Below are positions 1 through 64,000 of a DNA stretch of 64,000 nt, piece by piece. The position numbers and the translations under genes are program-made. The DNA is from Saururus chinensis. Its lineage: Eukaryota > Streptophyta > Magnoliopsida > Piperales > Saururaceae. Numbering within the stretch: position 1 is the stretch's first letter; each line of letters opens with the position of its first letter. Where the stretch lies: assembly GCA_035235625.1 (NCBI GenBank), contig CP141140.1:40977351-41041350 (forward strand), read 5' to 3'. The notes beneath the pieces were generated by a model. It saw nothing but the letters and a program-made list of their open reading frames with translations. It did not search any database and was not told where the DNA came from.

Positions 1-595
1 TAGTCTTCCATTAACAAATCTGAAGTTAAGCCTGTTTCAAAACCCTAGTTTGTCTAGGTAGGCATGCCTCACTTAACCAATTGATCTCATAACCATAACC
101 CACCATACAACAAATCCTTATGCATTTTAACATTCTTTGTCATCCACTTAATGGCCAAAACATCTTACTCAGTAGTTATCAAACTAAGCCCCTCAGAGCC
201 AACCCCAGTTATCACCCTCTTACTTATACCTCACTTATTGTTCTTACTTTCCACTTCATAATATGTATATTATGCTTGTACAATTATGTTGTGCATTCTT
301 ACTATTTGACAATCCCCCATAAGGCACATAACCTAAGTCCCCATACTGATCATCCAATGTATGCTAGAATCTAAACAAAACTCATTTACTCCAATCCTCA
401 CTCATAACACTTACATAATCCGTCTTACGTCATACAATTACACATCCATACCAAACCTTCTATCACCTCTTACCTTCCATTGCCCATCCAGGTGCCCCAC
501 TCATATACACATATCTATTACACAAGTGTACAACCATCATATATACGTATGCCCATCACGCATAACTATAGCATACACATGGTACACATGGAAGC
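1..595. repeat. Old repeat DNA left of the gag-only element, copy A
   Basis: AT-rich, C/A-biased sequence with no credible coding potential. It is the left part of the block into which the gag-only retroelement inserted. Copies B and C carry the same sequence at 17617-18211 and 42946-43540. Short ORFs here are composition-driven and not supported as genes. Confidence 0.6.
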
Positions 596-1484
596 TGTTA
601 GCCCCTTAACTTGACGGATGCAGAAAGGGGGCGGTTGCCCCCATACATGGCAGCGGACAGCCGAGCTTTGCTAGGCAGCAGACAGCCTAAGCAGCCCCTT
701 GGGCATGGACGGATGCTGGGACAACGTGGGAGATGTTCTAGACGAGCTACTCGCCTTGCGGAGTAGGCTGGGTAGGAGTCCTTGCACGGGCAGAACTCTA
801 GCGGCGAAGCTGGGCGCTGCTTGGACTCAAGGGAGGACTCCTAAGGAGGATAGGATTCAGTTATGCTGGCTGGCTGCACTTCGTAGTTGGAGTAGGAGAC
901 CGGGCAGCAGGTTCCTAGTACAGACAGGACTCGCGCAGGCAAGCTGGTCACACTCCTAGGATGGATGGGAGTTGGAGTGGCTGGTTTCCTCGGATGGGCT
1001 GACTCTTGGAGGCAGCATGGCGATGGACTTCTAGTGGAAGATGGACTCTTGAAGGCTTCCTAAACTATGCTGGGGTAGAATGGCTTTGGGCTGAGAGTTG
1101 GACAGGGTGAGGACTCTTGTATTGGGTGGGTTTTGTACTTCTAGTGGGACTAGGATGGCTAGCCTAAGGCTGAGTCTATAAAAAGGGACGAGTAGGGCAT
1201 CCATGGCTGATTATGATCTGACTTCTTCCTGCACAGCAAACCAGGGAGAAAGAGAAGAGAGTTCTCAGCCTGGTCGTTCAGCCTTGCCCTCTCCCTATAT
1301 TGTATTTCAGTGGACAAAAATATAGCTTGGGCGGAGACCCTTGCACCAGGTAGAACTGTCTTGCTGGTTTGCTTGTGTTTCCCTTGCGCATACAAGTGGG
1401 AAGGGAAGAGAGTGGTAACTGGCTGCGCGGTGTAGTCAGGCCATCACGAGTGCAAGCACTAGGCAAAGCTTCGTGCCTGTGACA
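596..1484 (+). repeat. 5' LTR of gag-only element, copy A
   Basis: Starts TGTTAGCCCC and ends GTGACA, with a direct-repeat partner at 3179-4065. A core-promoter TATA box (tataaaaa) lies at 1177-1184, about 300 bp before the LTR end, as expected for the U3/R boundary. Confidence 0.88.
1177..1184 (+). promoter_or_regulatory. TATA box in 5' LTR, copy A
   Basis: The sequence tataaaaa in a GC-richer LTR context is conserved in all six LTR copies in the window, with slight variants. It would direct transcription of the genomic RNA from about 30 bp downstream. Confidence 0.65.
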
Positions 1485-1485
1485 G

Positions 1486-1502
1486 TTGGTTCCATTGCCA
1501 GG
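1486..1502 (+). promoter_or_regulatory. Primer binding site, tRNA-Glu-like
   Basis: Two bases after the LTR terminus TGACA comes tggttccattgcc followed by (a/g)gga. It is complementary to the 3' end of a tRNA whose acceptor strand reads CAATGGA plus A and CCA. From memory this fits plant cytosolic tRNA-Glu. Copies B and C read tggttccattgccggga and tggttccattgtcggga. Most plant Ty3 elements use initiator Met, so this is a distinguishing feature. Confidence 0.6.
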
Positions 1503-1678
1503 ATACTGAAGGAGGTGAAAGCTTTGTACGGACTCTGCGCAAGAGTTGGCTGAAGGTTTCTGAGTTGCTGGGATACCCGGGAGAGGCGGATATCTTGTGG
1601 GTTGTTGCTGGACAGATCAGAAATCCTTGCTGCATGCAGACCCTTCCTTGATGAGTTGCTGGAAACATAGGGAACTTG

Positions 1679-3058
1679 ATGGTAGGTTCGAGGCTGACTT
1701 GCATGGCCGAGCTCGAGGCAAAGGTTGATGCGATGACCACAGGGAATGGGGTGTTGGCTGAAGTCCAGAACACGTTGCACAACATCAACAAGTGTTTGGC
1801 CCTCTTCGACCAGCGAGTGTCCTTGCTGGAAGTTGCACCACACCTTGACGAGTCTCAGGAAGAAGGCAATCCAGCTGATGGGGCAGCATGTCTCACCACA
1901 TTAGCGGCTAATGTGGCTGCGACGGCGGACTACCTTAAGCAGCAAGTGCAACAGGTTGAGGAGACAGCGGTAGCAAAGTTGGGCGAGTTGGTGGATGAAG
2001 TGTTGTTGCTGAAACAGGCAGTCCTCAATACTTCATCACGAGATGGGGGCGAGTCCACATCTCAGCAGGTTACGAAGAAGACAAAGGTCCCTGAACCGAA
2101 GGCGCATGCTGGGACGTGAGGCGCCAAGGAGATAGGGAACTTCCTTTGGGATATGGAAAGCTACTTCACGCTGGTCCATACTCAAAGGGAGGAGAAGGTT
2201 ACCGTGGTAGTGATGTGCCTAGAGGGGGATGCAAAGTTGTGGTGGCGGATACGGATGGAGGATGATGCAGTTGTTGGTCTGCCAAAAATAGGAACGTGGG
2301 ATACGTTCAAGAGGGAGTTGCAGGCATAATTCCTTCCCAAAAATGTGTCTTGGATGGCTCGAGAGGCATTGAGGAACCTCAGGCATACGGGGGCAGCCCA
2401 GGACTACGTTAAGGAGTTTCAGTCCCTGATTTTGGGTGTGACGAACATGAGGGAGGATGACAAGCTATTCTACTTCGTGGCAGGTTTGCAGACTTGGGCT
2501 CAGAACGAGCTGAGACAGAGGGAAGTGGAGGACCTTCCGGCAGCAATTGCAACGGCTGATAGCTTGGTGGATTTCAAGCAAACTCCCGCTGAGCCAGCGT
2601 AGAAGAATGGGGAAGAGAAGGCATTGAACATGGAGAACACTAAGGGTGCTAATAGTGGCAAAGTGAAGGGCAGCGAGCAGACTGTCCGGCCTAATAGAAG
2701 TAGTAGCCGCTTCATATGCGATGGGCCGCACTGTGCCAAGGAGTTTCCGAAACGGGAAAGGCTGAATGCACTTGTCGTTGAAGAGGAGAAGGTGGAATCT
2801 GAGCATGAGGAGGTAGCCCGGATGAGTCCCTTGCAGCAAATTGGATGTGTTCGGTTGATGGAGTCCCCGGTTGAGGGGGCAGCTTCGAGTCATTGGATTC
2901 GAAGGAAGGAGGGGAGAGGACTCCCCAAGCCTTGCCTGATCGAAGCAGCTAAGGGGCAGACTGATGCAGAGGTTCGCAGGATGGTGGCAGCAGGTGTTGC
3001 TCAAACCTGGCAGAAGGATGACTTAGGTTGGGCGGAACTTGACTTGGCGGTGGTGTGA
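1679..3058 (+). pseudogene. gag: Retrotransposon gag polyprotein pseudogene, copy A
   Basis: One reading frame runs from ATG 1679 to TGA 3056-3058, about 459 codons, broken by three in-frame stops: TGA 2117-2119, TAA 2327-2329 and TAG 2600-2602. Domains in order: a coiled-coil-prone N-terminal part beginning MAELEAKVDAM; a retrotransposon gag capsid-like domain (about 2120-2600) with LEGDAKLWW, TWDTFKREL, ALRNLRHTG and VKEFQSLIL; and a C-terminal remnant of a zinc knuckle, where CDGPHCAKEFPKRERLNAL keeps the spacing of a CCHC motif but has lost residues. It would package RNA in virus-like particles. All three stops recur in copy B and two in copy C, so gag was dead before the segmental duplication. 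Confidence 0.85.
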
Positions 3059-3178
3059 TGCGAAGTGTTGGTTTCTTTCTGGCGGGTTCAGCGAGGCGGA
3101 TGGTTGGAGTGCTTCAATTGGTGCACCTTGGAAGTTGGGGCTTCGACGAGGGCGTCGAAGAATCAAGTGCGGGAGGCC

Positions 3179-4065
3179 TGTTAGCCCCTTAACTTGACGG
3201 GTGTGGAAAGGGGGCTGTACCCCCATACTTGGAAGGGGACAGACAAGCTTTGTTAGGCAGCGGACAGCCTAGGCACCCCCTTGGGCATGGACGGATGCTG
3301 GGACAGCGCGGGAGATGTTCCGGACGAGCTACTCGCCTTGCGGAGCAGGCTGGGTAGGAGTCCTTGCACAGGTGGGACTCTAGCGGCGAATCTGGGTGTT
3401 GCTTGGACTTAGGGGAGGACTCCCAAGGAGGATAGGATTGAGTTATGCTGGCTGGCTGCACTCCTAGTTGGAGTAGGAGACCGGGCAGCAGGTTCCTAGT
3501 ACAGACAGGACTCGCACAGGCAGGCTGGTCACACTCCTAGGACGGATGGGAGTTGGAGTGGCTGGTTTCCTACAATGGGCTGACTCTTGGAGGCAGCATG
3601 GCGATGGACTTCTAGCGGAAGATGGACGTTTGAAGGCTTCCTAAACTATGCCGGGGCGGAATGGCTTTGGGCTGAGAGTTGGACAAGGTGAGGACTCTTG
3701 TATTGGGTGGGTTTTGTACTTCTAGTGGGACTAGGACGGCCAGCCTAAGGCTGAGTCTGTAAAAACGGATGAGTAGGGTGGCCATGGCTGATTATGATCT
3801 GATTTCTTCCTGCACAGCGAACCAGGGAGCAAGAGAAGAGAGTTCTCAGCCTTGTTGTTTAGCCTTGCCCTCTCCCTATATTGTATTTCATTGGATAGAA
3901 ATATAGCTTGGGCGGAGACCCTTGCACCAGGTCGGACCGTGTTGCTATTTTTCTTGTGTTTCCCTTGCACATATGAGTGGGAAAGGAAGAGTGTGGTTGC
4001 TGGCTATGCGGTGTAGTTAGGCCATCACAAGTGCGAATGCTAGGCAAAACTTCGTGCCCGTGACA
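3179..4065 (+). repeat. 3' LTR of gag-only element, copy A
   Basis: Direct repeat of the 5' LTR, TGTTAGCCCC to TGACA, 887 bp. It differs from its partner by many scattered substitutions (for example ggttgccccc versus gtacccccat near the start), so the insertion is old. Confidence 0.87.
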
Positions 4066-4896
4066 ATAGCCATCACTAGCATACACATGGTATACATACA
4101 TTAAACTTACTTTTAGCTCACATGCATGTCATATACATTTCAAATATACCATCATTTATCATTTTTCACTCTTATGTCATCCAATTCGATAATCACATAA
4201 TACCCAAAGTATGAAATCGTACAATCCTAACTTGATGATACACATTTAAATATATTTAAATTATGAGTTCAAAGCTTGCCTACCTCTTAATCTATGACAT
4301 TTGATGGAAAGCACATGATGGTGGCAGCATTAGTGACAGAGTTGGTGGTGAAAAATATTGCCTAGTTAAGAGAACTGTTGACCCGAGGTTTAGTGAGTGC
4401 TAGAAGTAATCATGGCAATACTGGGTGACATAAGTCTATGTGGAAAAATCCCATATCCATGGTGGTGCACTAGTGGTGGCCGGGAGAAAAGTCATACCAA
4501 TGAAATGGCAAGTGCCATTGGAAACCAAGGTGGACTAATTAAAGGTTAGCTAGCGAATAAGTAGTAATTGGCTAGCCACAAGATGTTGAAATCAGCCACA
4601 AATAGCACCCAACGAAGACGATTTCGGTTCGACTATGGCCCAGAAAGGGGTGAAGCATAGGGTGATGCTCAAGGATATAGAAGAGGTGGAAGAGGGCACT
4701 GAGGATCCAATCTAGTATGTGGAGGAGCCACCTACGCATTGGTGGTGCAAAAATCACACATAAACCTTAAATCGCATGCGCAAACACTTGCACATGCGGC
4801 AAAGAGGACCACATGAGGGGTGATGGGTTGGACGGTGGCGGGCTAGAGAAGAAAAGGGTGACATGGCCAAAGGTGATGGTCGACAAAGATTACCCT
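4066..4896. repeat. Old repeat DNA right of the gag-only element, copy A
   Basis: Continuation of the block interrupted by the gag-only element. It is followed by a GC-richer part with no open reading frame of note. Copies B and C carry the same at 21677-22508 and 47009-47840. No gene is visible. Confidence 0.55.
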
Positions 4897-7800
4897 TATC
4901 ACACCCCGATACCTACTTGAACCAAGCCGAAACCTATCCAAGGGACAGTCGAAGCACACGGGGGTGACATGGTTCGTTTAACATAGGAAAAGACTTTAGA
5001 CCCTCTATTTGGTGAATTTCACATATAGAGTTGCGCACATCTTAAACCTTTGTGAAAGTTAAATAAAGAAAATAAAAGTCGACTTCAACTCTGAACTTGT
5101 TCACAAGTCATATACCCGACACACATGGCTGGAATAAAAAAGAATAAAACAAATCTAAAAATATAAGAGATACCCGTGTCTACTCCCATGCTCTCCCTGA
5201 CTATTCCTCATACAGAGGATCTTGGTTAACTACATGTCATGCCATGTAGCCCTAAAACAAAACACAGAAAGAGGGGTGAGTAAAACTCAATAAGTTTTTA
5301 TCTATCAAGATAGTAAACTCAAAATCACCACAAATATTTCACTTAGAATTCATCACTTCATGCATTCATCATGAGACATTTGCATAACCTATGAATGACT
5401 ACTCATCATACATATACTCATAATATCATCAACATATCTCCTGCATACCACTTTACATGGCATATCATATCAAATATCATCTCATCCACGATTCATTTCC
5501 AATGCATTCATTCATCCTACATACTATCTTACATATACTTATCACAATATCATCTCATTTATGATTCATTTCCAATGCATTCATTTATCCTGCATACTAT
5601 TTAACATAGTATATCACAATATCATCTCATTTATGGTTCATTTCCAATGCTTTCATTCATCTTGCATACTATTCCACATTATCATCTCATTCATGATCCA
5701 TCATCATCGCATACATTCACCCTGCATAAGAGTGTCTCAACATACTAATCCATAATCATACATATCAAATCATGTCCAAATGTGTTACATAATCTCAAAT
5801 TTTCCTACACAACTTGTGCAACTTGTGCAGCCTGGGCATAATAATATCTCATACACATGAATCTTCAACAGCATCAAAATGACTCAACTCAACCTAGAGA
5901 GGATCCATGTTCCAATCATGAACTCAAATCGAAATCATGTTCTTTCGAACCAACTAATTTACATAAGCCTACAATCGATTAATCTAGCACTTAACCCCAC
6001 ACCATTGTATCCAATCAATCAACCACGGCTAATCTCAATAATTTTTCATTCATAAATCTATTTAATGATGCATGCAACATGGTACATACGTGGGCAATAC
6101 ATATATGAATCCTAATTAATGAAACGTGCTCCCATTAGCCCTACATACATCATTTATAATCATAATATCATCCATTACGATAATCACCCCCCACATATGT
6201 GGATACATGATAGAAACATTCAATTCTAAGCATATGGACATGCATTGTAAATAACCCATCATCATACGATACACATGCTCTTTAGCATTTAATCATGGCT
6301 CCTTACTAAAATCATAATTGAAAACCATCGAGAAATATGATTCAATTCAAGTGCAGCCTCAAGCTAAACTTAGATAAGCATATTCATACCACACTTAAAG
6401 CTAGACATGGCACCATCATTTACCTATAATTTAATCATGATATGTGAAGGCATATAATTTCATTATCATGCAATAACTTTTTTAGAATCATACTAAAATA
6501 TAATGAATCATTCAATCAAGGATTAAGGACATGAATTTAAAGCATGCTTAACCGAATGACATAAAAAACAACTTAACATTTAAACATTCATCATAGCCTC
6601 CAACATCAAATTTATACCCGTCCAATAGTTTTACGTAGCAGATATTACTTATGAAAGTTATAAGAAATGATACTTAAGAGTAAAAACATGAAAATGAGCA
6701 TAATAAATAAAAATAGCCAAATTGCACTATTGGCATTGGAACACCTTGCAAGGCCGTTCGAATGCCTGGCCATTCAATTGGCCTACCTGGCCGTTCAATC
6801 GCCAAAACATATAGTTCTGGTTCGTCTTCTTTCCCTCAAACCAAAAACCGAAACTTCACATAAATATCATAAACCTTCAAATCTTGCTCCCAATCATCAT
6901 AATAATGAAATCCTTGATTAAGAAACAGTAGATCTAGCCATTTACAACAAAAAACACAAAGAAATCATAAAAAAGATTAAGCTTTTCTAAATCTGTCATT
7001 AAAGCTCAACTCAATGGAAACCCACTTAAAACTCCAATCTGAAATCATAGACCCATTTAGGACAAAATCAATTACCCTCAGATTCATCAATGCTTGCTTA
7101 AATTAGATTAAAAATACTTAAATCTACTAAAAATTCATAGTCTAGGGTTTATTGAGTTCAAAAACAAATTCCTTTCATAAGGGTTTGAAATAGAGGTTCA
7201 AATCAGTACCGTGTTGGGTAGAAATCAAGATTACACCTTGTCAAAAGAAGAGATTCGGAAAGTTTAGGAGAATCCCTATGAAATTAGTTAAAGATGAGGC
7301 TAATCTTTACCTTAATTACCTTTCCTTCTTTGAAAATGGGTATTAGGGCTCCTATGATCCAGATTCCAGCCCTTCCCAATTGGGAAAGTGGTTGAGCCTT
7401 TCTATTTATAAAAAGCTTTGGGGTAGACCTAACAAATAGGTGGGGTAAAAATAGAGTTTGACATTAAACGTGGAAAACTTACTAATTTTAAGCTCGAATT
7501 GATCTCCAAAACTTTTGAAGCATTTAATTATTGTCTTAAGATGTTGTTAGGATCATTTGGGACCTATCATCCTAATTTCACATGTGGGTCCCGCCCCCTA
7601 ACTTTTTGGGAAAATAAATTAGAGATTTTGAAAATTCCAGAGAAATTTTTGTTGACTTATATTAGCATAAAAACCATCTTAGTGAAGAAAACTTGACCCA
7701 AAACCTTTGTTAACTACTTAAAATTTGAAAAAAAGTTAAAATTGATCAAATTTAACATAAAACCACACAATAGCAATTAAATAAAAATTAATTAAACTGG

Positions 7801-8967
7801 TTAGAGCTTAGAGATCTTACAATCTCAGTGCCGAGGTAGGCCAACTAGAGGCTAATAGTGTCTGGCGGTGGTACACTGATACAAGGGCAAAAAGTAGCAC
7901 TATCTATAGCGTGGCCAAACACATAAAGGGAAGAAGGGTAGATATAAGGCTGGCCAAGAGTTGGTAGGTTGGTCCTCTCTGTGCCAAGGCCGATCAGCCA
8001 AAATTGGCTCACAACCGTAGTTAAATGGAACTCCAGTGGCTAATTCGCTCTACCGACAAAAAGAAAAATAGGGGTGAGGGGGAATGACGTGCCGTGAGAA
8101 GGCTAAGAGGGTGTAATGGACGTTGTGGCCAGCTCCACAACTCTTGTGGGAGCAAGGATGAGCCAAAGCCAGTGGAGTACAACAGCTTTCAATGACGAAA
8201 GTCCTCTAGCTATCCAAACTAGAGAAAAAGAGGACAACAATGAAAACAAAGGGGTGTAAGGTACTGATGGAGGAGACAAGGAGGGGTCGCAGGTGTACTT
8301 AGGTTGGGTAGGGTGGCCCACAGTTGTCGTCAAGCGGTGGTGGAACCAAGGGTGGCCGGTCACCCCTTGCCTGGTAGAAAACATGAAATAGAGAGTGAGA
8401 GGCAATGCTGGAATAGGCTGGGGGCCGGAGGAGCTAGAATTAGGCCATGTGGGGGCATACCTTGCCATCACTAGGCCGGGGTGGAACCCATGGCCATGCG
8501 TAGAGGTAGTGTTCAAAACAAAGTGGGGAAGAGTTTGACCAAGGAAAAAGTGTAACTGGAATGGGGTTAATCAAATTGGGTTGGGGCAGTGCTCGGGAGG
8601 TGGCCTCACCATCTCTAGGTTGAGACCGACCAGTAGCAAGTCAGTAGCGCCACCTCCAGCTCAGACAAATAGGAAAGGGGTGCTTTTGAAATATTTTGGA
8701 ATGGGCTCAACCGATCCCGATCCTTATGTTTTTTTTTTCTCTTCTCCTTTCTTTTCAGTTTTCTCTTTTTCTTTTCATCTTTTTTTTGTGCCGGAAACCT
8801 CCGTGGCGCACTGAGGCCCAACAGCAATGACTAAGGCCCATGTACAACTCTATTTGTACAAATACCAGGGTCAAATACATGAAAAAAATATGCTAAAGCA
8901 TATATTTTCTTGCAAAAGAAGATTAGAAAAATAGCAGGAAAATAATAAAAATACTAGGGACATTACA
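4897..8967 (-). repeat. Long Ty3/Gypsy-type LTR-like block, minus strand, copy A
   Basis: Read on the minus strand the block opens with TGTAATGTCCCTAGTATT at 8967 and closes with GGTATCGGGGTGTGATA at 4897. Both resemble ends of plant Ty3/Gypsy LTRs (TGTAA.. start, GGGGTGTGACA end). A minus-strand TATA-like taaatag lies near 7410. It contains an 80-bp tandem repeat (5455-5715) and a polypyrimidine run near 8730-8790. No primer binding site adjoins 4897 and no target duplication was found, so solo LTR status is an inference. Confidence 0.5.
5455..5715. repeat. Tandem repeat, unit about 75-80 bp, copy A
   Basis: Three to four imperfect units, each with aatatcatctcatttatg, ttcatttccaatgc and cattcat..ctgcatactatt in order. 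The repeat recurs at about 23070-23315 and 48395-48655. Open frames across it (such as 5395-5604) simply reflect the repeat. Confidence 0.75.
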
Positions 8968-9746
8968 TTAAAACTACCCTACTTCAACTTTTGATAGATA
9001 TTTTTTTAGTTTTAGAGCTCTATAATCATGAAACCCATGCCATGACATCTAGCATGCTTGATTTATATAAAATTGTCTTTTGAACCACCTAAATCGGACT
9101 TAAAATGGCATAGAAATAGAGAAATGAAGTTTGAGTAATGTATCAATAGAAGAAGGGGTAGAAAACAAGAAAAAACCAGATTTCTTGCTCTCCCATGCTA
9201 TTTATAGGGGTGCACGACTGGCAGTGCGAGTCACGTAATGCGCATTTGATGAGTGACGATGTTGCATGCTGCTTCATGGACCACACCAAGTGGCACGGTT
9301 TGGCGGTGCCGTGCGTGATTAATTAATATTATTAGTTTTTGTTTTTCAATTTAAAAAACACTTGAAATTTGAAAATATTGCAGTTTGTTACCCAAAATTC
9401 TAATTCATACGTTCTTGGTACCATTGAGTTCATATTGAGCCTTCCGAAACCAGACCCTATATGTGTAGGTTTTCCTGCACTTTTGAAGTAGGTCCCACCC
9501 ATGGGACCAGCTTCTCGAAGTTATAAAATAGGACGTGGATGTCCATTATTCACAATTAAGGACTCAGTGCACTCGTTGAGTAAAAACATATGAATAAATA
9601 AAATCGACCCATTTTGCGATTAAAGACTCATTGCCCTCAACCATAACAATAAGAAAACTCGTTGAGTTAAAACTTATGAATAAAAAAATTTGAATAAAAA
9701 CTTTTTTAAATAGAAAAAATCTTACTAGGAATTCAGGGTCGTTACA
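8968..9746 (-). repeat. Second minus-strand Ty3-type LTR head and flank, copy A
   Basis: Read from 9746 on the minus strand the sequence begins TGTAACGACCCTGAATTCC, a classic plant Ty3/Gypsy LTR start. It continues through a segment shared with other LTR heads in the window (the gtaggtttt..cccatgggaccagcttctcga stretch near 9460-9520). The far end is not defined. The 8968-9350 part shows LTR-like features (gctatttataggggtgc near 9198) but no gene. Confidence 0.5.
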
Positions 9747-10610
9747 TATTAATCCTATGAGATTTAGACATGCAGTTGCATACTAGCAGAGTATATGATT
9801 AATATATTACTTATAATTATATATACATGTAATTTATGATGGTTGTGATCAAGGCAACAAATATGATAATTACAACATTCAATGGAGAACATTGTTGGAT
9901 TTAGACTTAATTTTTAATTTATTTTAATTTTTCTTATTAAATTACTACTTACAATGGGTCTGAATTCTTGCTAATATTGATTGAGCAGGTTTGGGGTGAC
10001 AATTTAACCTACCAGATCCAATGAATACAAGCCCAAACTATATATATAAAACCAATATATTTTGTTAAGTGAAATACACTAATTATAAAACAATATAAAA
10101 AACGAGATAAAAGAAAAGAAAAGAGATACAGAAGAGCCTTTCCTATTGGCTGCTTTAGACTTAAGTCATCACATATTGAGGAATATTTGAAATCTAAAAT
10201 GCAAGTAGTTCCTATACTAACAACTTCTCCCCAATTTTGCCAAGAACACGGGACTCGCATGTATCAGAGAGACTCACATGTTTCCACTCAATATGGAATG
10301 GATAGTGACAAGATAAACTAGCATTGATTAAACGAGCAAGTTAGGGATGACAATTTGACCTTCTGGACCCTACATAGGTTGGTAATCCTGCATTTTTCCG
10401 GTAGGCACTGCCCATAGGACTAGCTTCTCGAGAATATAACTTGGGTCCTGGATGTCCCTTTTTTGCCAGTAAAGACTCATTACATTTGTTTTTCTGTGCT
10501 CAACCATAACGACAAGAAAACTCATTGGGTAAAAACTTATAAATAATTAAAGTTGACTAAAATAAATATTAAATCAAGAAAATCTTACTTGAAATTTAGG
10601 GTCATTAAAA
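9747..10610. repeat. TPS-upstream tandem module 1, copy A
   Basis: An 864-bp unit equal to module 1 of copies B (26651-27497) and C (52686-53531). It begins tattaatcctatgagattt, contains caggtttggggtgacaattt and tgaggaatatttgaaat, and ends in a Ty3-type LTR head (minus strand) at gggtcattaaa. A second unit starts at 10611 but is cut after 30 bp by the copy A deletion. Confidence 0.75.
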
Positions 10611-10639
10611 TTTAATCCTATGTGATTTGGACTCGCTGT

Positions 10640-10641
10640 TG
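10640..10641. other. Deletion junction: TPS interval missing from copy A
   Basis: Left of the junction matches B up to 27528 (actcgctgttg). Right of it matches B from 35951 (tcccatcaatctcag). The 8,422 bp between them in copy B, with upstream modules 2 and 3, the TPS gene and the TPS relic, are absent. Both B breakpoints share the dinucleotide tg, consistent with end joining. Copy C supports the long arrangement over the part it covers, so deletion in A is favoured over insertion in B and C. Confidence 0.85.
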
Positions 10642-10666
10642 TCCCATCAATCTCAGCCTAACATCA

Positions 10667-12129
10667 GTTGGCAGTCCTACATAGGTTGAACATGCTACCC
10701 CGATGCTATGGATGATGTGTTATTGGAATTGATGAGATTAATGATCATGATGAAGTAACAATGTTATCGTATTGAGTTGAGTATTTGATGTGCCAAATGA
10801 ATGATTTGGCAAATGTTGTTGCTCGCTAATATCATGCCAAGGCTGAGGCCATGGTTGAGCATTACTTTTTTGATGCTTATAGTTATCCCTTTAATACACC
10901 CGATTGTCATAATATTTGCAGTCCAACTCTTATTGTGCAATAGGAGTATTATTTTAATCTCCCTTCGATATATGATGAAGAGGCATATAAAATATTGTGT
11001 GATGTACTTGCGCTAGAATCTAGACTAGGGGATGATGGGCAATTTCTACATGCAAAGCAAGAACAAGAGTTGTCGTTGGAGAGGATTGCAAGAGATTCTC
11101 AGCCAAAAACATTTTCCACATGCTGGATGTTTAAGCTATTGTCTCCTTATCTTGGTCATAACAACTTCATAGAATTATCTTATTTTATTCATTTTGAAAA
11201 TCGTCGGGACCTTCAATTCATGATGCTTGATATTCAAGTTAATGCATGGTGTGCTATGATAAAGTTTGAATTGTCTATTACGATGAGAATTCATATAGTT
11301 GATATGTATTGTTAAAATAAGAAAATTCATATTGCTCACTTGATGTTTGATATAATGCTTCAATTGAATATTGTATGTTGGAACTCAAAAACATGTGGTG
11401 AACAAGATTTAGAGATTTTGTGTGATATGAGGAAAGAACAAACTTGTCTGATGGTTAAATCACAAACTGGATGTTGTTAAGTTTATATCACCTAAAACTT
11501 GCCTCATGTGTTTTTGCCATCACAGTATTATATTTGCATGGTTTACATTGACCATGATATGATAGATCCTATTCAGAAAGTGGTTGGTTTTTCCACAAGA
11601 AGTGGTTATTATGTGCATGGGTGTGATCAAATTGATGTTCTTCCTAGTGAGTTTTGTAAAACTGCTTTTATTGTCTTCCACATGGGTTGATTACTACATA
11701 GATTATATGTGTTTACCAGGACACTAGGCAAATGATGTTTCTTGTTATGGAATCTTATTTGAAACTTCCAAAACAACAAGGCTAACATTCTATTATATGT
11801 GCATTTTTTCTTCTCGGTATTCCTAGTTTGCAAGTTTTCAACGAGACAATTGGCTGAGTATTCCATGCATGTCACTTCATCCCTTGCAAACTCGAGGACT
11901 AGTTATATGAGCCAAGATAAATCTATATTTGAAGCAAATTGATAAGAAGGTTTGCAACAGAAGATTAAGATAATCTTGGAATTGATGATACAAATCCATT
12001 GGCTTTGAGAAAGATGGACAATCGGGATATAAATTATAGGTTTTACAATATTTTGTGTTGCAATCAATGAGCATGTAAGGGCATTCCCATACTTTGAACA
12101 ATTGAACGCTCACTCGAGTTCATTTTGAT
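10667..12129 (+). pseudogene. Unrecognised coding-like relic between direct repeats, copy A
   Basis: Coding-like sequence is visible on the plus strand in pieces that change frame: a part with YHAKAEAMVEHYFFDAY (about 10826-10880) and then CDVLALESRLGDDGQFLHAK (from about 10998) in an open frame to 11315. I do not recognise a family. Hydrophilic, charged composition in 10998-11110 looks like real ancestral coding sequence, while the following aromatic-rich stretch may be random. It is bounded by a 515-bp direct repeat, so it may be the interior of a small LTR element. The B counterpart is 35976-37440. Confidence 0.35.
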
Positions 12130-12628
12130 TATATGGTGGGCATTCCAATGCGTCAAACAATCAATTGCTTCTTCTCTCTCAACCAATTAAATGGCCTATT
12201 AGGCAATCAATCATTCAGTGTCATATTTTATTACAATTTTGTTTAGAATTGGGATCTTCATGGGTGATTCTTACCCTAATGACCTTTTTGGTTATTTGGT
12301 GAGCCTTCTACGTGGGGAATAAATTATTTAGACATTGTCTTAGTTATTTTCTCTATTTTTTTATTGCTAATGTATATTTAGTCTTAGATTAGATTATTTA
12401 AATACAATTTATGTCATTATGGCTTATATAAAAGTTTGGCTCTTTCATGGAAGCTATTAATTTTGAATTTTCTGAAAATATTGCTAAATAAGAAGAGAGC
12501 TTCTTTATTGATTACTTTGCCTTATATTTTGTACACCTACTGGTGTAAATAACTAGACAGAAAGATTGTGTGCACTTATAGGTAGATTCATTGAGCAAGT
12601 GAGTCTCGTTAGTCTCAGCCTTGCATCA
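12130..12628. repeat. LTR-like direct repeat R2, copy A
   Basis: Corresponds to 37441-37954 in copy B and is a diverged direct repeat of 35461-35975. Shared landmarks include tatggtgg.cattc, aatgacctttttggttattt, aagagagcttcttt and ctcagccttgcatca at the end. In copy A only the last ~25 bp of the partner R1 survive (10641-10666), next to the deletion junction. Confidence 0.65.
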
Positions 12629-13835
12629 ACGTCCCACTTTTGTGGTGGAGAGAGGACTAGGAGTTCATGGGCTTGTGTTGGTGCAACCATGCAATTTGGG
12701 TGAGTTGAGTCTTGGTTGGCTCATTATAAATAACTTTTTGGGAAAAATTTTGTTTGTTTTATTAACCCATGTTTTGGTCCCTTTTTTTGTGTACTCGTTT
12801 ATGCCAATTCCAAAAAGGTGCATCCATTTAAACAAGTTTTTCTCAATGGTTTCTTTATCACAGTTTTTAAAATATTATACTCTTTTCCCGGTCCATATAT
12901 TTTTGTTACCAATTTTCCATAAATTTTTTAGAGAGTAAAATAACACTCTTTTCATTCATTGATTTTACAGATTGAAGTGCCTTATTTTTGTGTTGGAAGA
13001 TCATTTGTATCTTGGGAGATAGACATTTAAGTAATCCTAAGTACTTAAGGGAAGACATAATTCTACTTCTTCCCATACATTTTCTGTCTCCCTTGCTATC
13101 ATCTTTTTCCCTCCACGCTTTATCTTTCTCTACCTAGCTGCCCCTCCTAGTCTCCCCCCGCCCTTCTTCTTGCACTTCTTTTTGGTTGCCGACAAGAAGT
13201 GGGTTTGTTGGAGTTTCTGGTAATCAGTGACTGAATATCATTAGTGTGTCGCTTTCTTGGTCAAGAATAAATTTTGACTCTTCTTAACATCCCTAATTGA
13301 GGGTGTCGATCATTCATTAGCGATGTCGATTTTGGGTTCGACCTTTCGCATGGGCATGCCCCATCTGCATCCCAAGCCAATGGATAGAGGTTGAGGGGAA
13401 TCATGATTGGTGCTCTATGTGGGCATGCCTTCCCTCATCTCGCAGTGTTCATGTCGTCTGCCTATCCTAACAATGCCTTTTCTCCCAAGGGCTGTTCATG
13501 ATCAAACTCTTGATAGCATTTGGCCCTACCCTTGGAGTCTGTGCTTGGAACTTGGCCAATCTTTGGGTGGTCGCATTCCACGGGTCGCATATTTGCGACG
13601 TGATACAGCAGTTAGCAAGTGCATGACATGTGCGTTAGCGTGCTACATGTTCCTCCGCCACGCGGCGTGTCTCTGGCTCGGCTCAGATATGCTGATGTCA
13701 TCAATTTTATCATTTTATCATTTTTATTATGATTTCACTCTTAATACTAATGTAACTTCCTATCCCGAAGCTAGAATTGAGCGTTCTAGGTACTTATGGA
13801 GTGTATCTACCAGCCCCTTGAAATAGACCCCACAT
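12629..13835. other. Intergenic, no gene recognised, copy A
   Basis: AT-rich sequence followed by a pyrimidine-rich part (13070-13190) and a more GC-balanced stretch (13310-13690). An open frame at 13407-13826 has a counterpart in B (38738-39157) but shows no recognisable domain. I see no supported gene. Confidence 0.5.
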
Positions 13836-14067
13836 GGTAGGTTATCCCTGACTTTTCAAGTGGACCCTGCCCATATGCCACATAACTTGTGGTCATAATT
13901 TTTGCTCCCGACTAATGTTTTACGTGTTCTTCAATTCATTATGCTCTTTACTTAGAGCTCTACCCAAATACAGGGATTCCATCCTTTGAAACCCCTTAAA
14001 ACATCTAGAAATTATATAAATACCCCTAGTTCTTGGGTTAGGAGTATTCAAAAAATAGTGTGCTACA
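13836..14067 (-). repeat. Ty3/Gypsy 3' LTR head, minus strand, copy A
   Basis: On the minus strand the LTR begins TGTAGCACACTATTTTTTG at 14067 and proceeds leftward. It is preceded by a polypurine tract, marking it as a 3' LTR start. The part near 13836-13900 (cacatggtaggttatccctg and cccatatgccacat) matches the internal part of other LTR heads at 9450-9520 and 60340-60395. The LTR end is not identified. Confidence 0.6.
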
Positions 14068-14080
14068 TTCTTCCCCCTTT
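14068..14080 (-). promoter_or_regulatory. Polypurine tract, minus strand, copy A
   Basis: On the minus strand aaagggggaagaa lies directly before the LTR start, preceded by gaaattcgttt. This arrangement is typical of plant Ty3/Gypsy elements and is the plus-strand priming site for reverse transcription. The identical tract in copy B is at 39399-39411. Confidence 0.7.
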
Positions 14081-14129
14081 AAACGAATTTCATCTTCGCA
14101 ATTCACCAAAAAACATTCTTCAAAAGACA

Positions 14130-14538
14130 ACAAAATCGGGATAGAATCCGATCGTTAATCGGATAGCAATCACAAACATGAATTTGATAATTTACAATCG
14201 GAGACAACATTCAGAAGCACAATCCGATAAGCCATTATCTGATAACTACTCAGATAAAACATTCAAAAATATTCATCTGATAAAGAAATAAGATAGCACT
14301 TTCAAAAATAGAAACCGATAGTTAATAATTGGTTAACACATTAAAAAAAAACAAAATCCGATAGTTAAACTTGGATACATGCAAACATAATCCGTTAATT
14401 ACACGGATGAAACAAAATGAAATCCAATAAATTATAATCGGATTGAACACTTGTGAACAAAATCCAATAGAAAAAAATCAGAGTTCACATTCATAAACAA
14501 GATCTGATTATTTAAGATTAGATAGAACCTTCACTCAG
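14130..14538. repeat. Degenerate palindromic tandem array (TCCGAT/ATCGGA), copy A
   Basis: About ten imperfect units of roughly 40 bp. Each carries aatccgata or a variant, often followed after 5-15 bp by its inverted partner (taatcggat, acaatcgga, ataatcggatt) and an acattcataaacaa-like tail. It lies immediately upstream (minus strand) of the polypurine tract, that is in the 3' untranslated part of the Ty3 element. Copy B has the same array at 39461-39868. Confidence 0.75.
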
Positions 14539-15470
14539 TAGGTTGTGCTAAATTCTATAAACACGCTAATCAAGAGTATGTATAAAATACTCATAATCTT
14601 AGCATAAAATTATTCAGAAAATTAATCATGTGATGGAAAACAAATCAATCTCACAGCAAACTAAATATCTTCACCTAATCTTTTAGGAAATAAATCATTT
14701 AATAACATAACAATCCAAAAGCCATTGTAAGAACATAAGTGTCTTTATGCCATATATTGGCTTATTTTGTATACAAAAAATTGTCATTAATGTGTATTTT
14801 GAGTCAAGTTATAGTTTAAAGATGGATTTTAGAAGGTGGAACAGGAGGAAAACTGAAATCCTTATTTTTTTCAAGTAAAAGCACACACACATCACATTCA
14901 CAAAGTTTAGGGTAAAATGAACCTTCGCAAAAGAGTGGTGAGAGTTTCAGATTTATATGGTGAAAAATAATAAATCTAGTCATAATGATTGATCGTCAGG
15001 TTGGGACCATCATTCACCAATGAACTGTAACAAAATCTTAAAAAATTAATTAAACAATCAATTGCTTCAGTGAAATGATTGATCGACACATGAAATCACA
15101 CTTTTGAAAATGAAGCTAAGAGTTAGCGATTGATTGGTCTTGTAGAATGATCAATCGGATGAAGTGTTGTGCAAAAAAATAAAGGGAGTGATCAATTGCC
15201 CTATGGAAATGATCGATCACTTGAGATGTAGGTTGTCAAATTTAAGATTCTCCTATTTGGTTTCAATTCTAAATTTGAGACTTACTCCTGTTAGGGCTTA
15301 GGAGTCTATAAAAAGGGATTGGAACATGATGGATAAAGAGAGGAGACCTAGAAAACCTATAGATCTTGTGTGGAGTTGCTGTAATAGAGTTTGGAGAGAG
15401 TTGCCTTCTGGTCTGAGAAAATCTCATCTATAAACTTTTGGTTGGAACACAGTTAATTAAGAAGGATCTA
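14539..15470 (+). repeat. Copia-associated LTR-like sequence, copy A
   Basis: Begins gttgtgctaaattctataaa and includes a TATA box at about 15306-15312 (ggagtctataaaaaggga). Related sequence occurs at 32437-33250 and 39869-40790, and copy C is cut within it at 58729. It contains several ancgatcgatc-type motifs (14985-15230). It precedes Copia coding remnants, so it is probably the 5' LTR and leader, although both LTR ends are uncertain. Confidence 0.5.
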
Positions 15471-16421
15471 GTAACTAAAATTGAGCAAAAGGAAAACAAA
15501 TCAGTGGGGAAACCACAACTTGTGAGAGATAATGTTTAAACGCTCTTGTTTAGACAAATTACGTGGATGGGAAGAAGCTTAAGGAAACTAAGTGCAAAAG
15601 TTTGAAATCATGGACAAAGGGTTCACACATATGATTTACTAAATTTTTCTCATAAGTTTGCCCATAATGGTTATAAAAAGAAAGAACAAAAGGTGAATGT
15701 TAAAACTCTTAAAAATGCAAAACATCATAAAAAATAGAATAAGATTAAAGAATATTTGAAAACAATATTTGGGTAAAGAAAGAGGACATGAAATGTTTTG
15801 TAGTGCACACTGCGATAAAAACTAAACACTCTAACATGTTGCACCTAGATAATAAATGTTCAAACCACACGATCAATGACAAATCTAGGTTTACTAATTT
15901 AGCATAAAGAGATGATGAAAAAGTTACATTTGAAGTTGGAATACCATAAAAATAAATAATATCTACTTTAAAAGTTTTTAGATTGTATGATTTTGATAAT
16001 GTTTTTTATGTGAGTGGTTTGAAAGCTAATCTTTTAAGCATTAGTTAAATTTGTGACTCCAATTTTTTTGTCTAATTTACAAAGAAAGCTTGGTATATCT
16101 TTGACAAATATTGAATGACTTGTGTGAAAGTATTAAGAGCACATGATAATTACTTTTTGCTTAATCTTGTTTATGTTGCAAACTTGTCCTTTCTTGATAA
16201 TACTTACTCCTATCATCAAAGATTATGGAATGCAAATTTTATATATTTAACAAAAAATAAAGGAAGGAATTATTAGATGTGCTCCAATTTTAAAACACTT
16301 AAGAACTTTGTATGTGGTGCTTGTTAAAACAATAAATAATCAAAATCCTATAACAAAAAGTTGAAACATGTGAGGATTGAGAAATCACTAGAGTTGATAC
16401 ACATGGACCTTATGAGACCAA
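15471..16421 (+). pseudogene. Ty1/Copia gag-pol remnant (protease to pre-integrase), copy A
   Basis: Plus-strand translation with several stops gives, in order: a degenerate protease region with NDKSRFTNLA (about 15880); then FDNVFYVSGLKANLLSIS, the Copia GAG-pre-integrase signature (about 15990-16045); FTKKAWYIFDKY; YSYHQRLWNANF; LKNFVCGAC; and SLELIHMDLM at 16390-16418, the start of integrase. Homology stops abruptly at 16421, where another repeat begins with TGTAAGCACCC. Many stop codons show it is long dead. The B counterpart is 40791-41752. Confidence 0.8.
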
Positions 16422-18211
16422 TGTAAGCACCCAAAACATATCATGACATAAACAAATCATTTCACATACAAAATTTTTTTTTATAGAAATACAGCCATAG
16501 AACTTATAATAGCAAGATATTTCAAGATAATTCAAATCCTCCATCACAATTTAGGTTTAGATGTTAAAACTGTAATTCTTGAGAATTTTTAACATATTTT
16601 CTTAAAATGTCACTAATTGTTTTGGCAATATAACGGTTATAAATAAGGAAAAATGACAAAATACAAAACATGTGAAGGCAGTTTTATAATTTAACATATC
16701 ACACATCCATTTTTCTCATACATACTTTTTCTTTTCAAATAAACATCGTATGGACAAACCAAACACATAGCGTCTTACCTCTCATACACTTACAGTCATA
16801 CTTGTACAACCCTTACACTTATAGTCTTACTCAAAACATTCTTACAGTCTTACTCATACCATCTTATTCAAATTCTTACTCTAATAGTCTTGCTCAGCAA
16901 CATATGCTTACAGTCTTGCTTAAAAACATACGCTCACAATCTTGCTCCGAAACATATGCTTACATTCATACACATATTGTTGACTACTAAAGCTCACTAC
17001 AATTTATAAGCTCCAACATCAAAATTGATAGGAATGCCATTGGGGCATTACCTTAACCTCTTAAGAATAACAAGACGCCATGGATTTTTCTGAAGGCAAA
17101 GCTTACGCTCATGGGGCACAAGATCAAATAGGTAAGAGTAGTTCCATTATACTACTTACTTGAGCATGCACATGCCCACACTCTATGGACTATTTAGTGC
17201 CAACTAAGGGAAAAAATCATAGAGTGCAATTCTTGGGCTAGAGTCGCTCTTAGGTAGAATCACACAGTGTCGACTAAGGGAAGAAACATACAACTCTCTC
17301 AATAGAGCATCAAATGTCTAGGCAAAATATAATACATATACACAATAAAACACACATCACTCTCAATAGAGTATCATACGTTCAGGATTAAATACAACAG
17401 ATAGACAACATATCGCACGACGAACACCATAGCAAGACATGAGAAATACTCAACTGACTCATTAATAACTAGCTCAAACACACAACTTAATTCGTTAAAA
17501 CCCCTATGTCTCAAGGTCTCAAACTCACAATGCTATCATATTAACTTTACTTATAACTAAAGTCTAAATAAAGTAAACTTTGCAGTACAATTATGTTATA
17601 AAAACTCTTAATCTTATAGTCTTCCATTAACAAATCTGAAGCTAAGCCTGTTTCAAAATCCTAGTTTGTCTCAGCAGGCATGCCTCACTTAACCAATTGA
17701 TCTCATAACCATAACCCACCATACAACAAATCCTTACGCATTTTAACATTCTTTGCCATCCACTTAATGGCCAAAACATCTTACTCAGTAGTTATCAAAC
17801 TAAGCCCCTTAGAGCCAACACCAGTTATCACCCTCTTACTTATACCTCACTTATTGTTCTTACATTCCCCTTCATAATATGTATATTATGCTTGTACAAT
17901 TATGTTGTGCACTCATACTATTTGACAATCCCCCATAAGGCACATAACTTAAGTCCCCATACTGATCACCCAATGTATGCTAGAATCTAAACAAAACTCA
18001 TTCACTCCAATCCTCACTCATAACACTTACATAATCCGTCTTACGTCATACAATTACACATCCATACCAAACCTTCTATCACCTCTTACCTTCCATTGCA
18101 CATCCATGTGCCCCACTCATATACACATATCTATTGCACAGGTGTACAACCATCATATATACGTATGCCCATCACGCATAAGTATAGCATACACATGGTA
18201 CACATGGAAGT
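16422..18211 (-). repeat. LTR-like block interrupting Copia remnant (A/B border)
   Basis: Begins TGTAAGCACCC directly after the Copia integrase start. On the minus strand this would be an LTR end (GGGTGCTTACA). The minus-strand sequence contains aatgccccaatggcattcc (about 17032-17050), similar to a Ty3 LTR transcribed part as I recall it. It crosses the copy A/B border at 17616/17617 without a break and is interrupted by the gag-only element at 18212. A short tandem repeat lies at 16765-16975. Confidence 0.45.
16765..16975. repeat. Short tandem repeat, unit about 22-26 bp, A/B border
   Basis: Repeated core cttacagtcttgctcaaaacatatg with variation, seven to eight units. It recurs at about 42095-42300 in the next period. 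Confidence 0.7.
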
Positions 18212-19098
18212 TGTTAGCCCCTTAACTTGACGGATGCAGAAACGGGGCGGCTACCCCCATACTTGGCAGCGGACAGCCGAGCTTTGCTAGGCAGCAGATA
18301 GCCTAAGCAGCCCCTTGGGCATGGGCGGATGCTAGGACAGCGCGGGAGATGTTCTAGACGAGCTACTCGGCTTGCGGAGTAGGCTGGGTAGGAGTCCTTG
18401 CACAGGCAGAACTCTAGCGGTGAAGCTGGGCACTGCTTGGACTTAGGGGAGGACTCCTAAGGAGGATAGGATTTAGTTTTGCTGGCTGTCTGCACTCCTA
18501 GTTGGAGTAGGAGACCGGGCAGCAGGTTCCTAGTAGAGATAGGACTCGCACAGGCAGGCTGGTCACACTCCTAGGACGGATGGGAGTTGGAGTGGCTGGT
18601 TTCCTCGGATGGGCTGACTCTTGGAGGCAGCATGGTGATGGACTTCTAGTGGAAGATGGACTCTTGAAGGCTTCCTAAACTATGCTGGGGCAGAATGGCT
18701 TTGGGCTGAGAGTTGGACAGGGTGAGGACTCTTGTATTGGGTGGGTTTTGTACTTCTAGTGGGACTAGGAGGGCCAGCCTAAGGCCGAGTCTATAAAAAG
18801 GGATGAGTAGGGCGGCCATGGCTGATTATGATCTTACTTCTTCCTGCACAGAAAACCAGGGAGCAAGAGAAGAGAGTTCTCAGCCTGGTTGTTCAGCCTT
18901 GCCCTCTCCCTATATTGTATTTCAGTGGACAGAAATATAGCTTGACAGAGACCCTTGCACCAGGTAGAACGGTGTTGCTGGTTTGCTTGTGTTTCCCTTG
19001 CGCATACGAGTGGGAAGGGAAGAGAATGGTAGCTGGCTGCGCGGTGTAGTCAGGCCATCACGAGTGCGAACACTAGGCAAAGCTTCGTGCCCGTGACA
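18212..19098 (+). repeat. 5' LTR of gag-only element, copy B
   Basis: TGTTAGCCCC to TGACA, 887 bp, with TATA box tataaaaa near 18791. Confidence 0.87.
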
Positions 19099-19292
19099 GT
19101 TGGTTCCATTGCCGGGATACTAAAGGAGGTGAAAGCTTTGTACGGACTCTGCGCAGGAGTTGGCTGATGGTTGCTGAGTTGCTGGGATACCCGGGAGAGG
19201 CGGATTTCTTGTGGGTTGTTGCTGGACGGATCAGAAATCCTTGCTGCGTGCAGACCCTTCCTTGACGAGTTGCTGGAAACATAGGGAACTTG

Positions 19293-20669
19293 ATGGTAGG
19301 TTCGAGGCTGACTCGCATGGCCGAGCTCGAGGCAAAGGTTGATGCGATGACCACAGGGAATGGGGCGTTGGCTGAAGTCTAGAACACGTTTCACAACATC
19401 AACGAGTGTTTGGCCCTCTTCGACCAGTGAGTGTCCTTGCTGGAAGTTGCACCACACCTTGCCGAGTCTCAGGAGGAAGGCAATCCAGCTGAAGGGGCAG
19501 CATGTCTCACCACATAAGCGGCTAATGTGGCTGCAAAGGCGGACTACCTTAAGCAGCAAGTGCAACAGGTTGAGGAGACAGCGGTAGCAAAGTTGGGCGA
19601 GTTGGTGGATGAAGTGTTGTTGCTGAAACAGGCAGTCCTCAATACTTCATCACGAGATGGGGGCGAGTCCACATCTCAGCAGGTTACGAAGAAGACAAAG
19701 GTCCATGAACCGAAGGCGCATACTGGGACGTGAGGCGCCAAGGAGATAGGGAACGTCCTTCGGGATATGGAAAGCTACTTCATGCTGGTCCATACTCAAA
19801 GGGAGGAGAAGGTTACCGTGGCAGCAATGTACCTAGAGGGGGATGCAAAGCTGTGGTGGCGGACGCGGATGGAGGATGATGCAGCTGTTGGTCGGCCAAA
19901 AATAGGGACGTGGGATACGTTCAAGAGGGAGTTGCAGGCATAATTCCTTCCCAAAAATGTGTCTTAGATGGCTCGAGAGGTGTTGAGGAACCTCAGGCAT
20001 ACGGGGGCAGTCCAGGACTACGTTAAGGAGTTTCAGTCCCTGATTTTGGGAGTGACGAACATGAGGGAGGATGACAAGCAATTCTACTTCGTGGCAGGTT
20101 TGCAGACTTGGGCTCAGAACGAGCTGAGACTGAGGGAAGTGGAGGACCTTCCCGCAGCAATTGCAACGGCTGATAGCTTGGCGGATTTCAAGCAAACTCC
20201 CGCTGAGCCAGCGTAGAAGAATGGGGAAGAGAAGGCATTGAACATGGAGAACACTAAGGGTGCTAATAGTGGCAAAGTGAAGGGCAGCGAGCAGACTGTC
20301 CGGCCTAATAGAAGTAGTAGCCGCTTCATATGCGATGGGCCGCACTGTGCCAAGGAGTTTCCGAAACGGGAAAGGCTGAATGCACTTGTCGTTGAAGAGA
20401 AGGTGGAATCTGAGCATGAGGAGGTTGCCCGGATGAGTCCCTTGCAGCAAATTGGATGTGTTCGGTTGATGGAGTCCCCGGTTGAGGGGGCAGCTTCGGG
20501 TCATTGGATTCGAAGGAAGGAGGGGAGAGGACTCCCCAAGCCTTGCCTGATCGAAGCAGCTAAGGGGCAGACTGATGTAGAGGTTCGCAGGATGGTGGCA
20601 ACAGGTGTTGCTCAAACCTGGCAGAAGGATGACTTAGGTTGGGCGGAACTTGACTTGGCGGTGGTGTGA
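19293..20669 (+). pseudogene. gag: Retrotransposon gag pseudogene, copy B
   Basis: Same frame as copy A, ATG 19293 to TGA 20667-20669. It carries the three stops shared with A (TGA after the AHTGT segment, TAA after the FKRELQA segment, TAG after the TPAEP segment) plus four of its own: CAG to TAG in AEVQN, CGA to TGA in DQRV, TTA to TAA in LTTLAAN, and TGG to TAG in VSWMA. The capsid-like domain and the C-terminal zinc-knuckle remnant (CDGPHCAKEFPKRERLN) remain recognisable. This is the most degraded of the three gags in stop number. Confidence 0.85.
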
Positions 20670-20789
20670 TGCGAAGTGTTGGTTTCTTTCTGGCGGGTTC
20701 AGCGAGGCGGATGGTTGGAGTGCTTCAATTGGTGCACCTTGGAAGTTGGGGCTTCGACGAGGGCGTCGAAGAATCAAGTGCGGGAGGCC

Positions 20790-21676
20790 TGTTAGCCCCT
20801 TAACTTGACGGATGTGGAAAGGGGGCAGTACCCCCATACTTGGAAGGGGACAGACAAGCTTTGTTAGGCAGCGGACAGCCTAGGCACCCCCTTGGGCATG
20901 GACGGATGCTAGATCAGCGCGGGAGATGTTCCGGACGAGCTACTTGCCTTGTGGAGCAGGCTGGGTAGGAGTCCTTGCACGGGTGGGACTCTAGCGGCAA
21001 ATCTGGGTGCTGCTTGGACTTAGGTGAGGACTCCCAAGGAGGATAGGATTGAATTATGCTGGCTGGCTGCACTGCTAGTTGGAGTAGGAGACCGGGCAGC
21101 AGGTTCCTAGTACGGACAGGACTCGCATAGGCAGGCTGGGCACACTCCTAAGACGGATGGGAGTTGGAGTGGCTGGTTTCCTACGATTGGCTGACTCTTG
21201 GAGGCAGCATGGCGATGGACTTCTAGCAGAAGATGGACACTTGAAGGCTTCCTAAACTATGCCGGGGCGGAATGGCTTTGGGCTGAGAGTTTGACAGGGT
21301 GAGGACTCTTGTATTGGGTGGGTTTTGTACTTCTAGTGGGACTAGGACCGCCAGCCTAAGGCTCAGTCTGTAAAAAGGGATGAGTAGGGCGGCCATGGCT
21401 GATTATGATCTGCTTTCTTCCTGCATAGCGAACCAGGGAGCAAGAGAAGAGAGTTCTCAGCCTAGTTGTTTAGCCTTGCCCTCTCACTATATTGTATTTC
21501 ATTGGACAGAAATATAGCTTGGGCGGAGACCCTTGCACTAGGTCGGACTGTGTTGTTGTTTTGCTTGTGTTTCCCTTGCGCATATGAGTGGGAAAGGAAG
21601 AGAGTGGTTGCTGGCTGTGCAGTGTAGTCAGGCCATCACGAGTGCGAACGCTAGGCAAAACTTCGTGCCCGTGACA
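20790..21676 (+). repeat. 3' LTR of gag-only element, copy B
   Basis: Direct repeat of 18212-19098, starting TGTTAGCCCC and ending TGACA, preceded by gcgggaggcc. Confidence 0.87.
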
Positions 21677-22508
21677 GTAGCCATCACTAGCATACACATG
21701 GTATACATACATTAAACATACATTTAGCTCACATCCATGTCATATACATTTCAAATATACCATCATTTATCATTTTTCACTCTTATGTCATCCAATTGGA
21801 TAATCACATAATACCCAAAGTATGAAATCGTACAATCCTAACTTGATGATACACATTTAAATATTTTGAAATTATGAGTTCAAAGCTTGCCTACATCTTA
21901 ATCTATGACATTTGATGGAAAGCACATGATGGTGGCAGCATTAGCGACAGAGTTGGTGGTGGAAAGCATTGTCTAGTTAAGAGAACTGTTGACCCGAGGT
22001 TTCGTGAGTGCTAGAAGTAATCATAGCAATACTAGGTAACATAAGTCTATGTGGCGAAATCCCCTATCCATGGTGGTGCACAAGTGGTGGCCGGGAGAAA
22101 AGTCATACCAATGAAATGGCAAGTGCCATTGGAAACCAAGGTGGACTAATTAAAGGTTAGCTAGCGAATAAGTAGTACTCGGGTGGCCACAGGATGTTGA
22201 AATCAGCCACAAATAGCACCCAACGAAGACGATTTTGGGTCGACTATGGCCCAGAAAGGGGTGAAGCATGGGGTGATGCTCAAGGATATAGAAGAGGTGG
22301 AAGAGGGCACTGAGGATCCAATCTAGTATGTGGAGGAGCCATCCTACGCATTGGTGGTGCAAAAATCACACATAAACCTTAAATCGCATGCGCGAACACT
22401 TGCACATGCAGCAAAGAGGACCACATGAGGGGTGATGGGTTGGACGGTGGTGGGCTAGAGAAGAAAAGGGTGCCATGGCCAAAGGTGATGGCTGACGAAG
22501 ATTACCCG
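21677..22508. repeat. Old repeat DNA right of the gag-only element, copy B
   Basis: Counterpart of 4066-4896, with no gene visible. Confidence 0.55.
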
Positions 22509-25500
22509 TATCACACCCCGATACCTACCCGAACCAAGCCAAAACCTGTCCAAGGGACAGTCGAAGCACACGGGGGTGACATGGTTCGTTTAACATAGGA
22601 AAAGACTTTAGACCCTCTATTTGGTGAATTTCACATATAGAGTTGCGCACATCTTAAACCTTTGTGAAAGTTAAATAAGGAAAATAAAAGTCGACTTTAA
22701 CTCTGAACTTGTTCACAAGTCATATACCCGACACACACATGGCTGGAATAAAAAAAAATTAAACAAATCTAAAAATATAAGAGATACCCGTGTCTACTCC
22801 CATGCTCTCCCCGACTATTCCTCATACACAAGATCTTGGTTAACTACATGTCATGCCATGTAGCCCCAAAACAAAACACAGAAAGAGGGGTGAGTAAAAC
22901 TCAATAAGTTTTTATATGTCAAGAGAGTAAACTCAAAATCACCACAAATATTTCACTTAGAATTCATCACATCATGTATTCATCATGAGACATTTGCATA
23001 ACCTATGCAGGACTACTCATCATACATATACTTATAATATCATCAACATATCTCCTCCATACCACTTTACATGGCATATCTTATGAAATATCATCTCATC
23101 CACGATTCATTTCTAATGCATTCATTCATCCTACATACTATCTTACATAGTATATCACAATATCATCTCATTTATGATTTATTTTCAATGTATTCATTTA
23201 TCCTGCATACTATTTAACATAGTATATCACAATATCATCTCATTTATGGTTCATTTCCAATGCTTTCATTCATCTTGCATACTATTCCACATTATCATCT
23301 CATTCATGATCCATCATCATCGCATATATTTACCCTGCATAAGAGTGTCTCAACATACTAATCCATAATCATACATATCAAACCATGTCAAAATGTGTTA
23401 CATAATCTCAAATTTCCATACACAACTTGTGCAACTTGTGCAGCCTGGGCATAATATTATCTCATACACATGAATCATCAACTGCATCAAAATGACTCAG
23501 CTCAACCTAGAGAGGATCCATGTTCCAATCATGAACTCAAATCGAAATCATGTTCTTTTGGACTAACTAATTTCCATAAGCCTACAATCATTAATCTGGC
23601 ACGCAATCCCACACCATTGTATCCAATCAATCTACCACGGCTAATCTCAATAATTTTTCATTCATAAATCCATTTCATGATGCATGCAACATGGTACATA
23701 CGTGGGCAATACATATATGAATCCTAATTAATGAAACGTGCTCCCATCAGCCCTACATGCATCATTTATAATCATAATATCATCCATTACGATAATCACC
23801 CCCCACATATGTGGATACATGATAGAAACATTCAATTCTAAGCATATGGACATGCATTATAAATAACACATCATCATACGACACACATGCTCTTAGCATT
23901 TAATCATGGCTCCTTACTAAAATCATAATTGAAAACCATCGAGAAATATGATTCAATTCAAGTGCAGCCTCAAGGTAAACTTAGATAAGCATATTCATAC
24001 CACACTTAAAGCTAGACATGGCACCATCATTTACCTATAAATTAATCATGATACGTGAAGGCATATAATTCCATTATCATGCTATAACTTTTTTAGAATC
24101 ATACTAAAATATAATGAATCATTCAATCAAGGATTAAAGACATGAATTTAAAGCATGCTTAACCGTATGAGATAAAAAACAACTTAACACTTAAACATTC
24201 ATCATAGCCTCCAACATCAAATTCATACCCTTCCAATAGTTTTACGTAGCATATATTACTTATCAAAGTTATAAGAAATGATACTTAAGAGTAAAAACAT
24301 GAAAATGAGCATAATAAATAAAAATAGCCAAATTGTACTATTGGCATTAGAACACCTTGCAAGAACGTTCGAATGCCTGGCCGTTCGATCACCAAAACAT
24401 ATATTTCTGGTTCGTCTTCTTTCCCTCAAACCAGAAACCGAAACTTTACATAAATATCATAAACCTTCAAATCTCACTCCCAATCATCATAATAATGAAA
24501 TCCTTGATTAAGAAACAGTAGATCTAGCCATTTACAATGAAAAACACAAAGAAATCATAAGAAAGATTAAGCTTTTCTAAATCTGTCATTAAAGCTCAAC
24601 TCCATGGAAACCCACTTAATACTCCAATCTGAAATCATAGACCCATTTAGGACAAAATCAATTACCCTCAGATTCATCAATGCTTGCTTAAATTAGATTA
24701 AAAACACTTAAATCTACTAAAAATTCATAGTCTAGGGTTTATTGAGTTCAAAAACAAATTCCTTTCATAAGGGTTTGAAATAGAGGTTCAAATCAGTACC
24801 TTGTTGGGTAGAAATCAAGATTACACCTTGTCAAAAGAAGAGATTTGGAAAGTTTAGGAGAATCCCTATGAAATTAGTTAAAGATGAAGCTAATCTTTAC
24901 CTTAATTACCTTTCCATCTTTGAAAATGGGTATTAGGGCTCCTAAGATCCAGATTCCAACCCTTCCCAATTGGGAAAGTGGTTGAGCCTTTTTATTTATA
25001 GAAAGCTTTGGGGTAGACCTAACAAATAGGTGGGGTAAAGATAGAGTTTGACATTAAACGTGGAAAACTTACTAATTTTAAGCTCGAATTGATCTCCAAA
25101 ACTTTTGAAGCATTTAATTATTGTCTTAAGATGTTGTTAGGATCATTTGCGACCTATCATCCTAATTCACATATGGGTCCTGCCCTCTAACTTTTTTGGA
25201 AAAATAATTAGAGATTTTGAAAATTCCAAAAAAATTTCTGTTAGACTTATATTAACATAAAAACCATCTTAGTGAAGAAAACATGACCCAAAACCTTTGT
25301 TAACTACTTAAAATTTGAAAATAAGTTAAAACTGATCAAATTTAACATTAAACTACACAATAGCAATTAAATAAAAATTAATTAAACTGGTTAGAGCTTA
25401 GAGATCTTACAATCTTAGTGCCAAGGTAGGCCGACTAGAGGCTAATCGTGTCTGGCGGTGGTACACTCATAAAAGGGCAAAAAGTAGCACTATCTATAGC

Positions 25501-26254
25501 GTGGCCAAACACATAAAGGGTAGAAGGGTAGATATAAGGCTGGCCAAGAGTTGGTAGGTTGGTCCTCTCTGTGCCAAGGCCGATCAGCCAACATTGGCTC
25601 ACAACCGTAGTTAAATGGAACTCCGGTGGCTAGTTCGCTCTACCGACAAAAAGAAAAATAGGGGCGAGGGAGAATGACGTGCCGTGAGAAGGCTAAGAGG
25701 GTGTAATGGACGTCGTGGCCAGCTCCACAACTCTTGTGGGAGCAAGGATGAGCCAAAGCCAGTGGAGTACAACAGCTTTCAATGACGAAAGTCCTCTAGC
25801 TATCCAAACTAGAGAAAAAGAGGATAACAATGAAAACAAAGGGGTGTAAGGTATTGATGGAGGAGACAAGGAGGGGTTGGAGGCGTACTTAGGTTGGGTA
25901 GGGTGGCCCACAGTTGTCGTCAGGCAGGGGTGGAACCAAGGGTGGCCGGTCACCCCTTGCCTGGTAGAAAACATGAAATAGAGAGCGAGAGGCAATGCTG
26001 GAATAGGCTGGGGGCCGGAGGAGCTAGAATTAGGCCATGTGGGGGCATACCTTGCCATCACTAGGCCAGGGTGGAACCCATGGCCATGCGTAGAGGTAGT
26101 GTTCAAAACAAAGTGGGGAAGAGTTTGACCAAGGAAAAAGTGTAACTGGAATGGGGTTAATCAAATTGGGTTGGGGTAGTGCTCGGGAGGCGGCCTCACC
26201 ATCGCTAGGTCGAGACCGACCGGTAGCAAGTCGGTAGCGCCACCTCCTGCTTAG
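22509..26254 (-). repeat. Long Ty3/Gypsy-type LTR-like block, head deleted, copy B
   Basis: Counterpart of 4897-8967, ending (minus strand) with GGGGTGTGATA at 22509. The right part, including the LTR head at A 8665-8967, is missing because of a deletion of about 690 bp whose junction is at about 26254 (cctgcttag joined to aaaaacacttg). Contains the 75-80 bp tandem repeat at about 23070-23315. Confidence 0.5.
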
Positions 26255-26650
26255 AAAAACACTTGAAATTTGAAAATATTGCAGTTTGTTACCCAAAATT
26301 CTAACTCATACGTTCTTGGTACCATTGAGTTCATATTGATAAGCCTTCCGAAACCAGACTCTATATGTGTAGGTTTTCCTACGCTTTTCAAGTAGGTCCC
26401 ACCCATGGGACCAGCTTCTCGAAGTTATAAAATAGGACGTGGATGTCCATTATTCACAATTAAGGACTCAGTGCACTTGTTGAGTAAAAACATACGAATA
26501 AATAAAATTGACCCATTTTGCTATTAAAGACTCATTGCCCTCAACCATAACAATAAGAAAACTCGTTGAGTTAAAACTTATGAATAAAAAAATTTGAATA
26601 AAAACTTTTTTAAATAGAAAAAATCTTACTAGAAATTCAGGGTCGTTACA
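26255..26650 (-). repeat. Minus-strand Ty3-type LTR head, copy B
   Basis: Starts TGTAACGACCCTGAATTTC at 26650 on the minus strand. Counterpart of 9352-9746 and 52288-52685. Confidence 0.55.
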
Positions 26651-27497
26651 TATTAATCCTATGAGATTTGGACTTGCAGTTGCATACTAGGAGAGTATAT
26701 GATTAATATATTACTTATAATTATATATACATGTAATTTATGATGGTTGTGATCAAGGCAACAAATATGATAATTACAACATTCAATGGAGAACATTGTT
26801 GGATTTAGACTTAATTTTTAATTTATTTTAATTTTTCTTATTAAATTACTACTTACAATGCGTCTGAATTCTTACTAATATTGATTGAACAGGTTTGGGG
26901 TGACAATTTAACCTACCAGATCCAATGAATACAAGCCCAAACTATATATATAAAACCAATATAGTTTGTTAAGTGAAATACACTAATTATAAAACAATAT
27001 AAAAAACGAGATAAAAGAAAAGAAAAGAGATACAGAAGAGCCTTTCCTATTGGCTGCTTTAGACTTAAGTCATCACATATTGAGGAATATTTGAAATCTA
27101 AAATGCAAGTAGTTCCTATACTAACAACTTCTTCCCGATTTTGCCAAGAACACGGGACTCGCATGTATCAGAGAGACTCACATGTTTTCACTAAATATGG
27201 AATGGATAGTGACAAGATAAACTAGCATTGATTAAACGAGCAAGTTAGGGATGACAATTTGACCTTCTGGACCCTACATTGGATGGTAATCTTGCATTTT
27301 TCCGGTAGGCACTGCCCATAGGACTAGCTTCTCGAGATTATAACTTGGGTCCTGGATGTCCCTTTTTGGCGAGTAAAGACTCATTACACTTGTTTTTCTG
27401 TGCTCAACCATAACGACAAGAAAACTCGTTGGGTAAAAACTTATTAAAATAAATATTAAATCAAGAAAATCTTACTTGAAATTTAGGGTCATTAAAA
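26651..27497. repeat. TPS-upstream tandem module 1, copy B
   Basis: First of two complete modules plus a partial third leading to the TPS promoter. Landmarks in order: aatcctatg.gatttggact, gaacattgttg, tgtctgaattctt, caggtttggggtgacaatt, ttgttaag.gaaatacacta, cacatattgaggaatatttg, and a terminal minus-strand LTR head ending gggtcattaaa. Confidence 0.78.
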
Positions 27498-28336
27498 TTT
27501 AATCCTATGTGATTTGGACTCGCTGTTGCCTACTAGGAGTGTATATAATTAATATATTACAAGCATGTAATTCATGGCAACAATTATAATAATTACAACA
27601 TTCATGGGAGAACATTGTTGTATTTGTACTTTATTTTTAGTTTTTATTTTTTCTCATCAATTACTATTTACATGAATAATGTGTCTGAATTCTTGCTAGT
27701 ATTTATTGAACAGGTTTGGGGTGACAATTGAACCTACTAGATCCAAAGAAAACGTGCTCCACCAATGTATATAAAACCAATATAGTTTGTTAAGCGAAAT
27801 ACACTAATTATAAAATAAAAGAAAAATGAAAAGAAAAAAGAAGAGATATAGAAGATCCTTTCCTATTCTCTGCTTTATACCTTCTTAGATTCATCACATA
27901 TTGAGGAATATTTGAAATATGAAATGCAAGTAGTTCCTATATTAACAAATTCGGCCCAATTTTCCCATAACATGTGACTCATACGTATGAGCAAGACTCA
28001 CATGTTTTGCATGGACTATGGAAAGGATAGTGATATACACAAAACTTATATTGATAAACGAGCAAGTTAGGATGGCAATTTGAGCTACAAGACCCTTCAT
28101 AAGTAGGTTGTCCGCCATTTTTCGAGTGGGCCCAACCCATTGGACCATCTTCTCAAGGTCATAACTTAGGACCCGAATATCCCTTTGTTGCGATTAAAGA
28201 CTCAGTGTACTCATTTTTCATAGCTCAAACATAACGACAAAAAAACTTGTTCAATAAAAAACTTTTGAATAATAAAACTTTACCAAAAATAATTTTTACA
28301 ACAAGAAAATCTTACTAAAAATTCAAGGTCATTACA
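27498..28336. repeat. TPS-upstream tandem module 2, copy B
   Basis: An 839-bp unit with the same landmarks as module 1, diverged. It ends at aaggtcattaca, which on the minus strand reads TGTAATGACCTTGAATTTT, again an LTR start. Confidence 0.78.
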
Positions 28337-28994
28337 AACTAATCGTGAGCGATTTGGACTCGTAGTTGACCACTAGGATTGTATATGATTAATATATTAC
28401 ATATGATTATAAGTTTTATTAAGTGAAATACATTGATTATAAAACAATATATAAAAATAATGAAAAGAAATGACATACACTGAACCAATGCCTATCCCAC
28501 TAGCTGGTTTACAAGCATATGTGACACAGGTGAATCGCCTGGACTCACATGTGACATACACACCCAAAGAATTTGTCCAACAAAACTCTTTTATTGGGTT
28601 TTGGTTGGACAAAATATGTGGGCCTCTGAAGAGGCTTACTTTGGTCCACATGTTATGTCCATTCAAAACTCTATTAAAGGGTTTGCTTGGACAAATTGCT
28701 TAGGTAATTATCATTTTCACTATGCGATGGCATTGATGAGCTTTTGTCGAATTTCACCTTTGAGGGAATAAATTATCGGTTTTGAGAGCAATGTCGGAAT
28801 TGACGGCTACCAAACTCAATCTAACTTTAGAACGCACTATGCATCACCCCCATTTTTTTTCAAGGCAGCCCCACATCAATGGTTGTCATGATGTAAACAA
28901 CGGTGAAAATTTTTATAGGGATATAAAACTGCTCTTTTTTTTTTTAAGGGGGAGCACCACAATCCAATACTGGTATAATTATCATTACTAAGCC
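28337..28994 (+). promoter_or_regulatory. TPS promoter-proximal region with partial module 3, copy B
   Basis: 28337 to about 28560 is a third, internally deleted module (gatttggactcgtagttgacc, ttattaagtgaaatacattg, tggactcacatgtg). The following 430 bp are unique upstream sequence ending at the TATA box. Compared with copy C, B lacks two short pieces: about 25 bp near 28550 and about 26 bp near 28815. Confidence 0.6.
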
Positions 28995-29001
28995 TATATA
29001 A
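28995..29001 (+). promoter_or_regulatory. TATA box of TPS gene, copy B
   Basis: tatataa in the context agcctatataaggga. Transcription would start about 30 bp downstream (around 29025), which is 3' of the first in-frame ATG at 29015 and supports the ATG at 29084 as the translation start. Confidence 0.65.
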
Positions 29002-29083
29002 GGGATGAGGAATTATGTTTTCTGTCAACCTTGATCCCACTGAAACACATATTCCTATACGTCAAGCATATACACTACTGAGA

Positions 29084-31654
29084 ATGGCGGCAGTTGGCAT
29101 GGTCTGTCTCGCTTCTTCTGGTCAATCACAAAATGGCCCAAAGCTAGAGATTGCCCGTCGATCAGCTTCTTTTCATCCAAATGTTTGGGGAGATTACTTT
29201 GTTAATCTCTCTCAGGATGATACAGTAAGAATGCAGATGAAGAATAAGAATGTTGAATGTCTTAGTTGATTTATTTGCTTATGTTATGTGTCACAATGAT
29301 GCAGAAGATTGACACATGGAGTAAAAGGTCCGATGAGCTTAGAGAGGAAGTGCTTAAGATGTTGAGCATCACAGAGGGGCTCGAGAAACTTGATTTGATT
29401 GATATCTATTATCACCTTGGAATCTCATACCACTTTGTGGAAGTGATAAATGAAGCACTGGAGAAAATATACACTACTTATGAAGATGATGCCTCCAAGG
29501 ACAACCTCTATTCCCTTGCCCTCCGATTTCGTCTACTAAGACAACATGGATTTAACGTGTCTTCAAGTAATAAACACTCATTACTTGATGTTAATTTTAG
29601 TTACTAATAGATCATATATATTTTTTAAAAGATGTTTTGTGTTAAAGTCTTAGCACGATTTGCTTATTCAGCTACATTTGTTTTAAAAAATATAAAACAA
29701 ACACTACATAGCGAGTATAATTTATATGATGACACACTAATGTGAGGTGGTCAATATGTATGGTAGTTCATAAAATTTAATATATTTTTTTATGTTAGAA
29801 CAATTAGTATGTCATCTAGTGCAATATGTTATTTCATTATGACTTTCTTAGGTGTGATTGTATCATACATTGGTTATTAAATAGATGCATTTACCAACTT
29901 CAAGGAGGCTAGTGGCAGCTTCCAAGAGAATGTTGCTTCAGATGTGATGGGTCTTCTAAGTCTGTATGAAGCATCTTTTGTGGGAACAAGGGAAGACCAA
30001 ATACTTGATGGAGCTATTACATTCACTACAAAACATCTTAGAGCTGTTTTACCTCATATAGACTCACTTCTTGCAAAAAGAGTAGCACACTCTTTAGAAC
30101 TTCCTTTGCACAAGAGACTGCAAAGGCTGGAAGCAAGGCATTTCATCTCATTATATGAGCAAGATAAGGCTCACAATGAGGTGTTGCTTGAGTTTGCAAA
30201 GATGGATTACAACATTCTGCAGGCGTTGCACCAAAGAGAGATAAGGGAGGTCACAAAGTCAGTACCACTATCACATGCACATTTTTTACTTTCCCTTGTC
30301 GAATTAGGATTTTGCCCTCCTTACCATTCTAATGTGTAGGTGGTGGAAGGATTTGAACCTTGTGGGAAAGATGAATTTTGCAAGGGACCGTGTGACAGAG
30401 TGCTACTTTTGGCCATTAGGTGCTTACTTTGAGCCACAACATTCTCGGGGAAGAAAGTATGTTGCAAAAATAATGGCCATTACTTCAATAATTGACGACT
30501 TATACGATGTCTATGGAACTATGGACGAGCTCCAGCAATTCACTGACGTTGTACACAAGTATAAATTACATCCACAATTTACCGCTCTCTCTAAAGATGC
30601 TATTCTTACATTCTACCTAAAATATACATGCCTTGGCTATTTCAATTATTTTAAAAAAAGAATTCATTATTCCTCTACCTCTTGCCAATGTTCATCTTTA
30701 GATGGGATGCCGTGGCCACAGAAAGTCTTCCAGAATACGTGAAGCCCTTGTTTGAGGCTCTCATTGGCTGTTTGAAAGATTTTGAAGAGGAATTGGTGCC
30801 AGAAGGAAATGCTTATCGTGTACAGTACTTGAAAGAAGCTGTAAGATAAGTTTAACAAATTTTATCTATGAGATATTTGCTTAATTTTATATTACTTGAT
30901 AGATCATTGTAAAAATTATTGTTGTTATTATCCTCATTACATATATTGTTGCTTCAACCATGGTGGCTGATATTGTCATTTGTTACCACTATAGATGCAA
31001 GACTTGTGCAGAGAATATTTAGTAGAAGCAAAATGGTATTACAAAGGATACGTTCCACGAGTAAATGAATACTTGCGTTGTGCTGAAATTACATGCGGCT
31101 ACCCAATGGTAATTACTGCTTGCTGCATTGGAGTTGGCCGAGTTGTAAGTAAGGAAGTTCTGCAATGGATCAAATCATACCCTAAGTACATCAAAGATAC
31201 ATGTCATCTTTGCCGAATTGTAGATGATATTAAGAGTACTAAGGTTAATGATCTCCTAATCCTTTTCTTTAACACTTTTGATTCATCTGATAGTAAATTT
31301 ACTACACTTCAGCTGATTTTTGTGCTCTTAACTATAAAATTGCACATTTGAAATGTCTAGTTTGAGCAAGTGAGAGGCCATGTTGCATCTGTCGTCGAGT
31401 GTTATGTGAACGAATACAATTGCTCTGAGGAGGTGGCTCTGGAGAAGCTTCGTGACACTGTCAATCTCACATGGAAAGATATAAACGAGTCATGCCTGAG
31501 ACCCACTCCGTTTCCGATGTCCATCATGATGATAATCCAAAATCTATCACGTGTCATGGAAATATTGTACTAGTTTGGAGATGGATACACTTTCTCGGAT
31601 GGGGAGACAAAGGAACGTCTCACAGCCTTGTTGGTGGATCCAATTCCCATTTAA
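29084..31654 (+). pseudogene. Terpene synthase (TPS-a-like) with premature stop, copy B
   Basis: Seven exons: 29084-29224, 29305-29566, 29885-30257, 30340-30558, 30702-30840, 30995-31243, 31361-31654. All introns are GT-AG. Exon sizes 262, 373, 219, 139, 249 and 294 for exons 2-7 match the usual angiosperm TPS pattern. The product has RRX8W (R25-W35), RDR (274-276), the metal-binding DDLYD (311-315) and DD-x2-S-x3-E (455-463, across intron 6). A TAG at 31571-31573 (CAG in copy C) stops translation at codon 532 of 559 and removes the last 27 residues, which in this fold lie at the C-terminal active-site cap. Intron 4 is 143 bp against 287 bp in copy C. The gene is probably inactive, but a stop this late could leave partial function. 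Confidence 0.85.
31571..31573 (+). other. Premature stop codon in copy B TPS
   Basis: Reads attgtactagtttgg, where copy C reads attgtaccagtttgg. A single C-to-T change turns Gln532 into TAG. Confidence 0.9.
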
Positions 31655-32436
31655 AGTTATCAATAGTTCGAGGTCCATTTCAGTGGCTATGGTGTGCATG
31701 CGGCACCATCTACTTTGCAATTTATGCATCTTCTCTATTATGTCTTTTAGTCTATGTTACTTGTTATGTGTTTATTGTTAAATAATGGGATGAAGTTGGG
31801 CTGAGACCAACTTGTGTTGGTTTTATTTTGTGTGTTGATGGGTTTGTTTGGTTTAGGTTGAAGCCCATTTCCGTGTGGGTAATAAATCTGTGTATAAATA
31901 TTTGCCAATGAATGTAATAATCCCAAATTATAACTGAGAATGAACTAGGATGGGATAATACCAAATAGGTTTTACCATGTTTTCCATTGTGATAGATCAA
32001 CATGGAAGGGGCGATCGATCAGGTTCATCTCTGTTAAATGGTGGACATTCTAGTACTTCAAACAATTGATCATTGCCTTGACCGATCAACCGTTCTACCT
32101 CAATCGATTAATCAACATGTCAATTGTTAGATCATTTAATGTTCAAAACAAATACTTGAACTGTGACGGCCCATAAAATCCTTACTCATTAAAGTAACAT
32201 GTCCAAAATAAAATAATAAGTGCCAAGGATTACTGTGCATGAAGTTTGTAATTTATATAGAGATTTATCTTTAGGAATCTTGTGCCTATAAACATTAGTC
32301 AACATAAGTAATTACAAGACTTTAACTACAGTAGTAGAACGTGGATAGTTCATCTAGAAAAATTTTCTTCTTTCACCTCCACCTTTGCGGCAACACCTGT
32401 AGAATCTTGTGCTGAGTGAGTATATTTAAACTCAAT
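31655..32436. other. 3' flank of copy B TPS with LTR-like head
   Basis: The 3' untranslated region probably ends soon after an AATAAA at about 31881 (gggtaataaatctgtg). From 32038 a sequence related to direct repeats R1/R2 begins (ttaaatggtggacattctag). It is cut at 32162 by TGTGACGGCCCATAAAATCC, an LTR-terminus-like sequence that leads into the block at 32437. Confidence 0.5.
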
Positions 32437-33341
32437 ATGTTATGCTAAATTCTATAAATATGCTAATTAAGAGTATGTATAAAATACTCATAATCTTAGC
32501 ATAGATTTATTAAGAAAAAAAATCGTCCAACGAAAAACAAATCAATCTCATAGCAATCCAAATCTTTTTCACATAAATCTTTTTGGAAAATAAATCATCT
32601 GATAACATATAAATCTAGAAGCCATTGTAAGAATATAAGTCTCCTTATGCTATGTATTGGCTTATTTCATAATTAAAATAATAAATTAATGTGTATTTTG
32701 AGTCAAGTTACAATTTAAAGATGGATTTCAGAAGGTGGAAGGAGATGAAGACTCAAATCCATGTTTTCATTAGATAAAAGTATTTACACACATCACATTC
32801 ACACACTTTAGGGTAAAATGAACCCTAGGCAAAATAATGGTGAGAATTAGAGATTCGTATAGTGAAAAATAAAAAATCTGGTCATAATGAACGATCGTCT
32901 AGTTGGGACTATCATTCGTTTGATGAACTATAGCAAGATCTTAAAAATTTAACTGAACAATGAATCGCTTTAGTGAAACGATCGATTGACACTTAAAATC
33001 ACACTTTTGAAAATGAAGCTGAGAGTTTGCGATTGATTGGTTTGGTACAACGTCTAATTTACGATTTTTTGGTTTGGTTTCAATTCCAAATTAAAGACTT
33101 ATTCCTTTTTGGGCTTGGGAGTCTATAAAAAGGGATTGGAATGCGATGAAAAAAGAAAGAAGACCTAGAAAACCTAGAGAGCTTGCTTGGAGTTGCTTTA
33201 ACGGAGTTTTGAGAGAGTTATCTTCTAGTCTGAAAAAATCTCAACCATAAATAAAAAAGTGTGATTATGATTAGTGCACAAAAACAACTGTGATACTTGG
33301 TGTTTTTTGAAGTTTGATGCTGAGGAGATAATGTGAATAGA
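32437..33341 (+). repeat. Copia-associated LTR-like sequence between TPS gene and relic, copy B
   Basis: Diverged relative of 14539-15470 and 39869-40790, starting tatgctaaattctataaa, with a TATA box in ggagtctataaaaaggga near 33120. No Copia coding follows here, so it is a solo or truncated LTR. Copy C homology ends inside it. Confidence 0.5.
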
Positions 33342-33573
33342 AGGATCATATATTTTTTAAAAGATGTTTTATGTTAAAGTCTTAACATCATTTGCTATAT
33401 ATTGAGTATAATTTGTATGATGACACACTAATGTGAGGTGGTCAATATGTATGGTAGTACATAAAATTTAATATTTGTTCATGTTAGAACAATTAGAATG
33501 TCATCTAGTGCAATATGTTATTTCATTATGTCTTTCTTAGGTGTGATTGTATCATACATTGGTTATTAAATTG

Positions 33574-35094
33574 ATGCATTTACCAACTTCAAGGCATCTG
33601 GTAGTAGCTTTCCAGAGAATGTAGCTTTTGAATTGATGGGTCTTCTAACTCTATACAAAGCATCTTTTGTCGGAAAAAGAGGAGAGCAGATACTTGATGG
33701 AGCTATTACCTTTACTACAAAACATCTTATAGACGGTTTACCTCACATAGACTCACTTCTTAGAAACTGCCAGGTATTTCATCTCATTATATGAACAAGA
33801 CATGGCTCACAATGGGGTGTTGCTTGAGTTTGCAAATCTGGATTACAACATTCTGCACGCATTGCACCAAAGAGAGATTAGGGATCTCACAAAGTCAGTA
33901 ACACCAACACATGCATGGTTTTTACTTTCATTAATCTAATTAGGATTTGGGCCTACTTACCATTAGGAATATGCAAGTGGTGGAAGGATTTGAACATTGT
34001 GGGAAAGATAAATTTTGCAAGGGACCGTGTGACAGATATCTACTTTTGGCCAATGGGTGCCTACGTTGAGCCACAACATTTTGGGGGCAGAAAGTATGTA
34101 ACAAAGATAATGGTCATTACTTCAGTAATTGACGACTTATACGATGTCTATGAAACTGTGGACAAGCTCTAGCAATTAACTGACACATTTCACAAGTATA
34201 AATAATATCCACAACTAACCCATCTCTAGTTTTCTACAACTGCATAATTAATCTTATGATTTCATGTATAACACAATGGTAGCATGTAATGAAATTATGT
34301 CATGAACAATTTTTTATCTCTCTTTTCTGTGCATATTTTTCCTTCTCATACTCTTTCTCTCTTTGAAGATGCTATTCTCACATTCTACCCAAAATGTACT
34401 AGCATTGACTATTTCAATTATTTTAAAAAATAATTCACTGTTCCTCTACCTCTTGCTAATGTTAATATTTAATGGGATGCTGGGGCTGTGGAAAGTCTTC
34501 AAGTACTTGAAAGAAGCTGTAAGATAAGTTTAACACATTTTATCTATGGGATATTTGCTTAATTTCATATTACTTGATAGATCATTGTAAAAATTATTGT
34601 TGTTATTATTGTCATTACTTATACTGTTGCACCCACCATGGTGGCTGATATTGTCACTTGTTACCACTTTAGATGCAAGACTTGTGTAGAGAATATTTAA
34701 TAGAAGCAAATTTGTATTATGGAGGATACATTCCACCTGTAAAGGAATTTTTGGGTTGGGCTAAAATTACATGTGGCTACCAACGGTAATTATTTTTTCT
34801 TTCATTAGAGTCAGCCAAGTTGTAAGGAAGTTATGCAATGGATCAAATCATACCCTATGCTCATCACAGAATCATTTCATCTTTTCCAAATTGTAGATGA
34901 TATTAAGAGTACAAAGGTTAATGACCACCTGATCCTTTCCTTTAAGACTTTTGATTCATTTGATAATAAATTTACTAGACTTAGGAACAGCTTGCATGAA
35001 AAGATATAAACTAGTCATGCCTGGGACCGACTCCATTTCCGATGTCCATCATTATTACAATCCCAAAGCTTTGGTGGACCCATTTCCTATTTAA
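33574..35094 (+). pseudogene. 5'-truncated terpene synthase pseudogene, copy B
   Basis: Homology to the neighbouring TPS begins in intron 2 (33342), so exons 1 and 2 are absent. Exon 3 (from 33574) lost its acceptor AG (aaattg instead of aaatag) and has an internal deletion near 33765. Exon 4 (from about 33978) keeps ARDR and IDDLYDVYE, then a TAG after VDKL (34170-34172). Exon 5 keeps only its two ends (about 34472-34520). Exon 6 (from about 34673) is frameshifted, and exon 7 has lost most of its first half and ends at TAA 35092-35094 (homologous to the normal stop). It is a tandem duplicate of the same TPS lineage, long dead. Confidence 0.87.
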
Positions 35095-35460
35095 ATTTAT
35101 GTCTAGTTTGAGGTCCATTGCAATGGCTATGGTGTGCATGTAGTGCCATCTTCTTTGAAAACCTTGTGTCTTCTCTATTATGTCTTTTAGTTTATGTTAC
35201 TTTGTTATGTGTTTATTGTTAAATAATGGGATGAAGTTGGGCTGTGAACAACTTTTGTTGACTTTATTTTGTGTTTGGGTTTAGGTTTATGCCCATTTCC
35301 CAGTGAATAATAAATCTCGGTATGAATATTAGCTAATGAATGGAATAATCCCAAATTATAACTAAGAAGGAACTTGGATGGAATAATTCTAAATAGGTTT
35401 TACCATATTTTCCAGCCGATAGATCAACATGGAAGGGGAGGTTGACGAAGTTCATCTCAG
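35095..35460. other. 3' flank of TPS pseudogene, copy B
   Basis: Diverged copy of the 3' flank of the upstream TPS (31655-32037), with aataatgggatgaagttgggctg and a possible AATAAA near 35310. It shows that the old duplication included downstream sequence. Confidence 0.6.
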
Positions 35461-35975
35461 TTAAATGGTGGACATTCTAGTGCTTCAAACAATTGGTCAT
35501 TTCCTTGTTCAATCGACCGTTCTGTCTCCACCAATCTATAAACATGTCAAGCAATAGATTAGTCAGTCATGTACTTTGTTACAATTCTATTTATATTTGT
35601 GATCTTTGCACGTGATTCCTACTCTAATGACCTTTTTAGTTATTTGGGGAGTCATTTTCACCGGGTTGTGATTATTTACTAATTACCATGGTTATTTTTT
35701 CTATTTTTTGATTGTCTAGTGTTTATTTAGTCTTAGATTATGTTCTTGTATTAACATTTTATGTCATTTACTTAAATAAAAGTTTGGCTGTTTCATGAAA
35801 ACCATTAATTCTGAATTTTCTAAAAATATTGCTAAAGAAGAAGAGAGCTTCTTTCTCCATTACATTGGCCTCTATTTTGTGCATTTACTTGTATAAATTC
35901 TGAGAGAGGAAGGTTGTGTGGCCTTGTTGCTAGATACATTGAGTATCGTGTCCCATCAATCTCAGCCTTGCATCA
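35461..35975. repeat. LTR-like direct repeat R1, copy B
   Basis: 515 bp, diverged direct repeat of 37441-37954. Both end ctcagccttgcatca. Near-equal lengths flanking a 1.47-kb interior suggest a small LTR element. However, no clear primer binding site follows, and the R1 start merges with sequence also found 3' of the TPS gene. Confidence 0.5.
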
Positions 35976-37440
35976 GTTGGTAGTCCTACATTGGTTGAAC
36001 ATGCTGCCCCGATGCTATGGATGATGTGTTATTGGAATTGATGAGATTAATGATCATGATAAAGTAACAATGTTATCGTATTGAGTTGAGTATTTGATGC
36101 GCCAAAATGAATGATTTGGCAGATGTTGTTGCTCGCTAATATCATGCCAATGCTGAGGCCATGGTTGAGCATTACTTTTTTTATGCTTAAAGTTATCCCT
36201 TTAATACACCCGATTGTCATAATATTTGCAGTACAACTCTTATTGTGCAATAGGAGTTTTATTTTAATCTCCCTTCAATATATGATGAAGAGGCATATAA
36301 AATATTGTGTGATGTACTTGCGCTAGAATCTAGACTAGGGGATGATGGGCAATTTCTACATGCAAAGCAAGAACAAGGGTTGTCCTTGGAAAGGATTGCA
36401 AGAGATTCTCAGCCAAAAACATTTTCCACATGCTGGATGTTTAAGCTATTGTCTCCTTATCTTGGTCATAACAACTTCATAGAATTATCTTATTTTATTC
36501 ATTTTAAAAATCGTCGGGACCTTCAATTCATGATGCTTGATATTCAAGTTAATGCATGGTGTGCTATGATAAAGTTTGAATTGTCTATTACGATGAGAAT
36601 TCAGATAGATGATATGTATTGTTAAAATAAGAAAATTCATATTGCTCACTTGATGTTTGATATAATGCTTCAATTGAATATTGTATGTTGGAACTTAAAA
36701 ACATGTGGTGAACAAGATTTAGAGATTTTGTGTGATATATGAGGAAAGAACAAACTTGTCTGATGGTTAAATCACAAATTGGATGTTGTTAAGTTTATAT
36801 CACCTAAAACTTGCCTCATGTGTTTTTGCCATCACAGTATTATATTTGCATGGTTTACATTGACCATGATATGATAGATCTTATTCAGAAAGTGGTTGGT
36901 TTTTCCACAAGAAGTGGTTATTATATGCATGGGTGTGATCAAATTGATTTTCTTCCTAGTGAGTTTTGTAAAACTGATTTTATTGTCTTGCACATGGGTT
37001 GATTACTACATAGATTATATGTGTTTACCATGACACTAGGCAAATGATGTTTCTTGTTATGGAATCTTATTTGAAACTTCCAAAACTACAAGACCAACAT
37101 TCTATTATATGTGCATTTTTTCTTCTCGGTATTCCTAGTTTGCAAGTTTTCAATGAGACAATTGGTTGAGTATTCCATGCATGTCACTTCATCCCTTACA
37201 AACTCGAGGACTAGTTATATGAGCCAAGATAAATCTATATTTGAAGCAAATTGATAAGAAGGTTTGCAACAGAAGATTAAGATAATCTTGGAATTGATGA
37301 TACAAATCCATTGGCTTTGAGAAAGATGGACAATCGGGATATAAATTATAGGTTTACAATATTTTGTGTTGCAATCAATGAGCATGTAAGGGCACTCCCA
37401 TACTTTGAACAATTGAACGCTCACTCGAGTTCATTTTGAT
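35976..37440 (+). pseudogene. Unrecognised coding-like relic between direct repeats, copy B
   Basis: Counterpart of 10667-12129. The frame with CDVLALESRLGDDGQFLHAK (36305-36625) is retained, and an upstream part (about 36130-36300) is in another frame with stops. I do not recognise the family. Frame changes mean no intact protein is encoded. Confidence 0.35.
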
Positions 37441-37954
37441 TATATGGTGGGCATTCCAATGCTTCAAACAATCAATTGCTTCTTGTGCAATTGATTGTTC
37501 TCTCTCAACCAATTGAATGGCCTATTAGGCAATCAATCATTCAGTGTCATATTTTGTTACAATTTTGTTTAGAATTGGGATCTTTATGCGTGATTCTTAC
37601 CCTAATGACCTTTTTGGTTATTTGGTGAGCCTTTTACGTGGGAAAAAAATTATTTAGACATTGTCTTAGTTATTTTCTCTATTTTTTTATTGCTAATGTA
37701 TATTTAGTCTTAGATTAGATTATTTAAATACAATTTATGTCAATATGGCTTATATAAAAGTTTGTCTCTTTCATGGAATCTATTATATTTGAATTTTCTG
37801 AAAATATTGCTACATAAGAAGAGAGCTTCTTTATTGATTACTTTGCCTTATATTTTGTACACCTACTAGTGTAAATAACTAGACAGAAAGATTGTGTGCA
37901 CTTATAGGTAGATTCATTGAGCAAGTGAGTCTCGTTAGTCTCAGCCTTGCATCA
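37441..37954. repeat. LTR-like direct repeat R2, copy B
   Basis: Partner of R1 (35461-35975) and counterpart of 12130-12628, which lacks about 15 bp present here (gtgcaattgattgtt). Confidence 0.6.
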
Positions 37955-39166
37955 ACGTCCCACTTTTTTGGTGGAGAGAGGACTAGGAGTTCATGGGCTT
38001 GTGTTGGTGCAACCATGCAAATATAGCTGGGTGAGTTGAGTCTTGGTTGGCTCATTATAAATAACTTTTTGGGAAAAATTTTGTTTGTTTTATTAACCCA
38101 TGTTTTGGTCCCTTTTTTTGTGTACTCGTTTATGCCAATTCCAAAAAGGTGCATCCATTTGGACAAGTTTTTCTCAATGGTTTCTTTATCACAGTTTTTA
38201 AAATATTATACTCTTTTCCCGGTCCATTTTTTTTTTTTTCGAATTTTCCATAATTTTTTTAGAGAGTAAGATAACACTCTTTTCATTCATTGATTTTACA
38301 GATTGAAGTGCCTTATTTTTGTGTTGGAAGATCATTTGTATCTTGGGAGATAGACATTTAAGTAATCCTAAGTACTTAAGGGAAGACATAATTCTACTTC
38401 TTCCCATACATTTTCTGTCTCCCTTGCTATCATCTTTTTCCCTCCATCCTTTATCTTTCTCTACCTAGCTGCCCCTCCTAGTCTCCCCCCGCCCTTCTTC
38501 TTGCACTTCTTTTTGGTTGCCGACAAGAAGTGGGTTCGTTGGAGTTTCTGGTAATCAGTGACTGAATATCATTAGTGTGTGGCTTTCTTGGTCAAGAATA
38601 AATTTTGACTCTTCTTAACATCCCTAATTGAGGGTGTCGATCATTCATTAGCGATGTCGATTTTGGGTTCGACCTTTCGCATGGGCATGCCCCATCTGCA
38701 TCCCAAGCCAATGGATAGAGGTTGAGGGGAATCATGATTGGTGCTCTATGTGGGCATGCCTTCCCTCATCTCGCAGTGTTCATGTCGTCTGCCTATCCTA
38801 ACAATGCCTTTTCTCCCAAGGGCTGTTCATGATCAAACTCTTGATAGCATTTGGCCCTACCCTTGGAGTCTGTGCTTGGAACTTGGCCAATCTTTGGGTG
38901 GTCGCATTCCACAGGTCGCATATTTGCGACGTGATACAGCAGTTAGCAAGTGCATGATATGTGCGTTAGCGTGCTACATGTTCCTCCGCCACGCGGCGTG
39001 TCTCTGGCTCGGCTCAGATATGCTGATGTCATCAATTTTATCATTTTTTCATTTTTATTATGATTTCATTCTGAATACAAATGTAACTTCCTATCCCAAA
39101 GCTAGAATTGAGCGTTCTAGGTACTTATGGAGTGTATCTACCAGCCCCTTGAAATAGACCCCACAT
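37955..39166. other. Intergenic, no gene recognised, copy B
   Basis: Counterpart of 12629-13835, with no supported gene. Confidence 0.5.
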
Positions 39167-39398
39167 GGTAGGTTATCCCTGACTTTTTAAGTAGACCCAG
39201 CCCATATGCCACATTTCTCGTGGTCATAATTTTTGCTCCCAACTAATGTTTTATGTGTTCTTCGATTCATTATGCTCTTTACTTCGAGCTCTACCCAAAT
39301 ACGGGGATTCCATCCTTTGAAACCCCTTAAAACATCTAGAAATTATATAAAAACCCCTAGTTCTTGGGTTAGGAGTATTCAAAAAATAGTGTGCTACA
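39167..39398 (-). repeat. Ty3/Gypsy 3' LTR head, minus strand, copy B
   Basis: LTR begins TGTAGCACACTATTTTTTG at 39398 on the minus strand, next to the polypurine tract at 39399-39411. Counterpart of 13836-14067. Confidence 0.6.
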
Positions 39399-39460
39399 TT
39401 CTTCCCCCTTTAAACGAATTTCATCTTCGCAATTCACCAAAAAACATTCTTCAAAAGACA

Positions 39461-39868
39461 ACAAAATCGGGATAGAATCCGATCGTTAATCGGATAGCAA
39501 TCACAAACATGAATTTGATAATTTACAATCGGAGACAACATTCAGAAGCACAATCCGATAAGCCATTATCTGATAACTACTCAGATAAAACATTCAAAAA
39601 TATTCATCTGATAAAGAAATAAGATAGCACTTTCAAAAATAGAAACCGATAGTTAATAATTGGTTAACACATTAAAAAAAAACAAAATCCGATAGTTAAA
39701 CTTGGATACATGCAAACATAATCCGTTAATTACACGGATGAAACAAAATGAAATCCAATAAATTATAATCGGATTGAACACTTGTGAACAAAATCCAATA
39801 GAAAAAAATCAGAGTTCACATTCATAAACAAGATCTGATTATTTAAGATTAGATAGAACCTTCACTCA
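39461..39868. repeat. Degenerate palindromic tandem array (TCCGAT/ATCGGA), copy B
   Basis: Nearly identical to 14130-14538, with about ten units of roughly 40 bp containing aatccgata and inverted taatcggat half-sites. Confidence 0.75.
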
Positions 39869-40790
39869 GTAGGTTGTGCTAAACTCTATAAACACGCTAA
39901 TCAAGAGTATGTATAAAATACTCATAATCTTAGCATAAAATTATTCAGAAAATTAATCATGTGATGGAAAACAAATCAATCTCACAGCAAACTAAATATC
40001 TTCACGTAATCTTTTAGGAAATAAATCATTTAATAACATAACAATCCAAAAGTCATTGTAAGAACATAAGTGTCTTTATGCCATATATTGGCTTATTTTG
40101 TATACAAAAAATTGTCATTAATGTGTATTTTGAGTCAAGTTATAGTTTAAAGATGGATTTTAGAAGGTGGAACAGGAGGAAAACTGAAATCCTTATTTTT
40201 TTCAAGTAAAAGCACACACACATCACATTCACAAAGTTTAGGGTAAAATGAACCTTTGCAAAAGAGTGGTGAGAGTATCAGATTTATATGGTGAAAAATA
40301 ATAAATCTAGTCATAATGATTGATCGCCAGGTTGGGACCATCATTCACCAATGAACTGTAACAAAATCTTAAAAAATTAATTAAACAATCAATTGCATTA
40401 GTGAAATGATTGATCGACACATGAAATCACACTTTTGAAAATGAAGCTAAGAGTTAGCGATTGATTGGTCTTGTAGAATGATCAATCAGATGAAGTGTTG
40501 TGCAAAAAAATAAAGGGAGTGATCAATTGCCCTATGGAAATGATCGATCACTAGAGATGTAGGTTGTCAAATTTAAGATTCTCCTATTTGGTTTCATTTC
40601 TAAATTTGAGACTTACTCCATTTAATGCTTGGGAGTCTATAAAAAGGGATTGGAACATGATGGATAAAGAGAGGAGACCTAGAAAACCTAGAGATCTTGT
40701 GTGGAGTTGCTCTAATAGAGTTTGGAGAGAGTTGCCTTCTGGTTTAAGAAAATCTCATCTATAAACTTTTAGTTGGAACACAGTTAATTA
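39869..40790 (+). repeat. Copia-associated LTR-like sequence, copy B
   Basis: Counterpart of 14539-15470, with a TATA box in gggagtctataaaaaggga near 40640. Confidence 0.5.
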
Positions 40791-41752
40791 AGAATGATCT
40801 AGTAACTAAAATCGAGCTAAAGGAAAGCAAATTTGTGGGGAAACCACAACTTGTGAGAGATAATGTTTAAACGCTCTTGTTTAGACAAATTACATGGATG
40901 AGAAGAAGCTTAAGGAAACTTAGTGGAAAAGTTTGAAATCATGGACAAAGGGTTCACACACATGATTTACTAAATTTTTCTCATAAGTTTGCCCATAATG
41001 GTTATAAAAAGAAAGAACAAAAGGTGAATGTTAAAACTCTTAAAAATGCAAAACATGATAAAAATTAGAATAAGATTAAAGAATATTAGAAAACAATATT
41101 TGGGAAAAGAAAGAGGACATGAAATGTTTTGTAGTGCACACTGCCACAAAAACTAAACACTCTAACATGTTGCACCTAGATAATAAATGTTCAAACCACA
41201 TGATCAATGACAAATCTAGGTTTACTAATTTAGCATAAAGAGATGATGAAAAAGTTACATTTGAAGTTGGAATACCATAAAAATAAATAATATCTACTTT
41301 AAAAATTTCTAGATTGTATGATTTTGATAATGTTTTTTATGTGAGTAGTTTAAAAGCTAATCTTTTAAGCATTAGTTAGATTTGTGACTCCAGTTTTTTT
41401 GTCGAATTTACAAAGAAAGCTCAGTATATCTTTGACAAATATTGAATGACTTGTGTGAAAGTATTAAGAGCACATGATAATTACTTTTTGTTTAATCTTG
41501 TTTATTTTGCAAACTTGTCCTTTCTTGATAATACTTACTCCTATCATCAAAGATTATGGAATGCAAATTTTATATATTTAACAAAAAACAAAGGAAGGAA
41601 TTATTAGATGTGCTCCTATTTTAAAACACTTAAGAACTTTGTATGTGGTGCTTGTTAAAACAATAAATAATCAAAATCCTATAATAAAAAGTTGAAACAT
41701 GTGAGGATTGAGAAATCACTAGAGTTGATACACATGGACCTTATAAGACCAA
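40791..41752 (+). pseudogene. Ty1/Copia gag-pol remnant, copy B
   Basis: Same relic as 15471-16421, with FDNVFYVSSLKANLLSIS (GAG-pre-integrase) and a LELIHMDL integrase start near 41725. It is cut at 41752/41753 by TGTAAGCACCC. Multiple stop codons. Confidence 0.78.
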
Positions 41753-43540
41753 TGTAAGCACCCAAAACATATCATGACATAAACAAATCATTTCACATAC
41801 AGAATTTTTTTATAGAAATACAACCATAGAGCATATAATAGCAAGATATTTCAAGATAATTCAAATCCTCCATCACAATTTAGGTTTAGATGTTAAAACT
41901 GTAATTCTTGAGAATTTTTAACATATTTTCTTAAAATTTCACTAATTGTTTTGGCAATATAACGGTTATAAATAAGGAAAAATGACAAAATACAAAACAT
42001 GTGAAGGCAGTTTTATAATTTAACATATCACACATCCATTTTTCTCATACATACTTTTTCTTTCCAAACAAACATCGTATGGACAAACCAAACACATAGC
42101 ATCTTACCTCTCTTACACTTACAGTCATACTTGTACAACCCTTACACTTATAGTCTTACTCAAAACTTTCTTACAGTCTTACTCATACCATCTTATTCAA
42201 ATTCTTACTCTCATAGTCTTGCTCAGCAACATATGCTTACAGTCTTGCATAAAAACATACGCTCACAATCTTGCTCCGAAACATATGCTTACATTCATAC
42301 ACATATTGTTGACTACTAAAGCTCACTACAATTTATAAGCTCCAGCATCAAAATTGATAGGAATGCCACTGGGGCATCACCTTAACCTCTTAGGAATAAC
42401 AAGACGCCATGTATTTTTCTAAAGGCAAGGCTTACGCTCATGGGGCACAAGATCAAATAGGTAAGAGTAGTTCCATTATTCTACTTACTTGAGCATGCAC
42501 ATGCCCACAATCTATGGACTATTTAGTGCCAACTAAGGGAAAAAATCATAGAGTGCAATTCTTGGGCTAGAGTCGCTCTTAGGTAGAATCACACAGTGTC
42601 GACTAAGGGAAGAAACATACAACTCTCTCAATAGAGCATCAAATGTCTAGGCAAAATATAATACATAAACACAATAAAACACACATCACTCTCAATAGAG
42701 TATCATACGTTCAGGATTAAATACAACAGATAGACAACATATCGCACGACAAACACCATAGCAAGACATGAGAAATACTCAACTGACTCATTAATGACTA
42801 GCTCAAACACACAACTCAATTCGTTAAAACCCCCAGGTCTCAAGGTCTCAAACTCACAATGCTATCATATTAACTTTACTTATAACTAAAGTTTAAATAA
42901 AGTAAATTATGCAGTACAATTATGTTATAAAAACTCTTAATCTTATAGTCTTCCATTAACAAATCTGAAGCTAAGCCTGTTTCAAAATCCTAGTTTGTCT
43001 CAGCAGGCATGCCTCACTTAACCAATTGATCTCATAACCATAACCCACCATACAACAAATCCTTACGCATTTTCACATTCTTTGCCATCCACTTAATGGC
43101 CAAAACATCTTACTCAGTAGTTATCAAACTAAGCCCCTCAGAGCCAACCCCAGTTATCACCCTCTTACTTATACCTCACTTATTATTCTTACTTTCCACT
43201 TCATAATATATATATTATGCTTGTACAATTATGTTGTGCACTCTTACTATTTGACAATCCCCCATAAGGCACATAACCTAAGTCCCCATACTGATCACCC
43301 AATGTATGCTGGAATCTAAACAAAACTCATTCACTCCAATCCTCACTCATAACACTTACATAATCCGTCTTACGTCATACAATTACACATCCATACCAAA
43401 CCTTCTATCACCTCTTACCTTCCATTGCACATCCATCTGCCCCAATCATATACACATATCTATTGCACAGGTGTACAACCATCATATATACATATGCCCA
43501 TCACGCATAAGTATAGCATACACATGGTACACATGGAAGA
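41753..43540 (-). repeat. LTR-like block interrupting Copia remnant (B/C border)
   Basis: Counterpart of 16422-18211, crossing the B/C border at 42945/42946. Includes the 22-26 bp tandem repeat at about 42095-42300. Confidence 0.45.
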
Positions 43541-44427
43541 TGTTAGCCCCTTAACATGACGGATGTAGAAAGGGTGCGGCTACCCCCATACTTGGAAGCG
43601 GGCAACCGAGCTTTGCTAGGCAGCAGACAGCCTAAGCAGCCCCTTGGGCATGGACGGATGCTGGGACAGCGCGGGAGATGCTCTAGACGAGCTACTCGCC
43701 TTGCGGAGTAGGCTGGGTAGGAGTCCTTGCATGGGCAGAACTCTAGCGGTGAGGCTGGGCGCTGCTTTGACTTAGGGGAGGACTCCTAAGGAGGATAGGA
43801 TTCAGTTATGCTGGCTGTCTGTACTCCTAGTTGGAGTAGGAGACCGGGCAGCAGGTTCCTAGTATAGATAGGCCTCGCACAGGCAGGCTGGTCACACTCC
43901 TAGGACGGATGGGAGTTGGAGTGGCTGGTTTCCTCGGATGGGCTGACTCTTGGAGGCAGCATGGCGATGGACTTCTAGTGGAAGATGGACTCTTGAAGGC
44001 TTCCTAAACTATGCTGGGGCAGAATGGCTTTGGGCTGAGAGTTGGACAGGGTGAGGACTCTTGTATTGGGTGGGTTTTGTACTTCTAGTGGGACTAGGAC
44101 GGCCAGCCTAAGGCTGAGTCTATAAAAAGGGATGAGTAGGGCGGCCATGGCTGATTATGATCTGACTTCTTCCTGCACAGAGAACCAGGGAGCAAGAGAA
44201 GAGAGTTCTCAGCCTGGTTGTTCAGCCTTGCCCTCTCCCTATATTGTATTTCAGTTGACAGAAATATAGCTTGGGCGGAGACCCTTGCACAAGGTAGAAC
44301 TGTGTTGCTGGTTTGCTTTTGTTTCCCTTGTGCATACGAGTGGGAAGGGAAGAGAGTGGTAGCTGGCTGCGCGGTGTAGTCAGGCCATCACGAGTGCGAA
44401 CACTAGGCAAAGCTCCTGCCCGTGACA
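43541..44427 (+). repeat. 5' LTR of gag-only element, copy C
   Basis: TGTTAGCCCC to TGACA, with a TATA box in gtctataaaaaggga near 44120. Confidence 0.87.
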
Positions 44428-44621
44428 GTTGGTTCCATTGTCGGGATACTGAAGGAGGTGAAAGCTTTGTACGGACTCTGCGCAGGAGTTGGCTGATGGT
44501 TGCTGAGTTGCTGGGATACCCGGGAGAGGCGGATTTCTTGTGGGTTGTTGTTGGACGGATCAGAAATCCTTGCTGCATGCACACCCTTCCTTGACGAGTT
44601 GCTGGAAACATAGGGAACTTG

Positions 44622-46000
44622 ATGGTAGTTTCGAGGCTGACTCGCATGGCCGAGCTCGAGGCAAAGGTTGATGCGATGACCACAGGGAATGGGGCGTTGG
44701 CTGAAGTCCAGAACTCGTTGCACAACATCAACGAGTGTTTGCCTCTCTTCGACCAGCTAGTGTCCTTGTTGGAAGTTGCACCACACCTTGACAAGTCTCA
44801 GGAGGAAGGCAATCCGGCTGAAGGGGCAGCATGTCTCACCACATTAGCGGCTAATGTGGCTGCGACGGCGGACTACCTTAGGCAGCAAGTGCAATAGGTT
44901 GAGGAGACAGTGGTAGCAAAGTTGGGCGAGTTGGTGGATGAAGTGTTGTTGCTGAAACAGGCAGTCCTCAATACTTCATCACGAGATGGGGGCGAGTCCA
45001 CATCTCAGCAGGTTACAAAGAAGACAAAGGTCCCTGAACCGAAGGCGCATGCTGGGACGTGAGGCGCCAAGGAGATAGGGAACTTCCTTTGGGATATGGA
45101 AAACTACTTCACGCTGGTCCATACTCAAAGGGAGGAGAAGTTTACCGTGGCAGCATTGCACCTAGAGGGGGATGCAAAGCTGTGGTGGCGGACGCGGATG
45201 GAGGATGATGCAGCTGTTGGTCGGCCAAAAATAGGGACGTGGGATACGTTCAAGAGGGAGTTGCAGGCATAATTCCTTCCCAAAAATGTGTCTTGGATGG
45301 CTCGAGAGGCGTTGAGGAACCTCAGGCATACAAGGGCAGTCCAGGACTACGTTAAGGAGTTTCAATCCCTGATTTTGGGTGTGACGAACATGACGGAGGA
45401 TGACAAGTTATTCTACTTCGTGGCAGGTTAGTAGACTTGGGCTCAGAACGAGCTGACACGGAGGGAAGTGGAGGACCTTCCCACAGTAATTGCAACAGCT
45501 GATAGCTCGGCGGATTTAAAGCAAACTCCCGCTGAGCCAGGAAGAAGAATGGGAAAGAGAAGGCATTGAACAAGGAGAACACTATGGGTGGTAACAGTGG
45601 CAAAGCAAAGGGCAGCAAGCAGACTGTCCGGCCTAATAGAAGTAGTAGCCGCTTCATATGCGATGGGCCGCACTGTGCCAAGGAGTGTCCGAAATGGGAA
45701 AGGCTGAATGCACTTGTCGTTGAAGTGGAGAAGGTGAAATCTGAGCGTGAGGAGGTAGCCCGGATGAGTCCCTTGCAGCAAATTGGATGTGTTCAGTTGA
45801 TGGAGTCCCCAGTTGAGGGGGCAGCTTCGGGTCATTGGATTCGAAGGAAGGAGGGGAGAGGACTCCCCAAGCCTTGCCTGATCGAAGCAGCTAAGGGGCA
45901 GACTGATGCAGAGGTTCGCAGGATGGTGGCAGTGGGTGTTGCTCAAACCTGGCTGAAGGATGACTTAGGTTGGGCGGAACTTGACTTGGCGGTGGTGTGA
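44622..46000 (+). pseudogene. gag: Retrotransposon gag pseudogene, copy C
   Basis: ATG 44622. Shares the TGA and first TAA stops of copies A and B. Private lesions are CAG to TAG at 44895-44897 (in QQVQQV), a double stop tagtag in place of ttgcag (GLQTW) near 45430, and a 1-bp deletion near 45540 (gagccaggaag) that removes the third shared stop and shifts the last part (45566-46000) into another frame. The zinc-knuckle-like stretch reads CDGPHCAKECPKWERLNAL, with one more Cys than A and B. Confidence 0.83.
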
Positions 46001-46120
46001 TGCGAAGTGTTGGCTTCTTTCTGGCGGGTTCAGCAAGGCGGATGGTTGAAGTGCTTCAATCGGTGCACTTGGGAAGTTGGGGCTTGGACGAGGGCGTCGA
46101 AGAATCAAGTGCGGGAGGCC

Positions 46121-47008
46121 TGTTAGACCCTTAACTTGATGGATGTGGAAAGGGGGCGGCCACCCCCATACTTGGAAGGGGACAGACAAGCTTTGTTAGG
46201 CAGCGGACAGCCTAGGCACCCCCTTGGGCATGGACGAATGCTGGGACAGTGCGGGAGATGTTCCGGACGAGCTACTCGCCTTGTGGAGCAGGCTGGGTAG
46301 GAGTCCTTGCACGGGTGGGACTCTAGCGGCGAATCTGGGTGCTGCTTGGACTTAGGGGAGGACTCCCAAGGAGGAAAGGATTGAGTTATGCTGGCTGGCT
46401 GCACTCCTAGTTGGAGTAAGAGTCCGGGCAGCAGGTTCCTAGTATGGACAGGACTCGCACAGGCAGGCTGGTCACACTCCTAGGACAGATGGGAGTTGGA
46501 GTGGCTGGTTTCCTACGATGGGCTGACTCTTGGAGGCAGCATGGCGATGGACTTCTAGCGGAAGATGGACGCTTGAAGACTTCCTAAACTATGCCGGGGC
46601 GGAATGGCTTTGGGCTGAGAGTTGGACAGGGTGAGGACTCTTGTATTGGGTGGGTTTTGTACTTCTAGTGGGACTAGGACGGCCAGCCTAAGGCTGAGTC
46701 TGTATAAAGGGATGAGTAGGGTGGCCATGGCTGATTATGATCTGCTTTCCTCCTGCACAGAGAACCAGGGAGCAAGAGAAGAGAGTTCTCAGCCTGGTTG
46801 TTTAGCCTTTCCCTCTCCCTATATTGTCTTTCATTGGATAGAAATATAGCTTGGGCGGAGACCCTTGCACCAGGTCGGACTGTGTTGCTGTTTTGCTTGC
46901 GTTTCCCTTGCGCATATGAGTGGGAAAGGAAGAGAGTGGTTGCAGGCTGTGTGGTGTAGTCAGGCCATCACGAGTACGAACGCTAGGCAAAACTTCGCGC
47001 CCCTGACA
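46121..47008 (+). repeat. 3' LTR of gag-only element, copy C
   Basis: Starts TGTTAGACCC and ends TGACA. Direct repeat of 43541-44427. Confidence 0.86.
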
Positions 47009-47840
47009 GTAGCCATCACTAGCATACACAAGGTATACATACATTAAACTTACTTTTAGCTCACATGCATGTCATATACATTTCAAATATACTATCATTT
47101 ATCATTTTTCACTCTTATGTCATCCAATTGGATAATCACATAATACCCAAAGTATGAAATCGTACAATCCTAACTTGATGATACACATTTAAATATCTTG
47201 AAATTATGAGTTCAAAGCTTGCCTACCTCTTAATCTATAACATTTGATGGAAAGCACATGATGGTGGCAGTATTAGCGATAGAGTTGGTGGTGGAAAGCA
47301 TTGCCTAGTTAAAAGAACTGTTGACCCGAGGTTTAGTGAGTGCTAGAAGTAATCATGGCAATACTGGGTAACATAAGCCTATGTGGCGAAATCCCCTATC
47401 TATGGTGGTGCACTAGTGGTGGCCGGGAGAAAAGTCATACCAATGAAATGGCAAGTGCCATTGGAAACCAAGGTGGACTAATTAAAGGTTAGCTGGCGAA
47501 TAAGTAGTACTCAGCTAGCCACAAGATGTTGAAATCAGCCACAAATAGCACCCAACGAAGACGATTTCGGGTCGACTATGGCCCAGAAAGGGGTGAAGCA
47601 TGGGGTGATGCTCAAGTATATAGAAGAGGTGGAAGAGGGCACTGAGGATCCAATCTAATATGTGGAGGAGCCATCCTACGCGTTGGTGGCGCAAAAATCA
47701 CACATAAACCTTAAATCGCATGCGCGAACACTTGCACATGCAGCAAAGAGGACCACATGAGGGGTGATGGGTTGGACGGTGGCGGGATAGAGAAGAAAAG
47801 GGTGCCATGGCCAAAGGTGATGGTCGACGAACATTACCCT
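47009..47840. repeat. Old repeat DNA right of the gag-only element, copy C
   Basis: Counterpart of 4066-4896, with no gene visible. Confidence 0.55.
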
Positions 47841-50800
47841 TATCACACCCCGATACCTACCCGAACCAAGTCGCAACCTGTCGAAGGGACAGTCGAAGCA
47901 CACGGGGATGACATGGTTCGTTTAACATAGGAAAAGACTTTAGACCCTCTATTTGGTGAATTTCACATATAGAGTTGCGCACATCCTAAACCTTTGTGAA
48001 AGTTAAATAAGGAAAATAAAAGTCGACTTCAACTCTGAACTTGTTCACAAGTCATATACCCGACACACATGGCTGGAATAAAAAAGAATTAAACAAATCT
48101 AAAAATATAAGAGATACCCGTGTCTACTCCCATGCTCTCCCTAACTATTCCTCATACAGAGGATCTTAGTTAACTACATGTCATGCCATGTAGCCCCAAA
48201 ACAAAACACAGAAAGAGGGGTGAGTAAAACTCAATAAGTTTTTATATGTCAAGAGAGTAAATTCAAAATCACCACAAATATTTCACTTAGAATTCATCAC
48301 ATCATGCATTCATCATGAGACATTTGCATAACCTATGCATGACTACTCATCATACATATACTCATAATATCATCAACATATCTCCTGCATACCACTTTAC
48401 ATGGCATATCATATCAAATATCATCTCATCCACGATTCATTTCCAATGCATTCATTCATCCTACATACTATCTTACATAGTATATCACAATATCATCTCA
48501 TTTATGATTCATTTCCACTGCATTCATTTATCCTGCATAGTATTTAACATAGTATATCACAATATCATCTCATTTATGATTCATTTCCAATGCTTTCATT
48601 CATCTTGCATACTATTCCACATTATCATCTCATTCATGATCCATCATCATCGCATACATTCACCCTGCATAAGAGTGTCTCAACATACTAATCCATAATC
48701 ATACATATCAAACCATGTCCAAATGTGTTACATAATCTCAAATTTCCCTACACAACTTGTGCAACTTCTGCAGCCTGGGCATAATATTATCTCATACACA
48801 TGAATCATCAACCGCATCAAAATGACTCAGCTCAACCTAGAGAGGATCCATGTTCCAATCGTGAACTCAAATCGAAATAATGTTTTTTCGGACTAACTAA
48901 TTTCCATAAGCCTACAATCGATTAATCTGGCACGTAATCCCACACCATTGTATCCAATCAATCAACCATGGCTAATCTAAATAATTTTTCATTCATAAAT
49001 CCATTTCATGATGCATGCAACATGGTACATACGTGGGCAATACATATATGAATCATAATTAATGAAACGTGCTCCCATCAGCCCTACATGCATCATTTAT
49101 AATCATAATATCATCCATTACGATAATCACCCCCCACATATGTGTATACATGATAGAAACATTGAATTATAAGCATATGGACATGCATTGTAAATAACCC
49201 ATCATCATACGACACACATGCTCTTTAGCATTTAATCATGGCTCCTTACTAAAATCATAATTGAAAACCATCGACAAATATGATTCAATTCAAGTGCAGC
49301 CACAAGCTAAACTTAGATAAGCATATTCATACCACACTTAAAGCTAGACATGGCACCATCATTTACCTATAATTTAATCATGATATGTGAAGGCATATAA
49401 TTCCATTATCATGCTATAACTTTTTTAGAATCATACTAAAATATAATGAATCATTCAATCAAGGATTAAAGACATGAATTGAAAGCATGCTTAACCGAAT
49501 GACATAAAAAACAACTTAACACTTAAACATTCATCATAGCCTCCAACATCAAATTCATACCCTTCCAATAGTTTTACGTAGCAGATATTACTTATCAAAG
49601 TTATAAGAAATGATACTTAAGAGTAAAAACATGAAAATGAGCATAATAAATAAAAATAGCCAAATTGCACTATTGGCATTAGAACACCTTGCAAGGCCAT
49701 TCGAATGCTTGGCCGTTTAATTGGCCTACCTGGCCGTTCGATCGCCAAAACATATATTTCTGGTTCGTCTTCTTTCCCTCAAACCAAAAACCGAAACTTC
49801 ACATAAATATCATAAACCTTCAAATCTCGCTCCCAATCATCATAATAATGAAATCCTTGATTAAGAAATAGTAGATTTAGCCATTTACAACAAAAAACAC
49901 AAAGAAATCATAAGAAAGATTAAGCTTTTCTAAATCTGTCATTAAAGCTCAACTCCATGGAAACCCACTTAAAACTCCAATCTGAAATCATAGACCCATT
50001 TAGGACAAAATCAATTACCCTCAGATTCATCAATGCTTGCTTAAATTAGATTAAAAATACTTAAATCTACTAAAAATTCATAGTATAGGGTTTATTGAGT
50101 TCAAAAACAAATTCCTTTGATAAGGGTTTGAAATAGAGGTTCAAATCAGTACCTTGTTGGGTAGAAATCAAGATTACACCTTGTCAAAAGAAGAGATTCG
50201 GAAAGTTTAGGAGAATCCCTATGAAATTAGTTAAAGATGAGGCTAATCTTTACCTTAATTACCTTTCCTTCTTTAAAAATGGGTATTAAGGCTTCTAAGA
50301 TCTAGATTCCAGCCCTTCCCAATTGGGAAAGTGGTTGAGCCTTTCTATTTATAGAAAGCTTTGGGGTAGACCTAACAAATAGGTGGGGTAAAAATAGAGT
50401 TTGACATTAAACATGGAAAACTTACTAATTTTAAGCTCAAATTGATCTCCAAAAATTTTGAAGCATTTAATTATTGTCTTAAGATGTTAGGATCATTTGG
50501 GACCTATCATCCTAATTTCACATGTGGGTCCCGCCCCCTAACTTTTTGGGGAAATAAAATAGAGATTTTGAAAATTCCAGAAAAATTTCTGTTGACTTAT
50601 ATTAACATAAAAACCATCTTAGTGAAGAAAATTTGACCCAAAACCTTTGTTAACTACTTAAAATTTGAAAATAAGTTAAAATTGATCAAATTTAACATTA
50701 AACTACACAATAGCAATTAAATAAAAATTAATTAAACTGGTTAGAGCTTAGAGATCTTACAATCTCAGTGCCGAGGTAGGCCGACTAGAGGCTAATCGTG

Positions 50801-51903
50801 TCTGGCGGTGGTACACTGATAAAAGGGCAAAAAGTAGCACTATCTATAGCGTGGCCAAACACATAAAGGGAAGAAGGGTAGATATAAGGCTGGCCAAGAG
50901 TTGGTAGGTTGGTCCTCTTTGTGCCAAGGCCGATCAGCCAAAATTGGCTCACAACCGTAGTTAAATGGAACTCCGGTGGCTAGTTCGCTCTACCGAAAAA
51001 AAGAAAAATAGGGGCGAGGGGGAATGACGTGCCGTGAGAAGGCTAAGAGGGTGTAATGGACGTCGTGGCCAGCTCCACAACTCTTGTGGGAGCAAGGATG
51101 AGCCAAAGCCAGTGGAGTACAACAACTTTCAATGACGAAAGTCCTCCAGCTATCCAAACTAGGGAAAAAGAGGACAACAATGAAAACAAAGGGGTGTAAG
51201 CTACTGATGGAGGAGACAAGGAGGGGTCGGAGGCGTACTTAGGTTGGGTAGGGTGGCCCACAGTTGTCAACAGGCGGGGGTGGAACCAAGGGTGGCCGGT
51301 CACCCCTTGCCTGGTAGAAAACATGAAATAGAGAGCGAGAGGCAATGCTGGAATAGGCTGGGGGCCGGAGGAGCTAGAATTAGGCCATGTGGGGGCATAC
51401 CTTGCCATCACTAGGCCGGGGTGGAACCCATGGCCATGCGTAGAGGTAGTGTTCAAAACAAAGTGGGGAAGAGTTTGACCAAGGAAAAAGTGTAACTGGA
51501 ATGGGGTTAATCAAATTGGGGTGGGGCAATGTTCGGGAGGCGGCCTCACCATCGCTAGGTCAAGACCGACTGGTAGCAAGTCGGTAGCGCCACCTCCAAC
51601 TCAGACAAATAGGAAAGGGGTGCTTTTGAAATATTTTGGAACGGGCTCAACTGATCCCGATCCTTTTTTTTTTTCTCTTCTCCTTTCTTTTCAGTTTTAT
51701 CTTTTTCTTTTCATCTTTTTTTTGTGCCGGAAACCTCCATGGCGCACTAAGGCCCAACAGCAATGACTAAGGCCCATGTCCAACTCTATGTGTACAAATA
51801 CCAAGGTCAAATACATGAAAAAAATATGCTAAAGCATATATTTTCTTGCAAAAAAAGATTAGAAAAATAGCAGAAAAATAATAAAAATACTAGGGACATT
51901 ACA
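47841..51903 (-). repeat. Long Ty3/Gypsy-type LTR-like block, minus strand, copy C
   Basis: Counterpart of 4897-8967. On the minus strand it starts TGTAATGTCCCTAGTATT at 51903 and ends GGGGTGTGATA at 47841, 4,063 bp. The 75-80 bp tandem repeat lies at 48395-48655. Confidence 0.5.
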
Positions 51904-52685
51904 TTAAAACTCCCCTACCTCAACTTTTGATAGCGAATTTTTTAGTTTTAGAGCTCTATAATCATGAAACCCATGCCATGACATCTGGCATGCTTAATTT
52001 ATATAAAATTGTCTTTTGAACCACCTAAATTGGAGTTAAAATGGCATAGAAATAGAGAAATGAAGTTTGAGTAATGTATCAATAGAAGAAGGGGTAGAAA
52101 ACAAGAATAAACCAGATTTCTTGCTCTCCCATGCTATTTATAGGGGTGCACGGCTGGCAGTGCGAGTCACGTAATGCGCATTTAATGAGCGACGATGTTG
52201 CATGCTGCTTCAAGGACCACACCAAGTGGCACGGTTTGGCGGTGCCGTGAGTGATTAATTAATATTATTAGTTTTTGTTTTTCAATTTAAAAAACACTTG
52301 AAATTTGAAAATATTGCAGTTTGTTACCCAAAATTCTAATTCATGCGTTCTTGGTACCATTGAGTTCATATTGATAAGCCTTCCGAAACCAAACCCTATA
52401 TGTGTAGGTTTTCCTGCACTTTTCAAGTAGGTCCCACCCATGGGACCAGCTTCTCGAAGTTATAAAATAGGACGTGGATGTCCATTATTCACAATTAAGG
52501 ACTCAGTGCACTCGTTGAGTAAAAACATACGAATAAATAAAATCGACCCATTTTGCGATTAAAGACTCATTGCCCTCAACCATAACAAAAAGAAAACTCG
52601 TTCAATTAAAACTTATGAATAAAAAAATTTGAATAAAAACTTTTTTAAATAGAAAAAATCTTACTAGAAATTCAGGGTCGTTACA
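51904..52685 (-). repeat. Second minus-strand Ty3-type LTR head and flank, copy C
   Basis: LTR head TGTAACGACCCTGAATTTC at 52685 on the minus strand. Counterpart of 8968-9746. Confidence 0.5.
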
Positions 52686-53531
52686 TATTAATCCTATGAG
52701 ATTTGGACTTGCAGTTGCATACTAGGAGAGTATATGATTAATATATTACTTATAATTATATATACATGTAATTTATGATGGTTGTGATCAAGGCAACAAA
52801 TATGATAATTACAACATTCAATGGAGAACATTGTTGGATTTAGACTTAATTTTTAATTTATTTTAATTTTTCTTATTAAATTACTACTTACAATGCGTCT
52901 GAATTCTTGCTAATATTGATTGAACAGGTTTGGGGTGACAATTTAACCTACCAGATCCTATGAATACAAGCCCAAACTATATATATAAAACCAATATAGT
53001 TTGTTAAGTGAAATACACTAATTATAAAACAATATAAAAAACGAGATAAAAGAAAAGAAAAGAGATACAGAAGAGCCTTTCCTATTGGCTGCTTTAGACT
53101 TAAGTCATCACATATTGAGGAATATTTGAAATCTGAAATGCATGTAGTTCCTATACTAACAACTTCTTCCCGATTTTGCCAAGAACACGAGACTCGCATG
53201 TATCAGAGAGACTCACATGTTTTCACTAAATATGGAATGGATAGTGACAAGATAAACTAGCATTGATTAAACGAGCAAGTTAGGGATGACAATTTGACCT
53301 TCTGGACCCTACATAGGATGGTAATCCTGCATTTTTCCTGTCGGCACTGCCCATAGGACTAGCTTCTCGAGATTATAACTTGGGTCCTGGATGTCCCTTT
53401 TTTGTGAGTAAAGACTCATTACACTTGTTTTTCTGTGCTCAACCATAACGACAAGAAAACTCGTTGGGTAAAAACTTATTAAAATAAATATTAAATCAAG
53501 AAAATCTTACTTGAAATTTAGGGTCATTAAA
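52686..53531. repeat. TPS-upstream tandem module 1, copy C
   Basis: 846 bp, same landmarks as 26651-27497. Confidence 0.78.
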
Positions 53532-54370
53532 ATTTAATCCTATGTGATTAGGACTCGCTGTTGCCTACTAGGAGTGTATATAATTAATATATTACAAGCA
53601 TGTAATTCATGGCAACAAATATAATAATTACAACATTCATGGGAGAACATTGTTGTATTTGTACTTTATTTTTAGTTTTTATTTTTTCTCATCAATTACT
53701 ATTTACATGAATAATGTGTCTGAATTCTTGCTAGTATTTATTGAACAGGTTTGGGGTGACAATTGAACCTACTAGATCCAAAGAAAACCTGCTCCACCAA
53801 TGTATATAAAACCAATATAGTTTGTTAAGCGAAATACACTAATTATAAAATAAAATAAAAATGAAAAGAAAAAAGAAGAGATATAGAAGATCCTTTCCTA
53901 TTCTCTGCTTTATACCTTCTTAGATTCATCACATATTGAGGAATATTTGAAATATGAAATGCAAGTAGTTCCTATATTAACAAATTCGGCCAATTTTCCC
54001 ATAACATGTGACTCATACGTATGAGCAAGACTCACATGTTTTGCAAGGACTATGGAAACGATAGTGATATACACAAAACTTATATTGATAAACGAGCAAG
54101 TTAGGATGGCAATTTGAGCTACAAGACCCTTCATAAGTAGGTTGTCCGCCATTTTTCGAGTGGGCCCAACCCATTGGACCATCTTCTCAAGGTCATAACT
54201 TAGGACCCGAATATCCCTTTGTTGCGATTAAAGACTCATTCCACTCATTTTTCATAGCTCAAACATAACGACAAAATAACTTGTTCAATAAAAAACTTTT
54301 GAATAATAAAACTTTACCAAAAATAATTTTTACATCAAGAAAATCTTACTAAAAATTCAAGGTCATTACA
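53532..54370. repeat. TPS-upstream tandem module 2, copy C
   Basis: 839 bp, same landmarks as 27498-28336. Confidence 0.78.
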
Positions 54371-55077
54371 AACTAATCGTGAGCGATTTGGACTCGTAGT
54401 TGACCACTAGGATTGTATATGATTAATATATTACATACGATTATAAGTTTTATTAAGTGAAATACATTAATTATAAAACAATATATAAAAATAATGAAAA
54501 GAAATGACATACACTGAACCAATGCCTATCCTACTAGCTGGTTTACAAGCATATGTGACACAGGTGAATCGGCTGGACTCACATGTTTTGCAGGGAATTA
54601 GGGAAAGATAGTAATACACACCCAAAGAATTTGTCCAACAAAACTCTTTTATTGGGTTTTGGTTGGACAAAATATGCGGGCCTCTCAAGAGGCTTACTTT
54701 GGTCCACATGTTATGTCCATTCAAAACTCTATTAAAGGGTTTGCTTGGACAAATTGCTTAGGTAATTATCATTTTCACTATGGGATGGCATTGATGAGGT
54801 TTTGTCAAATTTCACCTTTGAGGGAATAAATTATCGGTTTTGAGAGCAACGTCGGAATTGACGGCTACCAAACTCACCTAACAAGTGCTGGTTGTTTCAA
54901 AATTCTAACTTTAGAACGCACTATGCATCACCCCCATTTTTTTTCAAGGCAGCCCCACATCAATGGTTGTCATGTTGTAAACAACCGTGAAAATTTTTAT
55001 AGGGATATAAAACTGCTCTTTTTTTTTTAAGGGGGAGCACCACAATCCAATACTGGTATAATTATCATTACTAAGCC
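54371..55077 (+). promoter_or_regulatory. TPS promoter-proximal region with partial module 3, copy C
   Basis: The partial third module runs to about 54620 and the rest is unique upstream sequence. It retains tttgcagggaattagggaa (about 54587) and acaagtgctggttgtttc (about 54880), both missing from copy B. Confidence 0.6.
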
Positions 55078-55084
55078 TATATAA
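55078..55084 (+). promoter_or_regulatory. TATA box of intact TPS gene, copy C
   Basis: tatataa in agcctatataaggga, 89 bp before the preferred ATG at 55167 and only 20 bp before the upstream in-frame ATG at 55098. Confidence 0.7.
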
Positions 55085-55166
55085 GGGATGAGGAATTATG
55101 TTTTCTGTCAATCTTGATCCCACTGAAACACATATTCCTATACGTCAAGCATATACACTACTGAGA

Positions 55167-57881
55167 ATGGCGGCAGTTGGCATGGTCTGTCTCGCTTCTT
55201 CTGGTCAATCACAAAATGGCCCAACGCTAGAGATTGCCCGTCGATCAGCTTCTTTTCATCCAAATGTTTGGGGAGATTACTTTGTTAATCTCTCTCAGGA
55301 TGATACAGTAAGAATGCAGATGAAGAATAAGAATGTTGAATGTCTTAGTTGATCTATTTGCTTATGTTATGTGTCACAATGATGCAGAAGATTGACACAT
55401 GGAGTAAAAGGTCCGATGAGCTTAGAGAGGAAGTGCTTAAGATGTTGAGCATCACAGAGGGGCTTGAGAAACTTGATTTGATTGATATCTGTTATCACCT
55501 TGGAATCTCATACCACTTTGTGGAAGTGATAAATGAAGCACTGGAGAAAATATACACTACTTATGAAGATGATACCTCCAAGGACAACCTCTATTCCCTT
55601 GCCCTCCGATTTCGTCTACTAAGACAACATGGATTTAATGTGTCTTCAAGTAATAAACACTCATTACTTGATGTTAATTTTAGTTACTAATAGATCATAT
55701 ATATTTTTTAAAAGATGTTTTGTGTTAAAGTCTTAGCACGATTTGCTTATTCAGCTACATTTGTTTTAAAAAAAATAAAACAAACACTACATAGCGAGTA
55801 TAATTTATATGATGACACACTAATGTGAGGTGGTCAATATGTATGGTAGTTCATAAAATTTAATATATTTTTTTATGTTAGAACAATTAGTATGTCATCT
55901 AGTGCAATATGTTATTTCATTATGACTTTCTTAGGTGTGATTGTATCATACATTGGTTATTAAATAGATGCATTTACCAACTTCAAGGAGGATAGTGGCA
56001 GCTTCCAAGAGAATGTAGCTTCAGATGTGATGGGTCTTCTAAGTCTGTATGAAGCATCTTTTGTGGGAACAAGGGAAGACCAAATACTTGATGGAGCCAT
56101 TACATTCACTACAAAACATCTTAGAGCCGCTTTACCTCATATAGACTCACTTCTTGCAAAAAGAGTAGCACACTCTTTAGAACTTCCTTCGCACAAGAGA
56201 CTGCAAAGGCTGGAAGCAAGGTATTTCATCTCATTATATGAGCAAGATAAGGCTCACAATGAGGTGTTGCTTGAGTTTGCAAAGATGGATTACAACATTC
56301 TGCAGGCGTTGCACCAAAGAGAGATAAGGGAGGTCACAAAGTCAGTACCACTATCACATGCACATTTTTTACTTTCCCTTGTTGAATTAGGATTTTGCCC
56401 TCCTTACCATTCTAATGTGCAGGTGGTGGAAGGACTTGAACCTTGTGGGAAAGATGAATTTTGCAAGGGACCGTGTGACAGAGTGCTACTTTTGGCCATT
56501 AGGTGCTTACTTTGAGCCACAACATTCTCGGGGAAGAAAGTATGTTGCAAAAATAATGGCCATTACTTCAGTAATTGACGACTTATACGATGTCTATGGA
56601 ACTATGGATGAGCTCCAGCAATTCACTGACGTTGTACACAAGTATAAATTACATCCACAATTTACCGCTCTCATATTCTTCAACTACATAATTAACCTAT
56701 GCCTCCAATTAATGTTATGATGCCATGCATAACACATTGGTAGGTTGTAATCATATTATGTCATGAACAATTTTTTATCTCTCATCTCTCTATATCATTT
56801 TCCATCTCATACTCTCTCTGAAGATGCTATTCTTACATTCTACCCAAAATATACTTGCCTTGGCTATTTCAATTATTTTAAAAAAAGATTTCATTATTCC
56901 TCTACCTCTTGCCAATGTTCATCTTTAGATGGGATGCCATGGCCAAAGAAAGTCTTCCAGAATACGTGAAGCCCTTGTTTGAGGCTCTCATTGGCTGTTT
57001 GAAAGATTTTGAAGAGGAATTGGCACCAGAAGGAAATGCTTATCGTGTACAGTACTTGAAAGAAGCTGTAAGATAAGTTTAACAAATTTTATCTATGAGA
57101 TATTTGCTTAATTTTATATTACTTGATAGATCATTGTAAAAATTATTGTTGTTATTATCCTCATTACTTATATTGTTGCTTCAACCATGGTGGCTGATAT
57201 TGTCATTTGTTACCACTGTAGATGCAAGACTTGTGCAGAGAATATTTAGTAGAAGCAAAATGGTATTACAAAGGATACGTTCCACGAGTAAATGAATACT
57301 TGCGTTGTGCTGAAATTACATGCGGCTACCCAATGGTAATTACTGCTTGCTGCATTGGAGTTGGCCGAGTTGTAAGTAAGGAAGTTCTGCAATGGATCAA
57401 ATCATACCCTAAGTACATCAAAGATACATGTCATCTTTGTCGAATTGTAGATGATATTAAGAGTACTAAGGTTAATGATCTCCTAATCCTTTTCTTTAAC
57501 ACTTTTGATTCATCTGATAGTAAATTTACTACACTTCAGCTGATTTTTGTGCTCTTGACTATAAAATTGCACATTTGAAATGTCTAGTTTGAGCAAGTGA
57601 GAGGCCATGTTGCATCTGTCGTCGAGTGTTATGTGAACGAATACAATTGCTCTGAGGAGGTGGCTCTGGAGAAGCTTCGTGACACTGTCAATCTCACATG
57701 GAAAGATATAAACGAGTCATTCCTGAGACCCACTCCGTTTCCGATGTCCATCATGATGATAATCCAAAATCTATCACGTGTCATGGAAATATTGTACCAG
57801 TTTGGAGATGGATACACTTTCTCGGATGGGGAGACAAAGGAACGTCTCACTGCCTTGTTGGTGGATCCAATTCCCATTTAA
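55167..57881 (+). CDS. Terpene synthase, TPS-a-like (probable sesquiterpene synthase), intact
   Basis: Seven exons: 55167-55307, 55388-55649, 55968-56340, 56423-56641, 56929-57067, 57222-57470, 57588-57881. All introns are GT-AG and the total is 558 residues. Coding exon sizes 262, 373, 219, 139, 249 and 294 for exons 2-7 match the conserved angiosperm TPS architecture. N-terminal helical domain: RRX8W (RRSASFHPNVW, 25-35). C-terminal class I domain: RDR (274-276), DDLYD (311-315) and DDIKSTKFE (455-463), which bind Mg2+ and diphosphate for ionisation of a prenyl diphosphate. Only 24 residues precede RRX8W, so there is no plastid transit peptide and cytosolic use of farnesyl diphosphate is inferred. 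The start is the ATG at 55167 because the ATG at 55098 lies too close to the TATA box. The product cannot be predicted. The usual Arg before WWKDL is Lys here. Confidence 0.92.
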
Positions 57882-58388
57882 AGTTATCAATAGTTCGAGG
57901 TCCATTTCAGTGGCTACGGTGTGCATGCGGCACCATCTACTTTGCAATTTATGCATCTTCTCTATTATGTCTTTTAGTCTATGTTACTTGTTATGTGTTT
58001 ATTGTTAAATAATGGGATGAAGTTGGGCTGAGACCAACTTGTGTTGGTTTTATTTTGTGTGTTGATGGGTTTGTTTGGTTTAGGTTGAAGCCCATTTCCG
58101 TGTGGGTAATAAATCTTTGTATAAATATTTGCCAATGAATGGAATAATCCCAAATTATAACTGAGAATGAACTAGGATGGGATAATACCAAATAGGTTTT
58201 ACCATGTTTTTCACTGTGATAGATCAACATGGAAGGGGCGATCAATCAGGTTCATCTCTGTTAAATGGTGGACATTCTAGTACTTCAAACAATTGATCAT
58301 TGCCTTGACCGATCAACCGTTCTACCTCAATCGATTGATCAACATGCCAATTGTTAGATCATTTAATGTTCAAAACAAATACTTGAAT
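57882..58388. other. 3' flank of intact TPS with putative polyadenylation signal
   Basis: AATAAA at 58108-58113 is about 230 bp after the stop codon and is a plausible polyadenylation signal. From about 58263 the sequence resembles the start of direct repeats R1/R2, with several cgatca/tgatcg motifs. Confidence 0.5.
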
Positions 58389-58729
58389 TGTGACGGCCCA
58401 TAAAATCCTTACTCATTAAAGTAACATGTCCAAAATAAAATAATAAGTGCCAAGGATTACTGTGCATGAAGTTTGTAATTTATACAGAGATTTATCTTTA
58501 GGAATCTTGTGCCTATAAACATTAGTCAACATAAGTAATTACAAGACTTTAACTACAGTAGTAGAACGTGGATAGTTCATCTAGAAAAATTTTCTTCTTT
58601 CACCTCCACCTTTGCGGCAACACCTGTAGAATCTTGTGCTGAGTGAGTATATTTAAACTCAGTATGTTGTGCTAAATTCTATAAACATGCTAATTAAGAG
58701 TATGTATAAAATACTCATAATCTTAGCAT
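58389..58729. repeat. LTR-like segment at the right end of copy C
   Basis: Begins tgtgacggcccataaaatcc, an LTR-terminus-like sequence also at 32162, and passes into tgctaaattctataaacatg shared with the Copia-associated block. Homology to copy B stops at 58729. Confidence 0.5.
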
Positions 58730-58806
58730 TAGTAAAGTTATTGAAATAAAATAGTAACTATTTGTGTGGCTACCCATAACTATGGCTCTACCACAATGAT
58801 TCATAG

Positions 58807-58818
58807 GCTCTGATACCA
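58807..58818 (-). promoter_or_regulatory. Primer binding site, initiator tRNA-Met, minus strand
   Basis: On the minus strand tggtatcagagc follows the LTR terminus CATCACA by two bases. This is the standard plant LTR-retrotransposon primer site. The element interior would run leftward from here, but only about 80 bp remain before the copy C junction. Confidence 0.8.
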
Positions 58819-58995
58819 AATGTGATGGGCGCCTTTTTTTATCATGGTATAAATATTATAAAGTTTGTCCAACACGTATATATATTCACACATGGCTGAA
58901 TGTGACGACTGTCGGGACTTCTAATGAGCATACCATCATGCATAATATTCTAATGCAAAAAAAAAATACATGAGAGTAAAAGCACAACCAAAAAC

Positions 58996-59111
<116 letters not shown>

Positions 59112-60398
59112 CATATAAAGCTTACATTGTATAATAAAATTATTTTACATTCCTCAAATCACTATGAGTAGAGCTCATAGTTATACAAAATTTTGAGGCA
59201 TATTCTGCCTTTATACACATTAGTCACAAAAATAAAACAAACTACATCTGGAGCAATAATTAAGTAATTTAGCTGAGAAATTCTTCTTCTTTTATTTCTG
59301 CTCAAGTACTAATCCTTGCAAAGTCTGGGAGTGGGTGAGTATTTTATATTCAATAAGTCGTATTAAAATCTACAATAATGCTAAGCGAAAAATTCATGAA
59401 GTAATTAAAAACTTAACTTATTCTGTAAAACAAACTAAGAAACAGTTCCAAAAACCAAAAATTTGTTCGTCCGATGATAATAAATCCATTTGTCATGATA
59501 CCAAATGGCGTTCCCCCCGGCACGCATGGGGCATCAAGAGGCACATTTGAGTGAGAAGCTTTCCCGTGATGCTCCACACTCATATGCATGCCACACCGAT
59601 TATTTTCTCGGATGATATTCATTTATAACATGATAATTTCAGGTTGAATCCAGAATTATCCAATATGTGCATTGCACCAAATTGTAAAACATTGTATGCA
59701 AAACATTTCAAAGAGATAACACTTTTTAGAATATAAATTAAATAACTATAAAGGAATAAGAACGGTTTAGAAAAATTAGTACTATAGGTAGAGCATTAAT
59801 TTAGAGTTAAAGACTCCCCACCTCGAACTTGAAGTGAAATTTCATGATTAAAAAAGCATCTGATAGAAAAACTGACCCCACCATTGTGTCTGACACACTC
59901 GATTTAGGTGGAAACAGTTTTTGAACAGTTTAAATCAGAGTTAAAATGACTTAGAATTGGCAAAAAGAAGGTTAGGGGGTGGTAGAGGTGAGAGAAATTC
60001 ACCGAGGTAAGTGATACAGGCTCGGAATTTATAGCCGAACCCATGAGTGAGGATAAACGAACATGTGATGCATGGAATCCACACGTCATATGTGTAAATT
60101 CCATGCGGACATGCAAATCACACACATTACAAGGTGCAGCCATGTGACTCATGCACGTGAACATCATGCTCGATGTAGAGCTACCGCGAGTCTCCGTGAC
60201 ACAGTTCTTGCGTCAGTCCCCTTTAAATTTTTTATTTTTTAAATTCCAAAACCTCAAACTACAATATCTTTTCAACCACAAATTGGAATTATTCGATCTT
60301 AGTACCGTTGGACTCATATCGAAGAGCCCTTCAAAACAAGACCACTCATGAGTAGGTTGTAGTGTAGTTTTACTATAGGCCTTTCCCATGTGGCATAC

Positions 60399-61569
60399 TG
60401 ATAAGTATAATTTATACATTATTTTACCCTTAATTATTCTATTTTTTAGTCTTATTTAAGAGTTAATATAGGTTAAATAATTAGAAATTAATTTAATTAG
60501 GTTAGAAAAAGTTTCCATGTTCATTTGAATTAAATTGGCTTATTTTGCAAATTCTTCATTGGCGTTCGAACGGGGTCACTTACTATTTGATCGGGATAAC
60601 GTGATTTTGAAGAAAATACAGTTCAAGCATCCAAATGGGCATGCAGGGCATTCGAACGGCATAACGTGTAGTTTTCTAGTTTTAGCCAAATTTCAATCCT
60701 TTTTCATATTGGACTTCTTCCTACGGCTCTTATGCCTATATAAAGACATATTTGGCTCAAAATTTAGGCTTCCAGTAGATTTTCTAAAGAGAAAAAGGAA
60801 GAAGAAGATGGAAGAGAACTCAAAGCTTTTAATGGAAATTCAAGTGTTTTCTTCTACAATGGAAGGCTAGACTTTTCTTTTACTTAGGAGTTGATGAAGC
60901 TATAGATAAGTTTCAATTTCTTTTCTTTTTAATTTAGATCTCAGTTGTGAATGATGACAATTGTATGATATGGATTTCTTTTTTAATAGAAGAGCTTTTC
61001 ATGTTTATTCAAGTCTATGTTGATTTATTGTCTTGTAGATGATAGATTGATGTGGTTTTGATATTTGCATCAATTTTAATTTCTGTGATTTAGATGAGAT
61101 GGTCATACAATAGTTTTAATGTTCAAATAATTAATGACTTGGATGAGTTATACTAAAATTAGACGGGTCATGCCTATAGCTAGTTTAGTGTAGATGATCC
61201 GTGCTATTGTCGAAGATAGTTCATGTCATGGAATTTAATTAATGATTCTTTCTGAAGTAATTCTAGCTTGTAGCTGAGAATACTTATTCATATTTACACT
61301 AGATTTAGGTTAAAAGTTAAGGAATTGTTATGGTTCTATAGTGGATTCGATTTCCTAAGTAAATTCCATCAAATTAATCTCTTGTTTTTAATCTAGTTGA
61401 TTCCTTTCTTTTGCTTAATTTAAGTTTAAGTTTGTTTTAGTTTTCAATCAGCAAATTCTTCTTTAGATTTAGTAATAATTCATCCATCCTTAAGGTTCAA
61501 CAACCCTTAAATATTTATCCTAGTACAATTACCTTGTACACTTGCAAAGGGTTTAATTATAAACGATCA
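60399..61569 (+). mobile_element. Solo LTR with 5-bp target site duplication
   Basis: 1,171 bp from TGATAAGTATAATTTATAC to AAACGATCA, flanked by catac at 60394-60398 and 61570-61574. The 3' end (cttgcaaagggtttaattat) resembles plant Ty3-type LTRs as I recall them. There is no interior sequence, so it was left by LTR-LTR recombination. An open frame at 60535-60870 inside it has no recognisable domain. Confidence 0.78.
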
Positions 61570-61757
61570 CATACTTCTCGAGGCCATTACTTACAGTCCC
61601 GATGTCTGTTTTGAGTGATTCAAAAACTACTATGCTCGTCTTTTAGAGCTCTACCTCAAACCTTTAAAAAAGTTATCTTAAATAATATTCTAGTAATAAA
61701 AATATGCTAAAACTCTACTATTAGTTTTAAAAACTTACTGAAAATCAGGGTTGTCCC

Positions 61758-62266
61758 AGTAATACTCCCTTAGAGCTTTGAGATGTCCATCTACTAATTG
61801 ATGTTTAGCCATAGTGCTAGTAGAAATAGTAGAATTGGGTGGAGAATGGGTAGAGATGAAGGTTTAGGCCAACTTAGTTCTCCTAGGCATTCGCTCCGAC
61901 TCAGGGTCAAGTGGTGCTAATAAGGGGAGCAAGGAGCGACGACCACACATACAACACAAGTACACCACACAAGATAAAGTGTAAAAAATTAAAAAGTAAG
62001 TAAAAAATAATTAAGTGGAAAAAGAAGCTAAAAATAAAGAGAGAAGAGGATCTTGCAAATCAAAGAGAAGAACTATGTTTGTTGGTGTCACCTTACAACA
62101 CAAGTAGAGAGCAAGGTCTTTAACTCAACCTACAAGATCAAAATAAAAGAGAGTAAGTAACTAAGTATTATCTTAGAAAGTAAATTTAAACTAAAACTAA
62201 CTACAACTATCCTAACTACAATTTAGTAACAATCCGACATTGTCCCTAACAACAGTGCTAAAAACA
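61758..62266. other. Spacer between two LTRs, no gene recognised
   Basis: Unassigned sequence with one GC-richer stretch (about 61880-61960). I see no gene or repeat structure. Confidence 0.5.
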
Positions 62267-63612
62267 TGATCGTTTATAATTAAACTCTTTGCAAGTGCAC
62301 AAGGTAATTATATTAAGATAAACATTTAAATGGATGAATTAATTACTAAATATATGAGAAGAATTTGTTGATAATTGAAACTTAATTTAAACAAAGGAAG
62401 TAAGCAACTAAATGAAAAGGAAGAAAATAATATAGTGGTAGTTACTTAGGAAATCAAGTCTACTATAGAACCATAAACATTTAATAACCTTTAATCTAAA
62501 TCTAGTGTGAATATGAATTAAGTATTCTCAGCTATAAGCTAGAATTACTTTAGAAATAATCATTAATTAAATCCATGGCATGAACTATCTTCAACAATAA
62601 CTAGAATCCTTTACATTAAACCAAACTATAAGCATGATTTGTCTAATCTTAGTATAACTCTTCCAATTCCTTAATTATATGATCTTCAACACTATTACAT
62701 GATCATCTCATCTAAATCACAAAAATTGAAATCGATATAAATCTCAAAATCATATCAATATCATCTATTACAATGCAATAAATCAATAGAGAATTGAATA
62801 ACCTTGGAAAGCTCTTCTATTAAAAAGGAAATTCTTATCATACGATTATCATTATTCACAACTAGAATATAAATTAAAAAGAAAAAGAAACTAAAACATA
62901 TCTATAATTTCATCAACTTCTAAGTAAAAGAAAATTTATCCTTACACGATAAAAGAAGGCTCTTGAATCTCCATTGAAAGCTTTGAATGTTTCTCTATCT
63001 TCTTATCTCTTTTCTCTTAAGAAAATCTATTATATTTTATTAATTTTGAACTCATATGACTTTATATATACATGAGCATAGGAGGAAGTCTATTTGGAAA
63101 AGGATTCAAAACCGGCTTAAAATATAAAACTTTATGTTAGTCTATACTACTTTATTTCGTGTCAGATTATGTTCAAGAAAATAAGTCTGCTCACTAGACA
63201 ATTCATATTCATATTCATATCTAGCTTTCTACTCTGTTCATTAAGCTCTTTCGTTCAATACCAAATTAATTTTCAACAAATTTGTAATCTTTAAAAGTCA
63301 TCCAACTCATTTTTAAGCATGTTAAAAGTATTTTCAAATATTTTTCACATTGTCCAAGGACCTCAATAAATGCACCTTACCTATAAAATATAAAAAAATC
63401 ACATTTTAGATGTGTAGTATATAAATAAAATCCTAACAAGATTCAAATGCATGCCTGAACTACTAAAAGCACTCAAACTAATTATTAATTAAGCTAAAAT
63501 ATTAATATTTATTTTAATATAAATAAATCTTAATTAACCCTAAATTAACATACTACTATACTAGTAAATAAGGTAAAAAGACATATAAAATATATACTTT
63601 TTACACTTATTA
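62267..63612 (-). mobile_element. Second LTR of the same family, inverted
   Basis: The minus-strand sequence from 63612 to 62267 aligns along its length with 60399-61569, with shared landmarks ttcttttactta.gagttgatga, tattcacaact (inverse of agttgtgaatgatgaca), accttgt.cacttgcaaag and ataaacgatca. It is about 175 bp longer and diverged. No target duplication was found (aaaca versus ctatg). Confidence 0.65.
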
Positions 63613-64000
63613 CTATGTTCAACCTGTTTTTGTTTTATTTTGGGGTTGCATAGTTGTGCCATGCAGGTGCTCAAGATGACTTATTTTACAAGCATAGAGG
63701 CGAACATATGCATATATAGTGTGGAATAGTTCATTTGTGATGGGATAGACTCCTATTTAATTTTCATGTAACTTGTGACACTAAAACATGTTATATGGAG
63801 GTCTTGTTTGATTGCTTAGACATGTGTGTTGTCTTTTTAGGTTTGAGATTTATTATGTTATTTTGATACTTATGTGAGTATGTGAATGATTAAGAGACTT
63901 CAATAAATTCTCTTTTATCTTTCGTTAATTATTTTTTGAAAAAAGAAAGTATTGTATACTTCAATCTAACACAATTTTGGGTTAGTATTCCAAATTCATC
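63613..64000. other. Intergenic, nothing recognised
   Basis: AT-rich sequence without a gene or clear repeat. Confidence 0.5.

Follow-up and report, generated by a model that had tools for sequence, protein, structure and literature searches.

Organization of the array and its unit boundaries

How does a single terpene synthase (TPS) locus come to be represented, in adjacent and closely related segments, by an intact gene, an interrupted gene and no gene at all? This question is raised by a 64,000-bp stretch of Saururus chinensis contig CP141140.1 (hereinafter, the window, to which all coordinates refer). In our assessment, tandem amplification of the TPS locus through unequal crossing-over, with subsequent erosion of the duplicated genes, is probably the best explanation for the array, for how it formed and for the condition of its genes.

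Self-comparison of the window using blastn revealed three related tandem segments, copies A, B, and C (Table 1), which are co-linear over positions 1-10,641, 17,617-27,528, and 42,946-53,563, respectively. Sequence identity is 95.7% between 1-8,669 and 17,617-26,259, 95.8% between 1-10,641 and 42,946-53,563, 96.4% between 10,640-26,259 and 35,949-51,609, and 98.0% between 30,585-32,526 and 56,812-58,755; such similarity, extending over kilobases, is far above chance. The first-pass annotation described three tandem copies of ~25 kb, with a period of 25,329 bp (17,617 to 42,946) and the array ending at 58,729. The three co-linear copies, the B-to-C spacing and the end point, where the B/C homology stops, all stand, but the A-to-B spacing is only 17,616 bp, because the counterpart of B 27,529-35,948 is missing at A/B, and the copy start at position 1 is set by the window edge, with no junction there. 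The count of three thus applies within the window, in which copy A is truncated at position 1 and which does not reach the left boundary of the array; the junctions visible in the sequence are located at 10,640, 32,502, and 58,729. The same annotation placed all repeats outside the lesions at identical positions, which is true of the LTR element but not of 685 bp common to A and C and missing in B, or of 17 bp near A 10,541 that are private to A.

The boundaries of the unit are associated with a short direct repeat, R. Junction J (32,502) and the right array end (58,729) share one identical 34-bp block of this repeat; the bases left of J are those of copy C and R to its right is full-length. 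The R piece at the array end is 95.9% identical to 14,533-14,605. Thus, a unit junction and the array right end both lie within copies of one direct repeat, the arrangement expected of repeat-mediated unequal crossing-over. This indicates an actual unit length of 26.2 kb (32,503-58,729), with unequal crossing-over between R copies as the likely mechanism, the argument being drawn from one junction and one end because no other R junction has survived and the window stops short of the array's left end. Crossing-over between the TPS genes themselves was rejected, given that the junction lies 0.85 kb beyond the stop of the B gene and no chimeric TPS was seen. The R-based mechanism had been overlooked in the first-pass annotation.

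All three copies contain an LTR element at the equivalent position. Divergence between its 5' and 3' LTRs is 9.0-9.7% in any one copy, compared with 4.1-5.5% for a given LTR across copies, indicating that the element was inserted before the amplification. A search for target-site duplications of the element found nothing convincing; in copy C, it contains a weak gag match (45,063-45,269; E 6.5e-4) that falls under the Pfam cut-off.

Table 1 Coordinates of the array features within the window
Feature	Position	Strand	Remarks
Copy A (U0)	1..10640	+	Without TPS; window start to junction 10,640 (blastn self-comparison, tblastn)
LTR element, copy A	596..4065	+	LTRs ~890 bp, start TGTTAG, end TGACA
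A/B junction	10639..10640	.	Homologous to B 27,528 and C 53,563 on the left and to B 35,949 on the right
Copy B (U1)	10640..32502	+	Ends at recombination junction J
Repeat R within copy B	14533..15434	+	
LTR element, copy B	18212..21676	+	Position equivalent to A
TPS of copy B	29084..31654	+	Same gene as in C, splice sites GT/AG; inactivated by stop
Exons, copy B TPS	29084-29224, 29305-29566, 29885-30257, 30340-30558, 30702-30840, 30995-31243, 31361-31654	+	From alignment with the C gene
Stop codon in copy B TPS	31571..31573	+	TAG at codon 532, CAG in C; removes last 27 of 558 residues
Repeat R at B/C junction	32430..33251	+	First 73 bp contain J (~32,502)
Copy C (U2)	32503..58729	+	26,227 bp; sole complete unit in the window
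Third TPS, old pseudogene	33348..35550	+	Starts in intron 2, without exons 1-2; coding to ~35,094, then 3' flank
Repeat R within copy C	39864..40765	+	
LTR element, copy C	43541..47008	+	Position equivalent to A
TPS of copy C	55167..57881	+	Intact reading frame, seven exons, 558 aa
Exons, copy C TPS	55167-55307, 55388-55649, 55968-56340, 56423-56641, 56929-57067, 57222-57470, 57588-57881	+	GT/AG introns
Repeat R piece, array right end	58657..58729	+	73 bp; partner site of J; B/C homology ends

Terpene synthase genes of the array

The copy C TPS, first annotated as intact, indeed has an open frame throughout. Its product contains the N-terminal domain PF01397 (E 1.5e-48; 165.4 bits against a Pfam cut-off of 37.6) and the metal-binding C-terminal domain PF03936 (E 6.5e-89; 297.8 bits against 26.3), along with the motifs RDR at 274, DDLYD at 311, and DDIKSTKFE at 455. 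DDxxD and NSE/DTE are the metal-binding motifs of plant class I terpene synthases and, with both domains and both motifs present, the protein is predicted to be such an enzyme. In a tree of 112 homologues, the protein, a candidate member of the TPS-a subfamily, nests among magnoliid germacrene-D-synthase-like proteins. Its closest homologue in the tree is Aristolochia fimbriata H6P81_015644 (P0002; support 0.994), which at 51% identity is too distant for the same species' gene, and the best E-value among the homologues belongs to a Magnolia sinica protein (P0001; 48% identity). Its top hits in the PDB are sesquiterpene synthases of angiosperms, with near full-length similarity to (-)-cyperene synthase (7xkw; E 9.4e-156) and (+)-delta-cadinene synthase (3g4d; E 4.4e-151), a similarity that does not reveal product specificity. 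TPS-a genes typically comprise seven exons and their proteins are devoid of a plastid transit peptide. The seven exons of the copy C gene agree with the TPS-a pattern, and inspection by eye for a transit peptide located an RR at 25-26, near the N terminus. Judging from these relatives, the product is most likely a sesquiterpene made in the cytosol. Two residues of C are odd: Ser209 occurs in none of the 112 homologues (56 Ile, 48 Leu; Leu in B), and Phe506 occurs in 15, compared to 60 with the Cys found in B. Hence, C cannot be equated with the ancestral gene without qualification; its enzyme activity is putative.

The B and C genes are distinguished by 23 coding substitutions, which fall in 22 codons; one substitution (CAG to TAG) produces the nonsense codon at 31,571 that had already been reported for copy B. 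At least 20 residues are kept from the codon-532 column onward in 111 of 112 homologues, and downstream of the stop, D535 is conserved in 111 and Y537 in 106 of them. Furthermore, all eight B/C gaps of at least 4 bp are in B; those within the unit, seven of seven, were counted (two-sided sign test, 0.016), the eighth (4 bp) being left out because it sits at the edge of homology (8/8 would give 0.008). Losses of 21 bp and 685 bp could be polarised to B by copy A, and one of 144 bp by the TPS pseudogene.

That pseudogene, a third and older TPS, had escaped the first-pass annotation. It has gaps in exons 3, 5, 6, and 7, an in-frame stop in exon 4 and a recognizable PF03936 match at 33,882-34,169 (E 4.7e-18). 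The only further TPS candidates from tblastn, at 39,154 (E 8.6) and 62,757-62,816 (E 6.6), are attributable to chance. Consistent with the initial reading of copy A as lacking a TPS, a tblastn search with the C protein, run to E 10, listed nothing in 1-17,616.

History of the copies

The three copies are nearly equidistant, with pairwise divergence of 3.75% (A-B), 3.95% (A-C), and 3.64% (B-C), and the odd-one-out site counts (196/167/186) do not differ (p 0.31). When 5' LTRs were rooted by 3' LTRs and the reverse, B and C had six derived sites in common, A and B three, and A and C two; the AU test retains all three branching orders (p 0.77, 0.34, and 0.057). The rooted LTR test thus cannot order the copies. 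It had been proposed that aligning them and building a tree would order the duplications, but no order emerged, and the series C > B > A, read from gene state, was set aside as unproven in the light of the LTR-rooted counts and the topology test. From the earlier picture of amplification and loss at one locus, with a TPS in successive states of decay, we retain the amplification, the intact gene in C and the inactivated, stopped gene in B; the ordered succession is not borne out by the near-equal divergence, and a tandem duplication free of the TPS would also explain the A/B junction.

Under the preferred explanation, recombination between R copies that had paired out of register, on sister or homologous chromosomes, would have duplicated 26 kb that included a working TPS near the end and an already dead one near the start, and another round at nearly the same time would have yielded the third copy. 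Later, the open frame would have been kept in copy C, copy B would have gained the nonsense codon and several deletions, and a single 8.4-kb deletion in copy A would have removed its TPS together with the pseudogene of the next unit. We lean, if only slightly, towards this deletion as the reason for the absence of the TPS from A. Alignment with the parental sites shows that the A/B junction has ~2 bp common to both, so that it is either an 8.4-kb deletion or the joint of a 17.6-kb tandem duplication, and copy A may therefore have lost its TPS or never have had one. A reading that is quite possible, albeit not the one we would choose, is that copy A never carried the gene and that the array arose from two overlapping, near-simultaneous tandem duplications with different ends: one of 26.2 kb, including the TPS, through the short repeat R, and the other of 17.6 kb, without the TPS, spanning the equivalents of B 35,949 to C 53,563, with end joining or template switching producing the nearly blunt joint at 10,640. 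This scenario predicts the minimal shared sequence at 10,640, invokes two events rather than three and accords with the lack of TPS protein remnants listed by tblastn in A. It also predicts A and B to be sisters, yet overall B-C is a closer pair than A-B, and B and C have twice as many derived LTR sites in common, although the AU test (p 0.34) does not reject the A+B grouping. If it is true, the gene is absent owing to a duplication edge rather than decay, a caution that a gene absent from one array copy need not have been lost.

Whichever account of copy A holds, the copies could be older than the divergence of their TPS genes implies, owing to gene conversion between B and C, a scenario that we regard as rather unlikely. 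Copies B and C diverge by 1.3% within the TPS gene, 1.8-2.0% on both flanks and 2.35-4.7% further left, and this dip around the TPS suggests that later conversion may have blurred the history. Indeed, introns (11/894; 1.23%) do not exceed exons (23/1,677; 1.37%) in divergence, and transversions number ~15/3,441 across the TPS gene and the sequence 3' of it against 144/12,138 left of 26,255 (p 1.6e-4), the latter count covering non-LTR segments, derived from rounded rates, and leaving out the LTR element and 26,255-29,083 (0.99% transversions). Nevertheless, a lower mutation rate in genic DNA would yield the same pattern, and visual inspection of 500-bp windows showed no abrupt tract boundaries. 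Finally, it is very improbable that the array is an assembly artefact in which allelic or homoeologous haplotypes, or a single copy, were laid end to end: each of the three copies carries private substitutions and indels, the window contains no N bases and hence no scaffold gap, the B/C junction is inside a repeat common to the array end, and B-C divergence is uneven, ranging from 0.2 to 5.2% per 500 bp.

Comparison with known TPS clusters

In the grapevine TPS-a cluster on chromosome 18, described as comprising 45 loci in 690 kb, the authors invoke unequal crossing-over and gene conversion (PMC3017849). The present array resembles that account in mixing tandem TPS genes with pseudogenes and retrotransposon traces, and differs in that it holds three TPS copies in ~58 kb and the repeat likely used for crossing-over is identifiable. 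The Eucalyptus arrays, reported to be dense, of one subfamily and rich in pseudogenes, are likewise ascribed to unequal crossing-over and are larger than the one analysed here; the same source gives 7-13 exons for TPS genes depending on the subfamily (PMC4464248). Pseudogene-rich TPS clusters are thus already well described, and the Saururus array is an ordinary but well-preserved case. It brings together, within 58 kb, the repeat that probably mediated recombination, the limits of the unit, an LTR clock, and intact, freshly stopped and long-dead TPS genes, which makes it a clean teaching case for turnover in the family and leaves the general view unchanged.

Other content of the window

No second gene family was detected in the unit by a Pfam scan (E up to 0.01) covering three open frames before 32,400 and, from that position onward, 113 of the 134 with 55 codons or more; the scan returned the terpene synthase families, the weak gag match and, in the same frame as the latter, a weak Arc capsid domain. 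Laxer Pfam matches to Nop52, DUF724, Post_transc_reg, and NDC10_II (E 0.03-0.09) and a sub-threshold Rfam match to SCARNA7 (E 0.067) were judged to be due to chance; there were no RNA genes at Rfam gathering scores and no tRNAs by ARAGORN. Short matches to TPS 3' flank DNA, rather than to the gene, are present at 12,107-12,161 (E 1e-3), 37,418-37,472 (E 1e-4), and 59,332-59,384 (E 5e-3).

Layout of the array and its junctions

Comparison of the 64-kb window with itself yielded long co-linear matches, indicating that three tandem copies, A, B and C from left to right, are present. The first-pass annotation had assigned the array a period of ~25 kb, which holds for the step from B to C (25,329 bp) but not for that from A to B (17,616 bp), because the counterpart of B positions 27,529-35,948 is missing at 10,640; the array start that it had placed at base 1 is only apparent, being produced by the window edge.

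Self-matches and annotated features of the array, in window coordinates
Feature	Coordinates	Identity or size	Remarks
Self-match B-C	10,640-26,259 vs 35,949-51,609	96.4%	window self-comparison
Self-match A-C	1-10,641 vs 42,946-53,563	95.8%	window self-comparison
Self-match A-B	1-8,669 vs 17,617-26,259	95.7%	window self-comparison
Self-match B-C	26,255-30,589 vs 52,290-56,672	97.2%	window self-comparison
Self-match B-C	30,585-32,526 vs 56,812-58,755	98.0%	window self-comparison
LTR element of A	596-4,065	~3.5 kb	same position in every copy
LTR element of B	18,212-21,676	~3.5 kb	same position in every copy
LTR element of C	43,541-47,008	~3.5 kb	same position in every copy
TPS gene of C	55,167-57,881	558 codons + stop	seven exons, GT/AG introns
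Third TPS, old pseudogene	33,348-35,550		lacks exons 1-2, begins in intron 2; overlooked in the first-pass annotation

Homology between B and C ends at 58,729, which is the visible right-hand limit of the array and the terminus of a 73-bp piece of a short repeat, R, with other R sites at 14,533, 32,430 and 39,864. Where B meets C, the 3′ flank of the terpene synthase (TPS) gene, as found in C, occupies the left side of 32,502, and full-length R lies to the right. An identical 34-bp block is common to the four copies of R that were found in the window; it ends at 32,502 at the junction and at 58,729 at the array end. At two bases ahead of this block, T is found in copy C and at the junction versus C in the inner R copies, which places the exchange inside the block; such a trace is expected from unequal crossing-over between copies of R. 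With the exchange within R, the unit corresponds to 32,503-58,729 (26.2 kb). Unlike this junction, that between A and B, at 10,640, shows ~2 bp shared between the two parental sites. The array could alternatively reflect haplotypes joined end to end during assembly, but the window contains no N, private changes distinguish the copies, and the B/C junction is located in a repeat, all of which speaks against such an artefact.

Terpene synthase genes

The TPS protein of C contains both terpene synthase domains and the motifs RDR, DDLYD and DDIKSTKFE, and matches plant sesquiterpene synthases across nearly its full length. Homology search found 871 proteins; among the best 120, all matches listed with a species name are from plants. 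In a tree with 112 of the listed homologues, the B and C proteins group with an Aristolochia fimbriata protein (support 0.994), and this group is nested with Magnolia and Tasmannia proteins. Such a placement points to a probable magnoliid host, perhaps from Piperales.

Placed on the gene model of C, the B gene has no coding indel; its 23 substitutions fall in 22 codons and include one that makes codon 532, CAG in C, a TAG stop. The 27 residues lost include D535 (111 of 112 homologues) and Y537 (106 of 112), which are part of the loop closing over the active site; judging from the loss of these residues, the B enzyme is probably inactive. For the B-C pair, dN/dS calculated without the stop column is 0.32 by NG86 (0.0092/0.0286) and 0.53 by YN00 (0.0106/0.0202). 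At residue 209, C has Ser (none of the 112 homologues) versus Leu in B (48), and at residue 506 Phe (15) versus Cys (60), which argues against simply regarding C as ancestral.

The third TPS begins ~0.1 kb past R, and has gaps and frame breaks in its later exons; its divergence from the C gene is 16% across exons and 14% across introns. No match to TPS protein was listed by tblastn in positions 1-17,616.

Divergence and order of the copies

The LTRs differ by 9.0-9.7% inside one copy versus 4.1-5.5% between copies, and thus the element predates the amplification. Directly 3′ of the 5′ LTR of B, TTGGTTCCATTGCCGG (19100-19115) resembles a mutated tRNA-Asp primer site; together with a weak gag frame, it would place the element on the + strand.

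A, B and C are nearly equidistant. With each LTR set rooting the other, B and C share six sites, A and B three, and A and C two, after 14 split-outgroup and three multi-state sites were set aside. The AU test retains all three orders (B+C, 0.77; A+B, 0.34; A+C, 0.057), and the RELL proportion excludes A+C. In the alignment of B with C inside the unit, all seven gaps of 4 bp or longer are in B (sign test, 0.016; an eighth, at the homology edge, is omitted); two were polarised by A and one by the third TPS pseudogene. Divergence of B from C reaches its minimum, 1.3%, within the TPS gene, amounts to 1.8-2.0% in the sequence flanking this gene on each side and peaks at 4.7% within the LTR element, a pattern that may reflect gene conversion, faster transposon mutation, or both. 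At a substitution rate of ~6.5e-9 per site and year, 1.3-4% divergence corresponds, as a rough guide only, to 1-3 million years.

Two histories fit the missing TPS of A. An 8.4-kb deletion would have taken it along with the pseudogene of the next unit. Alternatively, a further 17.6-kb tandem duplication would have stopped short of the TPS, such that A never carried one; this requires fewer events, but predicts that A and B are closest, which the data neither favour nor reject. Given that an existing tandem array triplicates easily and that B has deletions of its own, we lean slightly towards deletion.

Similar clusters and other repeats

TPS clusters rich in pseudogenes and ascribed to unequal crossing-over have been reported in grapevine (PMC3017849) and Eucalyptus (PMC4464248), and a wider survey credits the partial TPS genes of grapevine mostly to tandem duplication (PMC6681836). 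The array is a further example of this already known kind of locus.

Upstream of the TPS lies a diverged tandem repeat (9449-10641 in A, where it is partial; 26353-28411 in B; 52393-54445 in C) with a period of ~0.86-0.91 kb and ~75% identity among units. All three copies also contain a minisatellite of 72-bp and 60-bp units (5433-5728; 23047-23341; 48377-48671). A (TA)60 tract (58998-59117) is located ~270 bp past the right end of the array, and the right flank contains a large inverted repeat, perhaps a foldback element (60662-61569 / 62267-63139; 77.6% identity over 917 aligned positions).
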